Assembly: GCF_016820515.1 (NCBI RefSeq)
Contig: NZ_JADHDV010000006.1
Coordinates: 1-64,000, forward strand
Length of the DNA: 64,000 bases
Origin: Pseudoxanthomonas beigongshangi
GTDB taxonomy: Bacteria; Pseudomonadota; Gammaproteobacteria; Xanthomonadales; Xanthomonadaceae
Direction of reading: 5' to 3'
Shown piece after piece: positions 1 to 64,000 of the stretch (position 1 is its first letter; every line of letters starts with the position of its first letter). The position numbers and the translations under genes were made by a program. The notes below the pieces were generated by a model. The model ran no database searches, was not told the DNA's origin, and was given only the letters and a program-made list of their open reading frames with translations.

Positions 1-2
1 TG

Positions 3-473
3 TCTACAGAACTCTGGCCGGTCCAAATCGCGGGCGCTGTAGGTACCGTAACCGGTGGGATTGGAGGGCGGTTGGCAACCCAAGCGGCAAAAGGAACCAT
101 TACTGCAGCACGCGCGACCATTCAGACTGCGAAGGCTGGGGGGGCTGCTGCAACTCTTGGGTCTGGAGCAAAGGATGTCGCGAATGGTGAATCACCAAAC
201 GGAGCGAAAATGGCATTATCCGGTGCAATTGGAGCGGTCGCATCGGGTGCAGGTGCTCGCATAGGACTGACTAGTGTTGCGAACCTTGAGCGTGCAGCCC
301 TCTCCTCTGCGCCAGGTGGGCCCAGCATTGCATCAACAACGCAATCAGCATTGCGTACCGGAGAGGTTTCAACCACCGCTGGACAAGCCGCTGCGCAGGT
401 AGGAGTTGATGTGGCATCAGGTGCGGCTGACAAGGCGGCGGAGGTGCAGATGCAACGATGGCAAAAGAAATGA
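3..473 (+). CDS. C-terminal part of an Ala/Gly-rich protein, possibly a polymorphic toxin (RHS/CDI-like) tail; 5' end outside window
   Basis: The frame is open from the left edge to a TGA at 471-473, so only the C-terminal 156 or so residues are present. The protein is rich in Ala, Gly, Thr and Ser, with two hydrophobic Gly/Ala stretches near residues 8-25 and 70-85, and it ends in a basic QRWQKK. This make-up resembles the region just before or inside the variable tip of RHS or contact-dependent toxins, but no toxin motif can be recognised. GC is visibly below that of the neighbouring genes. A 60-residue membrane protein starts 16 bp before its stop, as in toxin-immunity pairs. The function is inferred from composition and context only. 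Confidence 0.4.
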   Translation, partial: STELWPVQIAGAVGTVTGGIGGRLATQAAKGTITAARATIQTAKAGGAAATLGSGAKDVANGESPNGAKMALSGAIGAVASGAGARIGLTSVANLERAALSSAPGGPSIASTTQSALRTGEVSTTAGQAAAQVGVDVASGAADKAAEVQMQRWQKK

Positions 474-640
474 AGTGGCATCTTTTGGTTCGCGCAGAGA
501 TACACATTGCCGCTTGGGCGCTGTTCCCTGCGGCTATGTACTACTTTGCTCGCGACGCTGAAACGGCATTGTTGGTCTTTCTTGCTTGCTTCTTAGTTCC
601 CCAACCGTTTTTACTATTTGCCGTTCGAAAACGAAGATAG
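458..640 (+). CDS. Small two-TM membrane protein, candidate immunity protein
   Basis: This is a 60-residue protein starting at ATG 458, 16 bp inside the preceding gene, so the two are probably translationally coupled. It has two hydrophobic segments, about residues 16-31 and 36-55, joined by a short acidic loop (RDAET), and ends in a basic KRR. No family is recognised. The tight overlap, small size and low GC would fit an immunity protein for the upstream protein if that is a polymorphic toxin. A plain hypothetical inner-membrane protein is equally possible. Confidence 0.45.
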   Translation: MAKEMKWHLLVRAEIHIAAWALFPAAMYYFARDAETALLVFLACFLVPQPFLLFAVRKRR

Positions 641-754
641 TTCGGAGTAAGACTGGATAACGGAACCTAAGTGGCGGCTACTGATGCTCCGATTGGAAGC
701 TTGATTAAGCCCTCGGGCCATCGCATCTCAGGTGGGTTTGGTAGTGGAATTGCC

Positions 755-2563
755 TCAATGTGCACCCCCAAACTCCGCCTCGATCTGCTCCAGCGTCCGC
801 CCCTTGGTCTCCGGCAGCAGGAATGCCGCCACCAGGAAGTACAGCACGGTGCAGGCAGCCCAGAAGAAGAACATGCTGGCGTAGCCGTAGTGGCCGACGG
901 TGGGCAGGAAGATCGCCGCGATGGTGGTGGAGACGAACTGGTTGATCAGCAGGGCGATGCTCATGCCGTTGGAGCGGATGCGGGTGGGCATGAGTTCCGA
1001 CAGCGCCAGCCACACGCACACGCCGGGGCCGACCGCGAAGAAGGCCACGAACACCAGGATGCAGGCGGCGACCGCCCAGCCGTGTGCCGGCGACGGTACC
1101 GCGCCGAGGCTGGCACGCTCGATCACCAGCGGCGCGTGTGCCGCTTCGGCCGGATCCGGGAACGGATTCAGGTGCAGCCGGCGGAAGAAGGCTCCGATGA
1201 CGCTGTCGGCCTGCACGGTCTGGTCGCGGCGCAGGACCACCTCGGGCGCGCCGGGCGCATCGCTGCGCAGCGATCGCACGTTGCTGAAACCTCCGTAGGC
1301 GTAGGCGATGGTCAGCTGCTGCGGTCCGGTCGCGCCGTCCACACCGAGGCGGCGCCATTGCGCGGCGTCCAGTTCCAGCTTCAGCGCATCGCCGGCAATC
1401 TGCGATTGCAGCACCGGCGAGACATCGCGCTGGCCGCCTTCGGCGCGGACGAACAGCAAGGCGGCGGCCAGCAGCGCCACCGCGATGCCGCCGCTGCCGA
1501 GCATCAGCAGGAACTTGCGTCCCTTGCGATCCACCAGCACCAGCGCCACCACCGTCATCACCGCGTTGAGCACCTTGATCGCCACGTCGGCGCCGTTGGC
1601 GACCGCGCCGGGCAGACCGGCCTGGTTGAGAATGTTGACCGCGTAGGCCAGCACGGAGTTGATGCCGGTGGCCTGGGTGAAGGCGAGCACCGCGCAGGCC
1701 AGCAGGAATGGCCACACATAGCGACGGCTGAGCAGGCGGTCGCGCGCCTGCGGGCCGCCGGCGTCTTCCGGCGCCTGCATCCGTGCCAGTGTCATCTCGA
1801 CCTCGCTGGCGGGAACGGTCCGGCACAGCGCGTCGCGTGCGCGTTGGATCCGTCCACGCCGTACCAGCCAGCGCGGCGATTCGCTCAGCAGCAGCACGCC
1901 GGCGGTGAACACCAGGCCAGGCAGCAGGCAGCTCCAGAAAATCGTCCGCCACGCGTGATCCTTCGCGGCGAACAGCACGCGTTGCTGTTCGGCGGCGGCC
2001 AGTCCGCTTACCGAGGCTTCCGCCGCATCCACCGCGTGTGCGTGGTACAGGCCGATGACCGCCGCCAGCACCAGGCCGATGGTCAGCAGCAGCTGGAACA
2101 TCGCCGCGCCGCGCCCGCGCCGTTCCGGCGCGAGCACTTCGGCCAGGTACAGCGGCACCACCACGCCGATCAGGCCGCCGCTCACGCCTTGCAGCAACCG
2201 GCCGAGCAGCAGTGGTGTATAGCCGGAGGCCAGCGCCATGATCGGAATGCTGAGGGTGAACAGCAGGCCGGCCAGGAACATCGCGCCGCGCCGGCCGATC
2301 AGATCCGCGATGGCGCCGGCGAACAGCGACGAAAGCACGCTGCCCAGCAGTACCGCCGCCACCACGAAGCCGAGCTGCTGGCTGGTGAGATGCCAGCTGA
2401 TCGTGGCCGTGGCCTCCAGGTACGGCAACGCGCCGGCGATGATGCCGATGTCGATGCCATAGAGCAGGCCGCCCATGCCGGCGATGAACAGCAGGTAGCG
2501 CACCTGCCAGCGCGGAGAGGCGTCATGTGCAGGTGCGGCCAGGGTGGCGGAGGGATCGTTCAT
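755..2563 (-). CDS. MFS sugar-porter permease with large periplasmic insertion, probable GalNAc importer
   Basis: This 602-residue 12-TM transporter belongs to the sugar porter branch of MFS. The family marks are visible: GRRG near residues 90-93, SESPRWL near 227-233, DRKGRK near 345-350 and PETKG near 584-588. Typical relatives have 450-500 residues. The extra length lies mainly in a hydrophilic insert of about 120 residues (roughly 373-495) between the predicted TM9 and TM10, and in a smaller extension near 173-205. Both would face the periplasm. It is the last gene of the minus-strand operon, 83 bp after the deacetylase gene. Context suggests the role of AgaP, a GalNAc permease that replaces the PTS, but specificity cannot be read from the sequence. 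Confidence 0.85.
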   Translation of the reverse strand: MNDPSATLAAPAHDASPRWQVRYLLFIAGMGGLLYGIDIGIIAGALPYLEATATISWHLTSQQLGFVVAAVLLGSVLSSLFAGAIADLIGRRGAMFLAGLLFTLSIPIMALASGYTPLLLGRLLQGVSGGLIGVVVPLYLAEVLAPERRGRGAAMFQLLLTIGLVLAAVIGLYHAHAVDAAEASVSGLAAAEQQRVLFAAKDHAWRTIFWSCLLPGLVFTAGVLLLSESPRWLVRRGRIQRARDALCRTVPASEVEMTLARMQAPEDAGGPQARDRLLSRRYVWPFLLACAVLAFTQATGINSVLAYAVNILNQAGLPGAVANGADVAIKVLNAVMTVVALVLVDRKGRKFLLMLGSGGIAVALLAAALLFVRAEGGQRDVSPVLQSQIAGDALKLELDAAQWRRLGVDGATGPQQLTIAYAYGGFSNVRSLRSDAPGAPEVVLRRDQTVQADSVIGAFFRRLHLNPFPDPAEAAHAPLVIERASLGAVPSPAHGWAVAACILVFVAFFAVGPGVCVWLALSELMPTRIRSNGMSIALLINQFVSTTIAAIFLPTVGHYGYASMFFFWAACTVLYFLVAAFLLPETKGRTLEQIEAEFGGAH

Positions 2564-2646
2564 TCGGATGCCGGTCCTGTCGATTCATGCGCGCAAGGCG
2601 CGGGAAACACCGGCACGGGCGTACCGGTGCGGAGAACGAAAGCGGA

Positions 2647-3762
2647 TCAGCCCAGCGGAATCGCGTCGCCTTCGACGAACACCTGCCGCACCTGAAGTTG
2701 CGGATCCAGGACCACCAGATCCGCCCACGCACCGGCCTGCACGCGGCCGCGATCGATCAGGCCCAGGTAGTCGGCCGGATAACGCGAGAGGCGGTTGGAG
2801 GCATCGGCGACATCGAGTCCCAGCGAGACCAGGTTGCGCAGCGCCTGATCCATGGTCAGCGCGCTGCCGGCCAGCGAACCGGCCGCCAGCCGCACGCAAC
2901 CCAGGCACTTGAACACGCGCTGCGAACCCAGCGCGTATTCGCCATCGGGCATGCCGGTGGCGGCGGTGGCGTCGGTGACGCAGTACAGGCGTGGAATCGC
3001 CCGCAGTGCAGTGCGGATCGCACCGGGATGCACGTGCTTCAGGTCCGGAATCAGTTCCGCGTACTCGGCATGCGCGAGCGCGGCGGTGGCGATGCCCGGA
3101 TGATAGTGGTCCACGCCGGTCATGCCGTTGAACAGATGGGTGAAACCGGCGGCGCCGGCCCGCAGCGCGGCCACGCCGTCCTCGTAGCTGCCGGCGCTGT
3201 GGCCCAGCTGCACGCGGATGCCGAGTTGGTTGAGCTGCGGAATCAGCGCCTGGTGCGCGCCGATTTCCGGTGCGAGGGTCAGTACCCGGATGGGCGCCAG
3301 CGTGTGCAGGCGGCGGACCTGGTCGAGCGTTGCCTCGACCACCAGCGGCGGCTGCGCGCCCAGCCGCTCGATGCTGATGTAGGGGCCTTCCAGGTGCACG
3401 CCCAGCACCCGCGCCATGCCTTCGTCGCGCTTGGCGATGGCCGGCGCGAGGCCTTCCAGCGCCTGCGCGATGTCGTCCTCGTGCGCGGTCATGGTGGTGC
3501 CCAGCAGCGCGGTGGTGCCGTGGCGCGCATGCGCGCGGGCCACGGTGCGCGCGGCGTCGCCGCCCTGCATGATGTCCACGCCGTCGCCGCCGTGCACGTG
3601 CAGGTCGACGAAGCCGGGCAGGATCAGCGGCTCGTCGCCGTCGCCTTCGCCGGCATCCGGCGCGGGATGGAGCGCACGCACGCGCTGGTCGAACTCGATG
3701 GTTCCGCGCATCCAGCCGTCGGCGGTGAGGATGCGGCCCTGCAACGCGCGTGTCGCGGTCAT
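2647..3762 (-). CDS. agaA: N-acetylgalactosamine-6-phosphate deacetylase (NagA/AgaA family)
   Basis: The 371-residue amidohydrolase has the full NagA set of motifs: HVHGGDG near residue 55 (metal-binding HxH), HLEGPY, QLGHSAG, THLFNGMTG and the catalytic Asp in VTDATAATGMPDG. It removes acetate from an N-acetylhexosamine-6-phosphate. The neighbours AgaS and AgaZ point to GalNAc-6-P rather than GlcNAc-6-P, so I place it with the AgaA type. This is inference from context, because sequence alone does not separate the two well. Its ATG at 3762 overlaps the TGA of the regulator gene by 4 bp, which indicates translational coupling within the operon. Confidence 0.88.
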   Translation of the reverse strand: MTATRALQGRILTADGWMRGTIEFDQRVRALHPAPDAGEGDGDEPLILPGFVDLHVHGGDGVDIMQGGDAARTVARAHARHGTTALLGTTMTAHEDDIAQALEGLAPAIAKRDEGMARVLGVHLEGPYISIERLGAQPPLVVEATLDQVRRLHTLAPIRVLTLAPEIGAHQALIPQLNQLGIRVQLGHSAGSYEDGVAALRAGAAGFTHLFNGMTGVDHYHPGIATAALAHAEYAELIPDLKHVHPGAIRTALRAIPRLYCVTDATAATGMPDGEYALGSQRVFKCLGCVRLAAGSLAGSALTMDQALRNLVSLGLDVADASNRLSRYPADYLGLIDRGRVQAGAWADLVVLDPQLQVRQVFVEGDAIPLG

Positions 3763-4538
3763 GGCGGTGGTGGCTCGGCGATGATCACTTCGATGCCCAG
3801 TCGCTGCAGTCCTTCGCGGTACTCGGCGCTGATGCCTTCGTCGGTGATGATGGTGTGGATCTGATCCAGGCGGGCGATGCGATGCAGGCTGACCCGGCCG
3901 AACTTGGAGGCGTCGGTCAGCACCACGATGCGGCGTGCACGCTCGACCATGCGATGGTTGAGGCTGGCTTCGGCCTCGTGGTGGGTGGTCAGGCCGAATT
4001 GCAGGTCCAGGCCGTCCACGCCGAGGAACACGGTATCGAAGCTGTAGGTGTTGAGGCTGGCCTCGGCCTGGCTGCCGTGCAGCGACAGCGACTGCTTGCG
4101 CAGCAATCCGCCGGTCAGCAGCAGTTCCACGCCAGGCGCGTTGGCCAGTTCCCAGGCGATGTTCAGGCCGTTGGTCATCACGGTGACGTCGCGATGATCG
4201 CGCAGGTGCCGCGCCAGGGTCATCGTGGTCGAGCCGGAGTCGATGATGATGTTGTCGCCGGGCTTGACCAGGCGCGCGGCGTGCGTGCCGATGGACTCCT
4301 TCAGCGGATGGTTGAGCGCGTCCTTCTCGTGGATGTCCTGCTCGGTCGGCGGTGTGCGCACCAGGGTGGCGCCGCCGTGGTTGCGGGTGGCCAGGCCCTG
4401 CGATTCGATGTGGGTCAGGTCGGCGCGGATGGTCACCGACGACACCTCGAAGCGATCCACCAGATCCGCGACCTGCACGTTGCCGTGCTGGACCAGCAGC
4501 TGGAGGATCTGTTGCCGGCGTTGGCGGGTATTGCGCAT
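3759..4538 (-). CDS. agaR: DeoR-family transcriptional repressor (AgaR-like)
   Basis: This is a 259-residue protein with an N-terminal winged helix (about residues 1-60, starting MRNTRQRRQQILQLL) and a C-terminal DeoR sensor domain with the sugar-phosphate motif region IIDSGSTT. A longer open frame extends upstream, but the family begins at this Met, so 4538 is chosen. The gene sits in the middle of the operon it probably controls. AgaR-type repressors bind CTTTC-containing repeats and respond to phosphorylated amino sugars. Such repeats are present in the divergent control region at 8029-8361. The effector is likely an intermediate of the pathway such as GalNAc-6-P or tagatose-6-P (inference). 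Confidence 0.85.
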   Translation of the reverse strand: MRNTRQRRQQILQLLVQHGNVQVADLVDRFEVSSVTIRADLTHIESQGLATRNHGGATLVRTPPTEQDIHEKDALNHPLKESIGTHAARLVKPGDNIIIDSGSTTMTLARHLRDHRDVTVMTNGLNIAWELANAPGVELLLTGGLLRKQSLSLHGSQAEASLNTYSFDTVFLGVDGLDLQFGLTTHHEAEASLNHRMVERARRIVVLTDASKFGRVSLHRIARLDQIHTIITDEGISAEYREGLQRLGIEVIIAEPPPP

Positions 4539-4575
4539 GACGGACCTGTGGACGTTCGGAAGCGGAACCGGAAGC

Positions 4576-5910
4576 TTACCGTTCCGAAAGCGCGCTGGCT
4601 GCGGAAGTTTCGTTTCCGGACCGCGAACCCGCCTGGTTGCGGGCACAGGCACGGGCGTACTCGCCCAGCCGCAGGGCGATCCGGTGCTGGATCAGCGCCA
4701 GCGGATCGGCGGTGAGGGTGCCGGCTTCGATGGCGCGCTGCTGTTCGGGCAGGAACTGGCTGAGCAGGATCATCGGCGGCGCGTGCCGGCGCAGGTTGGC
4801 AACCAGGCGATCCACCGCCACCCTTACCTCCGGCTCGCCCCAGTAGTAGCGGCAGCGATCGCTGAGCGCGTAGCGGCGCAGCAGGCGCAGTTCGGCCGGG
4901 TCGCCGCTGTAGTGGTTCTGCCAATGCTTCGGCTTCTCCACCATGCAGCGATCCAGCACCTCGGGCAGATGCGAGCGTTCGGCTTCCGGCAGCAGTTCGT
5001 CCTCGATCGCCGCCAGCGCGAACAACGCCTCGCGATAGGCGAAGGTGGCGGCCGGGCCGACCTTGAGGATGGCGAAGTGATCCCGTACCAGCGCATGCAG
5101 CGCGGCTTCGGTCTGGTAGTCGGTGGAGTGCGCCTCGAACACGATGCGCGGCTGGGTCTGGACGAAATCCGACAATGCGGTGGCGGCGACCGGGTCGTAG
5201 CCATGCACCTGGCTGTGATCGAAATCCACGCCCGGCTGCACCACCATCGCGATGACCCGTTCCCAGGCCGGGGTCAGTTCCGGCGTGGAAAATGCCTGGC
5301 GATGGATTTCCAGCGTGCGCGCGGCGGCGGCCGGCGTGGTGACCGCCAGACCGCCTTCCAGCGAAGCCTCGCCGCCGGGCACCGGCACTTCCGTGCCGAT
5401 CACGTAGACCGGCGTCGGCAGCCCGGCGTCGGCGGCGGCGCGCTCGGCGATGACGGCCAGTTCGGCCGAGCGCGCGGCGACGATTTCGTCCGGCAGCGGA
5501 TGCGGATCGCCGGCGCAGGACATGCTGCAGTCCAGATGGATCTTGTGGAAACCGGCGGCAACGTAGGCGGCGATCAGATCGCGCGCGTGCGCCATCGCCT
5601 GTTCGGCCGGGAGCTTCTGCCAGGCGTTGGGCCCCAGGTGATCGCCGCCGAGGATCAGGCGATCGGCGGGAAAGCCCTGCTGGCGTGCCAGCGTTTCGAC
5701 ATAGGCGCGGAACTGCACCGGATTCATGCCGGTGTAGCCGCCGAACTGATCAACCTGGTTGGAGGTGGCTTCGACCAGCAGCACCGTGTCGTACCGCCGC
5801 GCGACCTGCATCGACGCCAGCAATACCTGCTCGTTGCTGGAGCAGATGCTGTACAGGCCGACGTTTTCGCCTTTGCGATGCGCGGCAATCAGGGATTGGA
5901 CAGCGGACAC
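4576..5910 (-). CDS. agaZ: AgaZ/GatZ/KbaZ-family protein of tagatose-6-phosphate metabolism
   Basis: This is a 444-residue member of the GatZ/KbaZ/AgaZ family. It starts with the typical MSAVQSLIAAHRKG and carries GLYSICSSNEQVL, VLLVEATSNQVDQFGGYTGM and LILGGDHLGP. The family was described both as a non-catalytic partner of class II tagatose-1,6-bisphosphate aldolase and as the tagatose-6-phosphate kinase of GalNAc pathways. Here no AgaY/KbaY aldolase partner is present, so the kinase reading is more useful for this locus (inference). Length is normal. It lies 38 bp upstream of the regulator and 20 bp downstream of the ROK kinase. Confidence 0.87.
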   Translation of the reverse strand: MSAVQSLIAAHRKGENVGLYSICSSNEQVLLASMQVARRYDTVLLVEATSNQVDQFGGYTGMNPVQFRAYVETLARQQGFPADRLILGGDHLGPNAWQKLPAEQAMAHARDLIAAYVAAGFHKIHLDCSMSCAGDPHPLPDEIVAARSAELAVIAERAAADAGLPTPVYVIGTEVPVPGGEASLEGGLAVTTPAAAARTLEIHRQAFSTPELTPAWERVIAMVVQPGVDFDHSQVHGYDPVAATALSDFVQTQPRIVFEAHSTDYQTEAALHALVRDHFAILKVGPAATFAYREALFALAAIEDELLPEAERSHLPEVLDRCMVEKPKHWQNHYSGDPAELRLLRRYALSDRCRYYWGEPEVRVAVDRLVANLRRHAPPMILLSQFLPEQQRAIEAGTLTADPLALIQHRIALRLGEYARACARNQAGSRSGNETSAASALSER

Positions 5911-5930
5911 GGAACAGCCTCCGGGAAATA

Positions 5931-6854
5931 TCAGGAAATCGGGTGGTGCTGGCGCGCCAGCAGCGCCGCGCCGCGCGCGCCGCCGGCATCGCCGAACACC
6001 GGCGGCAGGATCGGTGGCACCCGCACGCCGGTGAACAGATGGGCGGCGATCGCCGCCGGCAGTTCGCGGTACAGACGCTCGTCCTTGGACAGGCCGCCGC
6101 CCAGCACGATGACGTGCGGGTCGATGGCCAGGATCAGGCTGGCCAGCGCGTGGCCGAGCAGATCCCGGTGCACGTCGAGCGCCTGCGCGGCTAGCGCGTC
6201 ACCCTGGCCCGCGCGCGCGATGATGGTCGCGGCATCGCCGTCGCCACCGAGGTGGCGATGGATCATCGCCAGCCCACCGCCGGAGACGTAGCGCTCCACG
6301 CAGCCGCGCAGGCCGCAGGCGCAATCGATCACCGGCAGGCCGTGTTTCGCCAGCAGGTGTGCGGCGACGCTCCAGTGACCCCATTCGCCGGCGATGCCGT
6401 TGTAGCCATCGATCAGCCGGCCTTGCACGCAATAACCGCCGCCTGCGCCGGTGCCGAGGATGGCGCCGAACATGCTGGGCTGGCCATCGGCCGCGCCGCC
6501 ATGGGCCTCGGACAGGGCGAAGCATTGCAGGTCGTTGCCGAAGTGCAGCGGCTGCGCGATTCGCGCCTGCAGATCGCGGCCAACGGTCTGGCCGCTCAGC
6601 GCCGGCACGTTGGCGCTGAGCTGGCGGCCGCTGGCGCGATCGACCACGCCGGGCAGACCGATGCCGATCGCCTGCGCCGGCTGGCCGAGTTCCGTCCCGA
6701 CTTCGCCAATCAGGCTGGCGACGGCGTGCAGGAAGGCCGGATAGTCGCGCGTGGGCGTGTCGATGCGGCGGCGGTGCAACACCTGCAGGCGCGCATCGCA
6801 GGCAACCAGTTCGATCTTGGTACCGCCGATGTCGATGCCGTAGTAGTGCTGCAT
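5931..6854 (-). CDS. agaK: ROK-family sugar kinase, probable GalNAc kinase
   Basis: The 307-residue protein opens with the ATP-binding GIDIGGTKIEL, followed by GIGLPGVVD, the catalytic GNDLQCFALSEA, the GEWGHW motif, and the ROK zinc site CACGLRGCVE. All key positions are intact. A longer frame extends upstream, but the family starts at MQHYYGIDIGG, giving 6854. In an operon with a deacetylase, AgaS and AgaZ, the expected reaction is GalNAc + ATP to GalNAc-6-P. GlcNAc or fructose kinases share these motifs, so specificity is inferred from context. It lies 13 bp after agaS. Confidence 0.87.
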   Translation of the reverse strand: MQHYYGIDIGGTKIELVACDARLQVLHRRRIDTPTRDYPAFLHAVASLIGEVGTELGQPAQAIGIGLPGVVDRASGRQLSANVPALSGQTVGRDLQARIAQPLHFGNDLQCFALSEAHGGAADGQPSMFGAILGTGAGGGYCVQGRLIDGYNGIAGEWGHWSVAAHLLAKHGLPVIDCACGLRGCVERYVSGGGLAMIHRHLGGDGDAATIIARAGQGDALAAQALDVHRDLLGHALASLILAIDPHVIVLGGGLSKDERLYRELPAAIAAHLFTGVRVPPILPPVFGDAGGARGAALLARQHHPIS

Positions 6855-6867
6855 GGCCAGCTCCGGA

Positions 6868-8028
6868 TCAGCCGTGAGCGTGGATGACCACGCCCTGCAC
6901 GACACGGTTGACCGTGCCGTCGGGGAAGGGGTTGTCGGGGGTCAGGCCGAGCGCGGCCGACCGGCGCAATGCGTAGCGCTGCGCCAGGGTCAGCCATACC
7001 GGCGCCAGCCAGGGATCCGGCAGCGACGGCACCGCGAGCGGGAAATCGTCCGCCGCGCCGTCCTCCGCGCGTGGACCGACCGACAGCACGCGTCCGGCCA
7101 CGCCGTCGCGACGCAGTTCGTCCAGCAGATCCTGTTCGTAGCGGCGGGCCACCGGCTGCGCGCTGCGCATCATGACCACCAGCGTGTCGGCGTCCAGCGT
7201 CGATTTCGGTCCGTGGCGGAAACCGAGCGGCGTATTGGCCAGCGCCAGCACGCGGCCCGCGGTCAGTTCCAGTACTTTCAGCGCCGCTTCGCGGGCGAGT
7301 GCTTCCAGCGGGCCGCTGCCCAGGTAGATCACGCGCGAGAAGGCGCCGTCACCGGCCAGCGCGGTGACCGCGCGTTCCCAGTCGGCGAGCGCGCGCCGGC
7401 CCAGCGCGGCCACCGTGTGCAGTTGTTCCAGGCGTTGCTCCCAGGGAGCACGATCGAACACCGCCAGCGCCGCCAGTTGCATGCAGGTCAGGCTGCTGGT
7501 CATCGCGAACGCGCGATCGCAGCTGGCCGGCGGCATCAGCAGGGTCAGCGTGTCGTCGCGGCCACGTCCGCGGCGCGCGAGTTCGCCTTCGCTGTTGCAG
7601 GTGATGTCGAGGAAACGGCTCAGGGCCACGCGTTCGCGCACCAGATCCACGGCGGCGATGCTTTCCGGACTGGAACCGCTGCGGCCGAACGACACCAGCA
7701 GGGTGGGGCGTTCGCGTTCCAGGTACAGATCCGGATGGGTCAGCAGATTGGTCGTATGCAGTGCGCGCACGTCGGCGGGCCACTGCGCGTTGATGATGTC
7801 GGCGACCATTTCGGCGATGAAACCGGAACTGCCGGCGCCGGTGAAGATCACGCGATGGCCGGGTTGGCGCAGCCAGTCGCCGAGGAACGCATCGATGGCG
7901 GCCTGCCGGTCGGCCAGGGCTTTCGCCAGCGCATCCCACAACGCGGGTTGCTGGGCGATTTCTTCGGCGGTGTGGTGTCCGCCGAGGGGCTGCCAGGCGG
8001 ACAAGTCGGAAAGCAGAGGAGCGTCCAT
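6868..8028 (-). CDS. agaS: AgaS-type galactosamine-6-phosphate deaminase/isomerase (SIS domains)
   Basis: This 386-residue protein has two SIS domains, about residues 45-200 and 215-350. Phosphosugar-binding loops FTGAGSSGF (62-70) and SFGRSGSSPES (113-123) are seen, and GFRHGPKS lies in the second domain. The N-terminus (TAEEIAQQPALW) is typical of AgaS. AgaS converts galactosamine-6-P to tagatose-6-P and ammonia. It is the first gene of the minus-strand operon, behind a consensus-like AGGAA ribosome site. The 333-bp divergent region upstream carries DeoR-type repeats, so it should be repressed without GalNAc. Confidence 0.9.
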   Translation of the reverse strand: MDAPLLSDLSAWQPLGGHHTAEEIAQQPALWDALAKALADRQAAIDAFLGDWLRQPGHRVIFTGAGSSGFIAEMVADIINAQWPADVRALHTTNLLTHPDLYLERERPTLLVSFGRSGSSPESIAAVDLVRERVALSRFLDITCNSEGELARRGRGRDDTLTLLMPPASCDRAFAMTSSLTCMQLAALAVFDRAPWEQRLEQLHTVAALGRRALADWERAVTALAGDGAFSRVIYLGSGPLEALAREAALKVLELTAGRVLALANTPLGFRHGPKSTLDADTLVVMMRSAQPVARRYEQDLLDELRRDGVAGRVLSVGPRAEDGAADDFPLAVPSLPDPWLAPVWLTLAQRYALRRSAALGLTPDNPFPDGTVNRVVQGVVIHAHG

Positions 8029-8361
8029 TCATCGTTCCTGTTGGGCATGCGCACGATCTGCGTTTTCTTTCGAAATGTCAAATATCGAAAGATATTGGAA
8101 AGTTAGATGTGGCTAGCATTTTTCCACTTTCGGGATCGAAATCGCCCTACGGGTGCGATCGGAGATTGTCCTGTTAAGCGTCTTGAAGGGGTTGTGGCGA
8201 AAATGAATAGCGGGTTCTGAAAGTATTGCTTCGCAACAACTTTCGATATCCAGTAAATATCCTTCTTTTTTCTTTGCAATTTGTTGACATATTTCGAGAC
8301 GCTGCCCTAGAGTCGGCCGCAATGGTTTCGTACTCCCGCTCACGCGGGCCTGGGGAGCAAG
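8029..8361. promoter_or_regulatory. Divergent control region of the GalNAc locus with DeoR-type operator repeats
   Basis: This 333-bp non-coding, AT-richer region separates agaS (minus) from the GH31 gene (plus). It holds several CTTTC/GAAAG words typical of AgaR/DeoR operators: CTTTCG at 8067, ATATCGAAAG at 8082-8091, GGAAAG at 8097, CTTTCG at 8127, and CTTTCGATAT at 8240-8249. The 8082 and 8240 words are exact 10-bp inverted copies about 150 bp apart, an arrangement suited to repressor looping. The regulator encoded in the operon is the obvious candidate to bind here. Confidence 0.6.
8284..8313 (+). promoter_or_regulatory. Putative sigma-70 promoter of the GH31-TonB receptor-GH109 genes
   Basis: A perfect -35 TTGACA (8284-8289) is followed after 18 bp by TAGAGT (8308-8313), a fair -10. 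The start of transcription would fall near 8320, about 40 bp before the GH31 start and about 70 bp downstream of the CTTTCGATAT operator word at 8240. Confidence 0.5.
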
Positions 8362-11300
8362 TTGGAAACCCACGTTTGGCATCGCTGCAACCGCTTCGTC
8401 GCCCTCGCCTTGCTGGCGTTCGCCGCGAGTGCGCCCGCCTTTGCCGAAAACGTCGGCAACGTGCGCACCCTGCAGGCCGCGCCGGCGCGTGATGGCACGC
8501 CCGGCTGGGATATCACCACCGACAGCGGCGCACGGGTACGCGTGGACCTGCTGCGTGCCGACACCCTGCGCGTGCAGGCCGGCCGCCAGGGCAAGCTGAC
8601 GCCCGCCGGCGACAAGGCCGCGCCGATCGTGTTGCCGCAACCGGCGGGCAAGGTCGATTTCGCTTTCGAGGAGGACGCGCAGGAAGCGCGCATCCGCACC
8701 GGCGAGCTGGTGCTGCGTATCCAGCGCCAGCCGCTGCGCCTGTCGCTTGGGCGCGTGGCCGGCGATCAGGTCACGCCGCTGTGGCGCGAGTTGCAGCCGC
8801 TGGATCTGGACGCGCAGCAGAGCGTGCAGGTGCTGTCCAGCGAGGCAGGCGAACACTTCTACGGCGGCGGGCAACAGAACGGCCGCTTCGAGTTCAAGGG
8901 TCGCGAACTGGAAATCGCCTACTCCGGTGGCTGGGAGGAAGGCGATCGCCCGAGTCCCGCGCCGATGCTGTTGAGCTCGCGCGGCTGGGGCATGCTGCGC
9001 AATACCTGGAGCGACGGCAATTACGATCTGCGCCAACCGGACCAGGCCACCCTGCTGCACCGCGAGGACCGTTTCGATGCCTACTACTTTGTCGGCGCCG
9101 GCCTGCACGAACTGCTGGATCGCTACACCGCGCTGACCGGTCGTCCCGGATTGCTGCCGCGCTGGGCGCTCTCCTACGGCGACGCCGATTGCTACAACGA
9201 CGGCGACAACAGGAAGAAACCCGGTACCGTGCCCGAAGGCTGGAGCGATGGCCCGACCGGCACCACGCCGGACGTGATCGACAGCGTCGCCCGCAAATAC
9301 CGCGAGCACGACATGCCCGGCGGCTGGATCCTGCCCAACGATGGCTACGGCTGCGGCTACACCGATCTGCCCAAGGTCGTGCAGGGCCTGGCGCGCTACG
9401 GCTTCCGGACCGGGCTGTGGACCGAGAACGGTGTCGACAAGATTGCATGGGAAGTCGGCAAGGCCGGCAGCCGCGTGCAGAAGCTGGACGTCGCCTGGAC
9501 CGGCAAGGGCTACCAGTTCGCGATGGACGCCAACCAGTCCGCCTACAACGGCATCCTGGACAACTCCGACTCGCGCCCGTTCCTGTGGACGGTGATGGGG
9601 TGGGCCGGCATCCAGCGCTATGCGGTGGCCTGGACCGGCGACCAGAGCGCCAGCTGGGACTACATCCGCTGGCACATCCCGACCCTGATCGGTTCCGGCC
9701 TGTCGGGCATGGCCTACGCCACCGGCGATGTGGACGCGATCTTCGGCGGCAGCGCCGAGACGTACACCCGCGATCTGCAATGGAAGAGCTTCACCCCGGT
9801 GCTGATGGGCATGTCCGGCTGGTCGTCGGGCGCGCGCAAGCACCCGTGGTGGTTCGACGAGCCGTACCGCAGCATCAATCGCGACTACCTCAAGCTGAAG
9901 ATGCGCCTGACCCCGTACATGTACGGGCTGGCGCGCGACGCGGAAACCACCGGCGCGCCGATCGTGCGCGGCCTGATGTGGGATTACCCGGCCGATCCGC
10001 AAGCGTGGACCGAGGCGCACAAGTACCAGTTCCTGCTCGGCCGCGAACTGCTGGTCGCGCCGGTCTACCGCAGCCAGGCCGCCAGCCGCGGCTGGCGCCG
10101 CGACATCCACCTGCCACAGGGCCGCTGGATCGACTACTGGGATGGCCGCCAACTGCAAGCCGACGCGAACGGCCGACGCATCGATCGCCAGGTGGAACTG
10201 GCGACCCTGCCGCTGTTCGTGCGCGCCGGCGCGATCCTGCCGATGTATCCGGAGATGCTGTACGACGGCGAGAAGCCGCTGGACGAACTGACCCTGGATC
10301 TGTATCCGCAGGGCGAGTCGAGCTACACCTTGTACGAGGACGACGGCAACACCCGCCGCTACTCCAAGGGCGAGTTCAGCGAACAGGCCATCCGCATGCG
10401 CGCGCCCGCGCAGGGCAGCGGCGAGGTGCGCGTCGAAATCGATCCGGTGCGTGGCCAGTACGCCGGCCAGCTGCCGCAGCGCCGCTATGCGCTGCGCGTG
10501 CTGAGCCGGACGAAGCCGAACGCGGTGGAACTGGACGGCCGCGCGCTGCCGCCACTTGCCGATCGCGCCGCCTTCGACGCCGGCGCCGAAGGTTGGTACT
10601 TCGATGCGAAGGAGCGCCGCGGCACCGTGCATGTGCGTAGCGCGCCCACCGACATCCGCCGCGCGCTGGCGTTCCGGCTGGACATCCCGGTCGCCGCGAC
10701 GCCGGCCGACGATGCCTTCCCGGCCGCGCCGGAACTGGGCCGCGCGTTGCCGGCCGACAGCCTGCTGGTGGTCAATCGTCCCGCCGAGGAACCCGGGCAT
10801 CCGCTTGAGAACGCCTTCGACGACGATCCGGCTACCTGGTTCCGCACCGTGCGCAACCAGGCCGTGCGCACCGGCGCGCACGAGTGGACGCTCGGTTTCG
10901 GCGAACGCCGCCTGATCGACGGCATCGAACTGGCGCCGCGTACCGACCAGCACTGGAAACACGGCCAGGTGCGCGACTACGAAATCTACCTGGCCGACAG
11001 CAACGGCGAATGGGGTGAGCCGATCGCGCGTGGCCGCCTGAAGCTGGAACAGGGCACGCAGACGATCAGTTTCGCGCCGCGCGCCGGCCGCCTGCTGCGT
11101 TTCCGCGTGCTGAGCACGCAGAATCCCGACGGTGACGGCGCCGCCGGCAGCGATCCGATGGTGACGGCGGCGCAGGCCGGCACCGCGCGCGCATTCGATG
11201 CCTTGCAGCCGCGCGAGGTCGGGCCGATCACCCTGTCCACCTTCCGCGTGCTCGAACACCAGGATGCCGAGCGTCCGGCGCAGCAGCGTTATCTGTCCGA

Positions 11301-11715
11301 ACTCGAATCGCCGGCCGGCGCCGCGCGGGATCGCGCCTTCGGCGGCCAGGCCGAGATGCGCATGAACGGTCTGCATTTCCGCCGCGGCCTGGGCGTGGGT
11401 GCGGAAAGCCGCATCGATATCGAACTGAAAGGCGGCTGGCGCCTGCTGCGCGCCGACCTCGGCATCGACGACAGCTGCCGCGAGGCCGGCGGCATGCAGT
11501 TCCAGGTCTGGGGTGACGATCGCCTGCTGTACGACAGCGGGATGGTGCGCGCGCCGGGCGTGGTCAAACCCGAACTCGACATCCGCGGCCTGCACCGCCT
11601 GAGCCTGCGCACCCTCGGCGCGCAGGGCGCGCGGCCGGCGCAGGTCTGCGGCAACTGGGCCAATGCTGTCCTGATGGGACAGGAGGGCGATACCGCCACC
11701 ATTTCCCCGCCATAA
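8362..11715 (+). CDS. Secreted GH31 glycosidase with C-terminal carbohydrate-binding modules, probable alpha-N-acetylgalactosaminidase
   Basis: The 1117-residue protein starts at TTG 8362 behind GGGGAG, and has a signal peptide ending near AFA (residue 28). A GH31 N-terminal beta domain is followed by the catalytic barrel. The likely nucleophile is Asp376 in KLDVAWTG and the acid/base is Asp427 in AWTGDQSASW. After the barrel come the GH31 beta-sheet domains, an F5/8-type (CBM32-like) segment around residues 800-905, and an NPCBM-like domain near 985-1105. The catalytic sequence resembles the GH31 group (subfamily 18) known to cleave alpha-GalNAc, rather than classic alpha-glucosidases. The AgaS/AgaZ neighbours support this. 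Substrate is inferred; an alpha-galactosidase is the main alternative. Confidence 0.8.
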   Translation: METHVWHRCNRFVALALLAFAASAPAFAENVGNVRTLQAAPARDGTPGWDITTDSGARVRVDLLRADTLRVQAGRQGKLTPAGDKAAPIVLPQPAGKVDFAFEEDAQEARIRTGELVLRIQRQPLRLSLGRVAGDQVTPLWRELQPLDLDAQQSVQVLSSEAGEHFYGGGQQNGRFEFKGRELEIAYSGGWEEGDRPSPAPMLLSSRGWGMLRNTWSDGNYDLRQPDQATLLHREDRFDAYYFVGAGLHELLDRYTALTGRPGLLPRWALSYGDADCYNDGDNRKKPGTVPEGWSDGPTGTTPDVIDSVARKYREHDMPGGWILPNDGYGCGYTDLPKVVQGLARYGFRTGLWTENGVDKIAWEVGKAGSRVQKLDVAWTGKGYQFAMDANQSAYNGILDNSDSRPFLWTVMGWAGIQRYAVAWTGDQSASWDYIRWHIPTLIGSGLSGMAYATGDVDAIFGGSAETYTRDLQWKSFTPVLMGMSGWSSGARKHPWWFDEPYRSINRDYLKLKMRLTPYMYGLARDAETTGAPIVRGLMWDYPADPQAWTEAHKYQFLLGRELLVAPVYRSQAASRGWRRDIHLPQGRWIDYWDGRQLQADANGRRIDRQVELATLPLFVRAGAILPMYPEMLYDGEKPLDELTLDLYPQGESSYTLYEDDGNTRRYSKGEFSEQAIRMRAPAQGSGEVRVEIDPVRGQYAGQLPQRRYALRVLSRTKPNAVELDGRALPPLADRAAFDAGAEGWYFDAKERRGTVHVRSAPTDIRRALAFRLDIPVAATPADDAFPAAPELGRALPADSLLVVNRPAEEPGHPLENAFDDDPATWFRTVRNQAVRTGAHEWTLGFGERRLIDGIELAPRTDQHWKHGQVRDYEIYLADSNGEWGEPIARGRLKLEQGTQTISFAPRAGRLLRFRVLSTQNPDGDGAAGSDPMVTAAQAGTARAFDALQPREVGPITLSTFRVLEHQDAERPAQQRYLSELESPAGAARDRAFGGQAEMRMNGLHFRRGLGVGAESRIDIELKGGWRLLRADLGIDDSCREAGGMQFQVWGDDRLLYDSGMVRAPGVVKPELDIRGLHRLSLRTLGAQGARPAQVCGNWANAVLMGQEGDTATISPP

Positions 11716-11861
11716 CCCGCTCCACAAAAAAGTTTCACGTCGTCTCCCCCGCCTAGTGACTGCGGCCCGTTGGCCGTGGCCCGGGACCGCTGTTGCCTCA
11801 CGCAAGCCCATCCACCACAGCAGCGCCGCGCGCTGCACCCCCGAAACGAGGAGAGAACCCG

Positions 11862-14840
11862 ATGTCGTCCGCAAGCCGCCGCCAACGCTGTATATCCATC
11901 ACGCCACTGGCCTTCGCGCTGGGCACGGCGCTCGCCATGACCGGCACGGTCGCGGCGCAGACCGTCGAGACGCCGAAGGAAGACGGCAAGGCCACCGAAC
12001 TGGCCCGCATCGAGGTCACCGGTTCCAACATCAAGCGCACCGACGTCGAGACCGCTTCGCCGGTGCAGATCATCAGCCGCCAGGACATCGAGAACATGGG
12101 TGCGCGCACCCTGTTGCAGGTGCTGGACAACCTGCCGGCCGCGCGCCCGGCGCAGCAGGACTTCAAGTCGCTGTTTACCGGCTCGGACGGCGCATCGCAG
12201 GCCAATCTGCGCGGCATGGGCGCGCAGGGCACGCTGGTACTGCTCAATGGCCGCCGCCTGTCGTACTACGGCGCGCCGGCGGGTTTCCAGACCCAGTTCG
12301 TCAACATCGACGCGATTCCCGCCGCGGCGATCGAGCGGATGGAAGTGCTGACCGACGGCGCCTCGGCCGTGTACGGCACCGATGCAATCGCCGGCGTGAT
12401 CAACGTCATCACCAAGAAGTCCTACCAGGGCCTCGAGGTCAACCTGACCACCGACAGCTCCTCCCGCATCACCAGCTATGGCGAACACCAGGCCAGCATC
12501 ACCGGCGGCTTCGGCAACCTCGACGAGGATCGCTACAACGTCTACGCCTCGCTGAACCTGTATCGGCGCGACCCGATCCCGCTGAGCGACTGGTACGACA
12601 AGAAGCCCGGCCAGTACTACGTCAATAATCCGAACTACATCAACAATTTCCGCCTGGGTACCGGCAGTGCGCCGGGCACGTTCAATCCCGGCAGCTACTT
12701 CGCCTTCGATCCGGTCACCGGCCGGCGCGTGCAGGAAGCCGCACCGGGTTGCCAGAACGTGGTCGTCGAGGCCGCCGGTCCCCGTTGCATCTGGCAGACC
12801 TGGATGAACAACGAGATTGACGCGGGCGCGAAGTCCGAGCGCATCACCGCCTACGTCAATGCCCACTTCCTGATCGGCGAAACCACCGAGGCCTTCGCCG
12901 AGGCGACCTACACCGACATCGATCTGCGCGCCAACGGCGGCACGCCGCGTGCATTCGGCACCACCACCGGCAATCCGACCAGCTGGTTCGCCCGCAATAC
13001 CGGCACCAACGTCAACCAGTTCTTCTACCCCTACCTGGGCCCGAACAACGTCTACAACCACGCCAGTCCCGAACTGCGCGCGCTGATGGGCGGCGTGGTC
13101 GGCCTGCAGTACCTGATGCAGGACGTGGGCAAGAACCACTTCGGCCAGCGCAACACCGACAAGAGCTACCGAGGCCTGGCCGGCCTGCGCGGCAGCTTTG
13201 GTGACTGGAACTGGGAAACCGCGTTCGCCACCGCCGGCACGCATTCGGTCACCTACCAGACCGTCAACGTCAACCTGGACGGTTTCGCCCGGGCGTTCGG
13301 TCCGTTCACCGTCGATCCGGGCACCGGCCGCGTGATCATCTCGGACAATCCCGCCTACCGGTTCGGCGAGATCAGCGAGGCCAACGCGAAGCTGCTGCGC
13401 GAGGCCTACCCGACCTTCGACATCCAGTCCTGGACCCGCCTGCACACCCTGGACGGCAAGGTCGAAGGCCCGCTGTTCAACCTGCCCGCCGGCGAAGTAC
13501 GCGCGGCCTTCGGCTTCAACGTCAGCCGCGAGACCTTCTATACGCCGGGCAATACGGATGCGGCCAACGGCAAGATCACCCAGCAGGGCGGTTCGTGGTT
13601 CGACGGCAAGCGCACCACCAGCGCGCTGTTCGCCGAAGTCGTGGCCCCGCTCACCGAGAAGCTGGAACTGGATGCGGCGCTGCGCGTGGACAAGTACCCG
13701 AACTTCGACGCCAACATCGCGCCGAAGATCGGCCTGAAGTACCAGGCGCTGCCGACGGTGATGCTGCGCGGCACCTACTCGGAAGGCTTCCGCGCACCGA
13801 GCCTGGCTGAAGCCGGCACCGGCGGCGTGTTCGCCCAGCTGGGCGGATTCGAGGACGACATCCGCTGCGACGAGACCAACGCGATCGCCAACCTGCTGTT
13901 GCAGTCGAATCGCCCGGGCGACGTCGATCTCGGCAATTCGCTGCTCAACGCCGACTGCAGCCGCACCGTGGCGCGCATGACCCAGCCGAACCAGAACCTG
14001 CAGCCGGAGAAAGCCAAGATCGCCACACTGGGCGTGGTGCTGGAGCCGTTCGACTGGCTGTCGGTGTCGGCCGACTACTGGTTCATCTACCGCCGCAACC
14101 AGATCGCCGCGCCGGACTACAGCAAGGAAACCGACATCGTGTCGATGACCCGCAATCCGATCACCGATAGCGACCGCGCCGCGGAAGCCGCGGTGGCGGC
14201 GATGTGCGCGGATCCGGCCAGCGGAGTGACCTGCCCGGGCACGCTGCCCACCTACAGCGTGGGCAACGTGGCCAGCGTGGTAGGCCAGTACAAGAACCAG
14301 GGCCGCACCCTGATCGATGGTTTCGATGTCGATGCGCGCGGTCATTTCCCGCTGGGCCAGTGGGGCGAGCTGAATGTCGGCGTGGCCGCGACCATCGCGC
14401 GCCGCAACGAGGCGTATCTGGACGATGAAACCCGCTGGTACTACGGCAACACGATCGGCTACTACGGCAACCCGCGTCTTCGCGCCACCTTGAATGCCGA
14501 CTGGACCTACGGCGAGGTGACCACCAGCTTCTTCGTCAACTACGTCGGCAAGACCAAGTGGGCATGGGACCGGGTCGATGCGCAGGACAACTCGCCGGAA
14601 ACCTGCACCGCCGGATCGCTGCCGGTGGATCCGGACAACTGCAATGGCGTGCCGGCCTGGTGGACCGCCAACCTGGGCCTGTCCTGGCGTCCGGATGACC
14701 ACTGGCACGCCGGCTTCACCATCAAGAACCTGTTCAACCGGATGCCGTTCTACGATCCGAACAGCTTCCTGGGTGATTCCAGCGACTATGCCAGCATCTT
14801 CGGCCGCAGCTACAGCTTTACCGTAGGCTACAAGTTCTGA
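11862..14840 (+). CDS. TonB-dependent outer-membrane receptor for the GalNAc-glycan locus
   Basis: The protein has 992 residues from ATG 11862, behind GAGGAGAG; a longer frame upstream lacks a signal peptide. The signal peptide (about residues 1-36) ends in VAAQ. A plug domain follows, with VTGSNIKR, VQIISRQDIENMG, LLNGRRLSYYG and DGASAVYGTDAIAGVINVIT. The C-terminal beta-barrel ends in FTVGYKF with the terminal Phe expected for BAM recognition. It is of the Xanthomonad oligosaccharide-receptor type (N-terminal SNIKR, about 1000 residues), not an iron-siderophore type. It lies 146 bp after the GH31 gene and 53 bp before the GH109 gene, so it probably imports GalNAc-containing oligosaccharides. 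Confidence 0.9.
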   Translation: MSSASRRQRCISITPLAFALGTALAMTGTVAAQTVETPKEDGKATELARIEVTGSNIKRTDVETASPVQIISRQDIENMGARTLLQVLDNLPAARPAQQDFKSLFTGSDGASQANLRGMGAQGTLVLLNGRRLSYYGAPAGFQTQFVNIDAIPAAAIERMEVLTDGASAVYGTDAIAGVINVITKKSYQGLEVNLTTDSSSRITSYGEHQASITGGFGNLDEDRYNVYASLNLYRRDPIPLSDWYDKKPGQYYVNNPNYINNFRLGTGSAPGTFNPGSYFAFDPVTGRRVQEAAPGCQNVVVEAAGPRCIWQTWMNNEIDAGAKSERITAYVNAHFLIGETTEAFAEATYTDIDLRANGGTPRAFGTTTGNPTSWFARNTGTNVNQFFYPYLGPNNVYNHASPELRALMGGVVGLQYLMQDVGKNHFGQRNTDKSYRGLAGLRGSFGDWNWETAFATAGTHSVTYQTVNVNLDGFARAFGPFTVDPGTGRVIISDNPAYRFGEISEANAKLLREAYPTFDIQSWTRLHTLDGKVEGPLFNLPAGEVRAAFGFNVSRETFYTPGNTDAANGKITQQGGSWFDGKRTTSALFAEVVAPLTEKLELDAALRVDKYPNFDANIAPKIGLKYQALPTVMLRGTYSEGFRAPSLAEAGTGGVFAQLGGFEDDIRCDETNAIANLLLQSNRPGDVDLGNSLLNADCSRTVARMTQPNQNLQPEKAKIATLGVVLEPFDWLSVSADYWFIYRRNQIAAPDYSKETDIVSMTRNPITDSDRAAEAAVAAMCADPASGVTCPGTLPTYSVGNVASVVGQYKNQGRTLIDGFDVDARGHFPLGQWGELNVGVAATIARRNEAYLDDETRWYYGNTIGYYGNPRLRATLNADWTYGEVTTSFFVNYVGKTKWAWDRVDAQDNSPETCTAGSLPVDPDNCNGVPAWWTANLGLSWRPDDHWHAGFTIKNLFNRMPFYDPNSFLGDSSDYASIFGRSYSFTVGYKF

Positions 14841-14850
14841 CGAAACAAAC

Positions 14851-14868
14851 GCGCCGGTCCGCCGGCGC
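14851..14868 (+). other. Intercistronic hairpin between receptor and GH109 genes
   Basis: GCGCCGG and CCGGCGC form a perfect 7-bp stem with loop TCCG, 10 bp after the receptor stop. There is no T-run, so it is not an intrinsic terminator. It may protect the receptor mRNA 3' end or set different expression levels within the operon. Confidence 0.4.
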
Positions 14869-14893
14869 CCTGTCACAGGGAGTCCCACTGCAA

Positions 14894-16249
14894 ATGAAAC
14901 GTAGAGAGTTCATCCTCGCGGGAGCCGCGCTCGGCGCGGCCACCCTGCTGCCGAGCACGCCGGCCTGGGCCAGCAAGCGCAAGATCCGGCTGGGCATGAT
15001 CGGCACCGGCATGCGCGGCCAGGTCCTGCTGAAGGAGCTGCTGCGCCGCGAGGACGTGGAAGTGGCCGCGCTGTGCGACATCGAGCCGATCATGCTCAAG
15101 CAGGCGCTGGACATGGCCGCCAAGGCGGGCAAGCCGGCGCCGAAGGCATACGGACAGGACGGCGACACGCATGCCTACCGTCGCCTGCTCCAGCAGCGCG
15201 GCCTGGACGGCGTGATCATCGCCACGCCGTGGGAATGGCACGCACCGATGGCGATCGAGGCGATGGAAGCCAAGGTGGCGGTCGGCTGCGAAGTCGTCGC
15301 CGGCATCACCCTGCAGGATCACTGGGACGTGCTGGCCGCGCAGCAGCGCACCGGCACGCCCTACATGCTGCTGGAAAACGTGTGCTACCGCCGCGATGTG
15401 ATGGCGGCGCTGCAGATGGTGCGGGCCGGCCTGTTCGGCGAACTGGTCCACCTGCAGGGCGGCTACCAGCACGATCTGCGCGCGGTGAAATTCAACTCCG
15501 GCAATCCGGCCGAACCCTATGGCAGCGGCGTGGAATTCGGTCCCAAGGGCTGGTCGGAGGCACGCTGGCGCACCGAGCATTCGGTCCGCCGCAACGGCGA
15601 GCTGTATCCCAGCCATGGTATCGGCCCGTGCGCCATGTACACCGGCATCAACCGCGGCAACCGCTTCACCCACATCAACAGTTTCGCCACCAAGGCGCGT
15701 GGCCTGCACGAGTACACCGTGGCCAAGAGCGGCGGCACGACCCATCCCAGCACGCAGGCGAAATTCAAGCTCGGCGACGTGGTCACCACCACCCTGGCCT
15801 GCGAGAACGGCGAGACCATCCTCCTCCAGCACGACACCTCGCTGCCGCGTCCGTACTCGCTGGGGTTCCGCGTGCAGGGCACCAGGGGCCTGTGGATGGA
15901 TCTCAACCAGTCCATCCACATCGAGGGCCGCAGTCCGGGGCACAAGTGGGAACCGTTCCAGGCCTACCAGGACGAGTTCGACCATCCGTTGTGGCGCAAG
16001 TACGCGCAGGATGCGGAAGGTGCCGGCCACGGCGGCATGGACTACTTCGTCATCCACGCCTTCGTCGAGGCGGTGAAGGCCGAGGCGCCGATGCCGATCG
16101 ACATCTACGACGCGCTTGCCTGGAGCGCGATCACGCCGTTGTCGGAGCAGTCCATCGCCGAAGGCTTCAAGACCCTGGAATTCCCGGATTTCACCCAGGG
16201 CCTGTGGAAGTCCCGCAAGCCGATCTTCGCCTTCGACGCGAAGTATTGA
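14894..16249 (+). CDS. Tat-exported GH109 alpha-N-acetylgalactosaminidase (Gfo/Idh/MocA fold)
   Basis: The 451-residue protein begins MKRREFILAGAALGAATLL, a twin-arginine signal with a cleavage site near AWA (residue 26). A Rossmann NAD-binding motif GMIGTGMRGQ follows. The GH109 marks are seen: CDIEP, TPWEWHAPMAIEAME, NVCYRRDVMA, YPSHGIGP and GGMDYFVIHAFVEA. GH109 enzymes cleave alpha-GalNAc by an NAD-dependent redox mechanism, so folding with cofactor in the cytoplasm before Tat export makes sense. Length matches the family (about 440-460). It is the last plus-strand gene of the locus and works with the GH31 enzyme on the same kind of linkage. Confidence 0.9.
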   Translation: MKRREFILAGAALGAATLLPSTPAWASKRKIRLGMIGTGMRGQVLLKELLRREDVEVAALCDIEPIMLKQALDMAAKAGKPAPKAYGQDGDTHAYRRLLQQRGLDGVIIATPWEWHAPMAIEAMEAKVAVGCEVVAGITLQDHWDVLAAQQRTGTPYMLLENVCYRRDVMAALQMVRAGLFGELVHLQGGYQHDLRAVKFNSGNPAEPYGSGVEFGPKGWSEARWRTEHSVRRNGELYPSHGIGPCAMYTGINRGNRFTHINSFATKARGLHEYTVAKSGGTTHPSTQAKFKLGDVVTTTLACENGETILLQHDTSLPRPYSLGFRVQGTRGLWMDLNQSIHIEGRSPGHKWEPFQAYQDEFDHPLWRKYAQDAEGAGHGGMDYFVIHAFVEAVKAEAPMPIDIYDALAWSAITPLSEQSIAEGFKTLEFPDFTQGLWKSRKPIFAFDAKY

Positions 16250-16250
16250 T

Positions 16251-16365
16251 GTAGAGCCGAGCTCGCTCGGCTCCCCGGGAAAGATGGATCGCGTGCAGGT
16301 GGGTCGAGCTCACTCGGCTCCCCGGGGAGGATGGATCGCGCGCAGCCGAGCAAGCTCGGCTCTAC
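16251..16365. repeat. GTAG-type (SMAG-like) palindromic repeat cluster
   Basis: GTAGAGCCGAGC-TCG-CTCGGCTC starts 1 bp after the GH109 stop (16251-16273). A degenerate second copy, GTCGAGCTCACTCGGCTC, begins at 16303. An inverted third copy ends in CTAC at 16344-16365, 2 bp before the convergent gene. The spacers are direct repeats containing CCCCGGG and GGATGGATCGCG. This fits the GTAG-headed palindromes known from Stenotrophomonas. Placed between convergent genes, the hairpins could stabilise or terminate both mRNAs. Confidence 0.7.
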
Positions 16366-16367
16366 GA

Positions 16368-17162
16368 TCAGCGGAAGCGCCGCGCGTAACCGACGTAGAT
16401 CTGTACGTCGGGACTGTCGTCGTTGAGTCCGGCGTTGACGCCCGCGTCCCATTGGGCGTCTTCGCCGTGCTGCCAGCCGAACGACAACCCGGCCAGCGCC
16501 TCGGTAACGTGGCCTGCGCGATCGCGATCCCGAATCAGCGAGACTTCGAACGAGCCGGACACCGCATCGCTCACCCCGAATCCCAGCCCGGCCACGGATC
16601 CATAGCTCAGGTGGCGGCCATCGCCGTCGCCGTCCACGGCGGCCTCGATCTGCGGGGTGAAACCCAGCGAGACCGCGCCCAGTTCGATGCTCATTGGCAG
16701 CCGCAGGCCGGCGCTCCAGTCTTCCGCGCCCACCGGCGTGCGGCCGCTGGGCAGGTTCACGTAGGGCATCAGCGCCAGCGAGAAGCCGCCGCCGTCGGGA
16801 TTGCGCAGGTTCTGGCGCAGGGCGAGGCTGACATCGCCGAAACGCGAGGCCCGCGTGGTCGCGCCGGACAACGTGTCGCGTTCGCGCACACGGCCGTAGG
16901 TGGTCAAGCCCACCTGCGCCTCCAGCGTGTCGTTCAGGCCGAAGCGCAACAGCGCGTCGCCGATCAGGAATTGTTCGCTGCGCAGGCCGGGTGAACTGTC
17001 ACGGGTCCAGTCGGCCAGGCCGATCTCGAACACCGTGTCGCCGCGTTCCACCGTGCAGGCCGGCGTGCCAAGGCCCGGACGATCGGGACACAGGTCACGG
17101 GGTTCCGACGCCAGCACAGGCGCGGTCGCCAGCCATGCGGCGGCGAAAAGAAAACCACGCAT
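16368..17162 (-). CDS. Predicted outer-membrane beta-barrel (MetA-like putative transporter family)
   Basis: This is a 264-residue protein with a signal peptide ending VLAS near residue 19. Alternating beta-strand patterns and a C-terminal aromatic-rich strand IYVGYARRFR follow. PNLPSGR-like (YVNLPSGRTPVG) and DVSLALRQNL segments are typical of the phenol MetA-degradation/transporter family of small barrels. The substrate is unknown. Two Cys near residues 25 and 36 may pair. Its stop lies 2 bp from the GTAG repeats. There is no obvious link to the neighbouring sugar or efflux genes. Confidence 0.65.
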   Translation of the reverse strand: MRGFLFAAAWLATAPVLASEPRDLCPDRPGLGTPACTVERGDTVFEIGLADWTRDSSPGLRSEQFLIGDALLRFGLNDTLEAQVGLTTYGRVRERDTLSGATTRASRFGDVSLALRQNLRNPDGGGFSLALMPYVNLPSGRTPVGAEDWSAGLRLPMSIELGAVSLGFTPQIEAAVDGDGDGRHLSYGSVAGLGFGVSDAVSGSFEVSLIRDRDRAGHVTEALAGLSFGWQHGEDAQWDAGVNAGLNDDSPDVQIYVGYARRFR

Positions 17163-17239
17163 CCTTCTCTCCCTCGATCTCCGGTCCAGGCATTGAACCG
17201 GGGCGGGCGACGAGAATCAATGCCGCGGCGATCGCGCCA

Positions 17240-17908
17240 TCACTCGTCGTCGTGATCGGGCAACGGCGATGCAGGAGCGCCTGGCGTGAACTCGCCTGGT
17301 TTGACGTAGGCGGCGAAGACGATGTCGATGACTTCGGCGCCATCGCGCATCAGATCGAACAGCTCCGGTTCCAGCATCGCGCTGTAGAGCACGCCGGACA
17401 GGCTGGCGTGCAGGATGCGCGATGCCGTGGCCGCATCCGCGTCGTCGCGGAGCTGGCCCAGATCCCGGGCGCGCTGGAAGGCGAGGGTGATGATCTCCAG
17501 TTCCTCGAGCGTGCTTTCGTGCTGCAGGTCCTGCATGGCCTGGCTTTCGGCCGACAGGTCATTGCGCAACATGATCTCCATCATGTTGCGTGCGCGCTCG
17601 TCCTCCGCCAGTTCCTGGATGGACACCAGCAATGCCGAACGCAGATCCAGCACCGGCGTGGTGCGCTTGGGAGAGTAGGTGCGGCGCAGGCGCTGGATGA
17701 AGGTGACGCGCTCGCGGTTGATCATCGCCTCGAGCACCTCGGTCTTGTTCTTGAAATGCCAGTAGACCGCGCCGCGGGTATAGCCGGCGCGGGCGCCGAT
17801 CATCGCCAGGGTGGTGCCGGCGACCCCGTGTTCGTGGAAACAGGCCTGGGCGGCGTCGAGGATGCCTTCCCGCGTCGCCTGCGCTTCTTCTTTGGTTTTT
17901 CTGGCCAT
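17240..17908 (-). CDS. smeT: TetR/AcrR-family repressor of the adjacent RND pump (SmeT-like)
   Basis: The protein has 222 residues from the ATG at 17908, where the family begins (MARKTKEEAQATREGILDAA); a longer upstream frame is rejected. The helix-turn-helix spans about residues 10-55 (TTLAMIGARAGYTRGAVYWHFKNK), followed by a C-terminal ligand-binding domain of AcrR/TtgR type. It is divergent from the smeDEF-like genes, with a 225-bp region between that holds an imperfect palindrome around ATGCAT. It most likely represses the pump and itself and is released by drugs or biocides. Confidence 0.85.
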   Translation of the reverse strand: MARKTKEEAQATREGILDAAQACFHEHGVAGTTLAMIGARAGYTRGAVYWHFKNKTEVLEAMINRERVTFIQRLRRTYSPKRTTPVLDLRSALLVSIQELAEDERARNMMEIMLRNDLSAESQAMQDLQHESTLEELEIITLAFQRARDLGQLRDDADAATASRILHASLSGVLYSAMLEPELFDLMRDGAEVIDIVFAAYVKPGEFTPGAPASPLPDHDDE

Positions 17909-17943
17909 CTGCCTTGCGCATTCGCTGGGTGAAACCGGGCTGA

Positions 17944-17990
17944 ATTGTACCGGTTTGCAAACAAACATTCATGCATGTATATTTCGCGCC
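17944..17990. promoter_or_regulatory. Putative SmeT-type operator and divergent promoter region
   Basis: An AT-rich block lies between the repressor and pump genes. It contains the tandem CAAACAAACATT and an imperfect palindrome ACATTC-ATGCAT-GTATAT (about 17966-17983), similar in style to the SmeT pseudo-palindrome of Stenotrophomonas. Its position would block promoters in both directions. Exact promoter elements are not clear. Confidence 0.5.
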
Positions 17991-18069
17991 CTGCACTGGA
18001 CCCAGCCGGATGCCGCGCTCCGCGAGTAGCCAGGCCCGGTGCTCGTTTCCCGCTTTTTGACGGCCACTT

Positions 18070-18107
18070 GGCGCCGATAAGGCGCCTTTTAGCCGCCAAT
18101 TGGCGCC
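18070..18107 (+). promoter_or_regulatory. Terminator-like hairpin and alternative palindrome in the smeD leader
   Basis: GGCGCC (18070-18075), loop GATAA and GGCGCC (18081-18086) are followed by TTTT (18087-18090), giving a short intrinsic-terminator shape. Right after it, CGCCAATTGGCG is a perfect 12-bp palindrome overlapping a third GGCGCC (18102-18107). The three copies could form mutually exclusive stems. This lies 27-64 bp before the smeD start, so it could act as an attenuator or simply be hairpin clutter. Confidence 0.4.
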
Positions 18108-18133
18108 CGAATCCCTACTTCGACCCCACCGCC

Positions 18134-19318
18134 ATGTCCCGAATCCCGCTCCCCTTCCTCGCCCTGTCGCTGGCGATCGGCCTGTCCCTGTCCGCCTGTG
18201 GCGGTGGTGAACCGGAGGCGCCCCAGGGCGGCCCCGGCCAGGTCACCGTGACCACCTTGAAGACCGAACAGGTCGGCCTGACCCGGGAACTCCCCGGCCG
18301 CACCCAGGCGTTCCTGGTCGCCGAAGTCCGCCCGCAGGTCAACGGCATCGTTGCCCGCCGGCTGTTCACCGAAGGCGGCGTGGTCAAGGCCGGGCAGGCG
18401 CTGTACCAGCTCGACGACGCCAGCTATCGCGCCCAGGCCAACACCGCCCGCGCGCAGCTGGCGCGCGCCGAGGCCACCGCCCACGCCGCCCGCCTGAGCG
18501 CGCGCCGCATCGGCGAGCTGGCGAAGATCGACGCGGTCAGCCAGCAGGATCTGGAAAACGCCGTCGCCGCGCAGCAGCAGGCCGACGCCGATGTCGGTGC
18601 CGCCCGCGCCTCGCTGGACGCGGCCAACGTGACCCTGGGCTATGCGCGGATCACCGCGCCCATCAGCGGCCGCATCGGCAAGTCCACGGTCACCCAGGGC
18701 GCGCTGGTCAATGCCGGCCAGGCCGAAGCGCTGGCCACGGTGCAGCAACTGGATCCGATCTACGTCGACCTCAGCCAGTCCTCGGCCGAATTGCTGCAAC
18801 TGCGCCGCGAACTGGCGGCCGGGCGATTGCAGGACAACCAGCAACTGCCGGTGAGCATCCTGCTCGAAGACGGCAGCACCTTCGATCACAAGGGCACGCT
18901 GGAGTTCTCCGAAGTCAGCGTCGATCCCGGCACCGGCAGCTTCGGCCTGCGGGTGAAGGTCGACAATCCCGAGGGTGTGCTGATGCCCGGCATGTATGTG
19001 CGCGCGGTGATCGGCGGTGGCGTGCGCAACGACGCGCTGCTGGTGCCGATGCAGGGCATCGCCCGCGACCCGAAGGGCGATACCACCGCGATGGTGGTCG
19101 GCAAGGACGGCAAGGTCGAAGTGAGGCCGGTCAAGGTCAGCCGCGCGCTGGGCGACAAGTGGCTGGTCGAGGACGGCCTCAAGGCCGGCGACAAGGTCAT
19201 CGTCGAAGGCCTGCAGAAGATCGGTCCCGGCATGCCCGTGCAGGCCACCGAGCGGGATGCCAAGCCGGCGAGGACCGCGACGTCCACGGCGCCGGCCGCC
19301 GCCCACGGCGCGCGGTAA
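18134..19318 (+). CDS. smeD: RND efflux periplasmic adaptor lipoprotein (SmeD/AcrA family)
   Basis: The protein has 394 residues from ATG 18134. The signal peptide ends in lipobox LSAC (Cys near residue 20), so it is a lipoprotein on the inner membrane. Family motifs follow in order: GRTQAFLVAEVRPQVNGIV (lipoyl half), an alpha-hairpin near residues 95-170, GYARITAPISGRIGKS, and the beta-barrel and membrane-proximal region ending in GLQKIGPGMPV. It links the pump SmeE to the outer-membrane channel SmeF. It is the first gene of a three-gene operon, 12 bp before smeE. Confidence 0.9.
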   Translation: MSRIPLPFLALSLAIGLSLSACGGGEPEAPQGGPGQVTVTTLKTEQVGLTRELPGRTQAFLVAEVRPQVNGIVARRLFTEGGVVKAGQALYQLDDASYRAQANTARAQLARAEATAHAARLSARRIGELAKIDAVSQQDLENAVAAQQQADADVGAARASLDAANVTLGYARITAPISGRIGKSTVTQGALVNAGQAEALATVQQLDPIYVDLSQSSAELLQLRRELAAGRLQDNQQLPVSILLEDGSTFDHKGTLEFSEVSVDPGTGSFGLRVKVDNPEGVLMPGMYVRAVIGGGVRNDALLVPMQGIARDPKGDTTAMVVGKDGKVEVRPVKVSRALGDKWLVEDGLKAGDKVIVEGLQKIGPGMPVQATERDAKPARTATSTAPAAAHGAR

Positions 19319-19330
19319 GCGGAGAATCCC

Positions 19331-22300
19331 ATGGCACGCTTCTTCATCGACCGACCCATCTTCGCGTGGGTCATCGCCATCATCATCATGCTCGCCGGCG
19401 GCCTGGCCCTGTTCAAGCTGCCGGTCTCGATGTATCCCAACGTCGCGCCGCCGGCGGTGGAAATCAGCGCGACCTATCCGGGCGCCTCGGCCAAGGTGGT
19501 CGAGGATTCGGTGACCCAGATCATCGAGCAGAACATGAAGGGCCTGGACGGGCTGATCTATTTCTCGTCCAACAGCTCCGCCAACGGCATGGCGACGATT
19601 ACCCTGACCTTTGAGAGCGGGACCAACCCGGACATCGCCCAGGTGCAGGTGCAGAACAAGCTGCAGCTGGCGATGCCGCTGCTGCCGCAGGAAGTGCAGC
19701 GGCAGGGCATCAACGTGGCCAAGTCCAGCTCGGGCTTCCTCAACGTGCTCGCCTTCGTCTCCGAAGACGGCAGCATGGACGAGAACGACATCGCCGACTA
19801 TGTCGGCTCCAATGTCGTCGACCAGCTCAGCCGCGTGCCGGGCGTCGGCAACATCCAGGTGTTCGGCGGCAAGTACGCCATGCGCATCTGGCTGGATCCG
19901 AACAAGCTGCACACCTACAACCTCTCGGTACCGGAGGTGGTCGCCGCGATCCGGGCGCAGAACGCGCAGGTCGCCATCGGCCAGCTAGGCGGCGCGCCGG
20001 CGGTGAAGGGCCAGCAGCTCAACGCCACCATCAACGCGCAGTCGCGCCTGCAGACGCCCGAGCAGTTCCGCGACATCGTCGTGCGCAGCGCGCAGGACGG
20101 ATCGGAACTGCGCCTGAGCGACGTGGCCCGGGTCGAGCTGGGCGCCGAGTCCTACGACTTCATCACCCGCTACAACGGCCAGCCGGCCAGCGGTCTGGCG
20201 ATCACCCTGGCCACCGGCGCCAACGCGCTGGACACCGCCGCCGGCGTGCAGAAGACCCTCGACGAACTCACCCCGTTCTTCCCGGCGGGCCTGAAGGCCG
20301 AGACGCCGTACGACACCACCCCGTTCGTGCGGGTGTCCATCAAGGGCGTGGTGAAGACCCTGCTCGAAGCGATCGTGCTGGTGTTCGTGGTGATGTACCT
20401 GTTCCTGCAGAACTTTCGCGCCACCCTGATTCCCACCATCGCCGTACCGGTGGTGCTGCTGGGTACCTTCGGCGTGCTGGCCGCGCTGGGCTTCTCGGTT
20501 AACATGCTGACGATGTTCGCGATGGTGCTGGCAATTGGCCTGCTGGTCGACGATGCCATCGTGGTGGTGGAGAACGTCGAGCGCATCATGTCCGAGGAGG
20601 GACTGTCGCCGCTGGAGGCCACCCGCAAGTCGATGGGCCAGATCACCGGCGCGCTGGTCGGCATCGGCCTGGTGCTGTCGGCGGTGTTCGTGCCGATGGC
20701 GTTCATGAGCGGCTCCACCGGCGTGATCTACCGCCAGTTCTCCGCCACCATCGTGTCGGCGATGGCATTGTCGGTGCTGGTCGCGATCGTGCTGACCCCG
20801 GCGCTGTGCGCGACCCTGCTCAAGCCGCTGAAGAAGGGCGAGCATCATGTCGCCCACCGCGGCCTGGCCGGTCGCTTCTTCAACGCATTCAACCGCGGCT
20901 TCGATCGTTCCAGCGAAAGCTACCAGCGCGGCGTGCGTGGCATCCTGGCGCGGCCGTGGCGCTTCATGGGCATCGTGCTGGGCATGTTCGTGCTGATGGG
21001 CGTGCTGTTCGTGCGCCTGCCCAGCGCGTTCCTGCCCAACGAGGACCAGGGCGTGCTGATGGCGCTGGTGCAGGCGCCGGTGGGCGCCACCCAGGAGCGC
21101 ACGATGGAATCGATCCGGGCGTTGGAGAACCACTTCCTGGAGAACGAGAAGGGCGCGGTGGAGTCGGTGTTCTCGGTGCAGGGTTTCAGCTTCGCCGGCA
21201 TGGGCCAGAACGCGGGCATGGCCTTCGTCAAGCTCAAGGATTGGGGCGAGCGCGGCGCCGAGGAGGGCGTGATGCCGGTGACCGGCCGTGCGATGGCCGC
21301 GCTCGGCGGGATCAAGGACGCTTTCATCTTCGCGTTCCCGCCGCCGGCGATTCCGGAACTGGGCACCGCCTCGGGTTACACCTTCTTCCTGAAGGACAAC
21401 GGCGGGCAGGGCCACGAAGCCCTGCTGGCCGCGCGCAACCAATTGCTCGGCATGGCCGCCGAAAGCGGCAAGCTGGCCAACGTGCGTCCGAACGGACAGG
21501 AGGACACGCCGCAGTTCCGCATCGACATCGATGTGGCCAAGGCCAGCGCGCAGGGCCTGTCGATCGAGCAGATCAACAGCACCCTGGCGACCGCCTGGGG
21601 CAGCCAGTACATCGACGACTTCGTCGACCGCGGCCGGGTCAAGCGCGTGTTCGTGCAGGCCGACCAGCCGTTCCGCATGGTGCCGGAGGATTTCGATCTG
21701 TGGTCGGTGAAGAATGCAGAGGGCCGGATGGTGCCGTTCAGCGCGTTCGCCTCCAAGCACTGGGACTACGGCTCGCCGCGCCTGGAACGCTACAACGGCG
21801 TGTCGGCGATGGAAATCCAGGGTGAACCGGCGCCCGGCGTGGCCTCGGGCGACGCGATGGCCGAGATCGAACGCCTGGCCGCGCAATTGCCACCGGGCTT
21901 CGGCATCGAATGGACCGCGCTGTCGTACCAGGAGCGCCAGGCCGGCGCGCAGACGCCGCTGCTGTACACGCTGTCGCTGATGATCGTGTTCCTGTGCCTG
22001 GCCGCGATGTACGAGAGCTGGAGCGTGCCGACCGCGGTGCTGCTGGTCGCCCCGCTGGGCATCCTGGGCGCGGTGCTGGCCAACACCTTCCGTGGCATGG
22101 AGCGCGACGTCTACTTCCAGGTGGCGATGCTGACCACGGTGGGCCTGACCAGCAAGAACGCCATCCTGATCGTGGAGTTCGCCAAGGAGAACCTGGAGCG
22201 GGGCATCGGCCTCATCGAAGCCACCATGAACGCGGTCCGCGATCGCCTGCGCCCGATCATCATGACTTCGCTGGCGTTCGGCCTTGGCGTGCTGCCGCTG

Positions 22301-22495
22301 GCCATCGCGGCGGGCGCGGGCTCCGGCGCACAGCGGGCGATCGGCACCGGCGTGCTCGGCGGCATGATCGTGGGCACCGTGCTGGGCGTGTTCTTCGTGC
22401 CGCTGTTCTTCGTGGTGGTGCAGCGCGTCTTCAGTCGCAAGAAGGCCGCCGCGAATGTCGGAAACGGGGAGATCCAGGGAGAAACCCATGCATAA
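19331..22495 (+). CDS. smeE: RND multidrug efflux transporter (SmeE/AcrB, HAE-1 family)
   Basis: This 1054-residue inner-membrane proton/drug antiporter has normal length for the HAE-1 family. It starts [17 protein letters not shown]. The TM4 proton-relay segment [20 protein letters not shown] carries the paired Asp residues, and [16 protein letters not shown] (TM10) carries the Lys. The periplasmic loops are complete. With the adaptor and channel it should export hydrophobic drugs, dyes and quinolones. Its 3' end overlaps the next gene by 8 bp. Confidence 0.93.
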
Positions 22496-23918
22496 GCCTT
22501 CGACCGCCGGCCTGGCGCTGGCGATGATCCTGGTGCTGTCCGGCTGCGCGACGCTCGCGCCGCGCGGCAGCGAAGTGACCCCGTCGATTCCGTCGCAATG
22601 GCCGGCGTCGCTCGCGGCCGGCGATGCCTCGCCGGCCCGGGCCGTGGCCGATGTCGCCGACATCGGCTGGCGCGAGTTCTTCCCGGACCCGCGCCTGCAA
22701 ACGCTGATCACCCAGTCGCTGGACAACAACCGCGACCTGCGCGTGGCCGCGTTGAACGTGGTGCGCGCCCGCGCGCAGTACCGCATCCAGCGCGCCGACC
22801 GCCTGCCTTCGTTCAACGTGCAGGGACAGATGACCCGCAGCGGCGGCGACGTCCCGGTCAGCGAACAGTTCAGCGCCAATCTCGGCATGGCCGAGTTCGA
22901 GCTGGATCTGTTCGGCCGCGTGCGCAACCTGAGCGATGCCGCGCTGCAGAAGTATTTCGCCGAGACCGAGAACCGGCGCGGGGCGCAGCTGACGCTGGTG
23001 GCGGAAGTCGCCAACGCCTGGCTGACCCTGGGCGCGGATCGGGAACAACTGCGGATCGCCCAGGCCACCCTGGCCGCGCATGAGGACTCGTTGCGCCTGA
23101 TCGAGGCACGCCACCAGCGCGGCGGCTCGTCCGCGCTCGACGTGAGCCAGGCCCGCACCCTGGTCGAAACCGCGCGCACCGACGTGGCGCGCTTCACCGG
23201 CCAGGTCGCGCAGGATCGCAACGCGCTGGTGCTGCTGGCGGGTGGCCCGGTCGAGGAAGATCTGCTGCCGCAGGACAACCTCGCCGACATCGCCGCACTG
23301 CGGCCGCTGCCGGCCGGCCTGCCGGGCGACGTGCTGCTGCGGCGCCCGGACGTGATGGCCGCCGAGCATGTGTTGCTGTCGGCGAACGCGAATGTCGGCG
23401 CCGCGCGCGCGGCGTTCTTTCCTTCCATCCAGCTGACCGGCGCCATCGGCTCGGCCTCGACCGAATTGTCCGGCCTGTTCGACGGCGGCACCCGCGCGTG
23501 GAGTTTCATCCCCCGGATCACCCTGCCGATCTTCCAGGGCGGGCGGCTGCGCGCGAACCTGGGCATGGCCACGGCCGATCAGGACATCGCGCTGGCCCAG
23601 TACGAAAAGGCGATCCAGTCCGGTTTCCGCGAAGTCGCCGACGCGCTGGCGCTGAGCGACAGCCTGGACGGGCAACTGGCCTCGCAGCGTGCGCTGGTGT
23701 CCGCCACCGAACAGGCCGAACGCCTGTCGCAGGCCCGCTACGACGCCGGCCTGGACAGCTTCCTCACCCTGCTCGACGCGCGCCGCGCCGCCTACGGTGC
23801 CCGCCAGACGCTGGTGAACACCCGGCTGGCCCAGCAATCCAATCAGGTCGCGCTGTACAAGGTGCTGGGTGGTGGCTGGCGCGAGGGCGGCCTGGCGCAC
23901 ATCCGACCGCAGCAGTGA
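22488..23918 (+). CDS. smeF: Outer-membrane efflux channel lipoprotein (SmeF/OprM family)
   Basis: The protein has 476 residues from ATG 22488, inside the last codons of smeE. A signal peptide with lipobox LSGC gives a lipid-anchored outer-membrane factor. Two OEP repeats are visible: the first around residues 60-260, the second 285-460 with [33 protein letters not shown]. It forms the TolC-like trimeric channel of the tripartite pump. It is the last gene of the operon and faces a convergent TPR gene. Confidence 0.92.
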
Positions 23919-23967
23919 GTCGAAAATGGCCCGACAAGCGCCAGCCTGATCCTCCCGCGGAAGGCGT

Positions 23968-25662
23968 TCAGTAGCGCGCCGCGGTCAGCGGCGCATCCGC
24001 CCACTGCCAGGCCGCGGCTTGCCGGCGCGAAGTCTCGCGCGCGGCATCGGCCTGGCCGAGTTTGGCCTGCGCCTGTGCCAGGCCGAACAGCGACCAGCCA
24101 TTATCGGGATAGGTCTTCAGATCCTGGCCGAAGGCTTCCGCGGCACCTTGGGCGTCGCCGGTTTCGAGCAGTGCGGCGCCCAGATAGAGCCGTGCCGGCA
24201 GTGGCCAGTCGGCAGGTTCGTTGTAGGCCAGGGCGTCCTCGGCGGCGACAGCCTCGCGCAACGCGGCGATGCCATCCGCCGTCTTGCCCTGTCCACGCAG
24301 CAGCTCCCCGCGCAGCAGGGCGTCAGCGACCCGCAACACGCCATCGGCGTGGTTGATGTCGAAGAAGCTCACCTTCGTCATTGCCGGATCGATGGCGAGC
24401 GCGTGCAGGGCATCGGCCTCGCGCACGGCATCGGCCTCGCGCACGGCATCGGCCGGCGCGCCCTTGCGCAGGTGCGCCATGCCGCGCGCGAAGTGCCGGA
24501 TGGCGGCCAGGTAGGGTGGCTCCGGCGATGTGCTGGCGTCGGCCAGGATCGCATCCCAGTCACCAAAACGGACCCGCGTGAGCAGGGGCGTGGCCACGAA
24601 CTGCTGCATGAACTCCATTGGCGCCTGTCCCATCGCGGCGCGATCCGCGCGACTGGCGGTCTGTTCCGCCGCCTGCAGCGCCAAGGTGCGGGATCCGGTC
24701 AGGCCCGTGGTCATGGTGGCGAAATGCCAGTTGTGCGGCACATAGCCCAACGGGTAGACGCCGTTGCTGCCGCGGCACACCGCCAGGAAATCCTTGTCCG
24801 CGGTGGTCGCGGCGAAATTGGTCAGGGTCGCATCGTGGTAGCGGCCGACGCGGATGTAGATGTGTGCGGGCATGTGCACCAGGTGGCCCGAGCCGGGCGC
24901 CAGCGCGGCCAGCGCATCGGCGTAGCGTTCGGCACGCTGCGGCGCGGGCGAGGCTTCGACGGCATGGATGTAGTAGTGCATCGCGCCGATATGGCGCGGA
25001 TTGCGCGCAAGTACCCGTTCCAGTTCGCCGAGCAGGCGCGGGGTGAATTCCGTGGGTGTGCCGTCGGTGTTCCAGTATGCCCAGGGCGACAGATCCATCA
25101 GCGCTTCCGCGTACAGGGTCGCCGCGTCGTCGTCGTCGGGAAACTGCGCGACCACCCGCGCCATCGCGTCGGCATAGGCGCGATCCAGCGGCTTGCGATC
25201 CTCCGGCGCCGGATCGGCGTAACGTGCCTGCAGGGCCTGGATCAGCGCGCGATCGGCCGGGCGTGCCGAACCGGCGAGGTGCGCGGCGCGCGCGGCGAGG
25301 GCCGTGGCGTCCTTCGCCTGCTCGGGATCCATCGGCAGGTTGATGTTCGGCCCCAGCACCAGCGCCTGGCCCCACACGCACATCGCGCATTGCGGATCGA
25401 GCCGCGCCGCCTCGGCGAATGCGCGTCCGGCCGCCTCATGGTTGAAGCCGTAGGCCATGCGCAGACCCTGGTCGAAGTAGCGTTGCGCCGCGGGCACGCG
25501 GATGGCCACGTCGCGATGCAGATCGCCGAAGGTGTCGAACAGGGGCAGGGCTGCGGAGGCGCGGGGCGCGGGCGCGGCCTCGGTGGCCGCCTCGCGGCTT
25601 GAATCGCAGCCGGCCAGCAGCAGCGTCGCCAGCAGTGGCAGGAGCAAGGAACGACGGATCAT
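23968..25662 (-). CDS. TPR-repeat lipoprotein of unknown role
   Basis: The protein has 564 residues from ATG 25662. The N-terminus MIRRSLLLPLLATLLLAGC has a clear lipobox. TPR-like helix pairs occur near residues 60-110 (FDQGLRMAYGFNHEAAGRAFAEA), in the middle, and at the C-terminus (EPADWPLPARLYLGAALLETGD onward). His-rich stretches such as HIGAMHYYIHAVEAS and HLVHMPAHIYIRVGRY are typical of a widespread family of large TPR proteins with no proven function. Near residues 405-420 an 18-bp perfect tandem repeat gives a duplicated ADAVRE. Confidence 0.7.
   Translation of the reverse strand: MIRRSLLLPLLATLLLAGCDSSREAATEAAPAPRASAALPLFDTFGDLHRDVAIRVPAAQRYFDQGLRMAYGFNHEAAGRAFAEAARLDPQCAMCVWGQALVLGPNINLPMDPEQAKDATALAARAAHLAGSARPADRALIQALQARYADPAPEDRKPLDRAYADAMARVVAQFPDDDDAATLYAEALMDLSPWAYWNTDGTPTEFTPRLLGELERVLARNPRHIGAMHYYIHAVEASPAPQRAERYADALAALAPGSGHLVHMPAHIYIRVGRYHDATLTNFAATTADKDFLAVCRGSNGVYPLGYVPHNWHFATMTTGLTGSRTLALQAAEQTASRADRAAMGQAPMEFMQQFVATPLLTRVRFGDWDAILADASTSPEPPYLAAIRHFARGMAHLRKGAPADAVREADAVREADALHALAIDPAMTKVSFFDINHADGVLRVADALLRGELLRGQGKTADGIAALREAVAAEDALAYNEPADWPLPARLYLGAALLETGDAQGAAEAFGQDLKTYPDNGWSLFGLAQAQAKLGQADAARETSRRQAAAWQWADAPLTAARY
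24411..24458. repeat. 18-bp tandem repeat inside the TPR gene
   Basis: CATCGGCCTCGCGCACGG occurs at 24411-24428 and again at 24429-24446, followed by a partial third copy starting CATCGGCC. It keeps the reading frame and adds six residues per unit, so it may vary in copy number between strains. Confidence 0.7.
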
Positions 25663-25854
25663 CGCGGTCTCCCCAGGCGGTGTACAAGTCACCAACGGCG
25701 TCAGTGAGCCGAAAGCGGACAGGACAGCCAGGCAGGTCGAGGGAACCAAGAGAAGATGGGTTGCGCCAAGGGTGCTGCCAGAGTCCGCAGGCATTGCCAC
25801 AGGCTGGGCGTTTGCGTCCGGTCGGCGTCCCTGCCGCCGAGGGCTGGGAGAAAA

Positions 25855-25931
25855 TGGCGCGCCCGGAGGGATTCGAACCCCCGACCAATGGCTTCGGAAG
25901 CCACTACTCTATCCGGCTGAGCTACGGGCGC
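25855..25931 (-). tRNA. tRNA-Arg (anticodon CCG)
   Basis: A 77-nt cloverleaf lies on the minus strand, with CCA encoded. The acceptor stem is GCGCCCG/CGGGCGC, the D arm contains AGCTCAGCCGG, the anticodon loop is TTCCGAA (CCG at positions 34-36), and the T arm contains GGTTCGAATCC. It reads CGG codons, common in this GC-rich genome. No integrase or repeated 3' end lies nearby. Confidence 0.95.
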
Positions 25932-26044
25932 GCAGACGGCATAGCTTACCCGAACCCAGCGCGCAGCCCAATGGCCGGCGGCGGAACGCGTGAAATCCCG
26001 GGGCCGTGCAACGCGGGGACGGCGGTCCGCCGTCGCCGGGGCGG

Positions 26045-26188
26045 TAAGATCGGCCGATGGCCCCGCCGGCCAGGATGCAGGCGGGCGCCATCGCCTCCAC
26101 CGACATGCGCCGAAGATGGGCTACGAACGTTTTGAAGCTTCCCCGACGCCGCGCTGGCGCGAGCGTCTGGGCCAATACTGGAAACTGA
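26045..26188 (+). promoter_or_regulatory. Putative promoter and leaderless upstream ORF overlapping the ubiA start
   Basis: TAAGAT (26045-26050) is followed after exactly 6 nt by ATG (26057), the geometry of a leaderless transcript. That ATG opens a 43-codon frame ending TGA near 26188, which passes through the ubiA start codon at 26116 in another frame. It may couple or tune ubiA translation; alternatively the -10 simply gives a 59-nt ubiA leader. Confidence 0.3.
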
Positions 26189-27018
26189 CCCGCGGCGATC
26201 GGCCGATCGGCGTGCTGTTGCTGCTGTGGCCGACCTGGTGGGCGCTGTGGCTGGCGGCCGGCGGCACGCCGCCGTGGTGGATCCTGTTCGTGTTCACCGC
26301 CGGCGTCTGGCTCACCCGTTCGGCCGGTTGCGTGATCAACGACTACGCCGACCGCTGGCTGGATCCGCATGTCGAGCGCACCAAGGGGCGACCGCTGGCG
26401 ACCGGCGTGGTGAGCGGTCGCGAGGCGCTGATGGTGTTCGCGGCGCTGATGATCGCCGCATTCGCGCTGGTGCTGACGATGAACGCGCTGACCATCGGCA
26501 TGAGCGTCGTCGGGCTGTTCCTGGCGGCCAGCTATCCCTATCTCAAGCGCTACACGCATCTGCCGCAGGTGTACCTGGGCATGGCGTTCGGCTGGGGCAT
26601 CCCGATGGCGTTCGCGGCCGTACAGGGCGAAGTGCCACCGATTGGCTGGGTGCTGTATGGCGCCAACATCCTGTGGTCGACCGCCTACGACACCTGGTAC
26701 GCGATGGTCGATCGCGACGACGACATCCGCATGGGTTCCAGATCCACCGCGATCCTGTTCGGCGATCTGGATCTGGTCATCCAGGGCGTGCTGTACGCGC
26801 TGGTGTTCCTGGCATTGGCGCTGGTCGGCCGACAGGCGGATCTGGGACTCTGGTACTGGGCCGGGCTGGGCGTGGCGGTCCTGCTGGTGGCCTACGAATT
26901 CCTCATCGCGCGCCACCGCGAGCGCGGGCCGTGTTTCCGCGCATTCCTGCACAACAATTGGGTGGGCGCGGCGGTGTTCGCGGGCATCGCGCTGCACTTC
27001 ACGCTAGGCAGCGGCTAG
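26116..27018 (+). CDS. ubiA: 4-hydroxybenzoate octaprenyltransferase (UbiA)
   Basis: The protein has 300 residues from ATG 26116; a longer upstream frame has no family similarity. It is an integral membrane prenyltransferase with about nine TM segments. The first Asp motif is NDYADRWLD (residues 75-83) followed by RTKGRP. The second is [13 protein letters not shown]. These bind the Mg-diphosphate of octaprenyl-PP. The enzyme joins the prenyl chain to 4-hydroxybenzoate in ubiquinone synthesis. It stands alone next to tRNA-Arg; no ubiC is beside it. Confidence 0.93.
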
Positions 27019-27067
27019 GGCGACGCGCCGAAGGTGGGGTCACCGCCTCCGGCGCGCGCGGGCGGGA

Positions 27068-27619
27068 TCAGCCCACGGATTGGAGGCGCTTGAGCCGGAA
27101 CGCGACGATCAGCTGCAATACGCCGTAGATCAACGCACCCACGGCGATCCACACCGCGATGGTGATCATTCCGATGCCCGGCCGCGCCAGGAAAAGCACG
27201 CCCAGCAGCATCGCCAGCACGCCGCTGAGCGCCAGCAACCACTCGCCATTGATCAGCTTGCGTACCTGGATGGCGAACACGATGCGGGCGATGCCGGCGA
27301 TGATCAGCCAGATGGCCAGCAGCCACAGCATCGCTTCGGCCATCTGCGCCGGCTGGGTGATGGCCAGCACGCCGAAGCCGATGGATATCAATGCATAGAG
27401 AATCAGCAGCCAGTTCGGCAATGCGATGTCCTTGCGGAAAATGCTGAGCAGGCTGACGATGCCATCGGCCAGCGACAGCACGCCGAACGCCAGCACCAAT
27501 GCCAGCACCGAGCGGCCGGGCCACAACAAGGTGACCACGCCGAATACCAGCGCCAGCACGCCATAGAGCAGGAACACCCACCAGCCACGTGCGGCATTCG
27601 CCAACAGATTGCTGCCCAT
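27068..27619 (-). CDS. HdeD-family membrane protein
   Basis: This 183-residue protein has six predicted TM segments in three similar hairpin pairs, as in the HdeD family (DUF308): WWVFLLYGVLALVFGVVTLLWP, NWLLILYALISIGFGVLAI and EWLLALSGVLAMLLGVLFL. HdeD is linked to acid resistance in E. coli at high cell density, but in other bacteria the role is unknown. It is convergent with ubiA, with a GC-rich hairpin (27027-27057) between them. Confidence 0.75.
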   Translation of the reverse strand: MGSNLLANAARGWWVFLLYGVLALVFGVVTLLWPGRSVLALVLAFGVLSLADGIVSLLSIFRKDIALPNWLLILYALISIGFGVLAITQPAQMAEAMLWLLAIWLIIAGIARIVFAIQVRKLINGEWLLALSGVLAMLLGVLFLARPGIGMITIAVWIAVGALIYGVLQLIVAFRLKRLQSVG

Positions 27620-27725
27620 TTCCTTCTCCTTTCCGGGAAAGCCGGGCCACGAATACGCCCGGTGCGGGAAGCCGTCAAGTCGTGGCTTCCGTCCCGCAGG
27701 GAAACTGTGGGCGGCCCGGTCCGAA

Positions 27726-28190
27726 TCAGGGCTTGGCGCGATACGGCACGTAGGTTGCGCTGGCGAGCTTCCAGTGGCCGCCGTCGCGGCGGAATTCGAA
27801 TACCGTGCGCAACTGCTTCTGCTGCTCGGCGCCCTGGATGCGCAGCTTCGCGGTGTTCAAGGCGATGAGTCGCGCGTGATCGCCGTCGACGTGGACCTGT
27901 GGTTCCCCCAGGCTCGCCGACACCGGCTCCACGCCCTTGGCCAGCATCTGTTCGCGGGCCTGCGGCGCATAGAAGCCCAGTACCTCGTCGCGCGTATCGA
28001 CATCGCCCACCGGCGAGACCTCGACGTAGTCCGATGCCAGCACCCTGTCCAGCGCGGGAACGTCGAAACGGATCTGGGCATCGAGCACCGACTGGGCCAA
28101 TGCGCGCAACGTGGCGTCGTCATCGGCGGCGAAGGCGGCGGTGGATGTCACGCACAGCGACAGGCCAAGCAACAGCGGGCGAACCTTCAT
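27726..28190 (-). CDS. Secreted NTF2-like (DUF4440/SnoaL-type) protein
   Basis: The protein has 154 residues from ATG 28190. It has a clear signal peptide ending AAFAAD near residue 24. The mature part has an NTF2-like pattern: [31 protein letters not shown], then VEFR-like strands and [13 protein letters not shown] at the end. Such small cone-shaped domains bind or isomerise small molecules, or serve only as scaffolds. No catalytic role can be assigned. The N-terminal extension of the longer frame is rejected because it precedes the signal peptide. Confidence 0.65.
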
Positions 28191-28263
28191 GGAGGGAAAC
28201 TCCCGGGGATGTCCCGCGGAATGTGCGCCACCGCGTGCGTCCGCGCACCTGCCGGAAGTCCGG

Positions 28264-28959
28264 TCACGGCACGCGCGCGCAGACCCAGGCATCGACCCGC
28301 GCGACCCCGGCTCGCCGCAGCGCGGTGGCGGCGGCATGCAGGGTCTGTCCGGTCGTCATCACGTCATCGACCAGGGCCACGTGGTCCGGCAGCTTCGCGG
28401 CGTCTGCCGCGTGGAAGGCCCCGCGCAGGTTACGGCAACGCCCGTGGACATCCAATTCGGACTGCGGCGCGGTATTGCGAACCCGCCGCAGCGCCCCGGG
28501 CAGCAGCGGCAGATCCAGCCGCCGCGCCAGCGGCCGGGCCAACTCCAGCGCCTGGTCATAGCCCCGTTGGCGCAGGCGATCGCGGTGCAGTGGCACCGGC
28601 ACCAGCGCGTCCGGCCTGGGCTGTGCGGCCAGCGACGCGGCCATCAGCCCGGCCAGCAGTCGCCCCGCCGCCAGATCGCGGTGGAATTTCAGCCGGGGCA
28701 GCAGCCGGTCGAGCGGAGCCGCGTACAGGAATACCGCGTGGGTCGCTTCCAGCGGCAGTGGCCGACGCAGGCATTGGCCGCACCGGCCGGGTGTCGGCAG
28801 CGGCAGCGCGCAACGGTCGCATGCGGCTTGGTTCCAGGGAAGGGAATCGAGGCAGATGGGGCACAAATCAATGCCGTTGCCGCCATTTTCGCGGCAAACG
28901 AGGCAGCGAGGAGGAAGCAGGGCATGGCCCAGCGAGGTCAGCCAGTTGTCAACTTTCAT
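28264..28959 (-). CDS. comF: ComF-family phosphoribosyltransferase-like protein
   Basis: The protein has 231 residues from ATG 28959 ([19 protein letters not shown]). An N-terminal zinc-finger pattern CLVC, CPIC, CDRC and CGQC (eight Cys) precedes a PRTase fold with the PRPP-binding [12 protein letters not shown]. The internal segment [21 protein letters not shown] is typical of ComF/GntX. The family takes part in DNA uptake (competence) or its use. It is divergent from bioB with 69 bp between, and a putative BirA box overlaps its start codon. Confidence 0.88.
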
Positions 28960-28979
28960 CGCGTCCTTGCGGTTGACAG
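28946..28979. promoter_or_regulatory. Putative BirA biotin operator overlapping the bioB promoter
   Basis: Half-sites TTGTCAACT (28946-28954) and GGTTGACAG (28971-28979) form an inverted repeat with a 16-bp spacer. This is close to the BirA consensus of Gram-negative bacteria (TTGTnAACC, about 15 bp, GGTTnACAA). The right half contains TTGACA, which can serve as the bioB -35. The left half overlaps the comF start codon, so binding would also affect comF. Confidence 0.55.
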
Positions 28980-29028
28980 GGTGGGGCGGGATTTCCAGAC
29001 TGACCGACTTTATCCCCGCGAGCCTGCG

Positions 29029-30099
29029 ATGTCCGCTCACATTGAAACGCCCGAACTCCGCCATGACTGGCAGCGCGAAGAGCTGCTGGCCCTGTTCGAC
29101 CTGCCCTTCCCGGAACTGTTGTTCCGGGCGGCGACGGTGCATCGCGCCCATTTCGACCCGGCCGAGGTGCAGGTCTCGACCCTGCTGTCGGTGAAGACCG
29201 GCGGTTGCCCGGAGGATTGCGCCTACTGTCCGCAGGCGCAGCGCTACGACACCGGCGTGAACGCGCAGAAGCTGATGGAAACCGATGAGGTGCTGGCCAG
29301 GGCGCGCCAGGCCAAGGCCGCCGGCGCCTCGCGGTTCTGCATGGGCGCGGCCTGGCGTTCGCCGAAGGATCGCGACATCCCGAAGGTCGCCGAGATGATC
29401 CGCGAGGTGAAAGCGCTGGGACTGGAGACCTGCGCGACCCTGGGCATGCTCAGCGGCCCGCAGGCCAGCGCGCTGAGGGACGCCGGGCTGGACTACTACA
29501 ACCACAACCTAGATACCGCGCCGGAGTTCTACGGCGACATCATCCGCACCCGCGAATACCAGGATCGCCTGGACACCCTGGCGCACGTGCGCGATGCCGG
29601 CATGAAGACCTGCTGCGGCGGCATCGTCGGCATGGGCGAATCGCGCGACCAGCGCGCCGGCCTGCTGCAGGCGCTGGCCAACCTGCCGGCGCATCCGGAT
29701 TCGGTGCCGATCAACCGGCTGGTGCAGGTGGCGGGTACACCGCTGCACGGCACGGCAGAACTGGACCCGTTCGAGTTCGTGCGCACGATCGCGGTCGCGC
29801 GCATCGTGATGCCGCGTTCGATGGTGCGGCTGTCGGCGGGTCGCGAGGCGATGAGCGACGAGTTGCAGGCGCTGTGCTTCAGCGCTGGCGCCAACTCGAT
29901 CTTCTACGGCGAGAAACTGCTGACCACCGGCAACCCCGATACGGAGCGCGACCTTGCCCTGTTTGCCCGGCTGGGCCTGCGGCCGATGGCGGTACAGGTG
30001 GAAAATTTTGACGACAGTCACAGAAGTAATGTTACCGGCGGCGCTACGGTGCACGCCGACATCACCGCGCCGGCCGCCTGCTGCGACCACGCGGCGTAG
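29029..30099 (+). CDS. bioB: Biotin synthase (radical SAM)
   Basis: The protein has 356 residues from ATG 29029, similar to E. coli BioB (346). The radical-SAM cluster motif [10 protein letters not shown] has Cys60, Cys64 and Cys67. Further conserved parts are YYNHNLDT, the cluster-2 region [12 protein letters not shown], and the Arg-containing MVRLSAGRE. It inserts sulfur into dethiobiotin. It is the first gene of bioB-F-H-C and is likely controlled by the BirA-type box just upstream. The gap to bioF is 134 bp with nothing recognised in it. Confidence 0.95.
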
Positions 30100-30233
30100 T
30101 CGGTTGTGCTCAGGGGGAATCTGGCAGACAGGCACGGCGCCGCAACGGCGTCGTCGGCGTGCGTCGTGTTTCCGGCCGTGCGGCGCAATTGAGGAAATCC
30201 CTTCGCCGTTCCGATGCCAGGCTGCCGTCCGCC

Positions 30234-31433
30234 ATGACCCGTCCCGATCTGCTTGAACGCGTCCAGAACCAGCGCAAGCTCCGCGCCGCGCAGGGACGCT
30301 CGCGCGTGCGCCGTACCGTCACCCGCCGCGACGGCGTGCGGGTGGAGGTCAATGGCCGCTGGCTGACCGAATTCGCCGGCAACGACTATCTGGGCCTGTC
30401 GCGGCAGTTCGAGGTGCAGAGCGCACTGCAGGACGCGGCCGGCCGCGAAGGCGCGGGCGCCGGTGCTTCCCATCTGATCACCGGGCACCACCTCGCCCAC
30501 GAGGCACTGGAACAGGACGTCGCCGACTGGCTGGGCTATCCGCGCGGATTGCTGTTCGGCAGCGGCTTCCTGGCCAACCTCGCCGTCCAGCAGGCCTTGT
30601 TGGAGGATGGTGACGTGTGCGTGCAGGACCGGCTCAACCACGCCAGCCTGATCGACGCGACCCGCCTGGCGGGCTGCAAGCTGCGCCGCTACCCGCACCT
30701 GGATCCGGAAGGCGCGATGCGCCAGCTGCGGCAGGCGCCGGAAGGCGCGGCGATGCTGGTTACCGATGGCGTCTTCAGCATGGATGGCGATGTCGCATCG
30801 CTGCGCGCATTGAGTTTGGTGGCGCGGATGCAGCAGGCCCTGCTGTACGTGGACGACGCGCACGGCGTGGGCGTGCGCGGCCCGGATGGGCGCGGCAGCG
30901 TCGCCGAGGCGCGGATGGGCGTGGACGAGGTGCCGCTGCAACTGGTGACGCTGGGCAAGGCGCTGGGCGGCTACGGCGCGGTGGTGGTGGGCAGCGAAAC
31001 GTTGATCCAGCACCTCGCGGAAACCGCGCGACCGTACATCTACACCACGGCGCTGCCGCCGGCGCTGGCCGCCGCCGCCCGGGTGGCGGTGCGGCATGCG
31101 CGCCGGGATCACTGGCGCCGGGAGAAGCTGCAAGGCTTGGTGGACCGTTTCCGCACCGCCGCGCAGGGGCGCGGGCTGGAGCTGATGGCTTCGGACACGC
31201 CGATCCAGCCGGTGCTGTGCGGCAACGAGGCCAATGCGCTGGCACTGTCCTCGGCGCTGGAAAGCGCCGGCTTCTGGGTGCCGGCGATCCGGCCGCCGAC
31301 CGTGCCGGAAGGCAAGGCGCGCTTGCGTGTCACCCTGTCGGCGTTGCACGCGCCGCAGGACGTGGACCAACTGGTCGATGTGCTGGCGCGTTCGTGGGAA
31401 GCGGTGCGCCGCATCCGCAACGTCGGCACCTGA
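30234..31433 (+). CDS. bioF: 8-amino-7-oxononanoate synthase
   Basis: The protein has 399 residues from ATG 30234. It is a PLP-dependent alpha-oxoamine synthase. The PLP Lys lies in [12 protein letters not shown]; other marks are [28 protein letters not shown] and [12 protein letters not shown]. It condenses pimeloyl-ACP with alanine. Neighbours bioH and bioC supply the pimeloyl group. A longer in-frame start exists, but the family begins at [10 protein letters not shown]. Confidence 0.94.
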
Positions 31434-31533
31434 ACCCGCGGTGGCCGCCTGCGCGGCCGCCGTTCCCGAATCGGCGACAATGGGCGCCGTCTTTTCCCGT
31501 CGGTTGCGCCGGCGGCTTCCAGCTCCGTAACGC

Positions 31534-32319
31534 ATGCATATCGAAGTCGTGGGCCACGGCCCTTCGCTGGTTCTGATTCATGGCTGGGCCCTGCACGGCG
31601 GCGTGTTCGCGCCGCTGGTCGAACGCCTGGTGGATCGCTGCACCCTGCATCTGGTCGATCTGCCGGGCCACGGCCACAGCCGGGAGTCGGCCACGCCGCT
31701 GGAACTGCAGGCATGCGCGACGGAAATCCTCGCGCGCACGCCGCCGGCGATCTGGCTGGGCTGGTCGCTGGGTGGCCTGTTCGCGATGCAGGCGGCGGTA
31801 TCGTCGCCGCAGGTGCTGGGGCTGGCGCTGATCGCCGCGACCCCGCGCTTCGTGCGTGACGCGGACTGGCCGCACGCGGTCGAGTCCACGGTGTTCCACC
31901 AGTTCGGCGAGGAACTGCGGCGCGACTATCGCGGCACGCTGGAACGCTTCCTGGCGCTGGACACGATCGGTTCCGAACATGCGCGCGAGGAACTGCGCAC
32001 GCTCAAGCAGACCTTGTACGCGCGCGGCGAGCCCGCGCCGGAAGCGTTGCAGCAGGGCCTGCGGTTGCTCGAACAGGTCGATCTGCGCGACGCGCTCGCC
32101 GGCCTGGCGATGCCCAGCCTGTGGATCTCCGGCCGCCGCGACCGGCTAGTGCCGGCGGCGGGCATGCGCGACGCCGCAGCGCTGGCGCCGTGGGGTCTGC
32201 ACGTGAACATCGCCGGTGGCGGGCATGCGCCCTTCCTCGGCCATGCCGACCAGGTCGCCCGCGAGTTGATCGACTTCCTCTCCGCCGTCGGCCACGCGTC
32301 CGCCGGCTCCAGGACATGA
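31534..32319 (+). CDS. bioH: Pimeloyl-ACP methyl ester esterase
   Basis: This 261-residue alpha/beta hydrolase has the BioH-type start MHIEVVGHGPSLVLIHGWALHGGVF. The nucleophile is Ser78 in GWSLGG, the Asp is in SGRRDRLVPA, and the His is in GGGHAPFLGH. It ends fatty-acid elongation of the disguised pimelate by freeing pimeloyl-ACP from its methyl ester. It lies between bioF and bioC, which supports the assignment over other hydrolases. GACAAT at about 31475 may be a -10 in the 100-bp gap before it. Confidence 0.92.
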   Translation: MHIEVVGHGPSLVLIHGWALHGGVFAPLVERLVDRCTLHLVDLPGHGHSRESATPLELQACATEILARTPPAIWLGWSLGGLFAMQAAVSSPQVLGLALIAATPRFVRDADWPHAVESTVFHQFGEELRRDYRGTLERFLALDTIGSEHAREELRTLKQTLYARGEPAPEALQQGLRLLEQVDLRDALAGLAMPSLWISGRRDRLVPAAGMRDAAALAPWGLHVNIAGGGHAPFLGHADQVARELIDFLSAVGHASAGSRT

Positions 32320-32347
32320 CCCGTCCAGGTCATTCCCCGCACCCGAT

Positions 32348-32362
32348 TACAATCCGAAGATG
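32348..32362 (+). promoter_or_regulatory. Putative -10 element placing transcription start at the bioC ATG
   Basis: TACAAT (32348-32353) lies exactly 6 nt before the bioC ATG (32360), so an RNA from this promoter would start at or within the start codon. No Shine-Dalgarno site is seen. No strong -35 is visible. Confidence 0.4.
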
Positions 32363-33244
32363 AGTTCCCAGTTCGATCACCGCCACATCCGTCGCGCCTT
32401 CTCGCGCTCGGCCGCCGGCTACGACGCCGTCGCCGTGCTCCAGCACGAAGTCGAGAAACGCCTGCTGGAATCGCTGGACTATCTGGGCGATCGCGCGCCG
32501 AAGCTGGCGGTCGACGTGGGCAGCGGGCCGGGCCATGCCGCCGCGGCGATGCACAAGCGCTGGCCGAAGGCGCAGGTGGTGGCGCTGGACCTGGCCCTGC
32601 CGATGCTGCGCGAAGCGAAGAAGCAGGCGGGCTGGTGGAAACCGTTCGCGCGCGTATGCGCCGACGCGCGCGCGCTGCCGCTGGCCGAGGGCAGCGTCGA
32701 CGTGCTGTTCTCCAACCTGTGCCTGCAATGGGTGGAGGATCTGCCGGCGGTGTTCGCCGGGTTCCGCCGCGTGCTCAGGCCGGGCGGGTTGCTGCTGTGC
32801 TCGACCTTCGGTCCGGATACGTTGCAGGAACTGCGCGACGCTTTCGCCCACGCCGACGACACGCCGCACGTCAGCCGCTTCACCCCGATCGCGCAGTTCG
32901 GTGACGCCTTGATGATGTCGGGCTTCCGCGATCCGGTGCTGGATCGGGATCGCTTCACCCTGACCTACGCGGACCTGCCGGCGTTGATGCGCGAACTGCG
33001 CGCGATGGGCGCGACCAACGCGATGAGTGCGCGCCGCCACACCCTGACCGGCCGCCGCCGCTTCGCCGCCGCCAGCGCGGCGTACGAACCGCTGCGTGGC
33101 GCCGACGGCAAGCTGCCCAGCACCTGGGAAGTCATCTACGCCCACGCCTGGGCACCGGAGCCGGGCGCGCCGATTCGCGGGCAGGGCGAGGAAATCGCCA
33201 GCGTGCCGGTGTCGCGGATTCCGATCCGCCGACGCGGGGAGTAG
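32360..33244 (+). CDS. bioC: Malonyl-ACP O-methyltransferase
   Basis: This 294-residue class I SAM methyltransferase has motif I AVDVGSGPGHAAA (about residues 49-61). The BioC-type N-terminus is FDHRHIRRAFSRSAAGYDAVAVLQHEV, with SNLCLQWVEDLP, GGLLLCSTFGPDTLQELRDAF and MRELRAMGATN all conserved in BioC. It methylates malonyl-ACP to let the fatty-acid machinery build pimelate. It is the last gene of the biotin cluster; bioA and bioD are not in the window. Confidence 0.93.
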   Translation: MSSQFDHRHIRRAFSRSAAGYDAVAVLQHEVEKRLLESLDYLGDRAPKLAVDVGSGPGHAAAAMHKRWPKAQVVALDLALPMLREAKKQAGWWKPFARVCADARALPLAEGSVDVLFSNLCLQWVEDLPAVFAGFRRVLRPGGLLLCSTFGPDTLQELRDAFAHADDTPHVSRFTPIAQFGDALMMSGFRDPVLDRDRFTLTYADLPALMRELRAMGATNAMSARRHTLTGRRRFAAASAAYEPLRGADGKLPSTWEVIYAHAWAPEPGAPIRGQGEEIASVPVSRIPIRRRGE

Positions 33245-33355
33245 CGCCGGCGGATTGCGCCCACTGTGTCGGGTGAGGCGCATGGCGGATGCCGGTTTTG
33301 CCGTCATGCACGGCAGGAGATGCGGAGCCTTCCCTGATCCCGCGCAAATCCCCGT

Positions 33356-33387
33356 CGCCCGCTGGAGCGGGCGCCCATCCCCTTTTT
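33356..33387 (+). terminator. Weak terminator-like hairpin after bioC
   Basis: CGCCCGCT and AGCGGGCG form an inverted repeat (33356-33373), and TTTTT follows 10 nt later (33383-33387). The distance is longer than in a classic intrinsic terminator, so termination may be partial. Confidence 0.35.
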
Positions 33388-33455
33388 GCTTTCAACAGCC
33401 GAATGGCTGATCAAGGGGGCTCTCCAAGATTGCGTCCGAACCGAAGTACCCGCCT

Positions 33456-33830
33456 TTCCTCCCCCTTCGCAGAAGGGGGACCGAGGGGGATTTGCTGTTC
33501 GCTCTCGCTGAAACCAGCCGCGTACTACTGGCTCACCTGCGCTATCCAGCCTGCAGGTTGTAGTCACTCGAACCGACGCACCCTCCTTTCCTCCCCCTTC
33601 TGCGAAGGGGGACCGAGGGGGATTTGCTGTTCGCTCTCGCCTGAACCCGCCGCCGTGCTACTGGCTCACCTGCGTAATCCAGTCCTGCAGGTTGTAGTCA
33701 TTCGAACCGACGCACCCGCCGTTCCTCCCCCTTCTGCGAAGGGGGACCGAGGGGGATTTGCTGTTCGCTCTCGCCGGAACCCACCGCCGTGCTACCGGCT
33801 CACCTGCGCTATCCAGTCCTGCAGGTTGTA
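33456..33830. repeat. Three tandem units of about 133 bp, each with a GGGGG hairpin element and a copy of a gene's 3' end
   Basis: The block TTCCTCCCCCTTC with GAAGGGGGACCGAGGGGG and GATTTGCTGTTCGCTCTCG starts at 33456, 33588 and 33722. After each, a stretch matching the last codons of the minus-strand SnoaL-like gene follows (YNLQDW plus stop). The copy nearest the gene is the real 3' end. The next still encodes DYNLQDWITQVSQ-stop. The farthest has a stop after YNLQAG. This is a tandem triplication of the gene tail with its hairpin element. It fills most of the 547-bp gap between bioC and this gene. Confidence 0.8.
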
Positions 33831-34220
33831 GTAATTGGTGACCCGGGCAATCCGGTCATCGCGGATATCGAAGAACGCGCCGCCGGGCAGCACGTAGGCC
33901 TGTCCCTTGGCCGGCGGCAGGCCTTCGTCGGTGTTGAGGTATTCGCCGTGCACCACGTACTCGGCGGCCGCGCGATCGCCATCCAGCGAAGCAAGCACCA
34001 CGATGTCGCGCAACTTCTCGCGGTAGCTGGCGTTCATCCGGCCCAGGAATGCCGCGAAGGCTTCGCGTCCGGTTTCGCGCGCGCCCTGGTTGAGATCGTG
34101 CACGACATCGTCGGCAAGCAGCGCCAGCATGCCGTCCCAGTCGGCCCGGTTGAAGGCCGCGTAGTAAGTCAGCACCAGTTCGGTGGCGCGATCCTGCCTG
34201 CGGTTGCCGTCGATCTTCAT
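33792..34220 (-). CDS. SnoaL-like/ketosteroid-isomerase-type protein
   Basis: The protein has 142 residues from ATG 34220 with GGACGAGG upstream. The NTF2-like pattern is clear: ATELVLTYYAAFNRADWDGMLALLADDVVHDLNQG, then EAFAAFLGRMNASYRE, ending DDRIARVTNYYNLQDWIAQVSR. The cytoplasmic family is often annotated as ketosteroid isomerase-related; the substrate is unknown. Its last codons are duplicated twice downstream in the tandem repeat. An alternative in-frame start lies 45 bp upstream (MPGVSSG). Confidence 0.75.
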   Translation of the reverse strand: MKIDGNRRQDRATELVLTYYAAFNRADWDGMLALLADDVVHDLNQGARETGREAFAAFLGRMNASYREKLRDIVVLASLDGDRAAAEYVVHGEYLNTDEGLPPAKGQAYVLPGGAFFDIRDDRIARVTNYYNLQDWIAQVSR

Positions 34221-34278
34221 GGGCGTGGCCTCGTCCGGAGCAAACCCGGATGATACTCCCGGCATGCGTCCACGGCGC

Positions 34279-34893
34279 TCATCGTGATTGCGGCAGCCGA
34301 TCGCGGTGGAAGAAGTACACCTCGGCCAGCAGGAAACGCCAGCGGGTGGTGAAGCTGCGGAAGCGGGTGGTCGGCGTGGGCGATCCCAGCGCGTCGATGC
34401 CCTGTTCGTGGCTGATGCGCAAAGCGCGCGCCATGTGCAGCGGATCGCTGACCACGATCGCGCTGCGCAGATCATGGGTCTGCATCAGCGCCGCGGCCTG
34501 GCGCAGGTTCTCATGGGTATTGCGGGACACCGATTCGATCAGGATGGCCCTGGCCGGCACGCCCTGGCGGATGGCGTAGCGGCGACCGACCTGCGATTCG
34601 GAAAAACGCGCACCGGAGCCGCCGTAGCCGCCGGTGAAGATCAGGGTCCTGGCCATGCCCCGCTTGTACAGGTCGATGCCGTGGCGGATGCGCTCTTCGA
34701 ACACCGGAGAAGGCTTGGCGTCGTAGGCGGCCGCGCCCAGCACGATGATGGCGTCGGCCGGGGCGGCCTGATCGCGCTGGCCCACCCAGCTGATGTAGCC
34801 GGCCACGCCGGCCAGCCACAGCAGCAGCAACATCAGCAGGCGCCACGTCCAGCCCCAGAATCCCCTGCGCCGCTTGCGGCGCGCCCCGCCCAT
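34279..34893 (-). CDS. YdcF-like (DUF218) membrane-anchored protein
   Basis: The protein has 204 residues from ATG 34893. A basic N-terminus (GGARRKRRRG) and one TM segment (about residues 15-33) precede a DUF218 domain with DAIIVLGAAAYD, ERIRHGIDLYKRG, LIFTGGYGG, ESVSRNTHENL and VVSDPLHMARAL. The family includes SanA and ElyC, linked to envelope integrity. The domain should face the periplasm. It starts 2 bp after the dehydratase stop, so the two are cotranscribed. Confidence 0.8.
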   Translation of the reverse strand: MGGARRKRRRGFWGWTWRLLMLLLLWLAGVAGYISWVGQRDQAAPADAIIVLGAAAYDAKPSPVFEERIRHGIDLYKRGMARTLIFTGGYGGSGARFSESQVGRRYAIRQGVPARAILIESVSRNTHENLRQAAALMQTHDLRSAIVVSDPLHMARALRISHEQGIDALGSPTPTTRFRSFTTRWRFLLAEVYFFHRDRLPQSR

Positions 34894-34895
34894 GC

Positions 34896-35855
34896 TCACG
34901 CCGGCCCCCAGGGCAGGGCGTCGAGATCGACATTGCCGCCGGACAACACCAGCCCGACCCGTTGCCCGGCGAAGCGTCCGCGATGTTTCAGCAGCGCCGC
35001 CAGCACCAGCGCCGAGGAGGGTTCGACGACCAGCTTGAGACACTGCCAGAGCAGGCGCATCGCCGAGATCGTTTCCGCATCGTCGGCCACCAGCACCTGC
35101 ACCCCGTGCTGGCGCAGGGCGGCGAAATTGGGTTCGCCGACGAGGGTGCGCAGGCCGTCGCAGATGGTGTCCGGCGTGAAAGCGTCCACGCGCCGACCGG
35201 CCACCAGCGAGCGCGCGGTGTCGTCGGCGCCGGTCGGTTCGGCCGCATAGATCCGGCAATCCGGTGCGACCCGCGCGGTGGCGATCGCGGTGCCGGTGCT
35301 CAGGCCGCCGCCGCCCACCGGGGTCATCACCGCGTCGAACGCGCCGTGGCTGTTGTGCAATTCCAGGATGGCGGTGCCCTGCCCCGCAATCACCGCCGGA
35401 TGGGTGAACGGATGGATCAGCTGTGCGCCGGTTTCGGCCTGCACCCGCGCGCAGGCCGCCTCGCGCGCGGCCTGGGTGGGCGCGCAGCGATGGATGGTCG
35501 CGCCATAGCGCTGGATGGAAGCCAGCTTGGCGGCCACGGCGCCCTCGGGCACGACCACGTGGCAGGGGATGCCGCGGGTGCGCGCGGCCAGCGCGAGGGC
35601 GCCGCCGTGGTTGCCGGAAGAATGGGTGACCACACCGCGCCGGGCGTCGGCTTCGGGCAGCGACCACACGGCATTGCAGGCGCCGCGGAACTTGAACGCG
35701 CCGCTGCGCTGCAACGGTTCGGCCTTGAAGAACAGGGAGCAGCCGGCCAGTTCGTCGAGTTCGCGCGAGTGCAGGACCGGCGTGGTGTGGGCGTGGGGCG
35801 CGATGCGCGCGGCGGCGGCCAGGATGTCGTCGAACGTGGGCAGGGTGTGCGGCAT
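34896..35855 (-). CDS. PLP-dependent threonine/serine dehydratase-like enzyme
   Basis: This 319-residue fold-type II PLP enzyme has the PLP Lys in SGAFKFRGA, the phosphate-adjacent SSGNHGGALA, the glycine loop PVGGGGLSTG and the C-terminal SGGNVD. It resembles short threonine dehydratases and serine racemases without a regulatory ACT domain. It probably deaminates L-Thr or L-Ser; beta-hydroxyaspartate or racemase activity is possible. TAACCT ends 6 nt before the ATG, suggesting a leaderless mRNA. Confidence 0.82.
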   Translation of the reverse strand: MPHTLPTFDDILAAAARIAPHAHTTPVLHSRELDELAGCSLFFKAEPLQRSGAFKFRGACNAVWSLPEADARRGVVTHSSGNHGGALALAARTRGIPCHVVVPEGAVAAKLASIQRYGATIHRCAPTQAAREAACARVQAETGAQLIHPFTHPAVIAGQGTAILELHNSHGAFDAVMTPVGGGGLSTGTAIATARVAPDCRIYAAEPTGADDTARSLVAGRRVDAFTPDTICDGLRTLVGEPNFAALRQHGVQVLVADDAETISAMRLLWQCLKLVVEPSSALVLAALLKHRGRFAGQRVGLVLSGGNVDLDALPWGPA

Positions 35856-36004
35856 GGCAACAGGTTAACGCACCGCCCGGCCCGGCTGGATGGAGGGGAC
35901 GGGCAACGGCAGGTAAAGCCCCCGGCCCGCGATGGCCAGGGTTAAGCACGGATTCAATCCGCCGGCCCGATGCTGGCAGTCGCTGGAAAAGTCAGGGGCC
36001 GCAC

Positions 36005-36580
36005 ATGAAACCAAGACTGCTGATCATCGCTGCGCTCGCCGCGGCCGCACTGAGCGGTTGCGCGACGTACGACCATGTCGGCGCCAGCGCGGCCGGAGGC
36101 TATTACCAGGGCCGCCCGGTGGTCCGTTATTACGACGCCTACGGCTATCCGGTGTACGGCGGCTATTACGGCGGTTACTACAACCGGCCCTCCTACTACG
36201 GCCGTCAGCCGTATTACGGCTACTACGGTCCGTACTACCCCTATTACCCGCCGCCGGTGCATCGTCCGCGTCCGGGCCATGACCACGGCGGCTACCGGCC
36301 GCCGCCGGGCAGCGGTCCGGGCGGCAACCGTCCGGCGCCCTGGCGCGATCCGACCCGGGGCGCCTGGCGCGAGCACGGCCAGCAGCCGGCGGTCCCGGGC
36401 CAGCCGCCCCGACGGGTGAGTCCCGGCATGCCGCCGAGGGTCTCGCCAGGGGCTCCGCCACGGGTCTCGCCAGGCGCGCCGTCGCGGCCGCAGTCGATGC
36501 CGCGCAGCATCAACGAGCGTCCGGCCGGGGCGCCGCGAATCCAGCCCCGCGGCGGACGGGTCCGGGTCATCGAGAACTGA
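36005..36580 (+). CDS. Tyr/Gly/Pro-rich lipoprotein
   Basis: The protein has 191 residues. The signal peptide ends in lipobox LSGC (Cys near 20). Residues 35-82 are dominated by Tyr and Gly (GGYYGGYYNRPSYYG, then YYGYYGPYYPYYPPP). The C-terminal half is Pro/Arg-rich with three RVSPG(M/A)PP units near residues 139-160. It is probably anchored in the outer membrane and largely unordered. The function is unknown; similar YG-rich lipoproteins occur in this bacterial family. A strong terminator lies 160 bp downstream. Confidence 0.7.
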   Translation: MKPRLLIIAALAAAALSGCATYDHVGASAAGGYYQGRPVVRYYDAYGYPVYGGYYGGYYNRPSYYGRQPYYGYYGPYYPYYPPPVHRPRPGHDHGGYRPPPGSGPGGNRPAPWRDPTRGAWREHGQQPAVPGQPPRRVSPGMPPRVSPGAPPRVSPGAPSRPQSMPRSINERPAGAPRIQPRGGRVRVIEN

Positions 36581-36740
36581 TCCAGGGGGGCAGGCCGCCG
36601 GCCGTCGGGCCGTTGGAACCGAAGTTGACCGGTTGCGTCGCTTTCTGACGTCACAGGCGATAAAGGTTCCATGTCGACGTCCGGTGGGGAGTTCTGGATC
36701 CCCCCTGTTCCGGTCCCTGCCGGGCGTCGGCGCCCCTTCA

Positions 36741-36763
36741 AACCCGGCTCCGGCCGGGTTTTT
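36741..36763 (+). terminator. Intrinsic terminator, plus strand
   Basis: AACCCGGC (36741-36748), loop TCCG and GCCGGGTT (36753-36760) run into a T-run ending at 36763. The perfect 8-bp GC-rich stem plus T-run makes this a confident terminator. It probably ends the lipoprotein transcript, or an unseen short RNA from about 36665. Confidence 0.8.
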
Positions 36764-36792
36764 CATTGGCCGACGCGGTATCCTTCGCGCAC

Positions 36793-36826
36793 AAAAAAGG
36801 GCCGGCAGTCCCCCGACTACCGGCCC
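36793..36826 (-). terminator. Strong intrinsic terminator, minus strand
   Basis: Read on the minus strand, GGGCCGG and CCGGCCC arms with an AGTC/GACT extension form a 12-bp stem (one mismatch) with a GGGG loop, followed by six T (36798-36793). There is no minus-strand protein gene to its right before mnmG, which reads the other way, so it needs another source of transcript. Confidence 0.75.
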
Positions 36827-36905
36827 CCGGCATCCCCGCTGTGCGCATGGCTGGCCCCTGTTCCAATCCCAGCCCACGCCCCTGTCGCTTGCCACATCGG
36901 GTGCC
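36793..36905 (-). ncRNA. Candidate small RNA, possibly sigma-54 dependent
   Basis: A sigma-54-like promoter (36931-36917, minus) would start RNA near 36905, and the strong terminator would end it near 36793, giving about 113 nt. The RNA would have a hairpin GGCTGG/CCAGCC whose loop shows ATTGGAAC, several further GGA words, and the terminator stem. No ORF of note lies within. Evidence is only promoter, terminator and structure; sequence conservation was not tested. Confidence 0.35.
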
Positions 36906-36916
36906 ACGGGTATTTC
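36889..36916 (+). promoter_or_regulatory. Putative sigma-70 promoter of mnmG
   Basis: TTGCCA (36889-36894), 16 bp, then TATTTC (36911-36916), about 80 bp before the mnmG ATG. It overlaps the opposing sigma-54-like site, so the two could interfere. Confidence 0.35.
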
Positions 36917-36931
36917 GCAGGAAGCGTGCCA
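36917..36931 (-). promoter_or_regulatory. Sigma-54 (-24/-12) promoter-like sequence
   Basis: The minus strand reads TGGCACGCTTCCTGC, with GG and GC separated by exactly 10 bp. It matches TGGCACG-N4-TTGC at all but one position. It points away from mnmG toward the terminator at 36826-36793. No RpoN activator gene is nearby. Confidence 0.45.
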
Positions 36932-36995
36932 ATCCGGCACCACCCGGCCCGGCGACTCCACCGCGAACGCCGGCCTCCCAGGCTGAACACGAACC

Positions 36996-38885
36996 ATGAA
37001 CCACGATTTCTACCGCTACGACGTCATCATCATCGGCGGCGGCCACGCCGGCACCGAGGCCGCGCTTGCCGCGGCCCGCGCCGGCGCGCGCGCGCTGTTG
37101 CTGACCCACAACGTCGAGACCGTCGGCGCGATGAGCTGCAATCCGGCCATCGGCGGCATCGGCAAGGGTCACCTGGTCAAGGAAATCGACGCGCTGGGCG
37201 GGGTGATGGCATGGGCCGCCGACCGTGCCGGCATCCAGTGGCGCACCCTCAACGCGTCCAAGGGTCCGGCGGTGCGGGCGACCCGCTGCCAGGCCGACCG
37301 CGCGCTGTACCGTCGCGCCATCCGCAGCGCGGTGGAGGCCCAGCCCAACCTGACCGTGTTCCAGGCGGCGGTGGACGATTTGATCATCGAGAACGAAAGC
37401 GTGCGGGGTGCGGTCACCCAGACCGGGCTGCGTTTCCATGCACCCGCGGTGGTGCTGACCGCCGGCACCTTCCTGGCCGGCAAGATCCACGTCGGCGAGA
37501 CCCAGTACGCCGCCGGCCGCGCCGGCGACCCGCCGGCCACCGCGCTGGCGCACAAGCTGCGCGAAGGCCGCTTCGTCGTCGATCGGCTGAAGACCGGCAC
37601 GCCGCCGCGCATCGATGGCCGCACGCTGGACTACGCGGTGATGGAGGAACAGCCGGGTGACGATCCGATGCCGGTGATGTCCTTCATCGGCGACGTCGCC
37701 GATCATCCCGCGCAGGTGTCGTGCTGGATCACCCACACCAGCGAGCGCACCCACGAGATCATCCGCAACGCGCTGCACCGCTCGCCGCTGTACACCGGCC
37801 AGATCGAGGGCATCGGTCCGCGCTACTGCCCGTCCATCGAAGACAAGGTGGTGCGTTTCGCCGAGAAGGCCAGCCACCAGATCTTCGTCGAGCCGGAGGG
37901 CCTGGACGTCGTGGAGATCTACCCCAACGGTATTTCCACCTCGCTGCCGTTCGACGTGCAGCTGGATCTGGTGCGCAGCATCCGCGGCTTCGAGCAGGCC
38001 CACATCACCCGTGCCGGTTATGCCATCGAATACGACTTCTTCGACCCGCGCGGGCTGAAGTCCTCGCTGGAGACCAAGGCCGTCGCCGGCCTGTTCTTCG
38101 CCGGCCAGATCAACGGCACCACCGGTTACGAGGAAGCCGCCGCGCAGGGCCTGATCGCCGGCCTCAATGCCGCCCGTTTCGTGCAGCAGCGGGAGGCGTG
38201 GTCGCCGCGCCGCGACGAAGCCTATATCGGCGTGCTGATCGACGATCTGATCACCCACGGCACCAACGAGCCCTACCGCATGTTCACCAGCCGCGCCGAA
38301 TACCGGCTGCAGCTGCGCGAGGACAACGCCGACCAGCGGCTGACCGGCGTCGGCCGCGAACTGGGCCTGGTCGACGACGCGCGCTGGGCGCGCTTCAGCG
38401 CCAAGCAGGAAGCGGTCGAGCGCGAGACCGCGCGCCTGCACGCGCTCTGGGCCACGCCGAACAACGCGCTGGGGCGCGAGCTGGAAGCGGTGCTGGGCGT
38501 GGCGGTGAGCCGCGAGACCAACGCGCTGGATCTGATCAAGCGTCCCGAACTGGACTACGCCAAGCTGATGCGGGTACCCGCGCTGGGACCGGCGGTCGAC
38601 GACGCCAAGGTCGCCGAGCAAGTGGAAATCGGCGTCAAGTACGCCGGATACCTGGACCGCCAGCGTGAGGAAATCGAACGCCAGCAGCGCAACGAGTCCA
38701 CCCCGATTCCGGCCGGTTTCGACTTCGCCGGCGTGCACGGCCTGTCGGCCGAGGTGCAGCAGAAACTGGCGCGCGTGCAGCCGCAGACCGTCGGCCAGGC
38801 CCAGCGCATCCCCGGCATGACCCCCGCCGCGATCTCGCTGCTGCTGGTGCATCTCACCCGCGCGCGGCGCGCGCAGGTGGCGTGA
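36996..38885 (+). CDS. mnmG: tRNA uridine-34 carboxymethylaminomethyl synthesis enzyme MnmG (GidA)
   Basis: This 629-residue FAD protein has the usual length. The dinucleotide fold is [20 protein letters not shown]; family motifs include [50 protein letters not shown] and [21 protein letters not shown]. With MnmE it modifies U34 of several tRNAs. The C-terminal helical domain is complete. It stands alone here; mnmE and rsmG are not in the window. Confidence 0.95.
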
Positions 38886-38928
38886 AGCACGAGGCTTGAA
38901 CGCAAGCCGATATCGAACAGGAAACCAC

Positions 38929-39759
38929 GTGACGCAAACGGAAACGGACATCCACCCCATTGCGCCGGAGAAACGGGCCGCCATCCTCGCAGCCCTGGCG
39001 GACATCGAACGAGAACACGATGTCCGGGTCGTGTTCGCCTGCGAATCCGGCAGCCGTGGCTGGGGGTTTTCGTCGCCGGACAGCGACTACGACGCGCGTT
39101 TCATCTATGTGCATCGCGCGGAGTGGTACCTGACCGTGAACGAGCGGACGCGTCCGGGGGCTCCCCAGCGGGATGTGATCGAGCTTCCGATTGACGGTGA
39201 ACTGGACGTCAGCGGCTGGGATCTGCGCAAGGCACTGCGCCTGCTGTCCAAATGCAATCCCACGCTGTCCGAATGGCTGCGTTCGCCGATCGTCTATCTT
39301 GAGGACGGAAAGATCGTCGGAGGACTCCGCGAACTGGCGCAGAGCCACTATTCACGGCTTGCGGCGTGGCATCACTATCACAGCATGGCGAAGACCACTT
39401 TCCGTAGCCATTTGAGCGGCGATCGCATCCGCACGAAGAAGTATCTGTACGTCCTGCGCCCGATCCTGGCCTGCCTGTGGATCGAGAAGTCGGAGCAACC
39501 GCCGCCGATGGCCTTCGAGACCTTGCTGGATCAGCTGTTGCCGCATGGGCCGGTACGCGAGGCCATTGATGCGTTGTTGGTGGTGAAGCGGACCAGCGGC
39601 GAGATTGCCGATGGGCCGCGCGTTCCGGCGATCAGCGACTTCATCGAAATGCAACTGGAACGAATGGGGCGGGATGCTGTGCACCTGCCCGTGCGCGAGG
39701 CGGATGAAGAGCCACTCGACACGTTTTTCCGCCAGGCAATCGGCTTCTCCGCGCGCTAG
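38929..39759 (+). CDS. COG3541-type (YcgL/RlaP-like) predicted nucleotidyltransferase
   Basis: The protein has 276 residues from GTG 38929 behind ACAGGA; a TTG 33 bp upstream is less likely. The polymerase-beta-type core is CESGSRGWGFSSPDSDYDARFIY, with the GS and DxD metal site. It continues with EWYL, DVSGWDLRKALRLLSKCNPTLSEWL and KKYLYVLRPILACLW, as in COG3541. Members are sometimes linked to RNA-repair ligases, but none is here. GC is somewhat lower than its neighbours, perhaps a transferred gene. Confidence 0.75.
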   Translation: MTQTETDIHPIAPEKRAAILAALADIEREHDVRVVFACESGSRGWGFSSPDSDYDARFIYVHRAEWYLTVNERTRPGAPQRDVIELPIDGELDVSGWDLRKALRLLSKCNPTLSEWLRSPIVYLEDGKIVGGLRELAQSHYSRLAAWHHYHSMAKTTFRSHLSGDRIRTKKYLYVLRPILACLWIEKSEQPPPMAFETLLDQLLPHGPVREAIDALLVVKRTSGEIADGPRVPAISDFIEMQLERMGRDAVHLPVREADEEPLDTFFRQAIGFSAR

Positions 39760-39796
39760 TGGCGGGCCGGCCGGGGCCGAACCCGCCATTGCCGGC

Positions 39797-41959
39797 TTAC
39801 TCCGCCGGCAGCCCCATTTCCTTCAGCAGGTGCGGGGCCGCGTAGACCTTGGACATCAGCCAGCGCATGTAGCGCATGTCCACGTGCACGGCGCGCTTGT
39901 AGCGCGGATCGAACATCCAGCTGGCGCTGACCGACTCCCAGTTGCTGTCGAAGTTCAGGCCGATCAGCTGGCCGCGCGCGTTGAGCACGGGAGAACCCGA
40001 GTTGCCGCCGGTGGTGTCCAGGTTGGTCAGGAAGTTGACCGTCTGGGTCTTCAGCGCGGGATCGGCGGTGCTGCCGAAGTCGCCCTTGGCGATCGCCGCC
40101 AGCAGTGGCTTGGGCGCATCGAACGGTACCGTGTCGGTGTTCTTCTCGACGATGCCGGCCACGGTGGTCACCGGCGAGTAGGTGACGCTGTCGCGCGGAT
40201 GCAGCGATTCCACCTTGCCGTAGCTGACCCGCAGGGTGCTGTTGGCGTCCGGGTAGACCGAACGTCCCTGGCTGCGGTACCAGCCGGTCAGCGCCTGCAT
40301 GTAGGCCGGGCGCAGGCGCAGCAGATCGCCGTCGCGCTGCTTGCGCTCGTTCTCGATGCGCAGCAGCGCCGGCTGCAGCTGCGCGGCGAGCGCCAGCAAC
40401 GGATCGGTCGAGCCGGTGATCGCGGCCGGTTCGGCTTTCAGCAGGCCGACGCGGGTTGCTTCCTCACCCAGCGCGGTGCCGCCGTAGACACGCGCGAGGG
40501 TGGCTTCCAGGCTGGCGGCGTCGCGACCGAAGGCCGCGTCGAATTCCGGCAGGCGCTGCGCATCGGGCAGCTTCTGGTAGCGGCCGACCAGCTCGGTCAG
40601 GAAGGCGCGCTCCATGCCGGCGTCGTAGCGGCGCTGGACCTGCTTCAACTGGCCCTCGATGAGGGCGAGGTCGCGATCCTGGTAGCCGCCTTCGCGATCC
40701 GCGTCGGCCTTGCCGCGTTCCAGCGCCAGCCGCTGCAGGGTAATCGCGCTGCGCAGCAGCTGGGTGCGGCCGTCGATCATGCCGACCAGCATGTCGCGCT
40801 CGCGCATGGCGCTGGCCTGGTCGAGCAGCGCCTGCGCCTGATCGATGCGCGCGCGCGTCGACGTGGCGTCGCCGCCCGACTTCGCCAGCCACGCATACAT
40901 CGCCTTCTCGGCGTCGGCGCGGACCTGGATGGCGTTGCTGCGGCGCAGGCCTTCCAGTTCACCGCTGAAGCGCTTGCTGCTGTTCTTCAGGCCGGACAGC
41001 TGGCTGGCGTACTTCACGCCGGCTTCCGGATCCGCCTTGCCGCGCTGCTGGACGATGCCGATCAGCGCGTCCAGCACTTCGACGTTGGCCGGCAGGCCCC
41101 ATTCGATGCGCTCCTTGAACTCGCTGGCGAAGCGGTGGCGGTAGGTGATGCCGGGATAGCCGGCGAGCATCGCGAAATCGCCTTCCTTCGGGCCATCGAG
41201 CGCGACCTGCAGGTGCGCGGGTGCGCGGTAGGGCACGTTGTCCGGGCTGTACGCCGCCGGCTTGCCATCCTTGCCGACGTAGGCGCGCAGCAGGGTGAAG
41301 TCGCCGGTATGGCGCGGCCACATGAAGTTGTCGATCTCGTCGCCGTAGTTGCCGATCGCGCGTGGCGGTGCGTACACGAGGCGGATATCGCGCAGTTCCA
41401 GCTGCTTGATACGGTAGAAATCGGCGCCGTAGTACATGGTGGCGACGCTGCAGCGCATGCCCGCCTCGCGCTCGCACTCGCTGACGATGCGCTTGTTGGC
41501 GCGATCCACCGCGTCGTAGTACTCGCGACCGGTCTTGCCGGCGGCATCGCGCATCACGTCATCGGTCACGCGATCGAAACCGACGGTCACCAACACCCGG
41601 TAGTCGGGATTGGCCGGAAGCTCGGCGGCGCGATCGCCGGCGATGTAGCCCTGATCGATCAGGTTCTTCTCCGGCCTGGAGTTGTACTGGATCACGCCGT
41701 AGGCGACGTGGTGGTTGGTCAGCACCAGGCCATCGGCGGAGACGAACGCGCCGGTGGCGCCGCCGACCTTGACCACCGCGTTGAGCGGCGGCCGGGTCAG
41801 GTCGGCCAGCGCGGCCGGATCGCCCTCGAAACCCGCCTGGCGCAGCGGCGCGGCCAGCTGCGGCAGCTGCGAGGGCATCCACATGCCCTCGTTGGCCTGC
41901 GCGGGCAGGGCCAGGGCGATGCCCAGGGCCAGGGCGGTGAAGGGCGTGCGTGCGCTCAT
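39797..41959 (-). CDS. S46-family dipeptidyl peptidase (DPP7/DPP11-like), exported
   Basis: The protein has 720 residues from ATG 41959, with a signal peptide ending PAQA. The chymotrypsin-type catalytic parts are His in LTNHHVAYG and Ser in TGGNSGSPVLNARG. NEGMWMPSQLP at the mature start is an S46 hallmark. It cuts dipeptides from peptide N-termini in the periplasm or outside. Eighteen residues after the nucleophile, where DPP7 has Gly and DPP11 has Arg, the sequence NFDSNWES shows Ser. That position is thought to set P1 preference, so specificity is uncertain. Confidence 0.88.
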   Translation of the reverse strand: MSARTPFTALALGIALALPAQANEGMWMPSQLPQLAAPLRQAGFEGDPAALADLTRPPLNAVVKVGGATGAFVSADGLVLTNHHVAYGVIQYNSRPEKNLIDQGYIAGDRAAELPANPDYRVLVTVGFDRVTDDVMRDAAGKTGREYYDAVDRANKRIVSECEREAGMRCSVATMYYGADFYRIKQLELRDIRLVYAPPRAIGNYGDEIDNFMWPRHTGDFTLLRAYVGKDGKPAAYSPDNVPYRAPAHLQVALDGPKEGDFAMLAGYPGITYRHRFASEFKERIEWGLPANVEVLDALIGIVQQRGKADPEAGVKYASQLSGLKNSSKRFSGELEGLRRSNAIQVRADAEKAMYAWLAKSGGDATSTRARIDQAQALLDQASAMRERDMLVGMIDGRTQLLRSAITLQRLALERGKADADREGGYQDRDLALIEGQLKQVQRRYDAGMERAFLTELVGRYQKLPDAQRLPEFDAAFGRDAASLEATLARVYGGTALGEEATRVGLLKAEPAAITGSTDPLLALAAQLQPALLRIENERKQRDGDLLRLRPAYMQALTGWYRSQGRSVYPDANSTLRVSYGKVESLHPRDSVTYSPVTTVAGIVEKNTDTVPFDAPKPLLAAIAKGDFGSTADPALKTQTVNFLTNLDTTGGNSGSPVLNARGQLIGLNFDSNWESVSASWMFDPRYKRAVHVDMRYMRWLMSKVYAAPHLLKEMGLPAE

Positions 41960-42041
41960 GGGCGGGAATCCTCGGAAAAGACAGCCTGCGACGATAGCGG
42001 CCCGCGCCGCGCGGGGCAATTGCGATCGCCGCATGGGCGCC

Positions 42042-43127
42042 TCAGTCCGCGGCGAGCACCACCGGCTGGCCGATGAACTCCCCGTAGCGTCTGGCGGCCC
42101 GCGCGAGCGCAGGCCGGTCCGCCTTGCGCAGGGGTCGCAACGGCGTCAGCGAGAGCGTGGCGCCCTGCCGGTCCAGCGTGCGCTTCCACAGTGCGTTGAC
42201 GCGGCCGTCGACGATCAGGCTGGGGTTGACCAGCCCGTTGATGCCGACCACCTGCCGGTTGTGCGCGGCGTCCAGCGCGGCGCTGCGGTCCTTGTAGCCG
42301 ACCAGGTATTCGTCGAACGGCGGCAGCAGGTGCACCGCCGGGACCGCTCGCGCGGGCGCCGACGGCGATTCGGTGAACCAATGCCGGACGCCGTCGTAAT
42401 CATGGTGCGAAAGGGTCGGCTTTGCGCCATCCACCGCCGCCTGTGCATCGCGCACGGTCAGGCCCGACCACCAGGCCAGATCGTGCACGGTGGCCGGACC
42501 GTGTCCGGCGAAGTAGCGCCGCGCCAGTTCCGCCAGCGCCGCATCGCGGTCGAGGATCGCGGTGCGTGGAATCCATTCGTCCAGCAGCACGAACGTCGGC
42601 TGCTTGCCCTCACGTGGCCCCTGGCAGATCAGGCCCTCATGGGCGAGTCGACCCAGGATGTGCAGGCCGCGTTGCCCTTCGGTGTCGACTTTCCGGTCGG
42701 CCAATGCTTCGTAGAGCGCGCCACGGGTCAGCTGCCTGCCGCCTTCGAGCAGTCGCGTGACCACCTCGGCACAGCGGCCCGTCGTGCGCGCATCCAGGCC
42801 GAACTCGCGCTCCTGGCGCGCACGGTCGCGGTCGAGTGCACGAACCGCCATGAGCGACAGCATCCAGCGTGCATCCTCCGTCGCCACCAGGTGCAGCGTC
42901 CCGCGCATCGGCCAGGTGCGCACGATGCGGCGCTCGGCGATGGCCCGTTCGACATCGACCTCGCGCGCACCCGTGGTGCGCAGGCCCACCGCCCACAGTG
43001 ACCCGTAGTAGTCCTGTGCCTGTACCGCCAGCAGGTGGCGGACCGTGTCGGCGGGATCGTCGCCCAGCGGCGTGCTGATGCCTTGCCGGTGAAGCCGCCA
43101 TCCGGCTACCGAGGGAAGGTGTTCCAT
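42042..43127 (-). CDS. Winged-helix protein of the AlkZ/YcaQ (HTH_42) superfamily, candidate DNA glycosylase
   Basis: The protein has 361 residues from ATG 43127. The conserved HTH_42 features are HLLAVQAQDYYGSLWAVGLR, RTWPMRGTLHLV, GRHxL-like ILGRLAHEGLICQG and PFDEYLVGYKDRS near the C-terminus. The QAQ (Gln36/Gln38) matches the QxQ catalytic motif of AlkZ-like glycosylases, which remove bulky alkylation or crosslink damage. No toxin biosynthesis genes are near, so it is more likely a housekeeping-type member. Its ATG is 1 bp from the stop of the SIMPL gene upstream. Confidence 0.7.
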   Translation of the reverse strand: MEHLPSVAGWRLHRQGISTPLGDDPADTVRHLLAVQAQDYYGSLWAVGLRTTGAREVDVERAIAERRIVRTWPMRGTLHLVATEDARWMLSLMAVRALDRDRARQEREFGLDARTTGRCAEVVTRLLEGGRQLTRGALYEALADRKVDTEGQRGLHILGRLAHEGLICQGPREGKQPTFVLLDEWIPRTAILDRDAALAELARRYFAGHGPATVHDLAWWSGLTVRDAQAAVDGAKPTLSHHDYDGVRHWFTESPSAPARAVPAVHLLPPFDEYLVGYKDRSAALDAAHNRQVVGINGLVNPSLIVDGRVNALWKRTLDRQGATLSLTPLRPLRKADRPALARAARRYGEFIGQPVVLAAD

Positions 43128-43128
43128 C

Positions 43129-43833
43129 TCAGCGCTTGAGCTCGAAGACCGCCCGGACGTTCTCGCGGTATTCCACGGTGGGCTGGACGTAGCGCCCGGA
43201 TGCGCTGCTTCCGGTGACGGTGACTGCGTCCAGCATTCGACCCCGGTATCCGAACTCCACCTGCGAGGTGACACTGTCAATGCTGTAGATGGGGCCGAGT
43301 GCAGCACCGAACGCTACGGAAGTGTCGCGTGCCTGCGCGTGCGCATTCTGGATGGCCTTGCGCTTGGCCTCGGCGCGAAACTCGGCCGCACGCGAGGACT
43401 CAAACTGAAGGTTGCGGAAATTCGTGGCACCCGCAGCGAGTCCCGTGTCAATCAGATCATTGAGCTGATCGATCCGCGTCAGCAGCACGGTGACGGTCCG
43501 GCTGGCCTCGTAACCATTGGAAACCCGCTTTCCGGAGTCGGTGTAGTCCACGTCCTCGGAAGCCTGCAGGCTTCCCGCCTCGATGTCCCCGTCCGCGATG
43601 CCGAAGCGGGAAAGCGCTTCAAGCAACCGGTTGACTCCCTGATCCACGGCCTTCTTGGCGGGGAGCGGCTGCGCGGCACGGGATTCGAATTGGAAACTCA
43701 GGCGAGCATTGTCGGGTTTGGCGGTGACCTCGCCTGCGCCCGACACCACGATGTGCGGCGTGTCGGGAAGCGGAGTACCGGCGAAGGTGGGAGCGGCGAG
43801 GATGAACAACAGGGCAAGAAAAACCTGACGCAT
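43129..43833 (-). CDS. SIMPL-domain (DUF541) periplasmic protein
   Basis: This 234-residue protein has a signal peptide ending TFAG near residue 19. The SIMPL marks are VVSGAGEVTAKPDNARLSF at the start, SLQASEDVDYTDSGKRVSNGYEASRTVTVLL in the middle, and EYRENVRAVFELKR at the end. Members (e.g. YggE) protect against oxidative stress, or form ring or channel-like assemblies. It precedes the winged-helix gene by 1 bp, hinting at cotranscription, and follows tamB by 36 bp. Confidence 0.82.
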   Translation of the reverse strand: MRQVFLALLFILAAPTFAGTPLPDTPHIVVSGAGEVTAKPDNARLSFQFESRAAQPLPAKKAVDQGVNRLLEALSRFGIADGDIEAGSLQASEDVDYTDSGKRVSNGYEASRTVTVLLTRIDQLNDLIDTGLAAGATNFRNLQFESSRAAEFRAEAKRKAIQNAHAQARDTSVAFGAALGPIYSIDSVTSQVEFGYRGRMLDAVTVTGSSASGRYVQPTVEYRENVRAVFELKR

Positions 43834-43869
43834 GAAAACTCCCTTTCCAGCGAAGTGGATGAACCCGTT

Positions 43870-46800
43870 CTATTTTTCCTTGCGCCAGTTGATCGAGCCA
43901 CGGCTCTCGATCGTGCTGGACTCGATTTCGATGTCGAAGCCCTTGCGCAGCAGGTACTTCAGCGTCACCGCGGAACCCGAGCCGACCATCGAAACGCCGT
44001 AGCTGACATACAGCCGCGGCGAAAGGTACTTGCCGACGCCGAACACCGAACCGCCCAGCGTGCGCGATTCCAGCACGCCGGCGTCGTCCAGGCCAATCTT
44101 GGCGCCCAGCTGCGAGGCCAGCAGGCCGGCGCCCGCCGACAGCGCCGAGGAGGCGGCGTTGATGCGCTGGCTTTCGTCGCTGCTGGCGCTGTTGAGCGAG
44201 CGACCCAGCACCAGGTAAGACAGTGCCTCGGATTCGGAGCTGGCCGGATCCGACCACACCTTCGCACGCGGTTGGCTGGCGCGGCCGGTGACGTCGATAC
44301 CGGCGGTGACACCCGCGCTGATCACCTCGCGCTGGGCGCGGATGTTGATGCGCGGATCACTCACCGCATTGTTGCTCCAAGTCAGCTCGCCGCGGGTGAT
44401 CTGCAGCTTCTGTCCGTAGGCCTCGTAGCGTCCGTCCACGTCCAGCCGGCCCGTCGCGACCATCTCGCGGCCCAGGCGCGAGCGCACCCGCATGTTGCCG
44501 CCCAGCGTGCCTTCCAGCCCGTAGCCCTTCAGCGCGACCTTGTCGCCGAGGGTGATGCCCAGATCCAGATCCAGCCGCGAACTCGGCGTGCGTTCCGGAT
44601 CCGCCGGATCCAGCACCACCACGTCCTCGGATGCGGAAACGCCATCGTCGAGTTTTTCGACGTCGATGCTTGCCGACGGTACGGTGACGTCGCCACGCAC
44701 CTGGATTGTGTTGTCGGCGAAGCCGACCTGGATATCGGGCGAGGCGATGGCGCGCAGATCGGTGGTGTCGGACACCAGCACGTTGTCGCCGCGCACGTTG
44801 AATTGCAGCGGCGTGGTGTCGTTGTTCCAGCCCAGGCTGCCGTCGACCCGCAGCACGCCTTCGCCGGACTTCACGCTGCCGTCGATGCGCGCGCTGCCGT
44901 CGGCCAGCGCGACCAGGCGGGCGGTGCCGTCGGTGAGGGTGATGCCCAGCGCGGGCAGTTCGCCGGTGAACTCGGTCAAATCCGCTTCGCCGGTGAGCGC
45001 CGGGCGGCCACGGGTGCCGGCCAGGCCGATGTGGCCGGCCAGCTTGCCGCGCGGGCGTACCAGGTCCGGCGAGAACAGTTCCAGCCAGAACAGCCGCGAG
45101 TTGTGGAAATACAGATCGCCACGCAGCGGCGAGAACTCGTCCCAGCCGGTGTTGACGGTCGCGTCGACGTAACCGTTGCCCTTGAAGCCGCTGCCCAGCC
45201 GCGCCTGGATGCGCTGCGGGTTGAAGTCGGCGTCGAAGGTGAAGTTGTCGTAGCTGATCAGCTCGCCGCGCGCGTTGTTGCCCAGCTTCATGCCGCCTTC
45301 CAGCGAAGCCAGGTGGACCTTGCCTTCCCAGGCGTTGCCGCGTGGCCGCAGGCTGGCGTCGAGGGCCAGGTTGCCGCGCAGGACCAGCGGGCGGCCGCTG
45401 TTCTGCGGCAGCCACGGATGCACCAGCGTGAGCGGCAGCGAATCCGAATGCAGGCTCAATCCCTGGCGCGGCCAGTCGGCCTCGGCGCACAGCGCGCCAC
45501 CGTCGTTCGAAACCAGGCAGGTACTGCCCAGCGTCCAGTTGGCGCCGCGCTGGGCGAACCGGGCCGGCTGCTGCAACTGCCATGCGCTGCCCTTGGACGG
45601 AGCGATGCGCAAGGCATCCAGTCCGCCCTGCCAGTTTTCGCCGCGCCGCTGCGCGCTGCCCGTCAGGGCGATCGCGCCCATCGGATTGCGGGCATCGGCG
45701 TCCACCCGCAGGTCCTCCACCGCGCCGCGCGCATCCAGGCGCAGCTCGTCCAGCACCATGCCGACGTTCACCGCGTTCGCGCGCACCGCCAGTTCGCCGT
45801 TGCCGCTGCGCCAGGGCAGACGTCCGCGCAGGCTGACGATATCGGCGCTCCAGTCGTTCCAGCGCAGCTGGTTGCCGGACAGATCGGCCTCGATGTCCGG
45901 CGCCGTGCGCGCGCCGGTCAGCTTGACCGTGCCCTGCAGGGTACCGCTGCCGGTGGGCAGCAGATCGGCCAGGTGCAGCGGCGACAGCGAAGCATCCACC
46001 GCGAGCCGATCGCCGACCTTGCCCTTGGCCTGCACGCGGCTGCCGCCCAGCGTCATCGCCAACTGGCCCTCGCCGTCCTCGCCGTGCAGCGCGAACTTGC
46101 CACGCGCATCCAGCGGCCGCCCACGCAGCCGGCCCGCCAGTTTGGGCAGATCCAGGGTGGCGTCGAAGCCGCCGGCCTCGCGCGCCTGGCCCTGGCTGCT
46201 GAATTCACCGGACAGGTTGCCGTCCCAGTCGGCCAGGAAATAGCCGGGATCGAAGCCGGCCAGCTTCGCTTTCATGTCCCACTTCAGGACCGGCGTCCAC
46301 GCCACTTCGCCATCGGCATCCAATTGGCCGGTCGGCATCTTCGCGCGCAGCGTCTTCACCGTGGCGCGCTCGCCGTTGCCGGCCGCATCGAATTCGACCT
46401 GCGCCTTCTCGCCGGCGCGGGTGAAGCCGGCCTTGCCGACCGCCGCCCAGTTCTCCAGTTGGCCGGCCACGCCCAGATCGGCGTTGGCGCCGATGGCGGT
46501 CTCGGCGCTGTCGCCCCAGCGCAGGCCACGCGCGTTGACCGCGAACCGGAACTGCGGATTGGCCGGATCCTTGAAGTCGGCGCGCCCGCGCAGAGTGGTG
46601 ATGCCTTCGAACGCGCGCACGACCAGCGGTTCCACCGTCAGTACCTCGTCGGCGATGGCCACCTGCGAGGGATCGATCACCAGCGTGGTCTGATCCTGGA
46701 CCACGCGGCCCTGCAGCGTTGCCTTGCCGCCCGCGCCATCGGCTTTCAGATCGAAGGCGAGCGGCAGGCTGTCCTCGGTGACGGCCAACGACGCCAGATC

Positions 46801-47673
46801 CAGCAGATCGGTCTTGCCGGTGAAATGCCAGGTCGGATTCTCGGCGCCCTGCAGGGTGAGCAGCACCCGCACCGGCGCGGGTGCGTTGCCGGCGAGCGCC
46901 ATCTCCATCTTGTTGATGTCGCCGCGCGCGACCAGGCCCAATCGAGCCGGGGCCTTGCCGGCCGGTGCGGGGAACACGCCGGTCGCGATCAGGTCGGTGC
47001 GGTAGCCCTTGCCCGGTGCATAGCTGCCATTCGCGTTGAAGCGGCCGCGGTCGGTGTCGAGCGCGAGCTTCTCGGCGGTGAAGTAGCCGTTGCCGATATC
47101 GATGCCGCCACGCCCGCGACGGATGTCGATTACCGGTTCGCCGGCCTGGGAAATCCTGAACCCGTCGATGACCAGGGTGTCGGCCTGGATCGCCAGCGGC
47201 ATCTGGATCTGCGGCAGCGATTCGGGCCAGCGAGGCAGTTCGAACGGCTCGTCGCTTTCCGGCACGTCCAGGGTCGCATTGCGGATCTCCAGCGCGTCCA
47301 GCCGCAGGCGCTTGCCCAGCAGCGGACGCAGATCCGGATCCAGGTACACGCGCTCGGCGGTGAAATGGATCTTGTCCCAGCGGAAGTCGACACCGTGCAG
47401 GGTCAGCGGTCCGGCCAGCGGACCTTCGACCTTCTTCCAGGTCAGCGAGGAGTTGGCCGGCAGCCGCGCCACCACCTGCGCCAGCAGCACATCGCGGCCG
47501 GCCACGGTCTGCAGCAACCAGTACAGGCCGAAGCACAGCAGCAGGACCAGCACGCCGGTGCCGATCGCGCTGCGGATGGCGAGCACGCGCATGCGCGCCC
47601 GGCGTCGCGCCCGCAGTTCGGCGATGCGGGCTTCGCGCTCTTCCGGGGTGATGTCGTCGGCGGGCCGGCTCAC
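43870..47673 (-). CDS. tamB: Translocation and assembly module subunit TamB (DUF490)
   Basis: The protein has 1267 residues from GTG 47673, which overlaps the tamA TGA (GTGA). A cytoplasmic N-terminus and one TM anchor (about residues 35-58, AIGTGVLVLLLCFGLYWLL) precede a long beta-taco body. The C-terminal DUF490 domain runs from about residue 930, with DITGRASQPRAKVWSDPASSESEALSYLVLGR and a terminal strand FDIEIESSTIESRGSINWRKEK. TamB bridges the periplasm to the BamA-like TamA and carries lipids or helps barrel insertion. Confidence 0.92.
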   Translation of the reverse strand: MSRPADDITPEEREARIAELRARRRARMRVLAIRSAIGTGVLVLLLCFGLYWLLQTVAGRDVLLAQVVARLPANSSLTWKKVEGPLAGPLTLHGVDFRWDKIHFTAERVYLDPDLRPLLGKRLRLDALEIRNATLDVPESDEPFELPRWPESLPQIQMPLAIQADTLVIDGFRISQAGEPVIDIRRGRGGIDIGNGYFTAEKLALDTDRGRFNANGSYAPGKGYRTDLIATGVFPAPAGKAPARLGLVARGDINKMEMALAGNAPAPVRVLLTLQGAENPTWHFTGKTDLLDLASLAVTEDSLPLAFDLKADGAGGKATLQGRVVQDQTTLVIDPSQVAIADEVLTVEPLVVRAFEGITTLRGRADFKDPANPQFRFAVNARGLRWGDSAETAIGANADLGVAGQLENWAAVGKAGFTRAGEKAQVEFDAAGNGERATVKTLRAKMPTGQLDADGEVAWTPVLKWDMKAKLAGFDPGYFLADWDGNLSGEFSSQGQAREAGGFDATLDLPKLAGRLRGRPLDARGKFALHGEDGEGQLAMTLGGSRVQAKGKVGDRLAVDASLSPLHLADLLPTGSGTLQGTVKLTGARTAPDIEADLSGNQLRWNDWSADIVSLRGRLPWRSGNGELAVRANAVNVGMVLDELRLDARGAVEDLRVDADARNPMGAIALTGSAQRRGENWQGGLDALRIAPSKGSAWQLQQPARFAQRGANWTLGSTCLVSNDGGALCAEADWPRQGLSLHSDSLPLTLVHPWLPQNSGRPLVLRGNLALDASLRPRGNAWEGKVHLASLEGGMKLGNNARGELISYDNFTFDADFNPQRIQARLGSGFKGNGYVDATVNTGWDEFSPLRGDLYFHNSRLFWLELFSPDLVRPRGKLAGHIGLAGTRGRPALTGEADLTEFTGELPALGITLTDGTARLVALADGSARIDGSVKSGEGVLRVDGSLGWNNDTTPLQFNVRGDNVLVSDTTDLRAIASPDIQVGFADNTIQVRGDVTVPSASIDVEKLDDGVSASEDVVVLDPADPERTPSSRLDLDLGITLGDKVALKGYGLEGTLGGNMRVRSRLGREMVATGRLDVDGRYEAYGQKLQITRGELTWSNNAVSDPRINIRAQREVISAGVTAGIDVTGRASQPRAKVWSDPASSESEALSYLVLGRSLNSASSDESQRINAASSALSAGAGLLASQLGAKIGLDDAGVLESRTLGGSVFGVGKYLSPRLYVSYGVSMVGSGSAVTLKYLLRKGFDIEIESSTIESRGSINWRKEK

Positions 47674-49454
47674 AGGTCGGTTCCGATGTTGAGGTAGATC
47701 TGGAATTGCGAATCCGGGTCGTTCAGGCCGTGCGCCAGATCCAGCCGCACCGGGCCGATCGGCGAACGCCAGCGGAAGCCGACGCCCACGCCGGTGCTCA
47801 GGTCCGGCATGCCGCCGTCGAAGGCGCTGCCGGTATCGACGAACACCGCGCCGCCCCACGGACCGCCGCCGGGGTAGTACTCGTACTCGGCGCTGGCGGT
47901 GACCACGTTCTTGGCGCCCAGCGCGTACTTGCCGATGCGCGGGCCGACTTCGCGCCAGGCATAGCCGCGGATGCTGCGGTCGCCACCGGCGAAGAAGCGC
48001 AGCGAGGGCGGCATCCCGACCAGGCTGCTGGTGAAAGTGTGGCCATACTCGCCACGGAAAATCAGCGCGCTGTTGCGGCCGAACTCGCGCGACCAGCGCG
48101 CGCGGATGTGCGCCTGCAGGAAGCTGGCATCGGAGCCGGCGCCTTCCACGCCGCCGCGCAGCAGGACCGAGCCGGCCAGACGGTCGGGGCGGTTGGAACC
48201 CACCGGCGCGTTGAGGTAATCGGCCTGCAGCGAGGGATAGGTGAACGTGGCGTAGCGGTATTCCGGCGATTCAAGATCGTTGCCGTCCTCGTCCTCGTAA
48301 TACGCCCAGCGCTCGCGCAGCGCGTGGATCGAGGCGACGGCGGTCCAGTCCTCGTTGATCTGGCCGCTGCGGCTGCCGATGAATTCGATGTGGCGCAGAT
48401 CGATGTAGTCGGTCTGCTCGTCGCTGGCCTGCACCGCGAGGGTGTACCAGCCGTCCAGCCACTTGAAGGCGGGAATGCGGTACTGGGTGAGCAGGGTCTT
48501 GCGGTTCTGCGCGTAGTCCAGCTGGGTGGACAGCTTGTGTCCGCGCGAGTTGAGGTAGCGCCGATCCACGCCCATGCGGATACCGGCGCCGCTCTCCGAA
48601 CCATAGCTCACGCCGGCGGTGTAGATGGTGCGCTTGGCCAGGCTGAGGTTGACGTCGATCGGCACGCGGCCGTTTTCCGCCTTGTCCGGATTGGCCTGGA
48701 TATCGATGTTGCTGAAGTAGTCGAGCCCCACCAGCGACTCGCGCAGGCGATCCAGCTTGCCCTGGTGGAAATAGCTGCCTTCCTCCCAGTACACCAGCTT
48801 GTCCAGCAGTCCGGGTTCGAACTTGCTCTGGTGGAAGGTGGTGGGCCCCATGTCGTAGCGGATGCCGCTGACCCAGGCCAGGTCGATGTCGGCCGCATGC
48901 TCGGCGCGGGTGACTTCCACCCGGCGCTGGGTGAAGTCGGCGTCGAAATAGCCGCGATCGGCCAGGCGCCGCACGATCTTGAGCTTGCTGGCTTCGTAGG
49001 TGGTGTGATCGAAAATCTCGCCCGTGCGCGGCGCGAACGCGGCCAGATCCTCCTTCAGGTAGCGATCGTCGCCGCCTTCGCCGTCGATGCTCAGGCTCGA
49101 ACGCCGGACCCGCACCGGCTCGCCCTTGGATACGCGGATGACCACCTCGACCCGTTCGTTTTCTCCATCGCCGGTACGGTTAGCCTGCACCTGGATGTCG
49201 GGCGAGTAGTAGCCGAAGGGTTCCAGCGCCTCGCGCGTCTGCGCCACGGCTTCGTTCAGCAGGTACTCCAGCCGCGATTCGCCCAGGCGCTTGCCGATCG
49301 TGTCGTTCAGCGACAGGGCGACGTTGATGTTCTCGACCATCGCCTCGTCCTCGACCCCTTCGATGCGGACCTTGTCGATGGTTGCCGCGGCCCAGGCGGA
49401 GCCACTGGCGGCAAGCAAGGCGATCAGGGTGGCGAGGGGGACGATTCGTCGCAT
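47670..49454 (-). CDS. tamA: Outer-membrane Omp85 protein TamA
   Basis: The protein has 594 residues. A signal peptide ending AWAA is followed by three POTRA domains (about residues 24-275) and a 16-strand barrel. The Omp85 motif GGDRSIRGYAW lies in the L6 region, and GVGVGFRWRSPIGPVRLDLAHGL near the end is typical. The last residues are IYLNIGTDL. It partners TamB, encoded next with a 4-bp overlap. TATCCT ends exactly 6 nt before the ATG, so the mRNA may be leaderless. Confidence 0.93.
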   Translation of the reverse strand: MRRIVPLATLIALLAASGSAWAAATIDKVRIEGVEDEAMVENINVALSLNDTIGKRLGESRLEYLLNEAVAQTREALEPFGYYSPDIQVQANRTGDGENERVEVVIRVSKGEPVRVRRSSLSIDGEGGDDRYLKEDLAAFAPRTGEIFDHTTYEASKLKIVRRLADRGYFDADFTQRRVEVTRAEHAADIDLAWVSGIRYDMGPTTFHQSKFEPGLLDKLVYWEEGSYFHQGKLDRLRESLVGLDYFSNIDIQANPDKAENGRVPIDVNLSLAKRTIYTAGVSYGSESGAGIRMGVDRRYLNSRGHKLSTQLDYAQNRKTLLTQYRIPAFKWLDGWYTLAVQASDEQTDYIDLRHIEFIGSRSGQINEDWTAVASIHALRERWAYYEDEDGNDLESPEYRYATFTYPSLQADYLNAPVGSNRPDRLAGSVLLRGGVEGAGSDASFLQAHIRARWSREFGRNSALIFRGEYGHTFTSSLVGMPPSLRFFAGGDRSIRGYAWREVGPRIGKYALGAKNVVTASAEYEYYPGGGPWGGAVFVDTGSAFDGGMPDLSTGVGVGFRWRSPIGPVRLDLAHGLNDPDSQFQIYLNIGTDL

Positions 49455-49642
49455 GCGGGCAGGATAACCGGCGAAGGGATTTTCGGGTTAAAGGAACATG
49501 AGGGGCTCGTTCGGACCTCGATGCGATGGTCCGGACCGATGCTGAATGATGGAGCCCGTCGCGAAGGGCGATGGCCGTGGATCAGGGAAGCTTCGCCACC
49601 GGCGGTTGCATCGAGGGCCGCGCGTGCATGGCGGCGATGCCA

Positions 49643-49668
49643 GGCCTCCCCGCGGGCGCGGGGAGGCC
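49643..49668 (-). other. Perfect 11-bp hairpin just after glyS
   Basis: GGCCTCCCCGC and GCGGGGAGGCC pair around loop GGGC, 6 bp beyond the glyS stop. No T-run follows on the minus strand, so it is more a 3'-end stabiliser or REP-like hairpin than a classic terminator. The remaining part of the 220-bp gap up to tamA shows no other feature apart from the tamA promoter. Confidence 0.55.
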
Positions 49669-49674
49669 GTCGGA

Positions 49675-51750
49675 TCAGACCGAGAGATGTTCGATCGCGG
49701 CGACCGCGCGGAAACGATCGGCCAGGCGCTTGAGCAGGGCCAGGCGATTGGCGCGGATGGCCGGATCGTCCGCGTTGACCATCACGTTGTCGAAGAATGC
49801 GTCCACCTGCGGACGCAGGCGCGCCAGCCGGTTCAGCACGCTGACGTAGTCGTGATGGTGCAGGGCGTCGTCGGTGTCGCCCAGCGCGGCCTCCACCGCT
49901 TCGGCCAGCGCGCTTTCCGCCGGCTCCTTCAACAGCGCGCGATCCTCCATCGCCGGAATCGCGATGTCGGCCTTCTTCAGGATGTTGTTGATGCGCTTGT
50001 TGGCGGCGGCCAGCGCTTCGGCTTCCGGCAGGCTGGCGAAGGTGCCGATCGCATCCAGGCGGGTGTCGAAGTCGTACAGCGAGGCAGGCTTCAGTTCGGC
50101 GACCGCGTTGAAGTGCGCGGCCGGCACGCCCTTGTCGGCGTAGTAGCCGCGCAGGCGATCGAGGATGAAGTCATAGAGTTCGGACGTGTCGGCCTGCACG
50201 CCGCGCGCGGCCAATGCCTGGTTGGCATGGGTGAGCAGTCTGGGCAGATCCAGATTGAAGCCGGATTCGATCACCGTGCGCGCCAGGCCCAGCGCATTAC
50301 GCCGCAGGGCGAACGGATCCTTGTTGCCGGTCGGCTTCAGGCCCGCGGCGAAACCGCCGGCCAGGGTGTCCAGGCGCTCGGCGATGGCCAGCACCTTGCC
50401 CAGCGGCGAGAGCGCGATGTCGTCGCCGGCAAAGCGCGGCTGGTAGGCCTCGTCGATCGCCAGCGCGATCTCCTTCGGTTCACCCGCCGCCAGCGCATAG
50501 TGGCGGCCGGCGATGCCCTGCAGTTCCGGGAATTCGTTGACCATGCGCGACTGCAGATCGTTCTTGCACAGTCCGGCGGCGCGACGCGCCTCGGCCGGAT
50601 CGGCGCCCACCTGCGGGGCAATCGCCTCGGCCAGCGCCGCCACGCGCGCGGCCTTGTCCGCCACGCTGCCCAGCTTGGCCTGGTAGGTGACCGTCTTCAG
50701 GCCCTCGCCCATCGACGCCAGGCCCTGCTTGAGATCCTCGTCGAAGAAGAACTTGGCATCGGAGAAGCGCGGACGGATCACGCGTTCGTAGCCCTTGCGG
50801 ACTTCGGCGGGATTGCGCGATTCGATGTTGGCGATGCCGATGAAGTGTTCGGTCAGCTTGCCGGTCTCGCCGAGCACCGGGAAGAACTTCTGGTTGATCT
50901 CCATGGTTTCGATCAGCGCTTCCTGCGGCACCGCCAGGAACGCCGGTTCGAAGCTGCACAGCACCGCGGTCGGCCATTCGGTCAGGCAGACCACCTGTTC
51001 CAGGTTGTCGTCGGTGACGCGGGCCACGCCACCGGCCTGGTGCGCCGCCGCTTCCACCTCGGCGACGATGCGCTGGCGGCGCTCGCCGGCGTCGACCAGC
51101 ACCCGCGCCGCGCGCAGCGCGTCCACGTAGTCGCCCGGCTGGCCGATCCAGACCGGCTTGTCATGCTCGAAGCGGTGGCCGCGGCTCATGCGGTCGGCCT
51201 TCACGCCCAGCACTTCGGCGTCAACCACGTCGCCCCCGAGCAGCAGCACCAGCCAGTGCACCGGGCGGGCGAAGGCGTAGTCGTGATCGCCCCAGCGCAT
51301 CGGCTTGGGGATGGGCATGGCGGCGATGGCTTCGCGCACGATGTCCGGCAGCAGGCCGGCGGTCTTCACGCCCGGCTTGATCGCGCGGTGGACGAAGCGC
51401 TCGCCCTTGCCGTCGGTGGTGCGTTCCAGTTGGGTCCAGTCGAGCCCGGCCTTGGCGGCGAAGCCCTGCAGCGCCTTGGTGGGTTCGCCGTTGGCGTCCA
51501 GCGCGATGTTGAGATACGGCCCCAGCACTTCCGATTTCTGTTCCAGCTGCTCCACCGCCACGCCCGGCAGCAGCACGGCCAGGCGGCGCGGCGTGTACAG
51601 CGGCTTGGCGTCGCCGCGCTGGAAGTCGATGCCGCGCTTTTCCAGCGCGCCGAGCACGCCGTCGAAGAAGGCCTGCGCCAGTCCGGGCAGCGCCTTGACC
51701 GGCAGTTCCTCGGTACCGAGTTCGATCAGCAGGGATTTTTGTTCGCTCAT
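49675..51750 (-). CDS. glyS: Glycine--tRNA ligase beta subunit
   Basis: The protein has 691 residues from ATG 51750 ([21 protein letters not shown]), the usual length. Conserved parts include [65 protein letters not shown] and the C-terminal anticodon-binding DALR-like domain ending [15 protein letters not shown]. It forms an alpha2-beta2 enzyme with GlyQ, encoded 113 bp upstream. Continuous open frame upstream of 51750 is not coding; the family starts here. Confidence 0.95.
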
Positions 51751-51832
51751 GTTGTGCAACCTGGTGTCTTGCCTGTCCCGCTTCGAAGCGGTGGGTAGGG
51801 CACGGGGCTTGCCCCCATCCGCCCTTCGGGCA

Positions 51833-51856
51833 CCTTCCCCCGCGGGCGGGGGAAGG
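51833..51856 (-). other. Perfect 11-bp hairpin just after glyQ
   Basis: CCTTCCCCCGC and GCGGGGGAAGG pair around a 2-bp loop, 7 bp beyond the glyQ stop and before glyS. It is very like the hairpin after glyS. A neighbouring GGGGCTTGCCCC inverted repeat lies at 51804-51815. There is no T-run, so read-through into glyS is expected. Confidence 0.55.
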
Positions 51857-51863
51857 ACGTGTG

Positions 51864-52779
<916 letters not shown>

Positions 52780-52809
52780 GGCTTATCGTGCACTGCGGAA
52801 AAGCGGGCT

Positions 52810-52815
52810 AGTATA
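52810..52815 (-). promoter_or_regulatory. Putative -10 of the glyQS promoter
   Basis: The minus strand reads TATACT about 30 bp upstream of the glyQ ATG. The palindrome GGGGGTTCCCCC lies just upstream of it in the spacer region. No good -35 is seen. The plus strand of the same site reads TAGTATAC and could serve the divergent amidotransferase gene. Confidence 0.4.
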
Positions 52816-52850
52816 CGGGGGAACCCCCGCCCCACCTTCGTTTGCCCGCC

Positions 52851-53588
52851 GTGGACGTTCCCCTGAAAGCGCCTTTCCTCATCGTCGAAACCGGCCAGCC
52901 GGTGCCGTCGATGCGGCGCTATGGCGGCTTTCCGCACTGGATCCGGGTGGCGGCCGGACTGGAGGCGGACGAGGCGGTGGTGAGCAACGTCGAGCGTGGC
53001 GATGCGCTGCCGCGCCGCGAGGGGTTCGCCGGGGTCATCGTCAGTGGCTCGGCGGCGATGGTCACCGACCGCGCCGACTGGAGCGAGCGCAGCGCCGACT
53101 GGCTGCGCGAGGCCGCCCACGAAGGCGTGCCGGTGCTGGGGATCTGCTACGGCCACCAGTTGCTGGCGCACGCGCTGGGCGGCGAGGTCGCCTACAACCC
53201 GGCCGGGCGCGAGTCCGGCACGGTGACCATCGATCTGCATCCGCACGCCGACGCCGATCCGCTGTTCGCCGGGCTGCCGGCCAGCTTCGCCGCCCACGCG
53301 ACCCATGTGCAGACGGTGCTGCGGGCGCCGGACGGCGCCACCGTGCTGGCCCGCTCCGAGCAGGACCAATGTCATGCCTTTCGCTGGCGGGACCGGGCCT
53401 GGGGCGTGCAGTTCCACCCCGAATTCGCCACCCACCACATGCGCGGCTACGTCCACGCGCGCGCCGAACACCTGCGCAACGAGGGCCGCTGCCCCGGCAG
53501 CATCGCCCGCGGCGTGACGGCGGCGCCGCAAGCCCGCAAACTATTGCGGCGCTTCGTCGCGCACGCGCGCGGGCTGCACGCCCGCTGA
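52851..53588 (+). CDS. Class I glutamine amidotransferase (GMP-synthase-like)
   Basis: The protein has about 245 residues from GTG 52851; a TTG 9 bp upstream is an alternative. The GATase triad is seen: Cys in [15 protein letters not shown] and His/Glu in [13 protein letters not shown]. It begins [30 protein letters not shown]. It is a stand-alone GATase domain, as in the YfeJ/GMP-synthase-like family; the acceptor substrate is unknown. It is divergent from glyQ. Confidence 0.82.
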
Positions 53589-53610
53589 GCTTTCCTTCAA
53601 CGGATTACCG

Positions 53611-54501
53611 ATGAGCACGATCAACAAGGTGCCGGCCAGCGCCGGCGCGGAATGGCTGCTGGGTGGATTCGCGCTGCTGCGCCGCGCGCCGGTCGCGCTG
53701 GGCACCCTCGCGATCCTGTGGGGCCTGGGCTCCACGGTGCTGATGGCGCTGGCGGGCGCGACCGGCCTGACCGTGTTGCTGTACGCCGCGCAGTTCCTGT
53801 TGATCCTCGCCGGTCCGTTGTTCTTCGGCGCGATGATCTGGGCGGCGCGGGAAGTGGATCAGGGCCGCCCGGCCCAGCCCGCCCATCTGCTGCAGCCGAT
53901 CCGCGACGGCCACGGCCCCGCGCTGCTCGCCACCCTGCTGCCGCAGGTAATCGCCTCGTTCGCGCTGGGCCTGCTGCTGCTGGCGATGATCGGCCCGGAT
54001 CAGCTCAAGCACCTGGGCGAGGTGTGGGTGCAGATGCAGACCGTCGCCGCCGAGGGCGGGCAGCCGGATCCATCGTTGGTCAAGGATCTGCCGGCCGGCC
54101 GCCTGCTGCTGTGGCTGCTGCTGGTGGCCATCACCTTCGTGGTCATCAAGTGGATGACCTTCATCGCCGCGCCGCAGATCCTGTTCACCGGCACCGACGC
54201 GATCGGCGCGATGCGCAACAGCCTGCGCGCCTGCCTGCACAACTGGACCGCGATGCTGGTGTTCTACCTGCTGGCGGGCATCGCGATTTTCGCCATCACC
54301 TTCGGATCGCTGCTGCTGGTGGCGATCCTGCAACTGATCACCGGTCCGGTCATCGCGGTGCTGCTGTGGCAACTGGTACTGCTGGCGGTGCTGACGCCGG
54401 TGCTGGCTGGTGCCATGTATACGGCGTGGCGGCAGATGATGACGACGGCGGGTTCGGCCGCACCCTCCACGGCCCCCGCCACCACGCACATCGAAGTCTG
54501 A
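53611..54501 (+). CDS. BPSS1780-family membrane protein
   Basis: This 296-residue integral membrane protein has about six TM segments. It starts MSTINKVPASAGAEWLLGGFALLRRAPVALG and contains KWMTFIAAPQILFTGTDAIGAMRNSLRACLHNWTAMLVFYLL, the pattern of the BPSS1780 family (a proteobacterial family of unknown function). The hydrophilic loop near residues 150-165 is short. It follows the amidotransferase gene by 22 bp, possibly cotranscribed. Confidence 0.78.
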   Translation: MSTINKVPASAGAEWLLGGFALLRRAPVALGTLAILWGLGSTVLMALAGATGLTVLLYAAQFLLILAGPLFFGAMIWAAREVDQGRPAQPAHLLQPIRDGHGPALLATLLPQVIASFALGLLLLAMIGPDQLKHLGEVWVQMQTVAAEGGQPDPSLVKDLPAGRLLLWLLLVAITFVVIKWMTFIAAPQILFTGTDAIGAMRNSLRACLHNWTAMLVFYLLAGIAIFAITFGSLLLVAILQLITGPVIAVLLWQLVLLAVLTPVLAGAMYTAWRQMMTTAGSAAPSTAPATTHIEV

Positions 54502-54520
54502 TTCCGGGTAGACCGCGCCA

Positions 54521-55666
54521 TCAGGCGCGGTGCCCGGTTCCCAGGTATTCGGCGCTCTGCATTTCGATCAGGCGCGAGGCGGTGCGCTCGAATGCGCCCT
54601 GCAGGCGCTCGCCCGTATACAGATCGGTCGGCACGGCGTCGGCGGTGCAGACCAGGTTGACCTGGCGGTCGTAGAGTTCGTCGATCAGGTTGACGAAACG
54701 GCGCGCGGCGTCCTCGTTGAGCCGATCGAAGCGCGGGATCCCGCCCAGCAGCACGGTGTGGAACTCGCGCGCCACCTCGATGTAGTCGGTGGTGCCGCGC
54801 GGGCCTTCGCAGATCGCGGCGAAGTCGAACCAGACAATGCCCTTGCCGCGCCCGCGCACCGGAATCCGGCGATCGTCAATGACGATGTTGCCGTCGCGGG
54901 TCGCGCTGCCGGCGCTCAGTTCCTTCCAGCGTTCGCACAGCCAGGCATCCGACTGCGCGTCCAGCGGGGCGCGGTAGACCGGCGAGCGGGTCAGCGCGCG
55001 CAGGCGATAGTCCTCCGCGCCGATGGCGTGCACTTCCACGCAGTACTTCTGCAGGAGGGCGATCGCCGGCAGGAAGCTGTCGCGCTGCAGGCCATCCTTG
55101 TAGAGATTCGCGGGTGCGGTGTTGGAACTGGTCACCAGGGTCACGCCCTCGGCGATCAGGCGTTCCAGCAGGCGTCCCAGCAGCATCGCGTCGCCGATGT
55201 CGGTGACGAAGAACTCGTCCAGCACCAACACGCGCAGGCGATCCCGCCATTCCTGCGCGATCTTCGCCAGCGGGTCGCTCTGTCCGGCGTGTTCGCGCAG
55301 GCGTTCGTGCACGCCGCGCATGAAACGGTGGAAGTGGGTGCGGTACTTGCCGCCTTCCGCGCGCGTCGAATCCGGATGGAACGGTTCCAGCGGCAGGCCG
55401 TCGTAGAACAGGTCGATCAGGAAGGTCTTGCCGCGGCCGACGCCGCCCCACAGGTACAGGCCGCGCACCGGCTCGGGTTTCTTCCAGAACGAGGACAGGC
55501 GATCCAGCCAGCCATCCTGCGCATCTTCGAGCAGGGCCAGGTGGATCCGATCCAGTTCGCGCAACGCGTCGTACTGCGCCGGATCGTCGCGCCAGCGGCC
55601 TTCGGCGACGCCGCGCGCATAGGCCTGCGACGGCGTCGGGGGCACCGGGGTATCGCCGTCCGCCAT
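54521..55666 (-). CDS. zapE: Cell division ATPase ZapE (AFG1-like)
   Basis: The protein has 381 residues from ATG 55666. Walker A is GGVGRGKT, Walker B is RVLVLDEFFVTD, followed by sensor 1 TLVTSSNTAPANLY. Family parts FHRFMRGVHERL and FDFAAICEGPRGTTDYIEVAREFHTVLLGGIPRF are seen. ZapE binds FtsZ and is needed for division under low oxygen or heat. Its ATG overlaps the stop of the upstream hydrolase by 1 bp. Confidence 0.92.
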   Translation of the reverse strand: MADGDTPVPPTPSQAYARGVAEGRWRDDPAQYDALRELDRIHLALLEDAQDGWLDRLSSFWKKPEPVRGLYLWGGVGRGKTFLIDLFYDGLPLEPFHPDSTRAEGGKYRTHFHRFMRGVHERLREHAGQSDPLAKIAQEWRDRLRVLVLDEFFVTDIGDAMLLGRLLERLIAEGVTLVTSSNTAPANLYKDGLQRDSFLPAIALLQKYCVEVHAIGAEDYRLRALTRSPVYRAPLDAQSDAWLCERWKELSAGSATRDGNIVIDDRRIPVRGRGKGIVWFDFAAICEGPRGTTDYIEVAREFHTVLLGGIPRFDRLNEDAARRFVNLIDELYDRQVNLVCTADAVPTDLYTGERLQGAFERTASRLIEMQSAEYLGTGHRA

Positions 55667-56328
55667 CACGCCTCCGGCAACCAGGCTTTCATCGCGTGCT
55701 TGATCGCCCCGCGCAGGTCCATCAGCTTGCGGTGGAAGAAATGGCTGGTCTCGGGCATGCGGATCAGCTCCGGCGGATTCCTGAGCTTGTCGATCCAGTC
55801 GTAGACCGCTTGCGGCTCGACGATCTCGTCCTGCTCGCCCTGGATCACCAGCCACGGACAGGACGGTGGTTCGATGGCGGCGAAATCCCAGCGGCCCGCC
55901 GGTGGCGCGATCGAAATCAGCGCGTCGGGCTTGAGCGCTTCCGCGCTGCGCAGCGAGACGTACGCGCCAAAGCTGAAACCAGCCAGCCACAGCCGCGTCC
56001 CCGGTCGATGCGCGCGCACCCATTCGACCACCGCCTGCAGATCCTCGGACTCGCCATCGCCATGGTCGAAGTTGCCGGCCGAGCCGCCGGTGCCGCGGAA
56101 GTTGAAACGCACCGTCACCGCGCCCAGCTCGCGCAGGCTGCGAGCGGTCATCACCACCACCTTGTTGTGCATGGTGCCGCCCTCGGTGGGCAGCGGATGG
56201 CAGACGATCGCGGTCAGCGGCAGCGCGGTGACGTCGTCGTCCGGCCACTCGACGGCGACCTCCAGCGGACCGACCGGGCCGGGCAGTTTGAGATTGGCGG
56301 TCTGGCGGGGGAAATCGGGTGTCGACAT
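55666..56328 (-). CDS. Alpha/beta hydrolase (YheT/COG2945-like)
   Basis: The protein has 220 residues from ATG 56328. It has HPLPTEGGTMHNKVV, VRFNFRGTGGSAGNFDHGDGE, nucleophile Ser in LAGFSFGAYVSLR, and His in PETSHFFHRKL, all typical of COG2945 hydrolases. The substrate is unknown. It is coupled to zapE. TATCAT ends 6 nt before the ATG, so a leaderless mRNA is likely. Confidence 0.82.
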   Translation of the reverse strand: MSTPDFPRQTANLKLPGPVGPLEVAVEWPDDDVTALPLTAIVCHPLPTEGGTMHNKVVVMTARSLRELGAVTVRFNFRGTGGSAGNFDHGDGESEDLQAVVEWVRAHRPGTRLWLAGFSFGAYVSLRSAEALKPDALISIAPPAGRWDFAAIEPPSCPWLVIQGEQDEIVEPQAVYDWIDKLRNPPELIRMPETSHFFHRKLMDLRGAIKHAMKAWLPEA

Positions 56329-56500
56329 GGCTACATGATAAGGCTTCGCCCCGTCCGCGCCGGTCCGCATGCGGGCGCGCGGGCCGGCGCGCGTGCGACG
56401 CTGCGTTCGATGATTCCGTCTTGCGGTCGTCATTGTTGCGGCGCACAATCGTTGGTCCCTCCCGCCCGCGATGCCCGGTTTTGCCGGGATTTCCGCCCGC

Positions 56501-57691
56501 ATGCGCCTTCCCCTCATCGCGCTCGCCGTGAGCGCCTTCGCCATCGGCACCACCGAATTCGTGGTGATGGGCCTGTTGCCGCAGATGGCGCAGGACCTCG
56601 ATGTCTCGATTCCCTCCGCCGGCATGCTGGTGTCCGGCTACGCGCTGGGCGTGGTGTTCGGCGGACCGTTGCTGGCGATGGCGACCGCGCGGCTGCCGCG
56701 CAAGGCGGTGCTGCTGGTGCTGATGGGCGTGTTCGTGCTCGGCAACCTGCTGTGCGCGCTGGCGCCCAACTATCCGACCCTGATGGCGGCGCGGGTGATC
56801 GCCGCGCTCGCGCATGGCTCCTTCTTCGGCGCCGGCGCGGTGGTGGCCGGCCACATCGCCCCGCCGGGCAAGCGCGCGCAGGCCATCGCGCTGATGTTCA
56901 CCGGCCTGACCGTCGCCAACATCCTCGGCGTGCCCGCGGGGACCTGGCTGGGGCAGGCGCTGGGCTGGCGGGCCACCTTCTGGGCGGTGGTGGCGCTGGG
57001 CGCGGCGGCCCTGATCGCCATCGCCCGCTACGTCCCCGCGCTGCATGATCTGGCGCCGCCGCGGCTGGGTCGCGAACTGCGGGTGCTGCGCGAGCCGCAG
57101 GTGCTGCTGGCGCTGGGCATGACGGTGTTCGGATTCGGCGGCGTGTTCGCGGTGTTCACCTACATCGTGCCGATCCTCACCGACGAAGCCGGTGTCGCCA
57201 GCCATTCGGTGGGCGCGGTGCTGGTGCTGTTCGGCCTGGGCGCGACCCTGGGTACGCTGCTGGGCGGGCGCCTGGCCGACTGGAAATTGATGCGCGCGCT
57301 GATGATCGCCCTGTCGACACTGTGCGTGTTCTTCCTGCTGTTCGCCGCGACCATGCACCTCAAGCCGTTCGCGATCGCCGGCGTGTTCCTGATCGGCTTC
57401 ATCGGCTTCATTGGTGGTCCCGGCCTGCAGGCGCGCTCGGTGCAACAGGCGAAGGACGCGCCGCTGCTGGCGTCCACGCTCAACCAGAGCGCATTCAACC
57501 TCGGCAACGCCGGTGGCGCCTGGATTGGCGCCAGCCTGCTGGCGAACGGCGCCGCCTATCCGTGGCTGGGCGTGGCCGCGGCGATGGTGACCGCGGTGGG
57601 ACTGGGCCTGACCGCGCTCAGCGCGGCGCTGGAACAGCGCGCCTTGCGTCCGGCGCTGGCGGCCTGCGAGTGCGGCGACAGCGGCATGTGA
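56501..57691 (+). CDS. MFS efflux transporter (AraJ/DHA1 family)
   Basis: The protein has 396 residues from ATG 56501; an in-frame ATG 30 bp upstream is less typical. It has 12 TM segments. The start MRLPLIALAVSAFAIGTTEFVVMGLLPQMAQDL is the hallmark of AraJ/YdhP-like drug or sugar efflux proteins. GTWLGQALGWRATFWAVVA is motif C-like, and ARPGRxxx-like RLADWK is motif A-like. The C-terminus has an odd Cys pair (ACECGDSGM). Substrate is unknown. Confidence 0.85.
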   Translation: MRLPLIALAVSAFAIGTTEFVVMGLLPQMAQDLDVSIPSAGMLVSGYALGVVFGGPLLAMATARLPRKAVLLVLMGVFVLGNLLCALAPNYPTLMAARVIAALAHGSFFGAGAVVAGHIAPPGKRAQAIALMFTGLTVANILGVPAGTWLGQALGWRATFWAVVALGAAALIAIARYVPALHDLAPPRLGRELRVLREPQVLLALGMTVFGFGGVFAVFTYIVPILTDEAGVASHSVGAVLVLFGLGATLGTLLGGRLADWKLMRALMIALSTLCVFFLLFAATMHLKPFAIAGVFLIGFIGFIGGPGLQARSVQQAKDAPLLASTLNQSAFNLGNAGGAWIGASLLANGAAYPWLGVAAAMVTAVGLGLTALSAALEQRALRPALAACECGDSGM

Positions 57692-57745
57692 GGCGATGGC
57701 GCCGGGCGCCGCGGGGCGCCTGGCGGATGCCGCCTGTCCGAGGCA

Positions 57746-59224
57746 TCAATCGGCCGGCACGGTCCGCTCGCGCGCCCACTCGCGCAGCGCGCCGACCTGT
57801 TCGGCCATCAGCACCGACAGCGGGCGGGTGTTGCGGATCTCGTCCATCAACAGTTCGGTGTCCAGCATGCGCTGGTCGCCGTGCGCCGTATACAGCGCGG
57901 AGACGATGACCTGCTCCAGTTCGGCGCCGGAGAAGCCGTTCGCCGCCGCCGCCAGCGCCGGCAATTGCAACTCGTCCAGCGGCAGCTGGCGGCGCTGCAG
58001 GTGCACGCGCAGGATCTCCACGCGGGTATCGGCGTCGGGCAGGTCGACGAAGAAGATTTCGTCGAAGCGGCCCTTGCGCAGCAGTTCTGCCGGCAAATCC
58101 TGGACCTGGTTGGCGGTGGCGACCAGGAACACCGGCGCCTTGCGTTCGGCCATCCAGGTCAGCAGGTAGCCCAGCACCCGCCGCGAGACGCCGCCGTCCT
58201 CGCCGCCGCTGGCCAGGCCCTTCTCGACCTCGTCGATCCACAGCACGCAGGGCGCCAACTGCTCGGCCGAGGCGAGCGCGGCGCGCAGGTTCTTCTCGGT
58301 CTCGCCGTGGTACTTGTCGTACAGGGTGCCGAAATCCAGCCGCAGCAGCGGCACGCCGAAGCCGGCGGCGGTGGCCTTGGCCAGCATCGACTTGCCGCAG
58401 CCCTGCACGCCCAGCAGCAGCACGCCGCGCGGCGGATCCAGCCCGGGCGGGACGTTGCCGGTGAAGGCGGCCCGGCGCTGCTCGATCCAGCGCTTGAGCC
58501 GGCGCGCCCCGGCTACGTCGGCGAAGCGCGCGGTGTCGTATTCGTAGTGCAGGTGGCCGCTGCGGTTGAGCAGTTCGAACTTGAGCCGGGTCAGCTGCGG
58601 CAGGTCGTCGGCGTTGAGGGCGCCGTCGGCATGAATCAGCTGGCGGGCGATGCGGCGGGCGTCGGACAGGCTCAGTCCCTGCAGGTTGCGCAGGACCTGG
58701 CGGGCCGCGTCGCCGTCCACCTCGACCCGGCGGCCGCCGTTCTCGCGGGCGTATCCATCGGCTTCCTCGCCCAGCATCTTCTGCAGGGCGGTGGCATCGG
58801 GCAGGCGCGGGCTGAACCGCACCGCCATCGATTCCAGTTCCGGCGGCAGCTCGACCTTGTGGCCGATCAGCACGATCACGTGCGGCAGGCAGTGGCGGCG
58901 CTGGATCAGGTCGCGCAGCGCGCGCTGGCTGCTGGCGTAGCCCAGGTAGGGATGGAAATCCAGCAGCAGGTAGACGCCGCGCTGGCTGGCCTGGCGCATG
59001 GCCTGCAACGCGGCGCTGGCGTCGGGCGGCCCTTCCGGCTCGTCCTCGCGGTCCATGTCGATGCGGCGCAGGCCCTCGGTGATCGTCCACCGGTACAGGG
59101 CCCGCCAGACCTGGGAGAGGGTCTGCCGGAAAAGGTCGACCGCGCGGGCTTCGTCCTGGGTCTCGATCACGATCAGCGGGGTGTTGGCCCGGATCAGCGC
59201 GGTCAAATCCTGGAGTTCGTTCAT
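57746..59224 (-). CDS. Ycf46-like AAA ATPase
   Basis: The protein has 492 residues from ATG 59224. The N-terminal half starts MNELQDLTALIRANTPLIVIETQDEARAV, a domain with a degenerate ATPase-like fold. The C-terminal AAA domain has Walker A GVQGCGKS, Walker B VLWIDEVEKG and RKGRFDEIFFVDLPD. This is the layout of the chloroplast/cyanobacterial Ycf46 family, also found in proteobacteria. Its role is poorly known (linked to carbon uptake in cyanobacteria). It is divergent from parA. Confidence 0.8.
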   Translation of the reverse strand: MNELQDLTALIRANTPLIVIETQDEARAVDLFRQTLSQVWRALYRWTITEGLRRIDMDREDEPEGPPDASAALQAMRQASQRGVYLLLDFHPYLGYASSQRALRDLIQRRHCLPHVIVLIGHKVELPPELESMAVRFSPRLPDATALQKMLGEEADGYARENGGRRVEVDGDAARQVLRNLQGLSLSDARRIARQLIHADGALNADDLPQLTRLKFELLNRSGHLHYEYDTARFADVAGARRLKRWIEQRRAAFTGNVPPGLDPPRGVLLLGVQGCGKSMLAKATAAGFGVPLLRLDFGTLYDKYHGETEKNLRAALASAEQLAPCVLWIDEVEKGLASGGEDGGVSRRVLGYLLTWMAERKAPVFLVATANQVQDLPAELLRKGRFDEIFFVDLPDADTRVEILRVHLQRRQLPLDELQLPALAAAANGFSGAELEQVIVSALYTAHGDQRMLDTELLMDEIRNTRPLSVLMAEQVGALREWARERTVPAD

Positions 59225-59350
59225 GAAAGCGGTCGTTCCCTCGGGGGACGAAAGATAACAAAGCGATTCACGCCGCGTGGACAAGCCCGGCGATTCCCGC
59301 CCGCCGGCCGCCGGTGTACCCTGCGGCTTCCCGGGCAACGAGGTGAGCGC

Positions 59351-59983
59351 ATGAAGACGATTCTGGTCGCCAGCTCCAAGGGCGGCGCAGGCAAGAGCAC
59401 CATCGCCACGAACCTGGCGGCGACCTTCGCCCTCGACGGCAAGCGCACGGTGCTGGTGGACGCCGACCCGCAGGGGTCCTCGACCCGCTGGGCCGAACGC
59501 CGCGCGGAGCTGGAGAGCGCGGTGCTGCCGGTGGACGGCACCGGGCGGCGCGCATGGCGCGACGCGGTGCCCGACGACGCCGACCGGGTGGTCATCGACG
59601 CGGCCGCCGGCGCGATGGCGGCGGATCTGGAATCGTTCCTGGACAAGGCCGACGCGGTGGTGGTGCCTGTGCTGCCGTCGGCGATGGACATCGAGGCCAC
59701 GGTCGGCTTCCTCAACACCCTGGCCAAGGTGCCGCGCGTGCACAAGCGCAAACTGCCGGTGGGACTGGTGGTCAACCGCAGCAAACCCTGGACCAACGCC
59801 TCGCAGCAGGCGGTCGAAATGCTGTCCACCTGGCCCTATCCGGTGGTGGCGCAGCTGCGCGACACCCAGGCCTATGTGGTGCTGGCGGGACTGGGGCGCA
59901 GCCTGTTCGACTACCGTTCGGCACAGGTCCGCGATCATCAGTCCGATTGGGATCCGCTGCTGAAGTGGATCAAGAAAGCCTGA
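59351..59983 (+). CDS. ParA-family P-loop ATPase
   Basis: The protein has 210 residues from ATG 59351. The deviant Walker A is SKGGAGKSTIATNLA, followed by VLVDADPQGSSTRWAE and VVIDAAAG. It is a short stand-alone ParA without a DNA-binding domain and with no parB near, as in many chromosomal ParA-like positioning proteins. The cargo is unknown. It is 21 bp before the sixA-like gene. Confidence 0.85.
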   Translation: MKTILVASSKGGAGKSTIATNLAATFALDGKRTVLVDADPQGSSTRWAERRAELESAVLPVDGTGRRAWRDAVPDDADRVVIDAAAGAMAADLESFLDKADAVVVPVLPSAMDIEATVGFLNTLAKVPRVHKRKLPVGLVVNRSKPWTNASQQAVEMLSTWPYPVVAQLRDTQAYVVLAGLGRSLFDYRSAQVRDHQSDWDPLLKWIKKA

Positions 59984-60004
59984 CCAGGAAGGAGTCCCTG
60001 CCCG

Positions 60005-60481
60005 ATGCGTCAACTGATCCTGCTGCGCCACGCGCATGCCGAGCCCGCCATCGCCGGGCAGTCCGACTTCGATCGGCCGTTGTCACCGCAAGGCCTGGCC
60101 GAGGCGGAGGCCGCCGGTCGCTGGCTGGCCGAGCACGGGCTGGTGCCGGACCGGGTGCTGTGCTCGCCCGCGCGCCGCGCACGCGAAACCCTCGAAGCGG
60201 TGCTGGAGGCCATCGGCTACGTCGAGCAGCGTCTTGAGGACGCCATCTACGAGGCGACCGCCGGCACGCTGGCCGAAGTGGCCGACGGCCACCGCGAGGT
60301 CGAGCGCCTGATGCTGGTCGGGCACAATCCCGGCTTCGAGCGGCTGGCGGCGCTGATGCACAGCGGCCAGTCCGGCGACTATCGCGGCATGCCCACCTCG
60401 GCGGTGGTGGTGCTGAGCCTGCCCGTCGACGCCACCATCGAACCCGGTGTCGCCACCCTGTCCTCGTTCTGGTGGCCATGA
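60005..60481 (+). CDS. sixA: SixA-like histidine phosphatase
   Basis: This 158-residue protein has the RHG-type start LILLRHAHAEPA (catalytic His), followed by SPARRARETLEAVLEA and the second His in LMLVGHNPGFERL. SixA acts on phosphohistidine in signalling or PTS proteins. It ends in an ATGA overlap with the next gene, so it is coupled to it. Confidence 0.85.
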   Translation: MRQLILLRHAHAEPAIAGQSDFDRPLSPQGLAEAEAAGRWLAEHGLVPDRVLCSPARRARETLEAVLEAIGYVEQRLEDAIYEATAGTLAEVADGHREVERLMLVGHNPGFERLAALMHSGQSGDYRGMPTSAVVVLSLPVDATIEPGVATLSSFWWP

Positions 60482-61059
60482 CGCTGCTGTCCGGAAAGAG
60501 TTGGCTGGGTGTCTGTGGACTCGGCCTGTTGTGCGCCTGGCCGGTCTGGGCGGGCGGAGACAAGAATTTCGACCCGGCGCACACGCGGCTGGGTTTCGAA
60601 CTGCGCACGCGCTGGGGACAGCGGCTGGACGGACTGTTTCCGCAATACGAAGGACAGGTGCGGGTGCTGGCGGATGGTCGCCAGCAGGTCCACCTGCGCA
60701 TGTATACCCGCAACGTCGAGATTGTCGGCTACCCGCGCTATACCCAGTGGGCGCGCAGCGAGAAGTTCTTCGAGGCCGACCGTTATCCCGTGGTGACCTT
60801 CATCTCCAAGCCCTATGTGCCGCAACTGCTGCGCGACGGCGGCCTGCTGGAAGGCGACCTGAGCATCCGCGGCATCAGCCGCCCGCGCAGCCTGACGGTG
60901 GAACCAGCCACCTGCGCGCGCCCGGCGGTGGACTGCGACGTGGTCGCCACTGGCGCGGTGCGTCGCAGCGACTACGACATGGACGACTGGAAGCTGGCCG
61001 TGAATGACCGCGTGGTGTTCGTGCTGCGCGCCCGGGTCAGGGACGGGGCCCCGCAGTGA
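60478..61059 (+). CDS. YceI-family periplasmic lipid-binding protein
   Basis: The protein has 193 residues from ATG 60478 (ATGA overlap with the sixA-like stop); GTG 60472 is an alternative. The signal peptide ends VWAGG. The YceI pattern is FDPAHTRLGFELRTRWGQRLDG, YTQWARSEKFFEADRYPVVTFISK and LSIRGISRPRSLTVE, with a Cys pair (CARPAVDC). These beta-barrels bind isoprenoid-like lipids. The GTG of the next gene overlaps its stop. Confidence 0.85.
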   Translation: MTLLSGKSWLGVCGLGLLCAWPVWAGGDKNFDPAHTRLGFELRTRWGQRLDGLFPQYEGQVRVLADGRQQVHLRMYTRNVEIVGYPRYTQWARSEKFFEADRYPVVTFISKPYVPQLLRDGGLLEGDLSIRGISRPRSLTVEPATCARPAVDCDVVATGAVRRSDYDMDDWKLAVNDRVVFVLRARVRDGAPQ

Positions 61060-63026
61060 ACCTGTCCCTGCTACGCGACGCCGCGCGCTGCGCGGCGATT
61101 CTGCTGTCGCTGGCGTGCACCGCCTGCGCCGGCCTGAGCGATGCCCAGCGCGATCGCGCGGCGGGAATCGCCGCCGCCGCGCGCTCGGAGATCGTGGACT
61201 GCCGCCAGCCCGATGCCTGCGCGCTGCCTTCGCCGCTGCATGATCTGGGACCGCGCGCGCTGTCGGCGTCCACACCGCAGTCGCCGCGGCACTACGCGCT
61301 GATCCTGGATCGCGGCGAGGACTCGCTGCTGGCGCGGCTCAACCTGATCCGCAGCGCCCGCCGCAACATCGACTTGCAGACCTACATCTTCGACAAGGAC
61401 GACAGCGCGCGGCTGGTCATCGACGAACTGCTGGCCGCGGCCCGGCGCGGGGTCAAGGTGCGGCTGCTGATCGATCAGCTCTCGGCGATTGCCGATCTGC
61501 AGATCCTCGGCGCCCTGGCCGGCGCGCACCAGAACTTCGCCATCCGCATCTACAACCCCAGTTTCGGCAAGGCCAAGCTCAACTACTTCGACTACGCCGG
61601 CAGCGTGCTCTGCTGCTTCCGCCGCTTCAACCAGCGCATGCACACCAAGCTGCTGCTGGTGGACGGGGAAATCGGCATCACCGGCGGGCGCAACTACCAG
61701 GACGATTATTACGACTGGGACGCGGAGTACAACTTCCGCGATCGCGACGTGCTGGTGGCCGGGCCGGCCGCACGCGACATGGCGGTCAATTTCCAGGCGT
61801 TCTGGGATGCGCGCAGGAGCATCCCGGCCGAGCGGCTGAACGACGTTGGCCGGACCCTGCTGCGCGGAGGCGTGCCGGAGATGCCGCCGGCGCGCTTCCT
61901 GCGACCGGAACGGGTGGCGGCGATGGCGCAGGACGCCGCCGATCCGGCGGTGATCCAGGAGCGGCTGGTGGAATCGGTGCTGCCGGTCGGCGAGGTCAAG
62001 TACGTGGCCGATCTGCCGCAGAAGCATCGCCGCGAGCATGGCAGCGATGCGGCGCCTTCCGCACCAGAGCTGGAAACCCTGATCGGCAATGCCAGCCAGG
62101 AAGTGCTGCTGCAGACGCCCTACCTGGTGATGTCCAAGCAGGCGCAGGAGATCTTCCGCGACATGCGCAAGCGCCAGCCGCCGCCGAAGGTGATCGTGTC
62201 CACCAACAGCTTGGCGGCGACCGACAACCCGGTCGTCTACTCGATGTCGTTCAAGTACAAGCGCCGCTACCTGCGCGAGTTCGGTTTCGAGATCCACGAG
62301 TACAAGCCGTTTCCCGAGGACGCGCCGGTCGACTACGCCACGCTGATGCCGGAGGGGCCGCCGGTGGCGCCCGCCGATCCTTCCTCGCGCAGTCGTCCGC
62401 GCGGACCGTCGGGCTCGATCGGACCGTCGTCGTCGTCCGGGGAGCGGCGCGAATCGGCGGGCGAGACCACCCGCAAGCTGCAGCGCACCGAGGCGCGGCC
62501 GTCGTTCCTCAGCAGCGGCGCGGCGACCGGGCCGGTGCCGCTCAAGCGCGCCGGCGTGCGCATGGGCCTGCATGCCAAATCGATGGTCATCGACGGGCGC
62601 ATCGGCGTGATCGGCACGCACAACTTCGATCCGCGCTCGGAGACCTACAACACCGAGAGCGTGGTGATCATCGAGGACGAGGCGTTCGCACAGGCGCTTG
62701 CCGACAGCATCCGCCGCGACATGAAGCCGGAGAATTCCTGGCTGGTGGCGCGCAAGGTCAAGCCGCCGGTGTTCTCCGGGCTGGACTACAGCCTGGGCAA
62801 GGTGTCGGAAGCCTTGCCGCTGTTCGACCTGTGGCCCTGGCGCTATGCCACCAGCTACGAATACGTGCCGGGGCCCGATTGCCCGGAACCGTTGCCGCCG
62901 GGGGATCCACGCTTCCACCAGTGCTATCGCTCGGTGGGCGATTTTCCGGAAGTGAACATCGGTCCGAAGTGGCTGTACACGCGCATCCTGACCGCCTTCG
63001 GCGCCGGCCTGGTGCCGATCCTGTAG
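61056..63026 (+). CDS. Phospholipase D/cardiolipin synthase-like lipoprotein
   Basis: The protein has 656 residues from GTG 61056, overlapping the yceI stop by 4 bp. The N-terminus has a lipoprotein-like signal (LSLACTACAGLSD). The first HKD motif is HTKLLLVDGEIGITGG and the second HAKSMVIDGRIGVIG, both complete. Between them, residues about 428-492 are a Ser/Pro/Arg/Gly-rich low-complexity insert. The layout resembles ClsC/YmdC-type enzymes. It likely remodels phospholipids in the periplasm or at the membrane. Confidence 0.85.
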   Translation: MNLSLLRDAARCAAILLSLACTACAGLSDAQRDRAAGIAAAARSEIVDCRQPDACALPSPLHDLGPRALSASTPQSPRHYALILDRGEDSLLARLNLIRSARRNIDLQTYIFDKDDSARLVIDELLAAARRGVKVRLLIDQLSAIADLQILGALAGAHQNFAIRIYNPSFGKAKLNYFDYAGSVLCCFRRFNQRMHTKLLLVDGEIGITGGRNYQDDYYDWDAEYNFRDRDVLVAGPAARDMAVNFQAFWDARRSIPAERLNDVGRTLLRGGVPEMPPARFLRPERVAAMAQDAADPAVIQERLVESVLPVGEVKYVADLPQKHRREHGSDAAPSAPELETLIGNASQEVLLQTPYLVMSKQAQEIFRDMRKRQPPPKVIVSTNSLAATDNPVVYSMSFKYKRRYLREFGFEIHEYKPFPEDAPVDYATLMPEGPPVAPADPSSRSRPRGPSGSIGPSSSSGERRESAGETTRKLQRTEARPSFLSSGAATGPVPLKRAGVRMGLHAKSMVIDGRIGVIGTHNFDPRSETYNTESVVIIEDEAFAQALADSIRRDMKPENSWLVARKVKPPVFSGLDYSLGKVSEALPLFDLWPWRYATSYEYVPGPDCPEPLPPGDPRFHQCYRSVGDFPEVNIGPKWLYTRILTAFGAGLVPIL

Positions 63027-63126
63027 CGGCGCCCTTCCAGCGGCGATCACATCCGCGCAAGGCCACGACGGCGACGCTGGCCTAAACTGGCCTTCTCGCG
63101 CTCCCCCAATCAACAGGACTTCGCCC

Positions 63127-63561
63127 ATGGCCTTTCGCCAGCCCGTCGATCTCGACGCCATCAACGCCCACGCCCGCAACAGCCTGGTCGGCCATCTGGG
63201 CATCGTGCTGACCGAGGCCGGCGCGGACTGGCTGCGCGGCACCATGCCGGTGGATGCGCGCACCCACCAGCCGTTCGGCATCCTGCATGGCGGCGCTTCG
63301 GTCGCGCTGGCCGAGACCCTGGGCAGCATGGCCGGCAACCTCACCGTGGATACCAGCCGGGAAATGGTGGTCGGGCTGGAGATCAACGCCAACCACGTGC
63401 GCGCCGTACGCGAGGGCACGGTGACCGGCACCGCGCGCGCGCTGCATGTCGGCCGCAGCACCCAGGTGTGGGAAATTCGCATCGAGAACGAGGCCGGCAA
63501 GCTGGTCTGCGTCTCCCGCATCACCCTGGCGGTGGTGCCGGTGGCCGGGCCGGGCGCCTGA
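63127..63561 (+). CDS. Hotdog-fold thioesterase (PaaI/YdiI-like)
   Basis: This 144-residue protein has the hotdog signature FGILHGGASVALAETLGSMAG, with the catalytic Glu in ALAETLG, and GLEINANHVRAVREGTVTGTA after it. YdiI-type enzymes cleave 1,4-dihydroxy-2-naphthoyl-CoA or aromatic acyl-CoAs; PaaI relatives act on phenylacetyl-CoA intermediates. The substrate is not readable. AACAGGA lies before the ATG, and TAAACT at about 63083 may be the -10. Confidence 0.85.
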   Translation: MAFRQPVDLDAINAHARNSLVGHLGIVLTEAGADWLRGTMPVDARTHQPFGILHGGASVALAETLGSMAGNLTVDTSREMVVGLEINANHVRAVREGTVTGTARALHVGRSTQVWEIRIENEAGKLVCVSRITLAVVPVAGPGA

Positions 63562-63622
63562 CCTCGCCCCGGTTCCGGCGTCGCCGCGCGCCGTCTCCGT
63601 TTCGCTGAACGCGGGCATCCGG

Positions 63623-63637
63623 TATCGTGGGCGGATG
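63623..63637 (+). promoter_or_regulatory. Putative -10 element for a leaderless acyltransferase mRNA
   Basis: TATCGT (63623-63628) lies exactly 6 nt before the ATG at 63635, so transcription would begin at the start codon. No Shine-Dalgarno site lies between. Confidence 0.4.
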
Positions 63638-64000
63638 AGCCTGACCCCCACTCCTGCCGCGGGACGCGGCGGTGTGGCGCGTGCGTTCCGCTACCTGTAC
63701 CGCGTGCCGCTGCTGCTGATCCACCTGCTGGTCCTCCTGCCGCTGACCCTGCTGTCGATGGTGCCGCTCTGGGCCGGCCTGGACGTGGGCGGCGAGCGGC
63801 TGGAGCATCGCGTCGTTCGCGCCTGGTCGGCCGGGCTGATGTGGATCTTCGGTTTCCGCCTGCACCGCGAAGGCGCGCCGCTGGCGGGCGCGACCCTGTT
63901 CGTCGCCAACCACGTCAGTTGGGTCGACATCGAGATGCTGCACAGCCAGCGGATGATGGGTTTCGTCGCCAAGCGCGAAATCCGCGGCTGGCCGGTGGTG
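63635..64000 (+). CDS. 1-acyl-sn-glycerol-3-phosphate acyltransferase (PlsC family), cut by window end
   Basis: The first 122 residues are present, open to the right edge. There is one N-terminal TM segment (about residues 23-47), then the PlsC HX4D motif in NHVSWVDIEML and the start of block II (GFVAKREIRGWPVV). It transfers an acyl chain to lysophosphatidate in phospholipid synthesis. The full length cannot be judged. Confidence 0.85.
   Translation, partial: MSLTPTPAAGRGGVARAFRYLYRVPLLLIHLLVLLPLTLLSMVPLWAGLDVGGERLEHRVVRAWSAGLMWIFGFRLHREGAPLAGATLFVANHVSWVDIEMLHSQRMMGFVAKREIRGWPVV

Follow-up and report, generated by a model that had tools for sequence, protein, structure and literature searches.

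Three different functions are given to the AgaZ/KbaZ/GatZ proteins in the excerpts available from the literature: a kinase (PMC12118421, PMC4694137), a helper of an aldolase (PMC3668189) and an epimerase (PMC11907403). A comparative gut-genome study says, in its available part, that a single GalNAc pathway is described so far, which runs through tagatose-6-P to glyceraldehyde-3-P and dihydroxyacetone-P (PMC5583593). According to the accessible sections of PMC11907403, Escherichia coli GatZ and KbaZ, relatives of AgaZ, epimerise fructose-6-P to tagatose-6-P in vivo. Deletion of gatZ in an E. coli strain ended the formation of tagatose, which returned when either gatZ or kbaZ was supplied along with hxpA, a phosphatase gene; fbaA, kbaY and gatY combined with hxpA did not bring it back. 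The same sections discuss a set of metal and base residues for an aldolase-like epimerase.

The window analyzed here covers 64,000 nucleotides of Pseudoxanthomonas beigongshangi (GCF_016820515.1, contig NZ_JADHDV010000006.1, positions 1–64,000, forward strand), and its positions 755–16249 hold a locus that is likely to serve GalNAc catabolism under the control of AgaR, with AgaZ alone, as a metal-dependent epimerase, giving fructose-6-P without a kinase or aldolase step. Nine intact open reading frames were found at or very near the places given beforehand, each with a profile or PDB match, and the nine genes in two divergent sets described by the first-pass annotation were borne out by these matches and by gene order and strands. 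The minus strand carries agaS, a ROK kinase gene, agaZ, agaR, nagA and an MFS permease gene, and the plus strand the genes of a GH31 hydrolase, a TonB-dependent receptor and a GH109 hydrolase, a putative palindromic operator separating the two.

All the members of an aga cluster (AgaR, AgaS, deacetylase, sugar kinase and AgaZ) were present together on the minus strand. The DeoR-family repressor (3759–4538) matched the NCBIfam AgaR equivalog NF040755 with 343 bits against a cut-off of 260. AgaS, a SIS-domain galactosamine-6-P deaminase/isomerase (6868–8028), matched TIGR02815 (1e-119) with 400 bits, under the curated 529-bit cut-off of that subfamily, and had PDB 3c3j and 3odp as its nearest structures. 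AgaZ (4576–5910) matched the GatZ/KbaZ family (PF08013, 6.5e-184; TIGR02810 over cut-off; nearest structures 2fiq and 3txv). The ROK-family kinase (5931–6854; PF00480, 6.7e-67) is predicted to be a GalNAc kinase and the remaining enzyme is a NagA/AgaA-type N-acetylhexosamine-6-P deacetylase (2647–3762; TIGR00221, 226.6 bits, cut-off 225.65); among solved structures, GlcNAc enzymes were closest to both, GlcNAc kinases in the case of the ROK protein.

The last minus-strand gene (755–2563) encodes a sugar-porter permease of 602 aa (Sugar_tr 1.7e-84; TIGR00879 over cut-off), the predicted fold of which is nearest to the STP, GLUT and XylE sugar transporters and which is predicted to take up GalNAc across the inner membrane. 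A beta-rich domain of about 120 aa (1079–1438, minus strand) is inserted between membrane helices 9 and 10 by our count, and would be periplasmic. It was present in all 25 aligned homologues, L201 with its reading frame of 35 aa being excluded. No Pfam match to the insert was obtained from the two proteins searched and no PDB match by sequence, and a fold search of its model found no relative below E 0.88, the value of the best match.

On the plus strand, the GH31 protein (8362–11715) includes F5/8C and NPCBM domains and is by far closest to PDB 6m76, 7f7r and 7f7q (E 9e-110 to 1e-108; next group E 1e-52), solved relatives that include GH31 alpha-N-acetylgalactosaminidases. The motifs KLDVAW and TGDQ were kept in 46 of the 46 GH31 matches of the family loci fetched, and the GH31 of the window has the catalytic Asp that is replaced by Asn in 7f7r. 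The protein may belong to CAZy subfamily GH31_18. The GH109 protein (14894–16249) combines a GFO/IDH NAD-binding fold (PF01408) with a GH109 C-terminal domain (PF21252, 6.2e-81), and its closest structure, 2ixa (E 2.7e-145), is that of an alpha-N-acetylgalactosaminidase. Both hydrolases are predicted to be exported, as an N-terminal signal peptide in GH31 and a twin-arginine-like signal (MKRREF) in GH109 were recognized by eye. Between them lies the gene of the TonB-dependent outer-membrane receptor (11862–14840; PF00593, PF07715). A domain search found no other glycosidase, peptidase, sialidase or galactosidase among the nine genes, nor any SusD-like protein among these and the next gene, so the locus is not a SusC/SusD-type PUL.

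A separate GlcNAc-type cluster, including a NagP-like transporter, a LacI-family regulator, a NagB-II-like deaminase and a NagA, was found on the same contig about 165 kb away. Its layout parallels that of the locus for the other amino sugar, with transporter, regulator, deaminase and NagA, but the regulator, deaminase and transporter belong to other families; the deacetylase of the locus, one of the two NagA copies found in the genome, is 41% identical to its paralogue there. As GlcNAc has a cluster of its own, the use of GalNAc by the locus is very probable. The earlier GalNAc assignment is hence well supported by this cluster, together with the AgaR equivalog and the structures nearest to GH31 and GH109; the AgaS score under its cut-off and the nearness of kinase and deacetylase to GlcNAc enzymes count against the proposed pathway. 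A reading of the locus as one for GlcNAc was rejected because of the separate cluster and because we know of no place for AgaR, AgaS or AgaZ in the GlcNAc route.

The standard annotation makes AgaZ a subunit of a class II tagatose-bisphosphate aldolase, one without a catalytic role. The genome that carries the locus is 4.23 Mb long, with a listed completeness of 100%. A profile search of it found no AgaY/KbaY/GatY-type class II aldolase over cut-off and no match to the DeoC/LacD aldolase family; none of the eight PfkB-family matches exceeded the lacC or 1-PFK cut-off. The sole PFK matched was of the PPi-dependent type, and the only GatZ-family gene of the genome was that of the locus. A single weak match to class II aldolases at another genomic position (20.1 bits, frame of 171 aa) was discarded, as it appeared by eye to be of the universal-stress type. 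Since an aldolase partner was not found in the genome, AgaZ most likely works alone as a tagatose-6-P 4-epimerase, and both its homology and the absence over cut-off of alternative enzymes argue for this.

Within the family, PF08013 was matched in 72 of the 297 genomes and the class II aldolase profile PF01116 over cut-off in three, none of these three being among the 72. This lack of overlap is no sign of avoidance, class II aldolases being rare in the family sample. Class II aldolase matches under the cut-off were present in two of the 72 genomes, P. beigongshangi with 20.1 bits and G063 with 21.8 bits. In the scan of the phylum, GatZ was matched in 52 of 398 genomes, from which seven partial matches (≤35.5 bits) and five genomes of the same family were excluded; 31 of the remaining 40 had a class II aldolase, in 11 cases within 10 kb of GatZ, and this weighs against the reading of AgaZ as acting alone.

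It was also considered that the locus serves GalNAc but that AgaZ is a tagatose-6-P kinase, the product of which, tagatose-1,6-bisphosphate, would be cleaved by the class I fructose-bisphosphate aldolase. Such an aldolase exists in the genome, AgaZ is listed as this kinase in excerpts of a 2025 review (PMC12118421) and of PMC4694137, and the PDB titles of 2fiq and 3txv read "putative" or "probable tagatose 6-phosphate kinase". Nevertheless, we regard this as highly unlikely: AgaZ matched the GatZ/KbaZ family near its full length and no kinase family in Pfam and NCBIfam, and the residues that it keeps are those discussed as metal and base residues for an aldolase-like epimerase, the epimerisation being carried out in vivo by its E. 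coli relatives (PMC11907403, accessible sections). The residues corresponding to Cys20, Glu44, Asp87, His88, Glu171, His257 and Lys279 of GatZ were kept in all 72 AgaZ sequences, and 133 of the 444 alignment columns were invariant. A relic would not show such conservation, which weighs against another rather improbable explanation, by which AgaZ is a relic or a helper and the housekeeping PPi-PFK and class I aldolase take tagatose-6-P to trioses unaided. Both these enzymes are encoded in the genome and either may act on tagatose phosphates, and Pfk or LacC has been suggested as a replacement where Streptococcus suis lacks agaZ (PMC4694137, in part). The presence of AgaZ in every locus fetched results from the loci having been found through AgaZ.

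In total 71 of the 72 AgaZ loci were fetched from other genomes of the family, the 72nd being the window itself, and genes were counted from matches of more than 35% identity. The comparison of gene order across Lysobacteraceae proposed earlier showed 50 of the 71 loci to be of the window type and the remaining 21 of type B; in one of the latter, L062, a 29% match to the TonB receptor of the window was observed. GH31 was near-core (46/50 window-type loci) and GH109 optional within the stretches fetched (31/50). Both were present in 28 of the 50, so the pair is an option and not a rule in the family. Five window-type stretches are shorter than 19 kb because their contigs end, so that a gene not seen in them carries little weight. 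The 10-kb flanks of the named loci can also miss GH109, which was found in L103, L099 and L107 but not in L127, L132 and L185, although the contigs of these two sets of genomes are equal in length. Burkholderiales also carry the full set of nine genes. Gene order and strands are repeated in further genera and in a second taxonomic order, the proteins being about 50% (some of the receptors, of the kinases and of the distant loci) to 99% identical, and the layout is therefore not due to chance, nor is the locus a peculiarity of one genome. Literature on Xanthomonas and Stenotrophomonas with GalNAc and tagatose, including the part available of PMC5507952, yielded nothing on the locus.

Directly upstream of agaS lies a 25-bp palindrome, CTTTCGAAATGTCAAATATCGAAAG (8067–8091), which is predicted to be the AgaR operator. 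Its pattern, CTTTC-N15-GAAA[AG], was present upstream of agaS in 49 of the 50 window-type loci and in none of the 21 type B loci; the mean number expected by chance in the window was 0.04, and one of 100 shuffles gave as many matches. The core CTTTCG-N13-CGAAAG had two exact matches in the genome, one of them this palindrome. A wider AgaR regulon was not shown, as 12 places were found with at most one mismatch compared to 14 for the reversed control. The scan of positions 500–17300 gave one promoter-like site, a weak sigma-70-like candidate for the GH31–receptor–GH109 set (8284–8313, plus strand), with shuffles averaging 1.8; neither the promoter nor the terminator scan was better than shuffles.

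Judging from the gene content, the TonB receptor would admit glycopeptides or oligosaccharides that carry GalNAc to the periplasm, where GH31 and GH109 would free terminal alpha-GalNAc for import by the MFS porter. The sugar would be phosphorylated to GalNAc-6-P by the ROK kinase, deacetylated by the NagA paralogue and converted from galactosamine-6-P to tagatose-6-P by AgaS, after which AgaZ alone, as a metal-dependent 4-epimerase, would give fructose-6-P. The first-pass annotation had the nine genes reach tagatose-6-P: the gene set stands, but AgaS already yields tagatose-6-P and AgaZ thus acts beyond that end point. The annotation also overlooked the absence over cut-off of an AgaZ partner from the genome, which alters the end of the pathway. 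If the proposal is true, fructose-6-P is the entry point to central metabolism shared by GalNAc and GlcNAc, the standard agaZ annotation does not hold for these genomes, and the set offers alpha-GalNAc-removing enzymes as well as tagatose-making epimerases. The family forms a natural test of the role of AgaZ, as the protein is retained in 72 of the genomes sampled, none of which has a class II aldolase over cut-off.

We lean slightly towards a broader reading, in which bacteria would possess two routes for galactosamine sugars, the second ending through AgaZ alone at fructose-6-P and not at trioses. GatZ/KbaZ proteins would be epimerases first, the enterobacterial pairing with class II aldolases being a special case, and Lysobacteraceae would have two mutually exclusive versions, one for GalNAc (GH31/GH109, ROK kinase, NagA) and another for deacetylated galactosamine (GH36 galactosaminidase-like protein, BadF-type kinase, no NagA nearby).

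The natural substrate may be a glycan of bacterial or other environmental origin that carries galactosamine, instead of animal-type O-glycans, with the same intracellular sugar chemistry; we hold this to be a real possibility, although the less probable one. The carriers among the best 80 of at least 556 relatives were Lysobacteraceae and Burkholderiales, which to our knowledge are not known as gut mucin specialists, and the nine genes include no sialidase, galactosidase or peptidase. On the other hand, the matches of both GH31 and GH109 are to enzymes called alpha-N-acetylgalactosaminidases, and in the available part of PMC11992087 de-sialylated submaxillary mucin, mainly with Tn, was a substrate of the Bacteroides thetaiotaomicron GH31, and Tn, Forssman and blood group A structures were substrates of GH109. 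This is a precedent for the earlier proposal that the two hydrolases may act jointly on O-glycans, but within the stretches fetched they occur together in little more than half of the window-type loci.

Compared with the described systems, the locus shares the regulator, deaminase/isomerase, deacetylase, sugar kinase and AgaZ with the Shewanella and E. coli aga pathway, including the same AgaR equivalog, but adds the two predicted exported alpha-N-acetylgalactosaminidases and the TonB receptor, and its genome is without an AgaY/KbaY class II aldolase or a LacC-type kinase over cut-off. AgaZ belongs near its full length to the same Pfam family as E. coli GatZ and KbaZ and the Agrobacterium and Sinorhizobium epimerases and has the same active-site residues; those epimerases are tied to galactitol use or tagatose production (PMC11907403, in part), whereas here agaZ lies in a GalNAc-type operon, in genomes devoid of class II aldolases over cut-off. 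In the B. thetaiotaomicron PUL BT4240-50 with the GH31 BT3169, too, a GH109 and a GH31 are accompanied by an MFS transporter and a GalNAc kinase, and both hydrolases release alpha-GalNAc from mucin-type structures (PMC11992087, in part). According to the same text, that system differs from the locus in having the GH31 outside the PUL, in the use of a SusC/SusD pair, a GH2 and an M60-like peptidase, and in a kinase of a phosphotransferase-enzyme family and not ROK as here; the words tagatose and isomerase are absent from the text.

All nine genes assigned to the locus in the first-pass annotation were present and intact by profile and PDB matches, and its divergent two-set layout was confirmed (window 755-16249). 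Six genes run leftward, from the centre outwards agaS, the ROK kinase gene, agaZ, agaR, nagA and the MFS gene, with the reading frames of agaR and nagA sharing four bases, and three run rightward, encoding GH31, the TonB receptor and GH109. A protein of the Phenol_MetA_deg Pfam family (16368-17162, minus strand) lies on the opposite strand between GH109 and a group of efflux genes. The latter, named by eye as a TetR-type regulator and an RND efflux system of membrane fusion protein, pump and outer-membrane factor (17240-23918), apparently have no link to the locus.

The assignment of the locus to GalNAc instead of GlcNAc proved correct in its core: the regulator scored above the NCBIfam AgaR equivalog cut-off, and the genome carries a separate GlcNAc-type cluster about 165 kb away on the same contig (C56; 3109-7889 of the fetched stretch L206). 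This cluster includes a NagP-like MFS transporter (gluP subfamily above cut-off, NagP model match below its cut-off); its regulator is of the LacI family, its deaminase is NagB-II-like (340 bits against a cut-off of 430) and its NagA passes TIGR00221. For the window deacetylase one paralogue was found genome-wide (41% identity), and because this second copy sits in the GlcNAc-type cluster, the window copy is probably a deacetylase reserved for the GalNAc locus. The solved structures nearest to the window ROK kinase and deacetylase are GlcNAc enzymes, which calls for caution in the GalNAc reading.

The GH31 protein matched alpha-N-acetylgalactosaminidase structures 6m76, 7f7r and 7f7q at E-values of 9e-110 to 1e-108, the next GH31 group reaching only 1e-52, and it keeps the Asp that is replaced by Asn in the 7f7r chain. 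F5/8C and NPCBM domains were assigned to the same protein by the profile search. The structure closest to GH109 was 2ixa (E 2.7e-145). By eye, the signal peptide of GH31 is Sec-like and that of GH109 twin-arginine-like. According to PMC11992087, the substrates of a B. theta GH109 were Tn, Forssman and blood group A structures, whereas a B. theta GH31 acted, among the substrates compared, only on submaxillary mucin; enzymes of the GH31 and GH109 types can by analogy divide the work.

Between membrane helices 9 and 10 (our count), the MFS protein contains a beta-rich insert of about 120 aa (1079-1438, minus strand), found in 25 of 25 aligned homologues. The insert had no Pfam or PDB sequence match and no match below E 0.88 in a fold search; it is possibly a periplasmic sugar-capture domain.

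In the family survey, 72 of the 297 genomes had a GatZ/KbaZ-family gene, each with a single match. The surroundings of the other 71 AgaZ loci were compared with the nine window proteins, presence being a match of more than 35% identity within the stretch. The locus proved common and not singular, as 50 of the 71 loci resembled the window (AgaZ identity 72-95%). These 50 window-type loci included ROK in 50, AgaR and AgaS in 49 each, GH31 in 46, the TonB receptor in 43, NagA in 37, GH109 in 31 and MFS in 22, and 20 of them held the complete set within the fetched stretches. Both hydrolases were present in 28, GH31 without GH109 in 18 and GH109 without GH31 in three. Of the loci that lack a receptor match, at least L065 has another large exported protein adjoining GH31, as seen by eye.

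Among the best 80 of 556 relatives, 41 of the 80 named loci had all nine genes. Records with the complete set include some titled Pseudoxanthomonas, Stenotrophomonas, Lysobacter, Luteimonas and Vulcaniibacterium, and outside the family a Burkholderiales MAG as well as Paucibacter sp. Y2R2-4 and Duganella sp. CF402. The best-matching named relative was Pseudoxanthomonas sp. z9 (AgaZ identity 95%). One nine-gene contig titled Bacillus subtilis SK7B5 (L142) shows Stenotrophomonas-like identities and is probably mislabelled or contaminated. As the full set recurs in the family and in Burkholderiales, the locus is a conserved unit extending beyond one order, with GH31 nearly core and GH109 optional.

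Of 50 window-type loci, the window included, 49 carry a palindrome, CTTTC-N15-GAAA[A/G], at most 100 bases upstream of agaS; L070 was the sole exception, and L098, a short contig with no agaS match, was left out. In total 49 copies occurred in 1.37 Mb of loci read on one strand, with 0.04 matches expected by chance in the window. We infer that AgaR binds at this site.

The palindrome was found upstream of agaS in none of the remaining 21 loci (type B; L076 and 20 more among L055-L113), in which AgaZ has 51-53% and AgaS 42-47% identity to the window and an AgaR-like match is present in 20. L076 was covered by profile, L057 by eye and the other 19 by comparison with the window's proteins. No match to the window's NagA, ROK, MFS, GH31 or GH109 occurred in any of the 21, and L062 matched the window receptor at 29% identity. 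L076 (4422-17759) encodes a TonB receptor, an Amidohydro_2 protein, a melibiase-type enzyme, AgaZ, a SIS-domain AgaS, a BadF-type kinase and a Melibiase_2-NPCBM enzyme in the profile scan, and by eye also a small permease; we take the melibiase-type and Melibiase_2 Pfam matches to be GH36 and GH27, respectively. The structures nearest to the melibiase-type enzyme were 8x1b and 9awt (E 3e-66), the latter named blood-type-A alpha-D-galactosamine galactosaminidase, and the gene content of type B would fit use of galactosamine, not GalNAc. With one AgaZ-family match per genome in all 72, the two types are mutually exclusive in the sample.

AgaS would yield tagatose-6-P, which in the textbook route is phosphorylated and then cleaved by an aldolase. 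TIGR02810 annotates AgaZ as the non-catalytic subunit of a class II aldolase. The profile search of the window's genome gave no class II aldolase above cut-off and no DeoC/LacD-family match, and the glycolytic aldolase is of class I with an uninterrupted frame, the TGA within the match being its stop codon. The only PFK match was of the PPi-dependent type. The eight PfkB-family matches scored best with models for fructokinase, ribokinase (three), nucleoside kinase, a KDPG-aldolase/sugar-kinase fusion, pyridoxine kinase and HMP kinase. Of the eight, the HMP kinase match alone exceeded its own model's cut-off, and none reached the lacC or 1-PFK cut-offs. The GatZ and class II aldolase surveys were taken as one sample, genome number and handles being identical. 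Class II aldolases above cut-off occurred in three of the 297 family genomes (G018, G120, G131), none of them among the 72 with AgaZ, and matches below cut-off (20-22 bits) in the window's genome and in G063, of the same genus. The zero overlap is no sign of avoidance, because the base rate is only 3/297; it does show AgaZ retained in 72 genomes without a detected class II partner.

Seven residues discussed for E. coli GatZ (Cys20, Glu44, Asp87, His88, Glu171, His257, Lys279) are identical in the window AgaZ, and all 72 family members of the two types keep them. The most economical reading is that AgaZ is an epimerase that would convert tagatose-6-P into fructose-6-P, with a predicted aldolase-free ending. 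According to PMC11907403, deletion of gatZ in E. coli abolished tagatose formation, which was regained with gatZ or kbaZ together with the phosphatase gene hxpA and not with gatZ alone, and Agrobacterium and Sinorhizobium enzymes are cited there for the same conversion. Among 40 GatZ-bearing genomes of other families in the phylum sample, a class II aldolase lay within 10 kb in 11, elsewhere or on another contig in 20, and had no match in nine (G497, G338, G487, G490, G516, G546, G558, G561, G637), which are candidates for further lone-epimerase carriers. Both paired and unpaired GatZ therefore exist, the unpaired also beyond Lysobacteraceae. The literature search found no account of the locus in Xanthomonads and no GalNAc route ending in epimerisation to fructose-6-P, earlier mention of either being possible. 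PMC5583593 states that a single GalNAc pathway is described, and in PMC12118421 AgaZ still figures as a proposed kinase. The lasting point of the locus is an unpaired AgaZ and a predicted aldolase-free end of the pathway.
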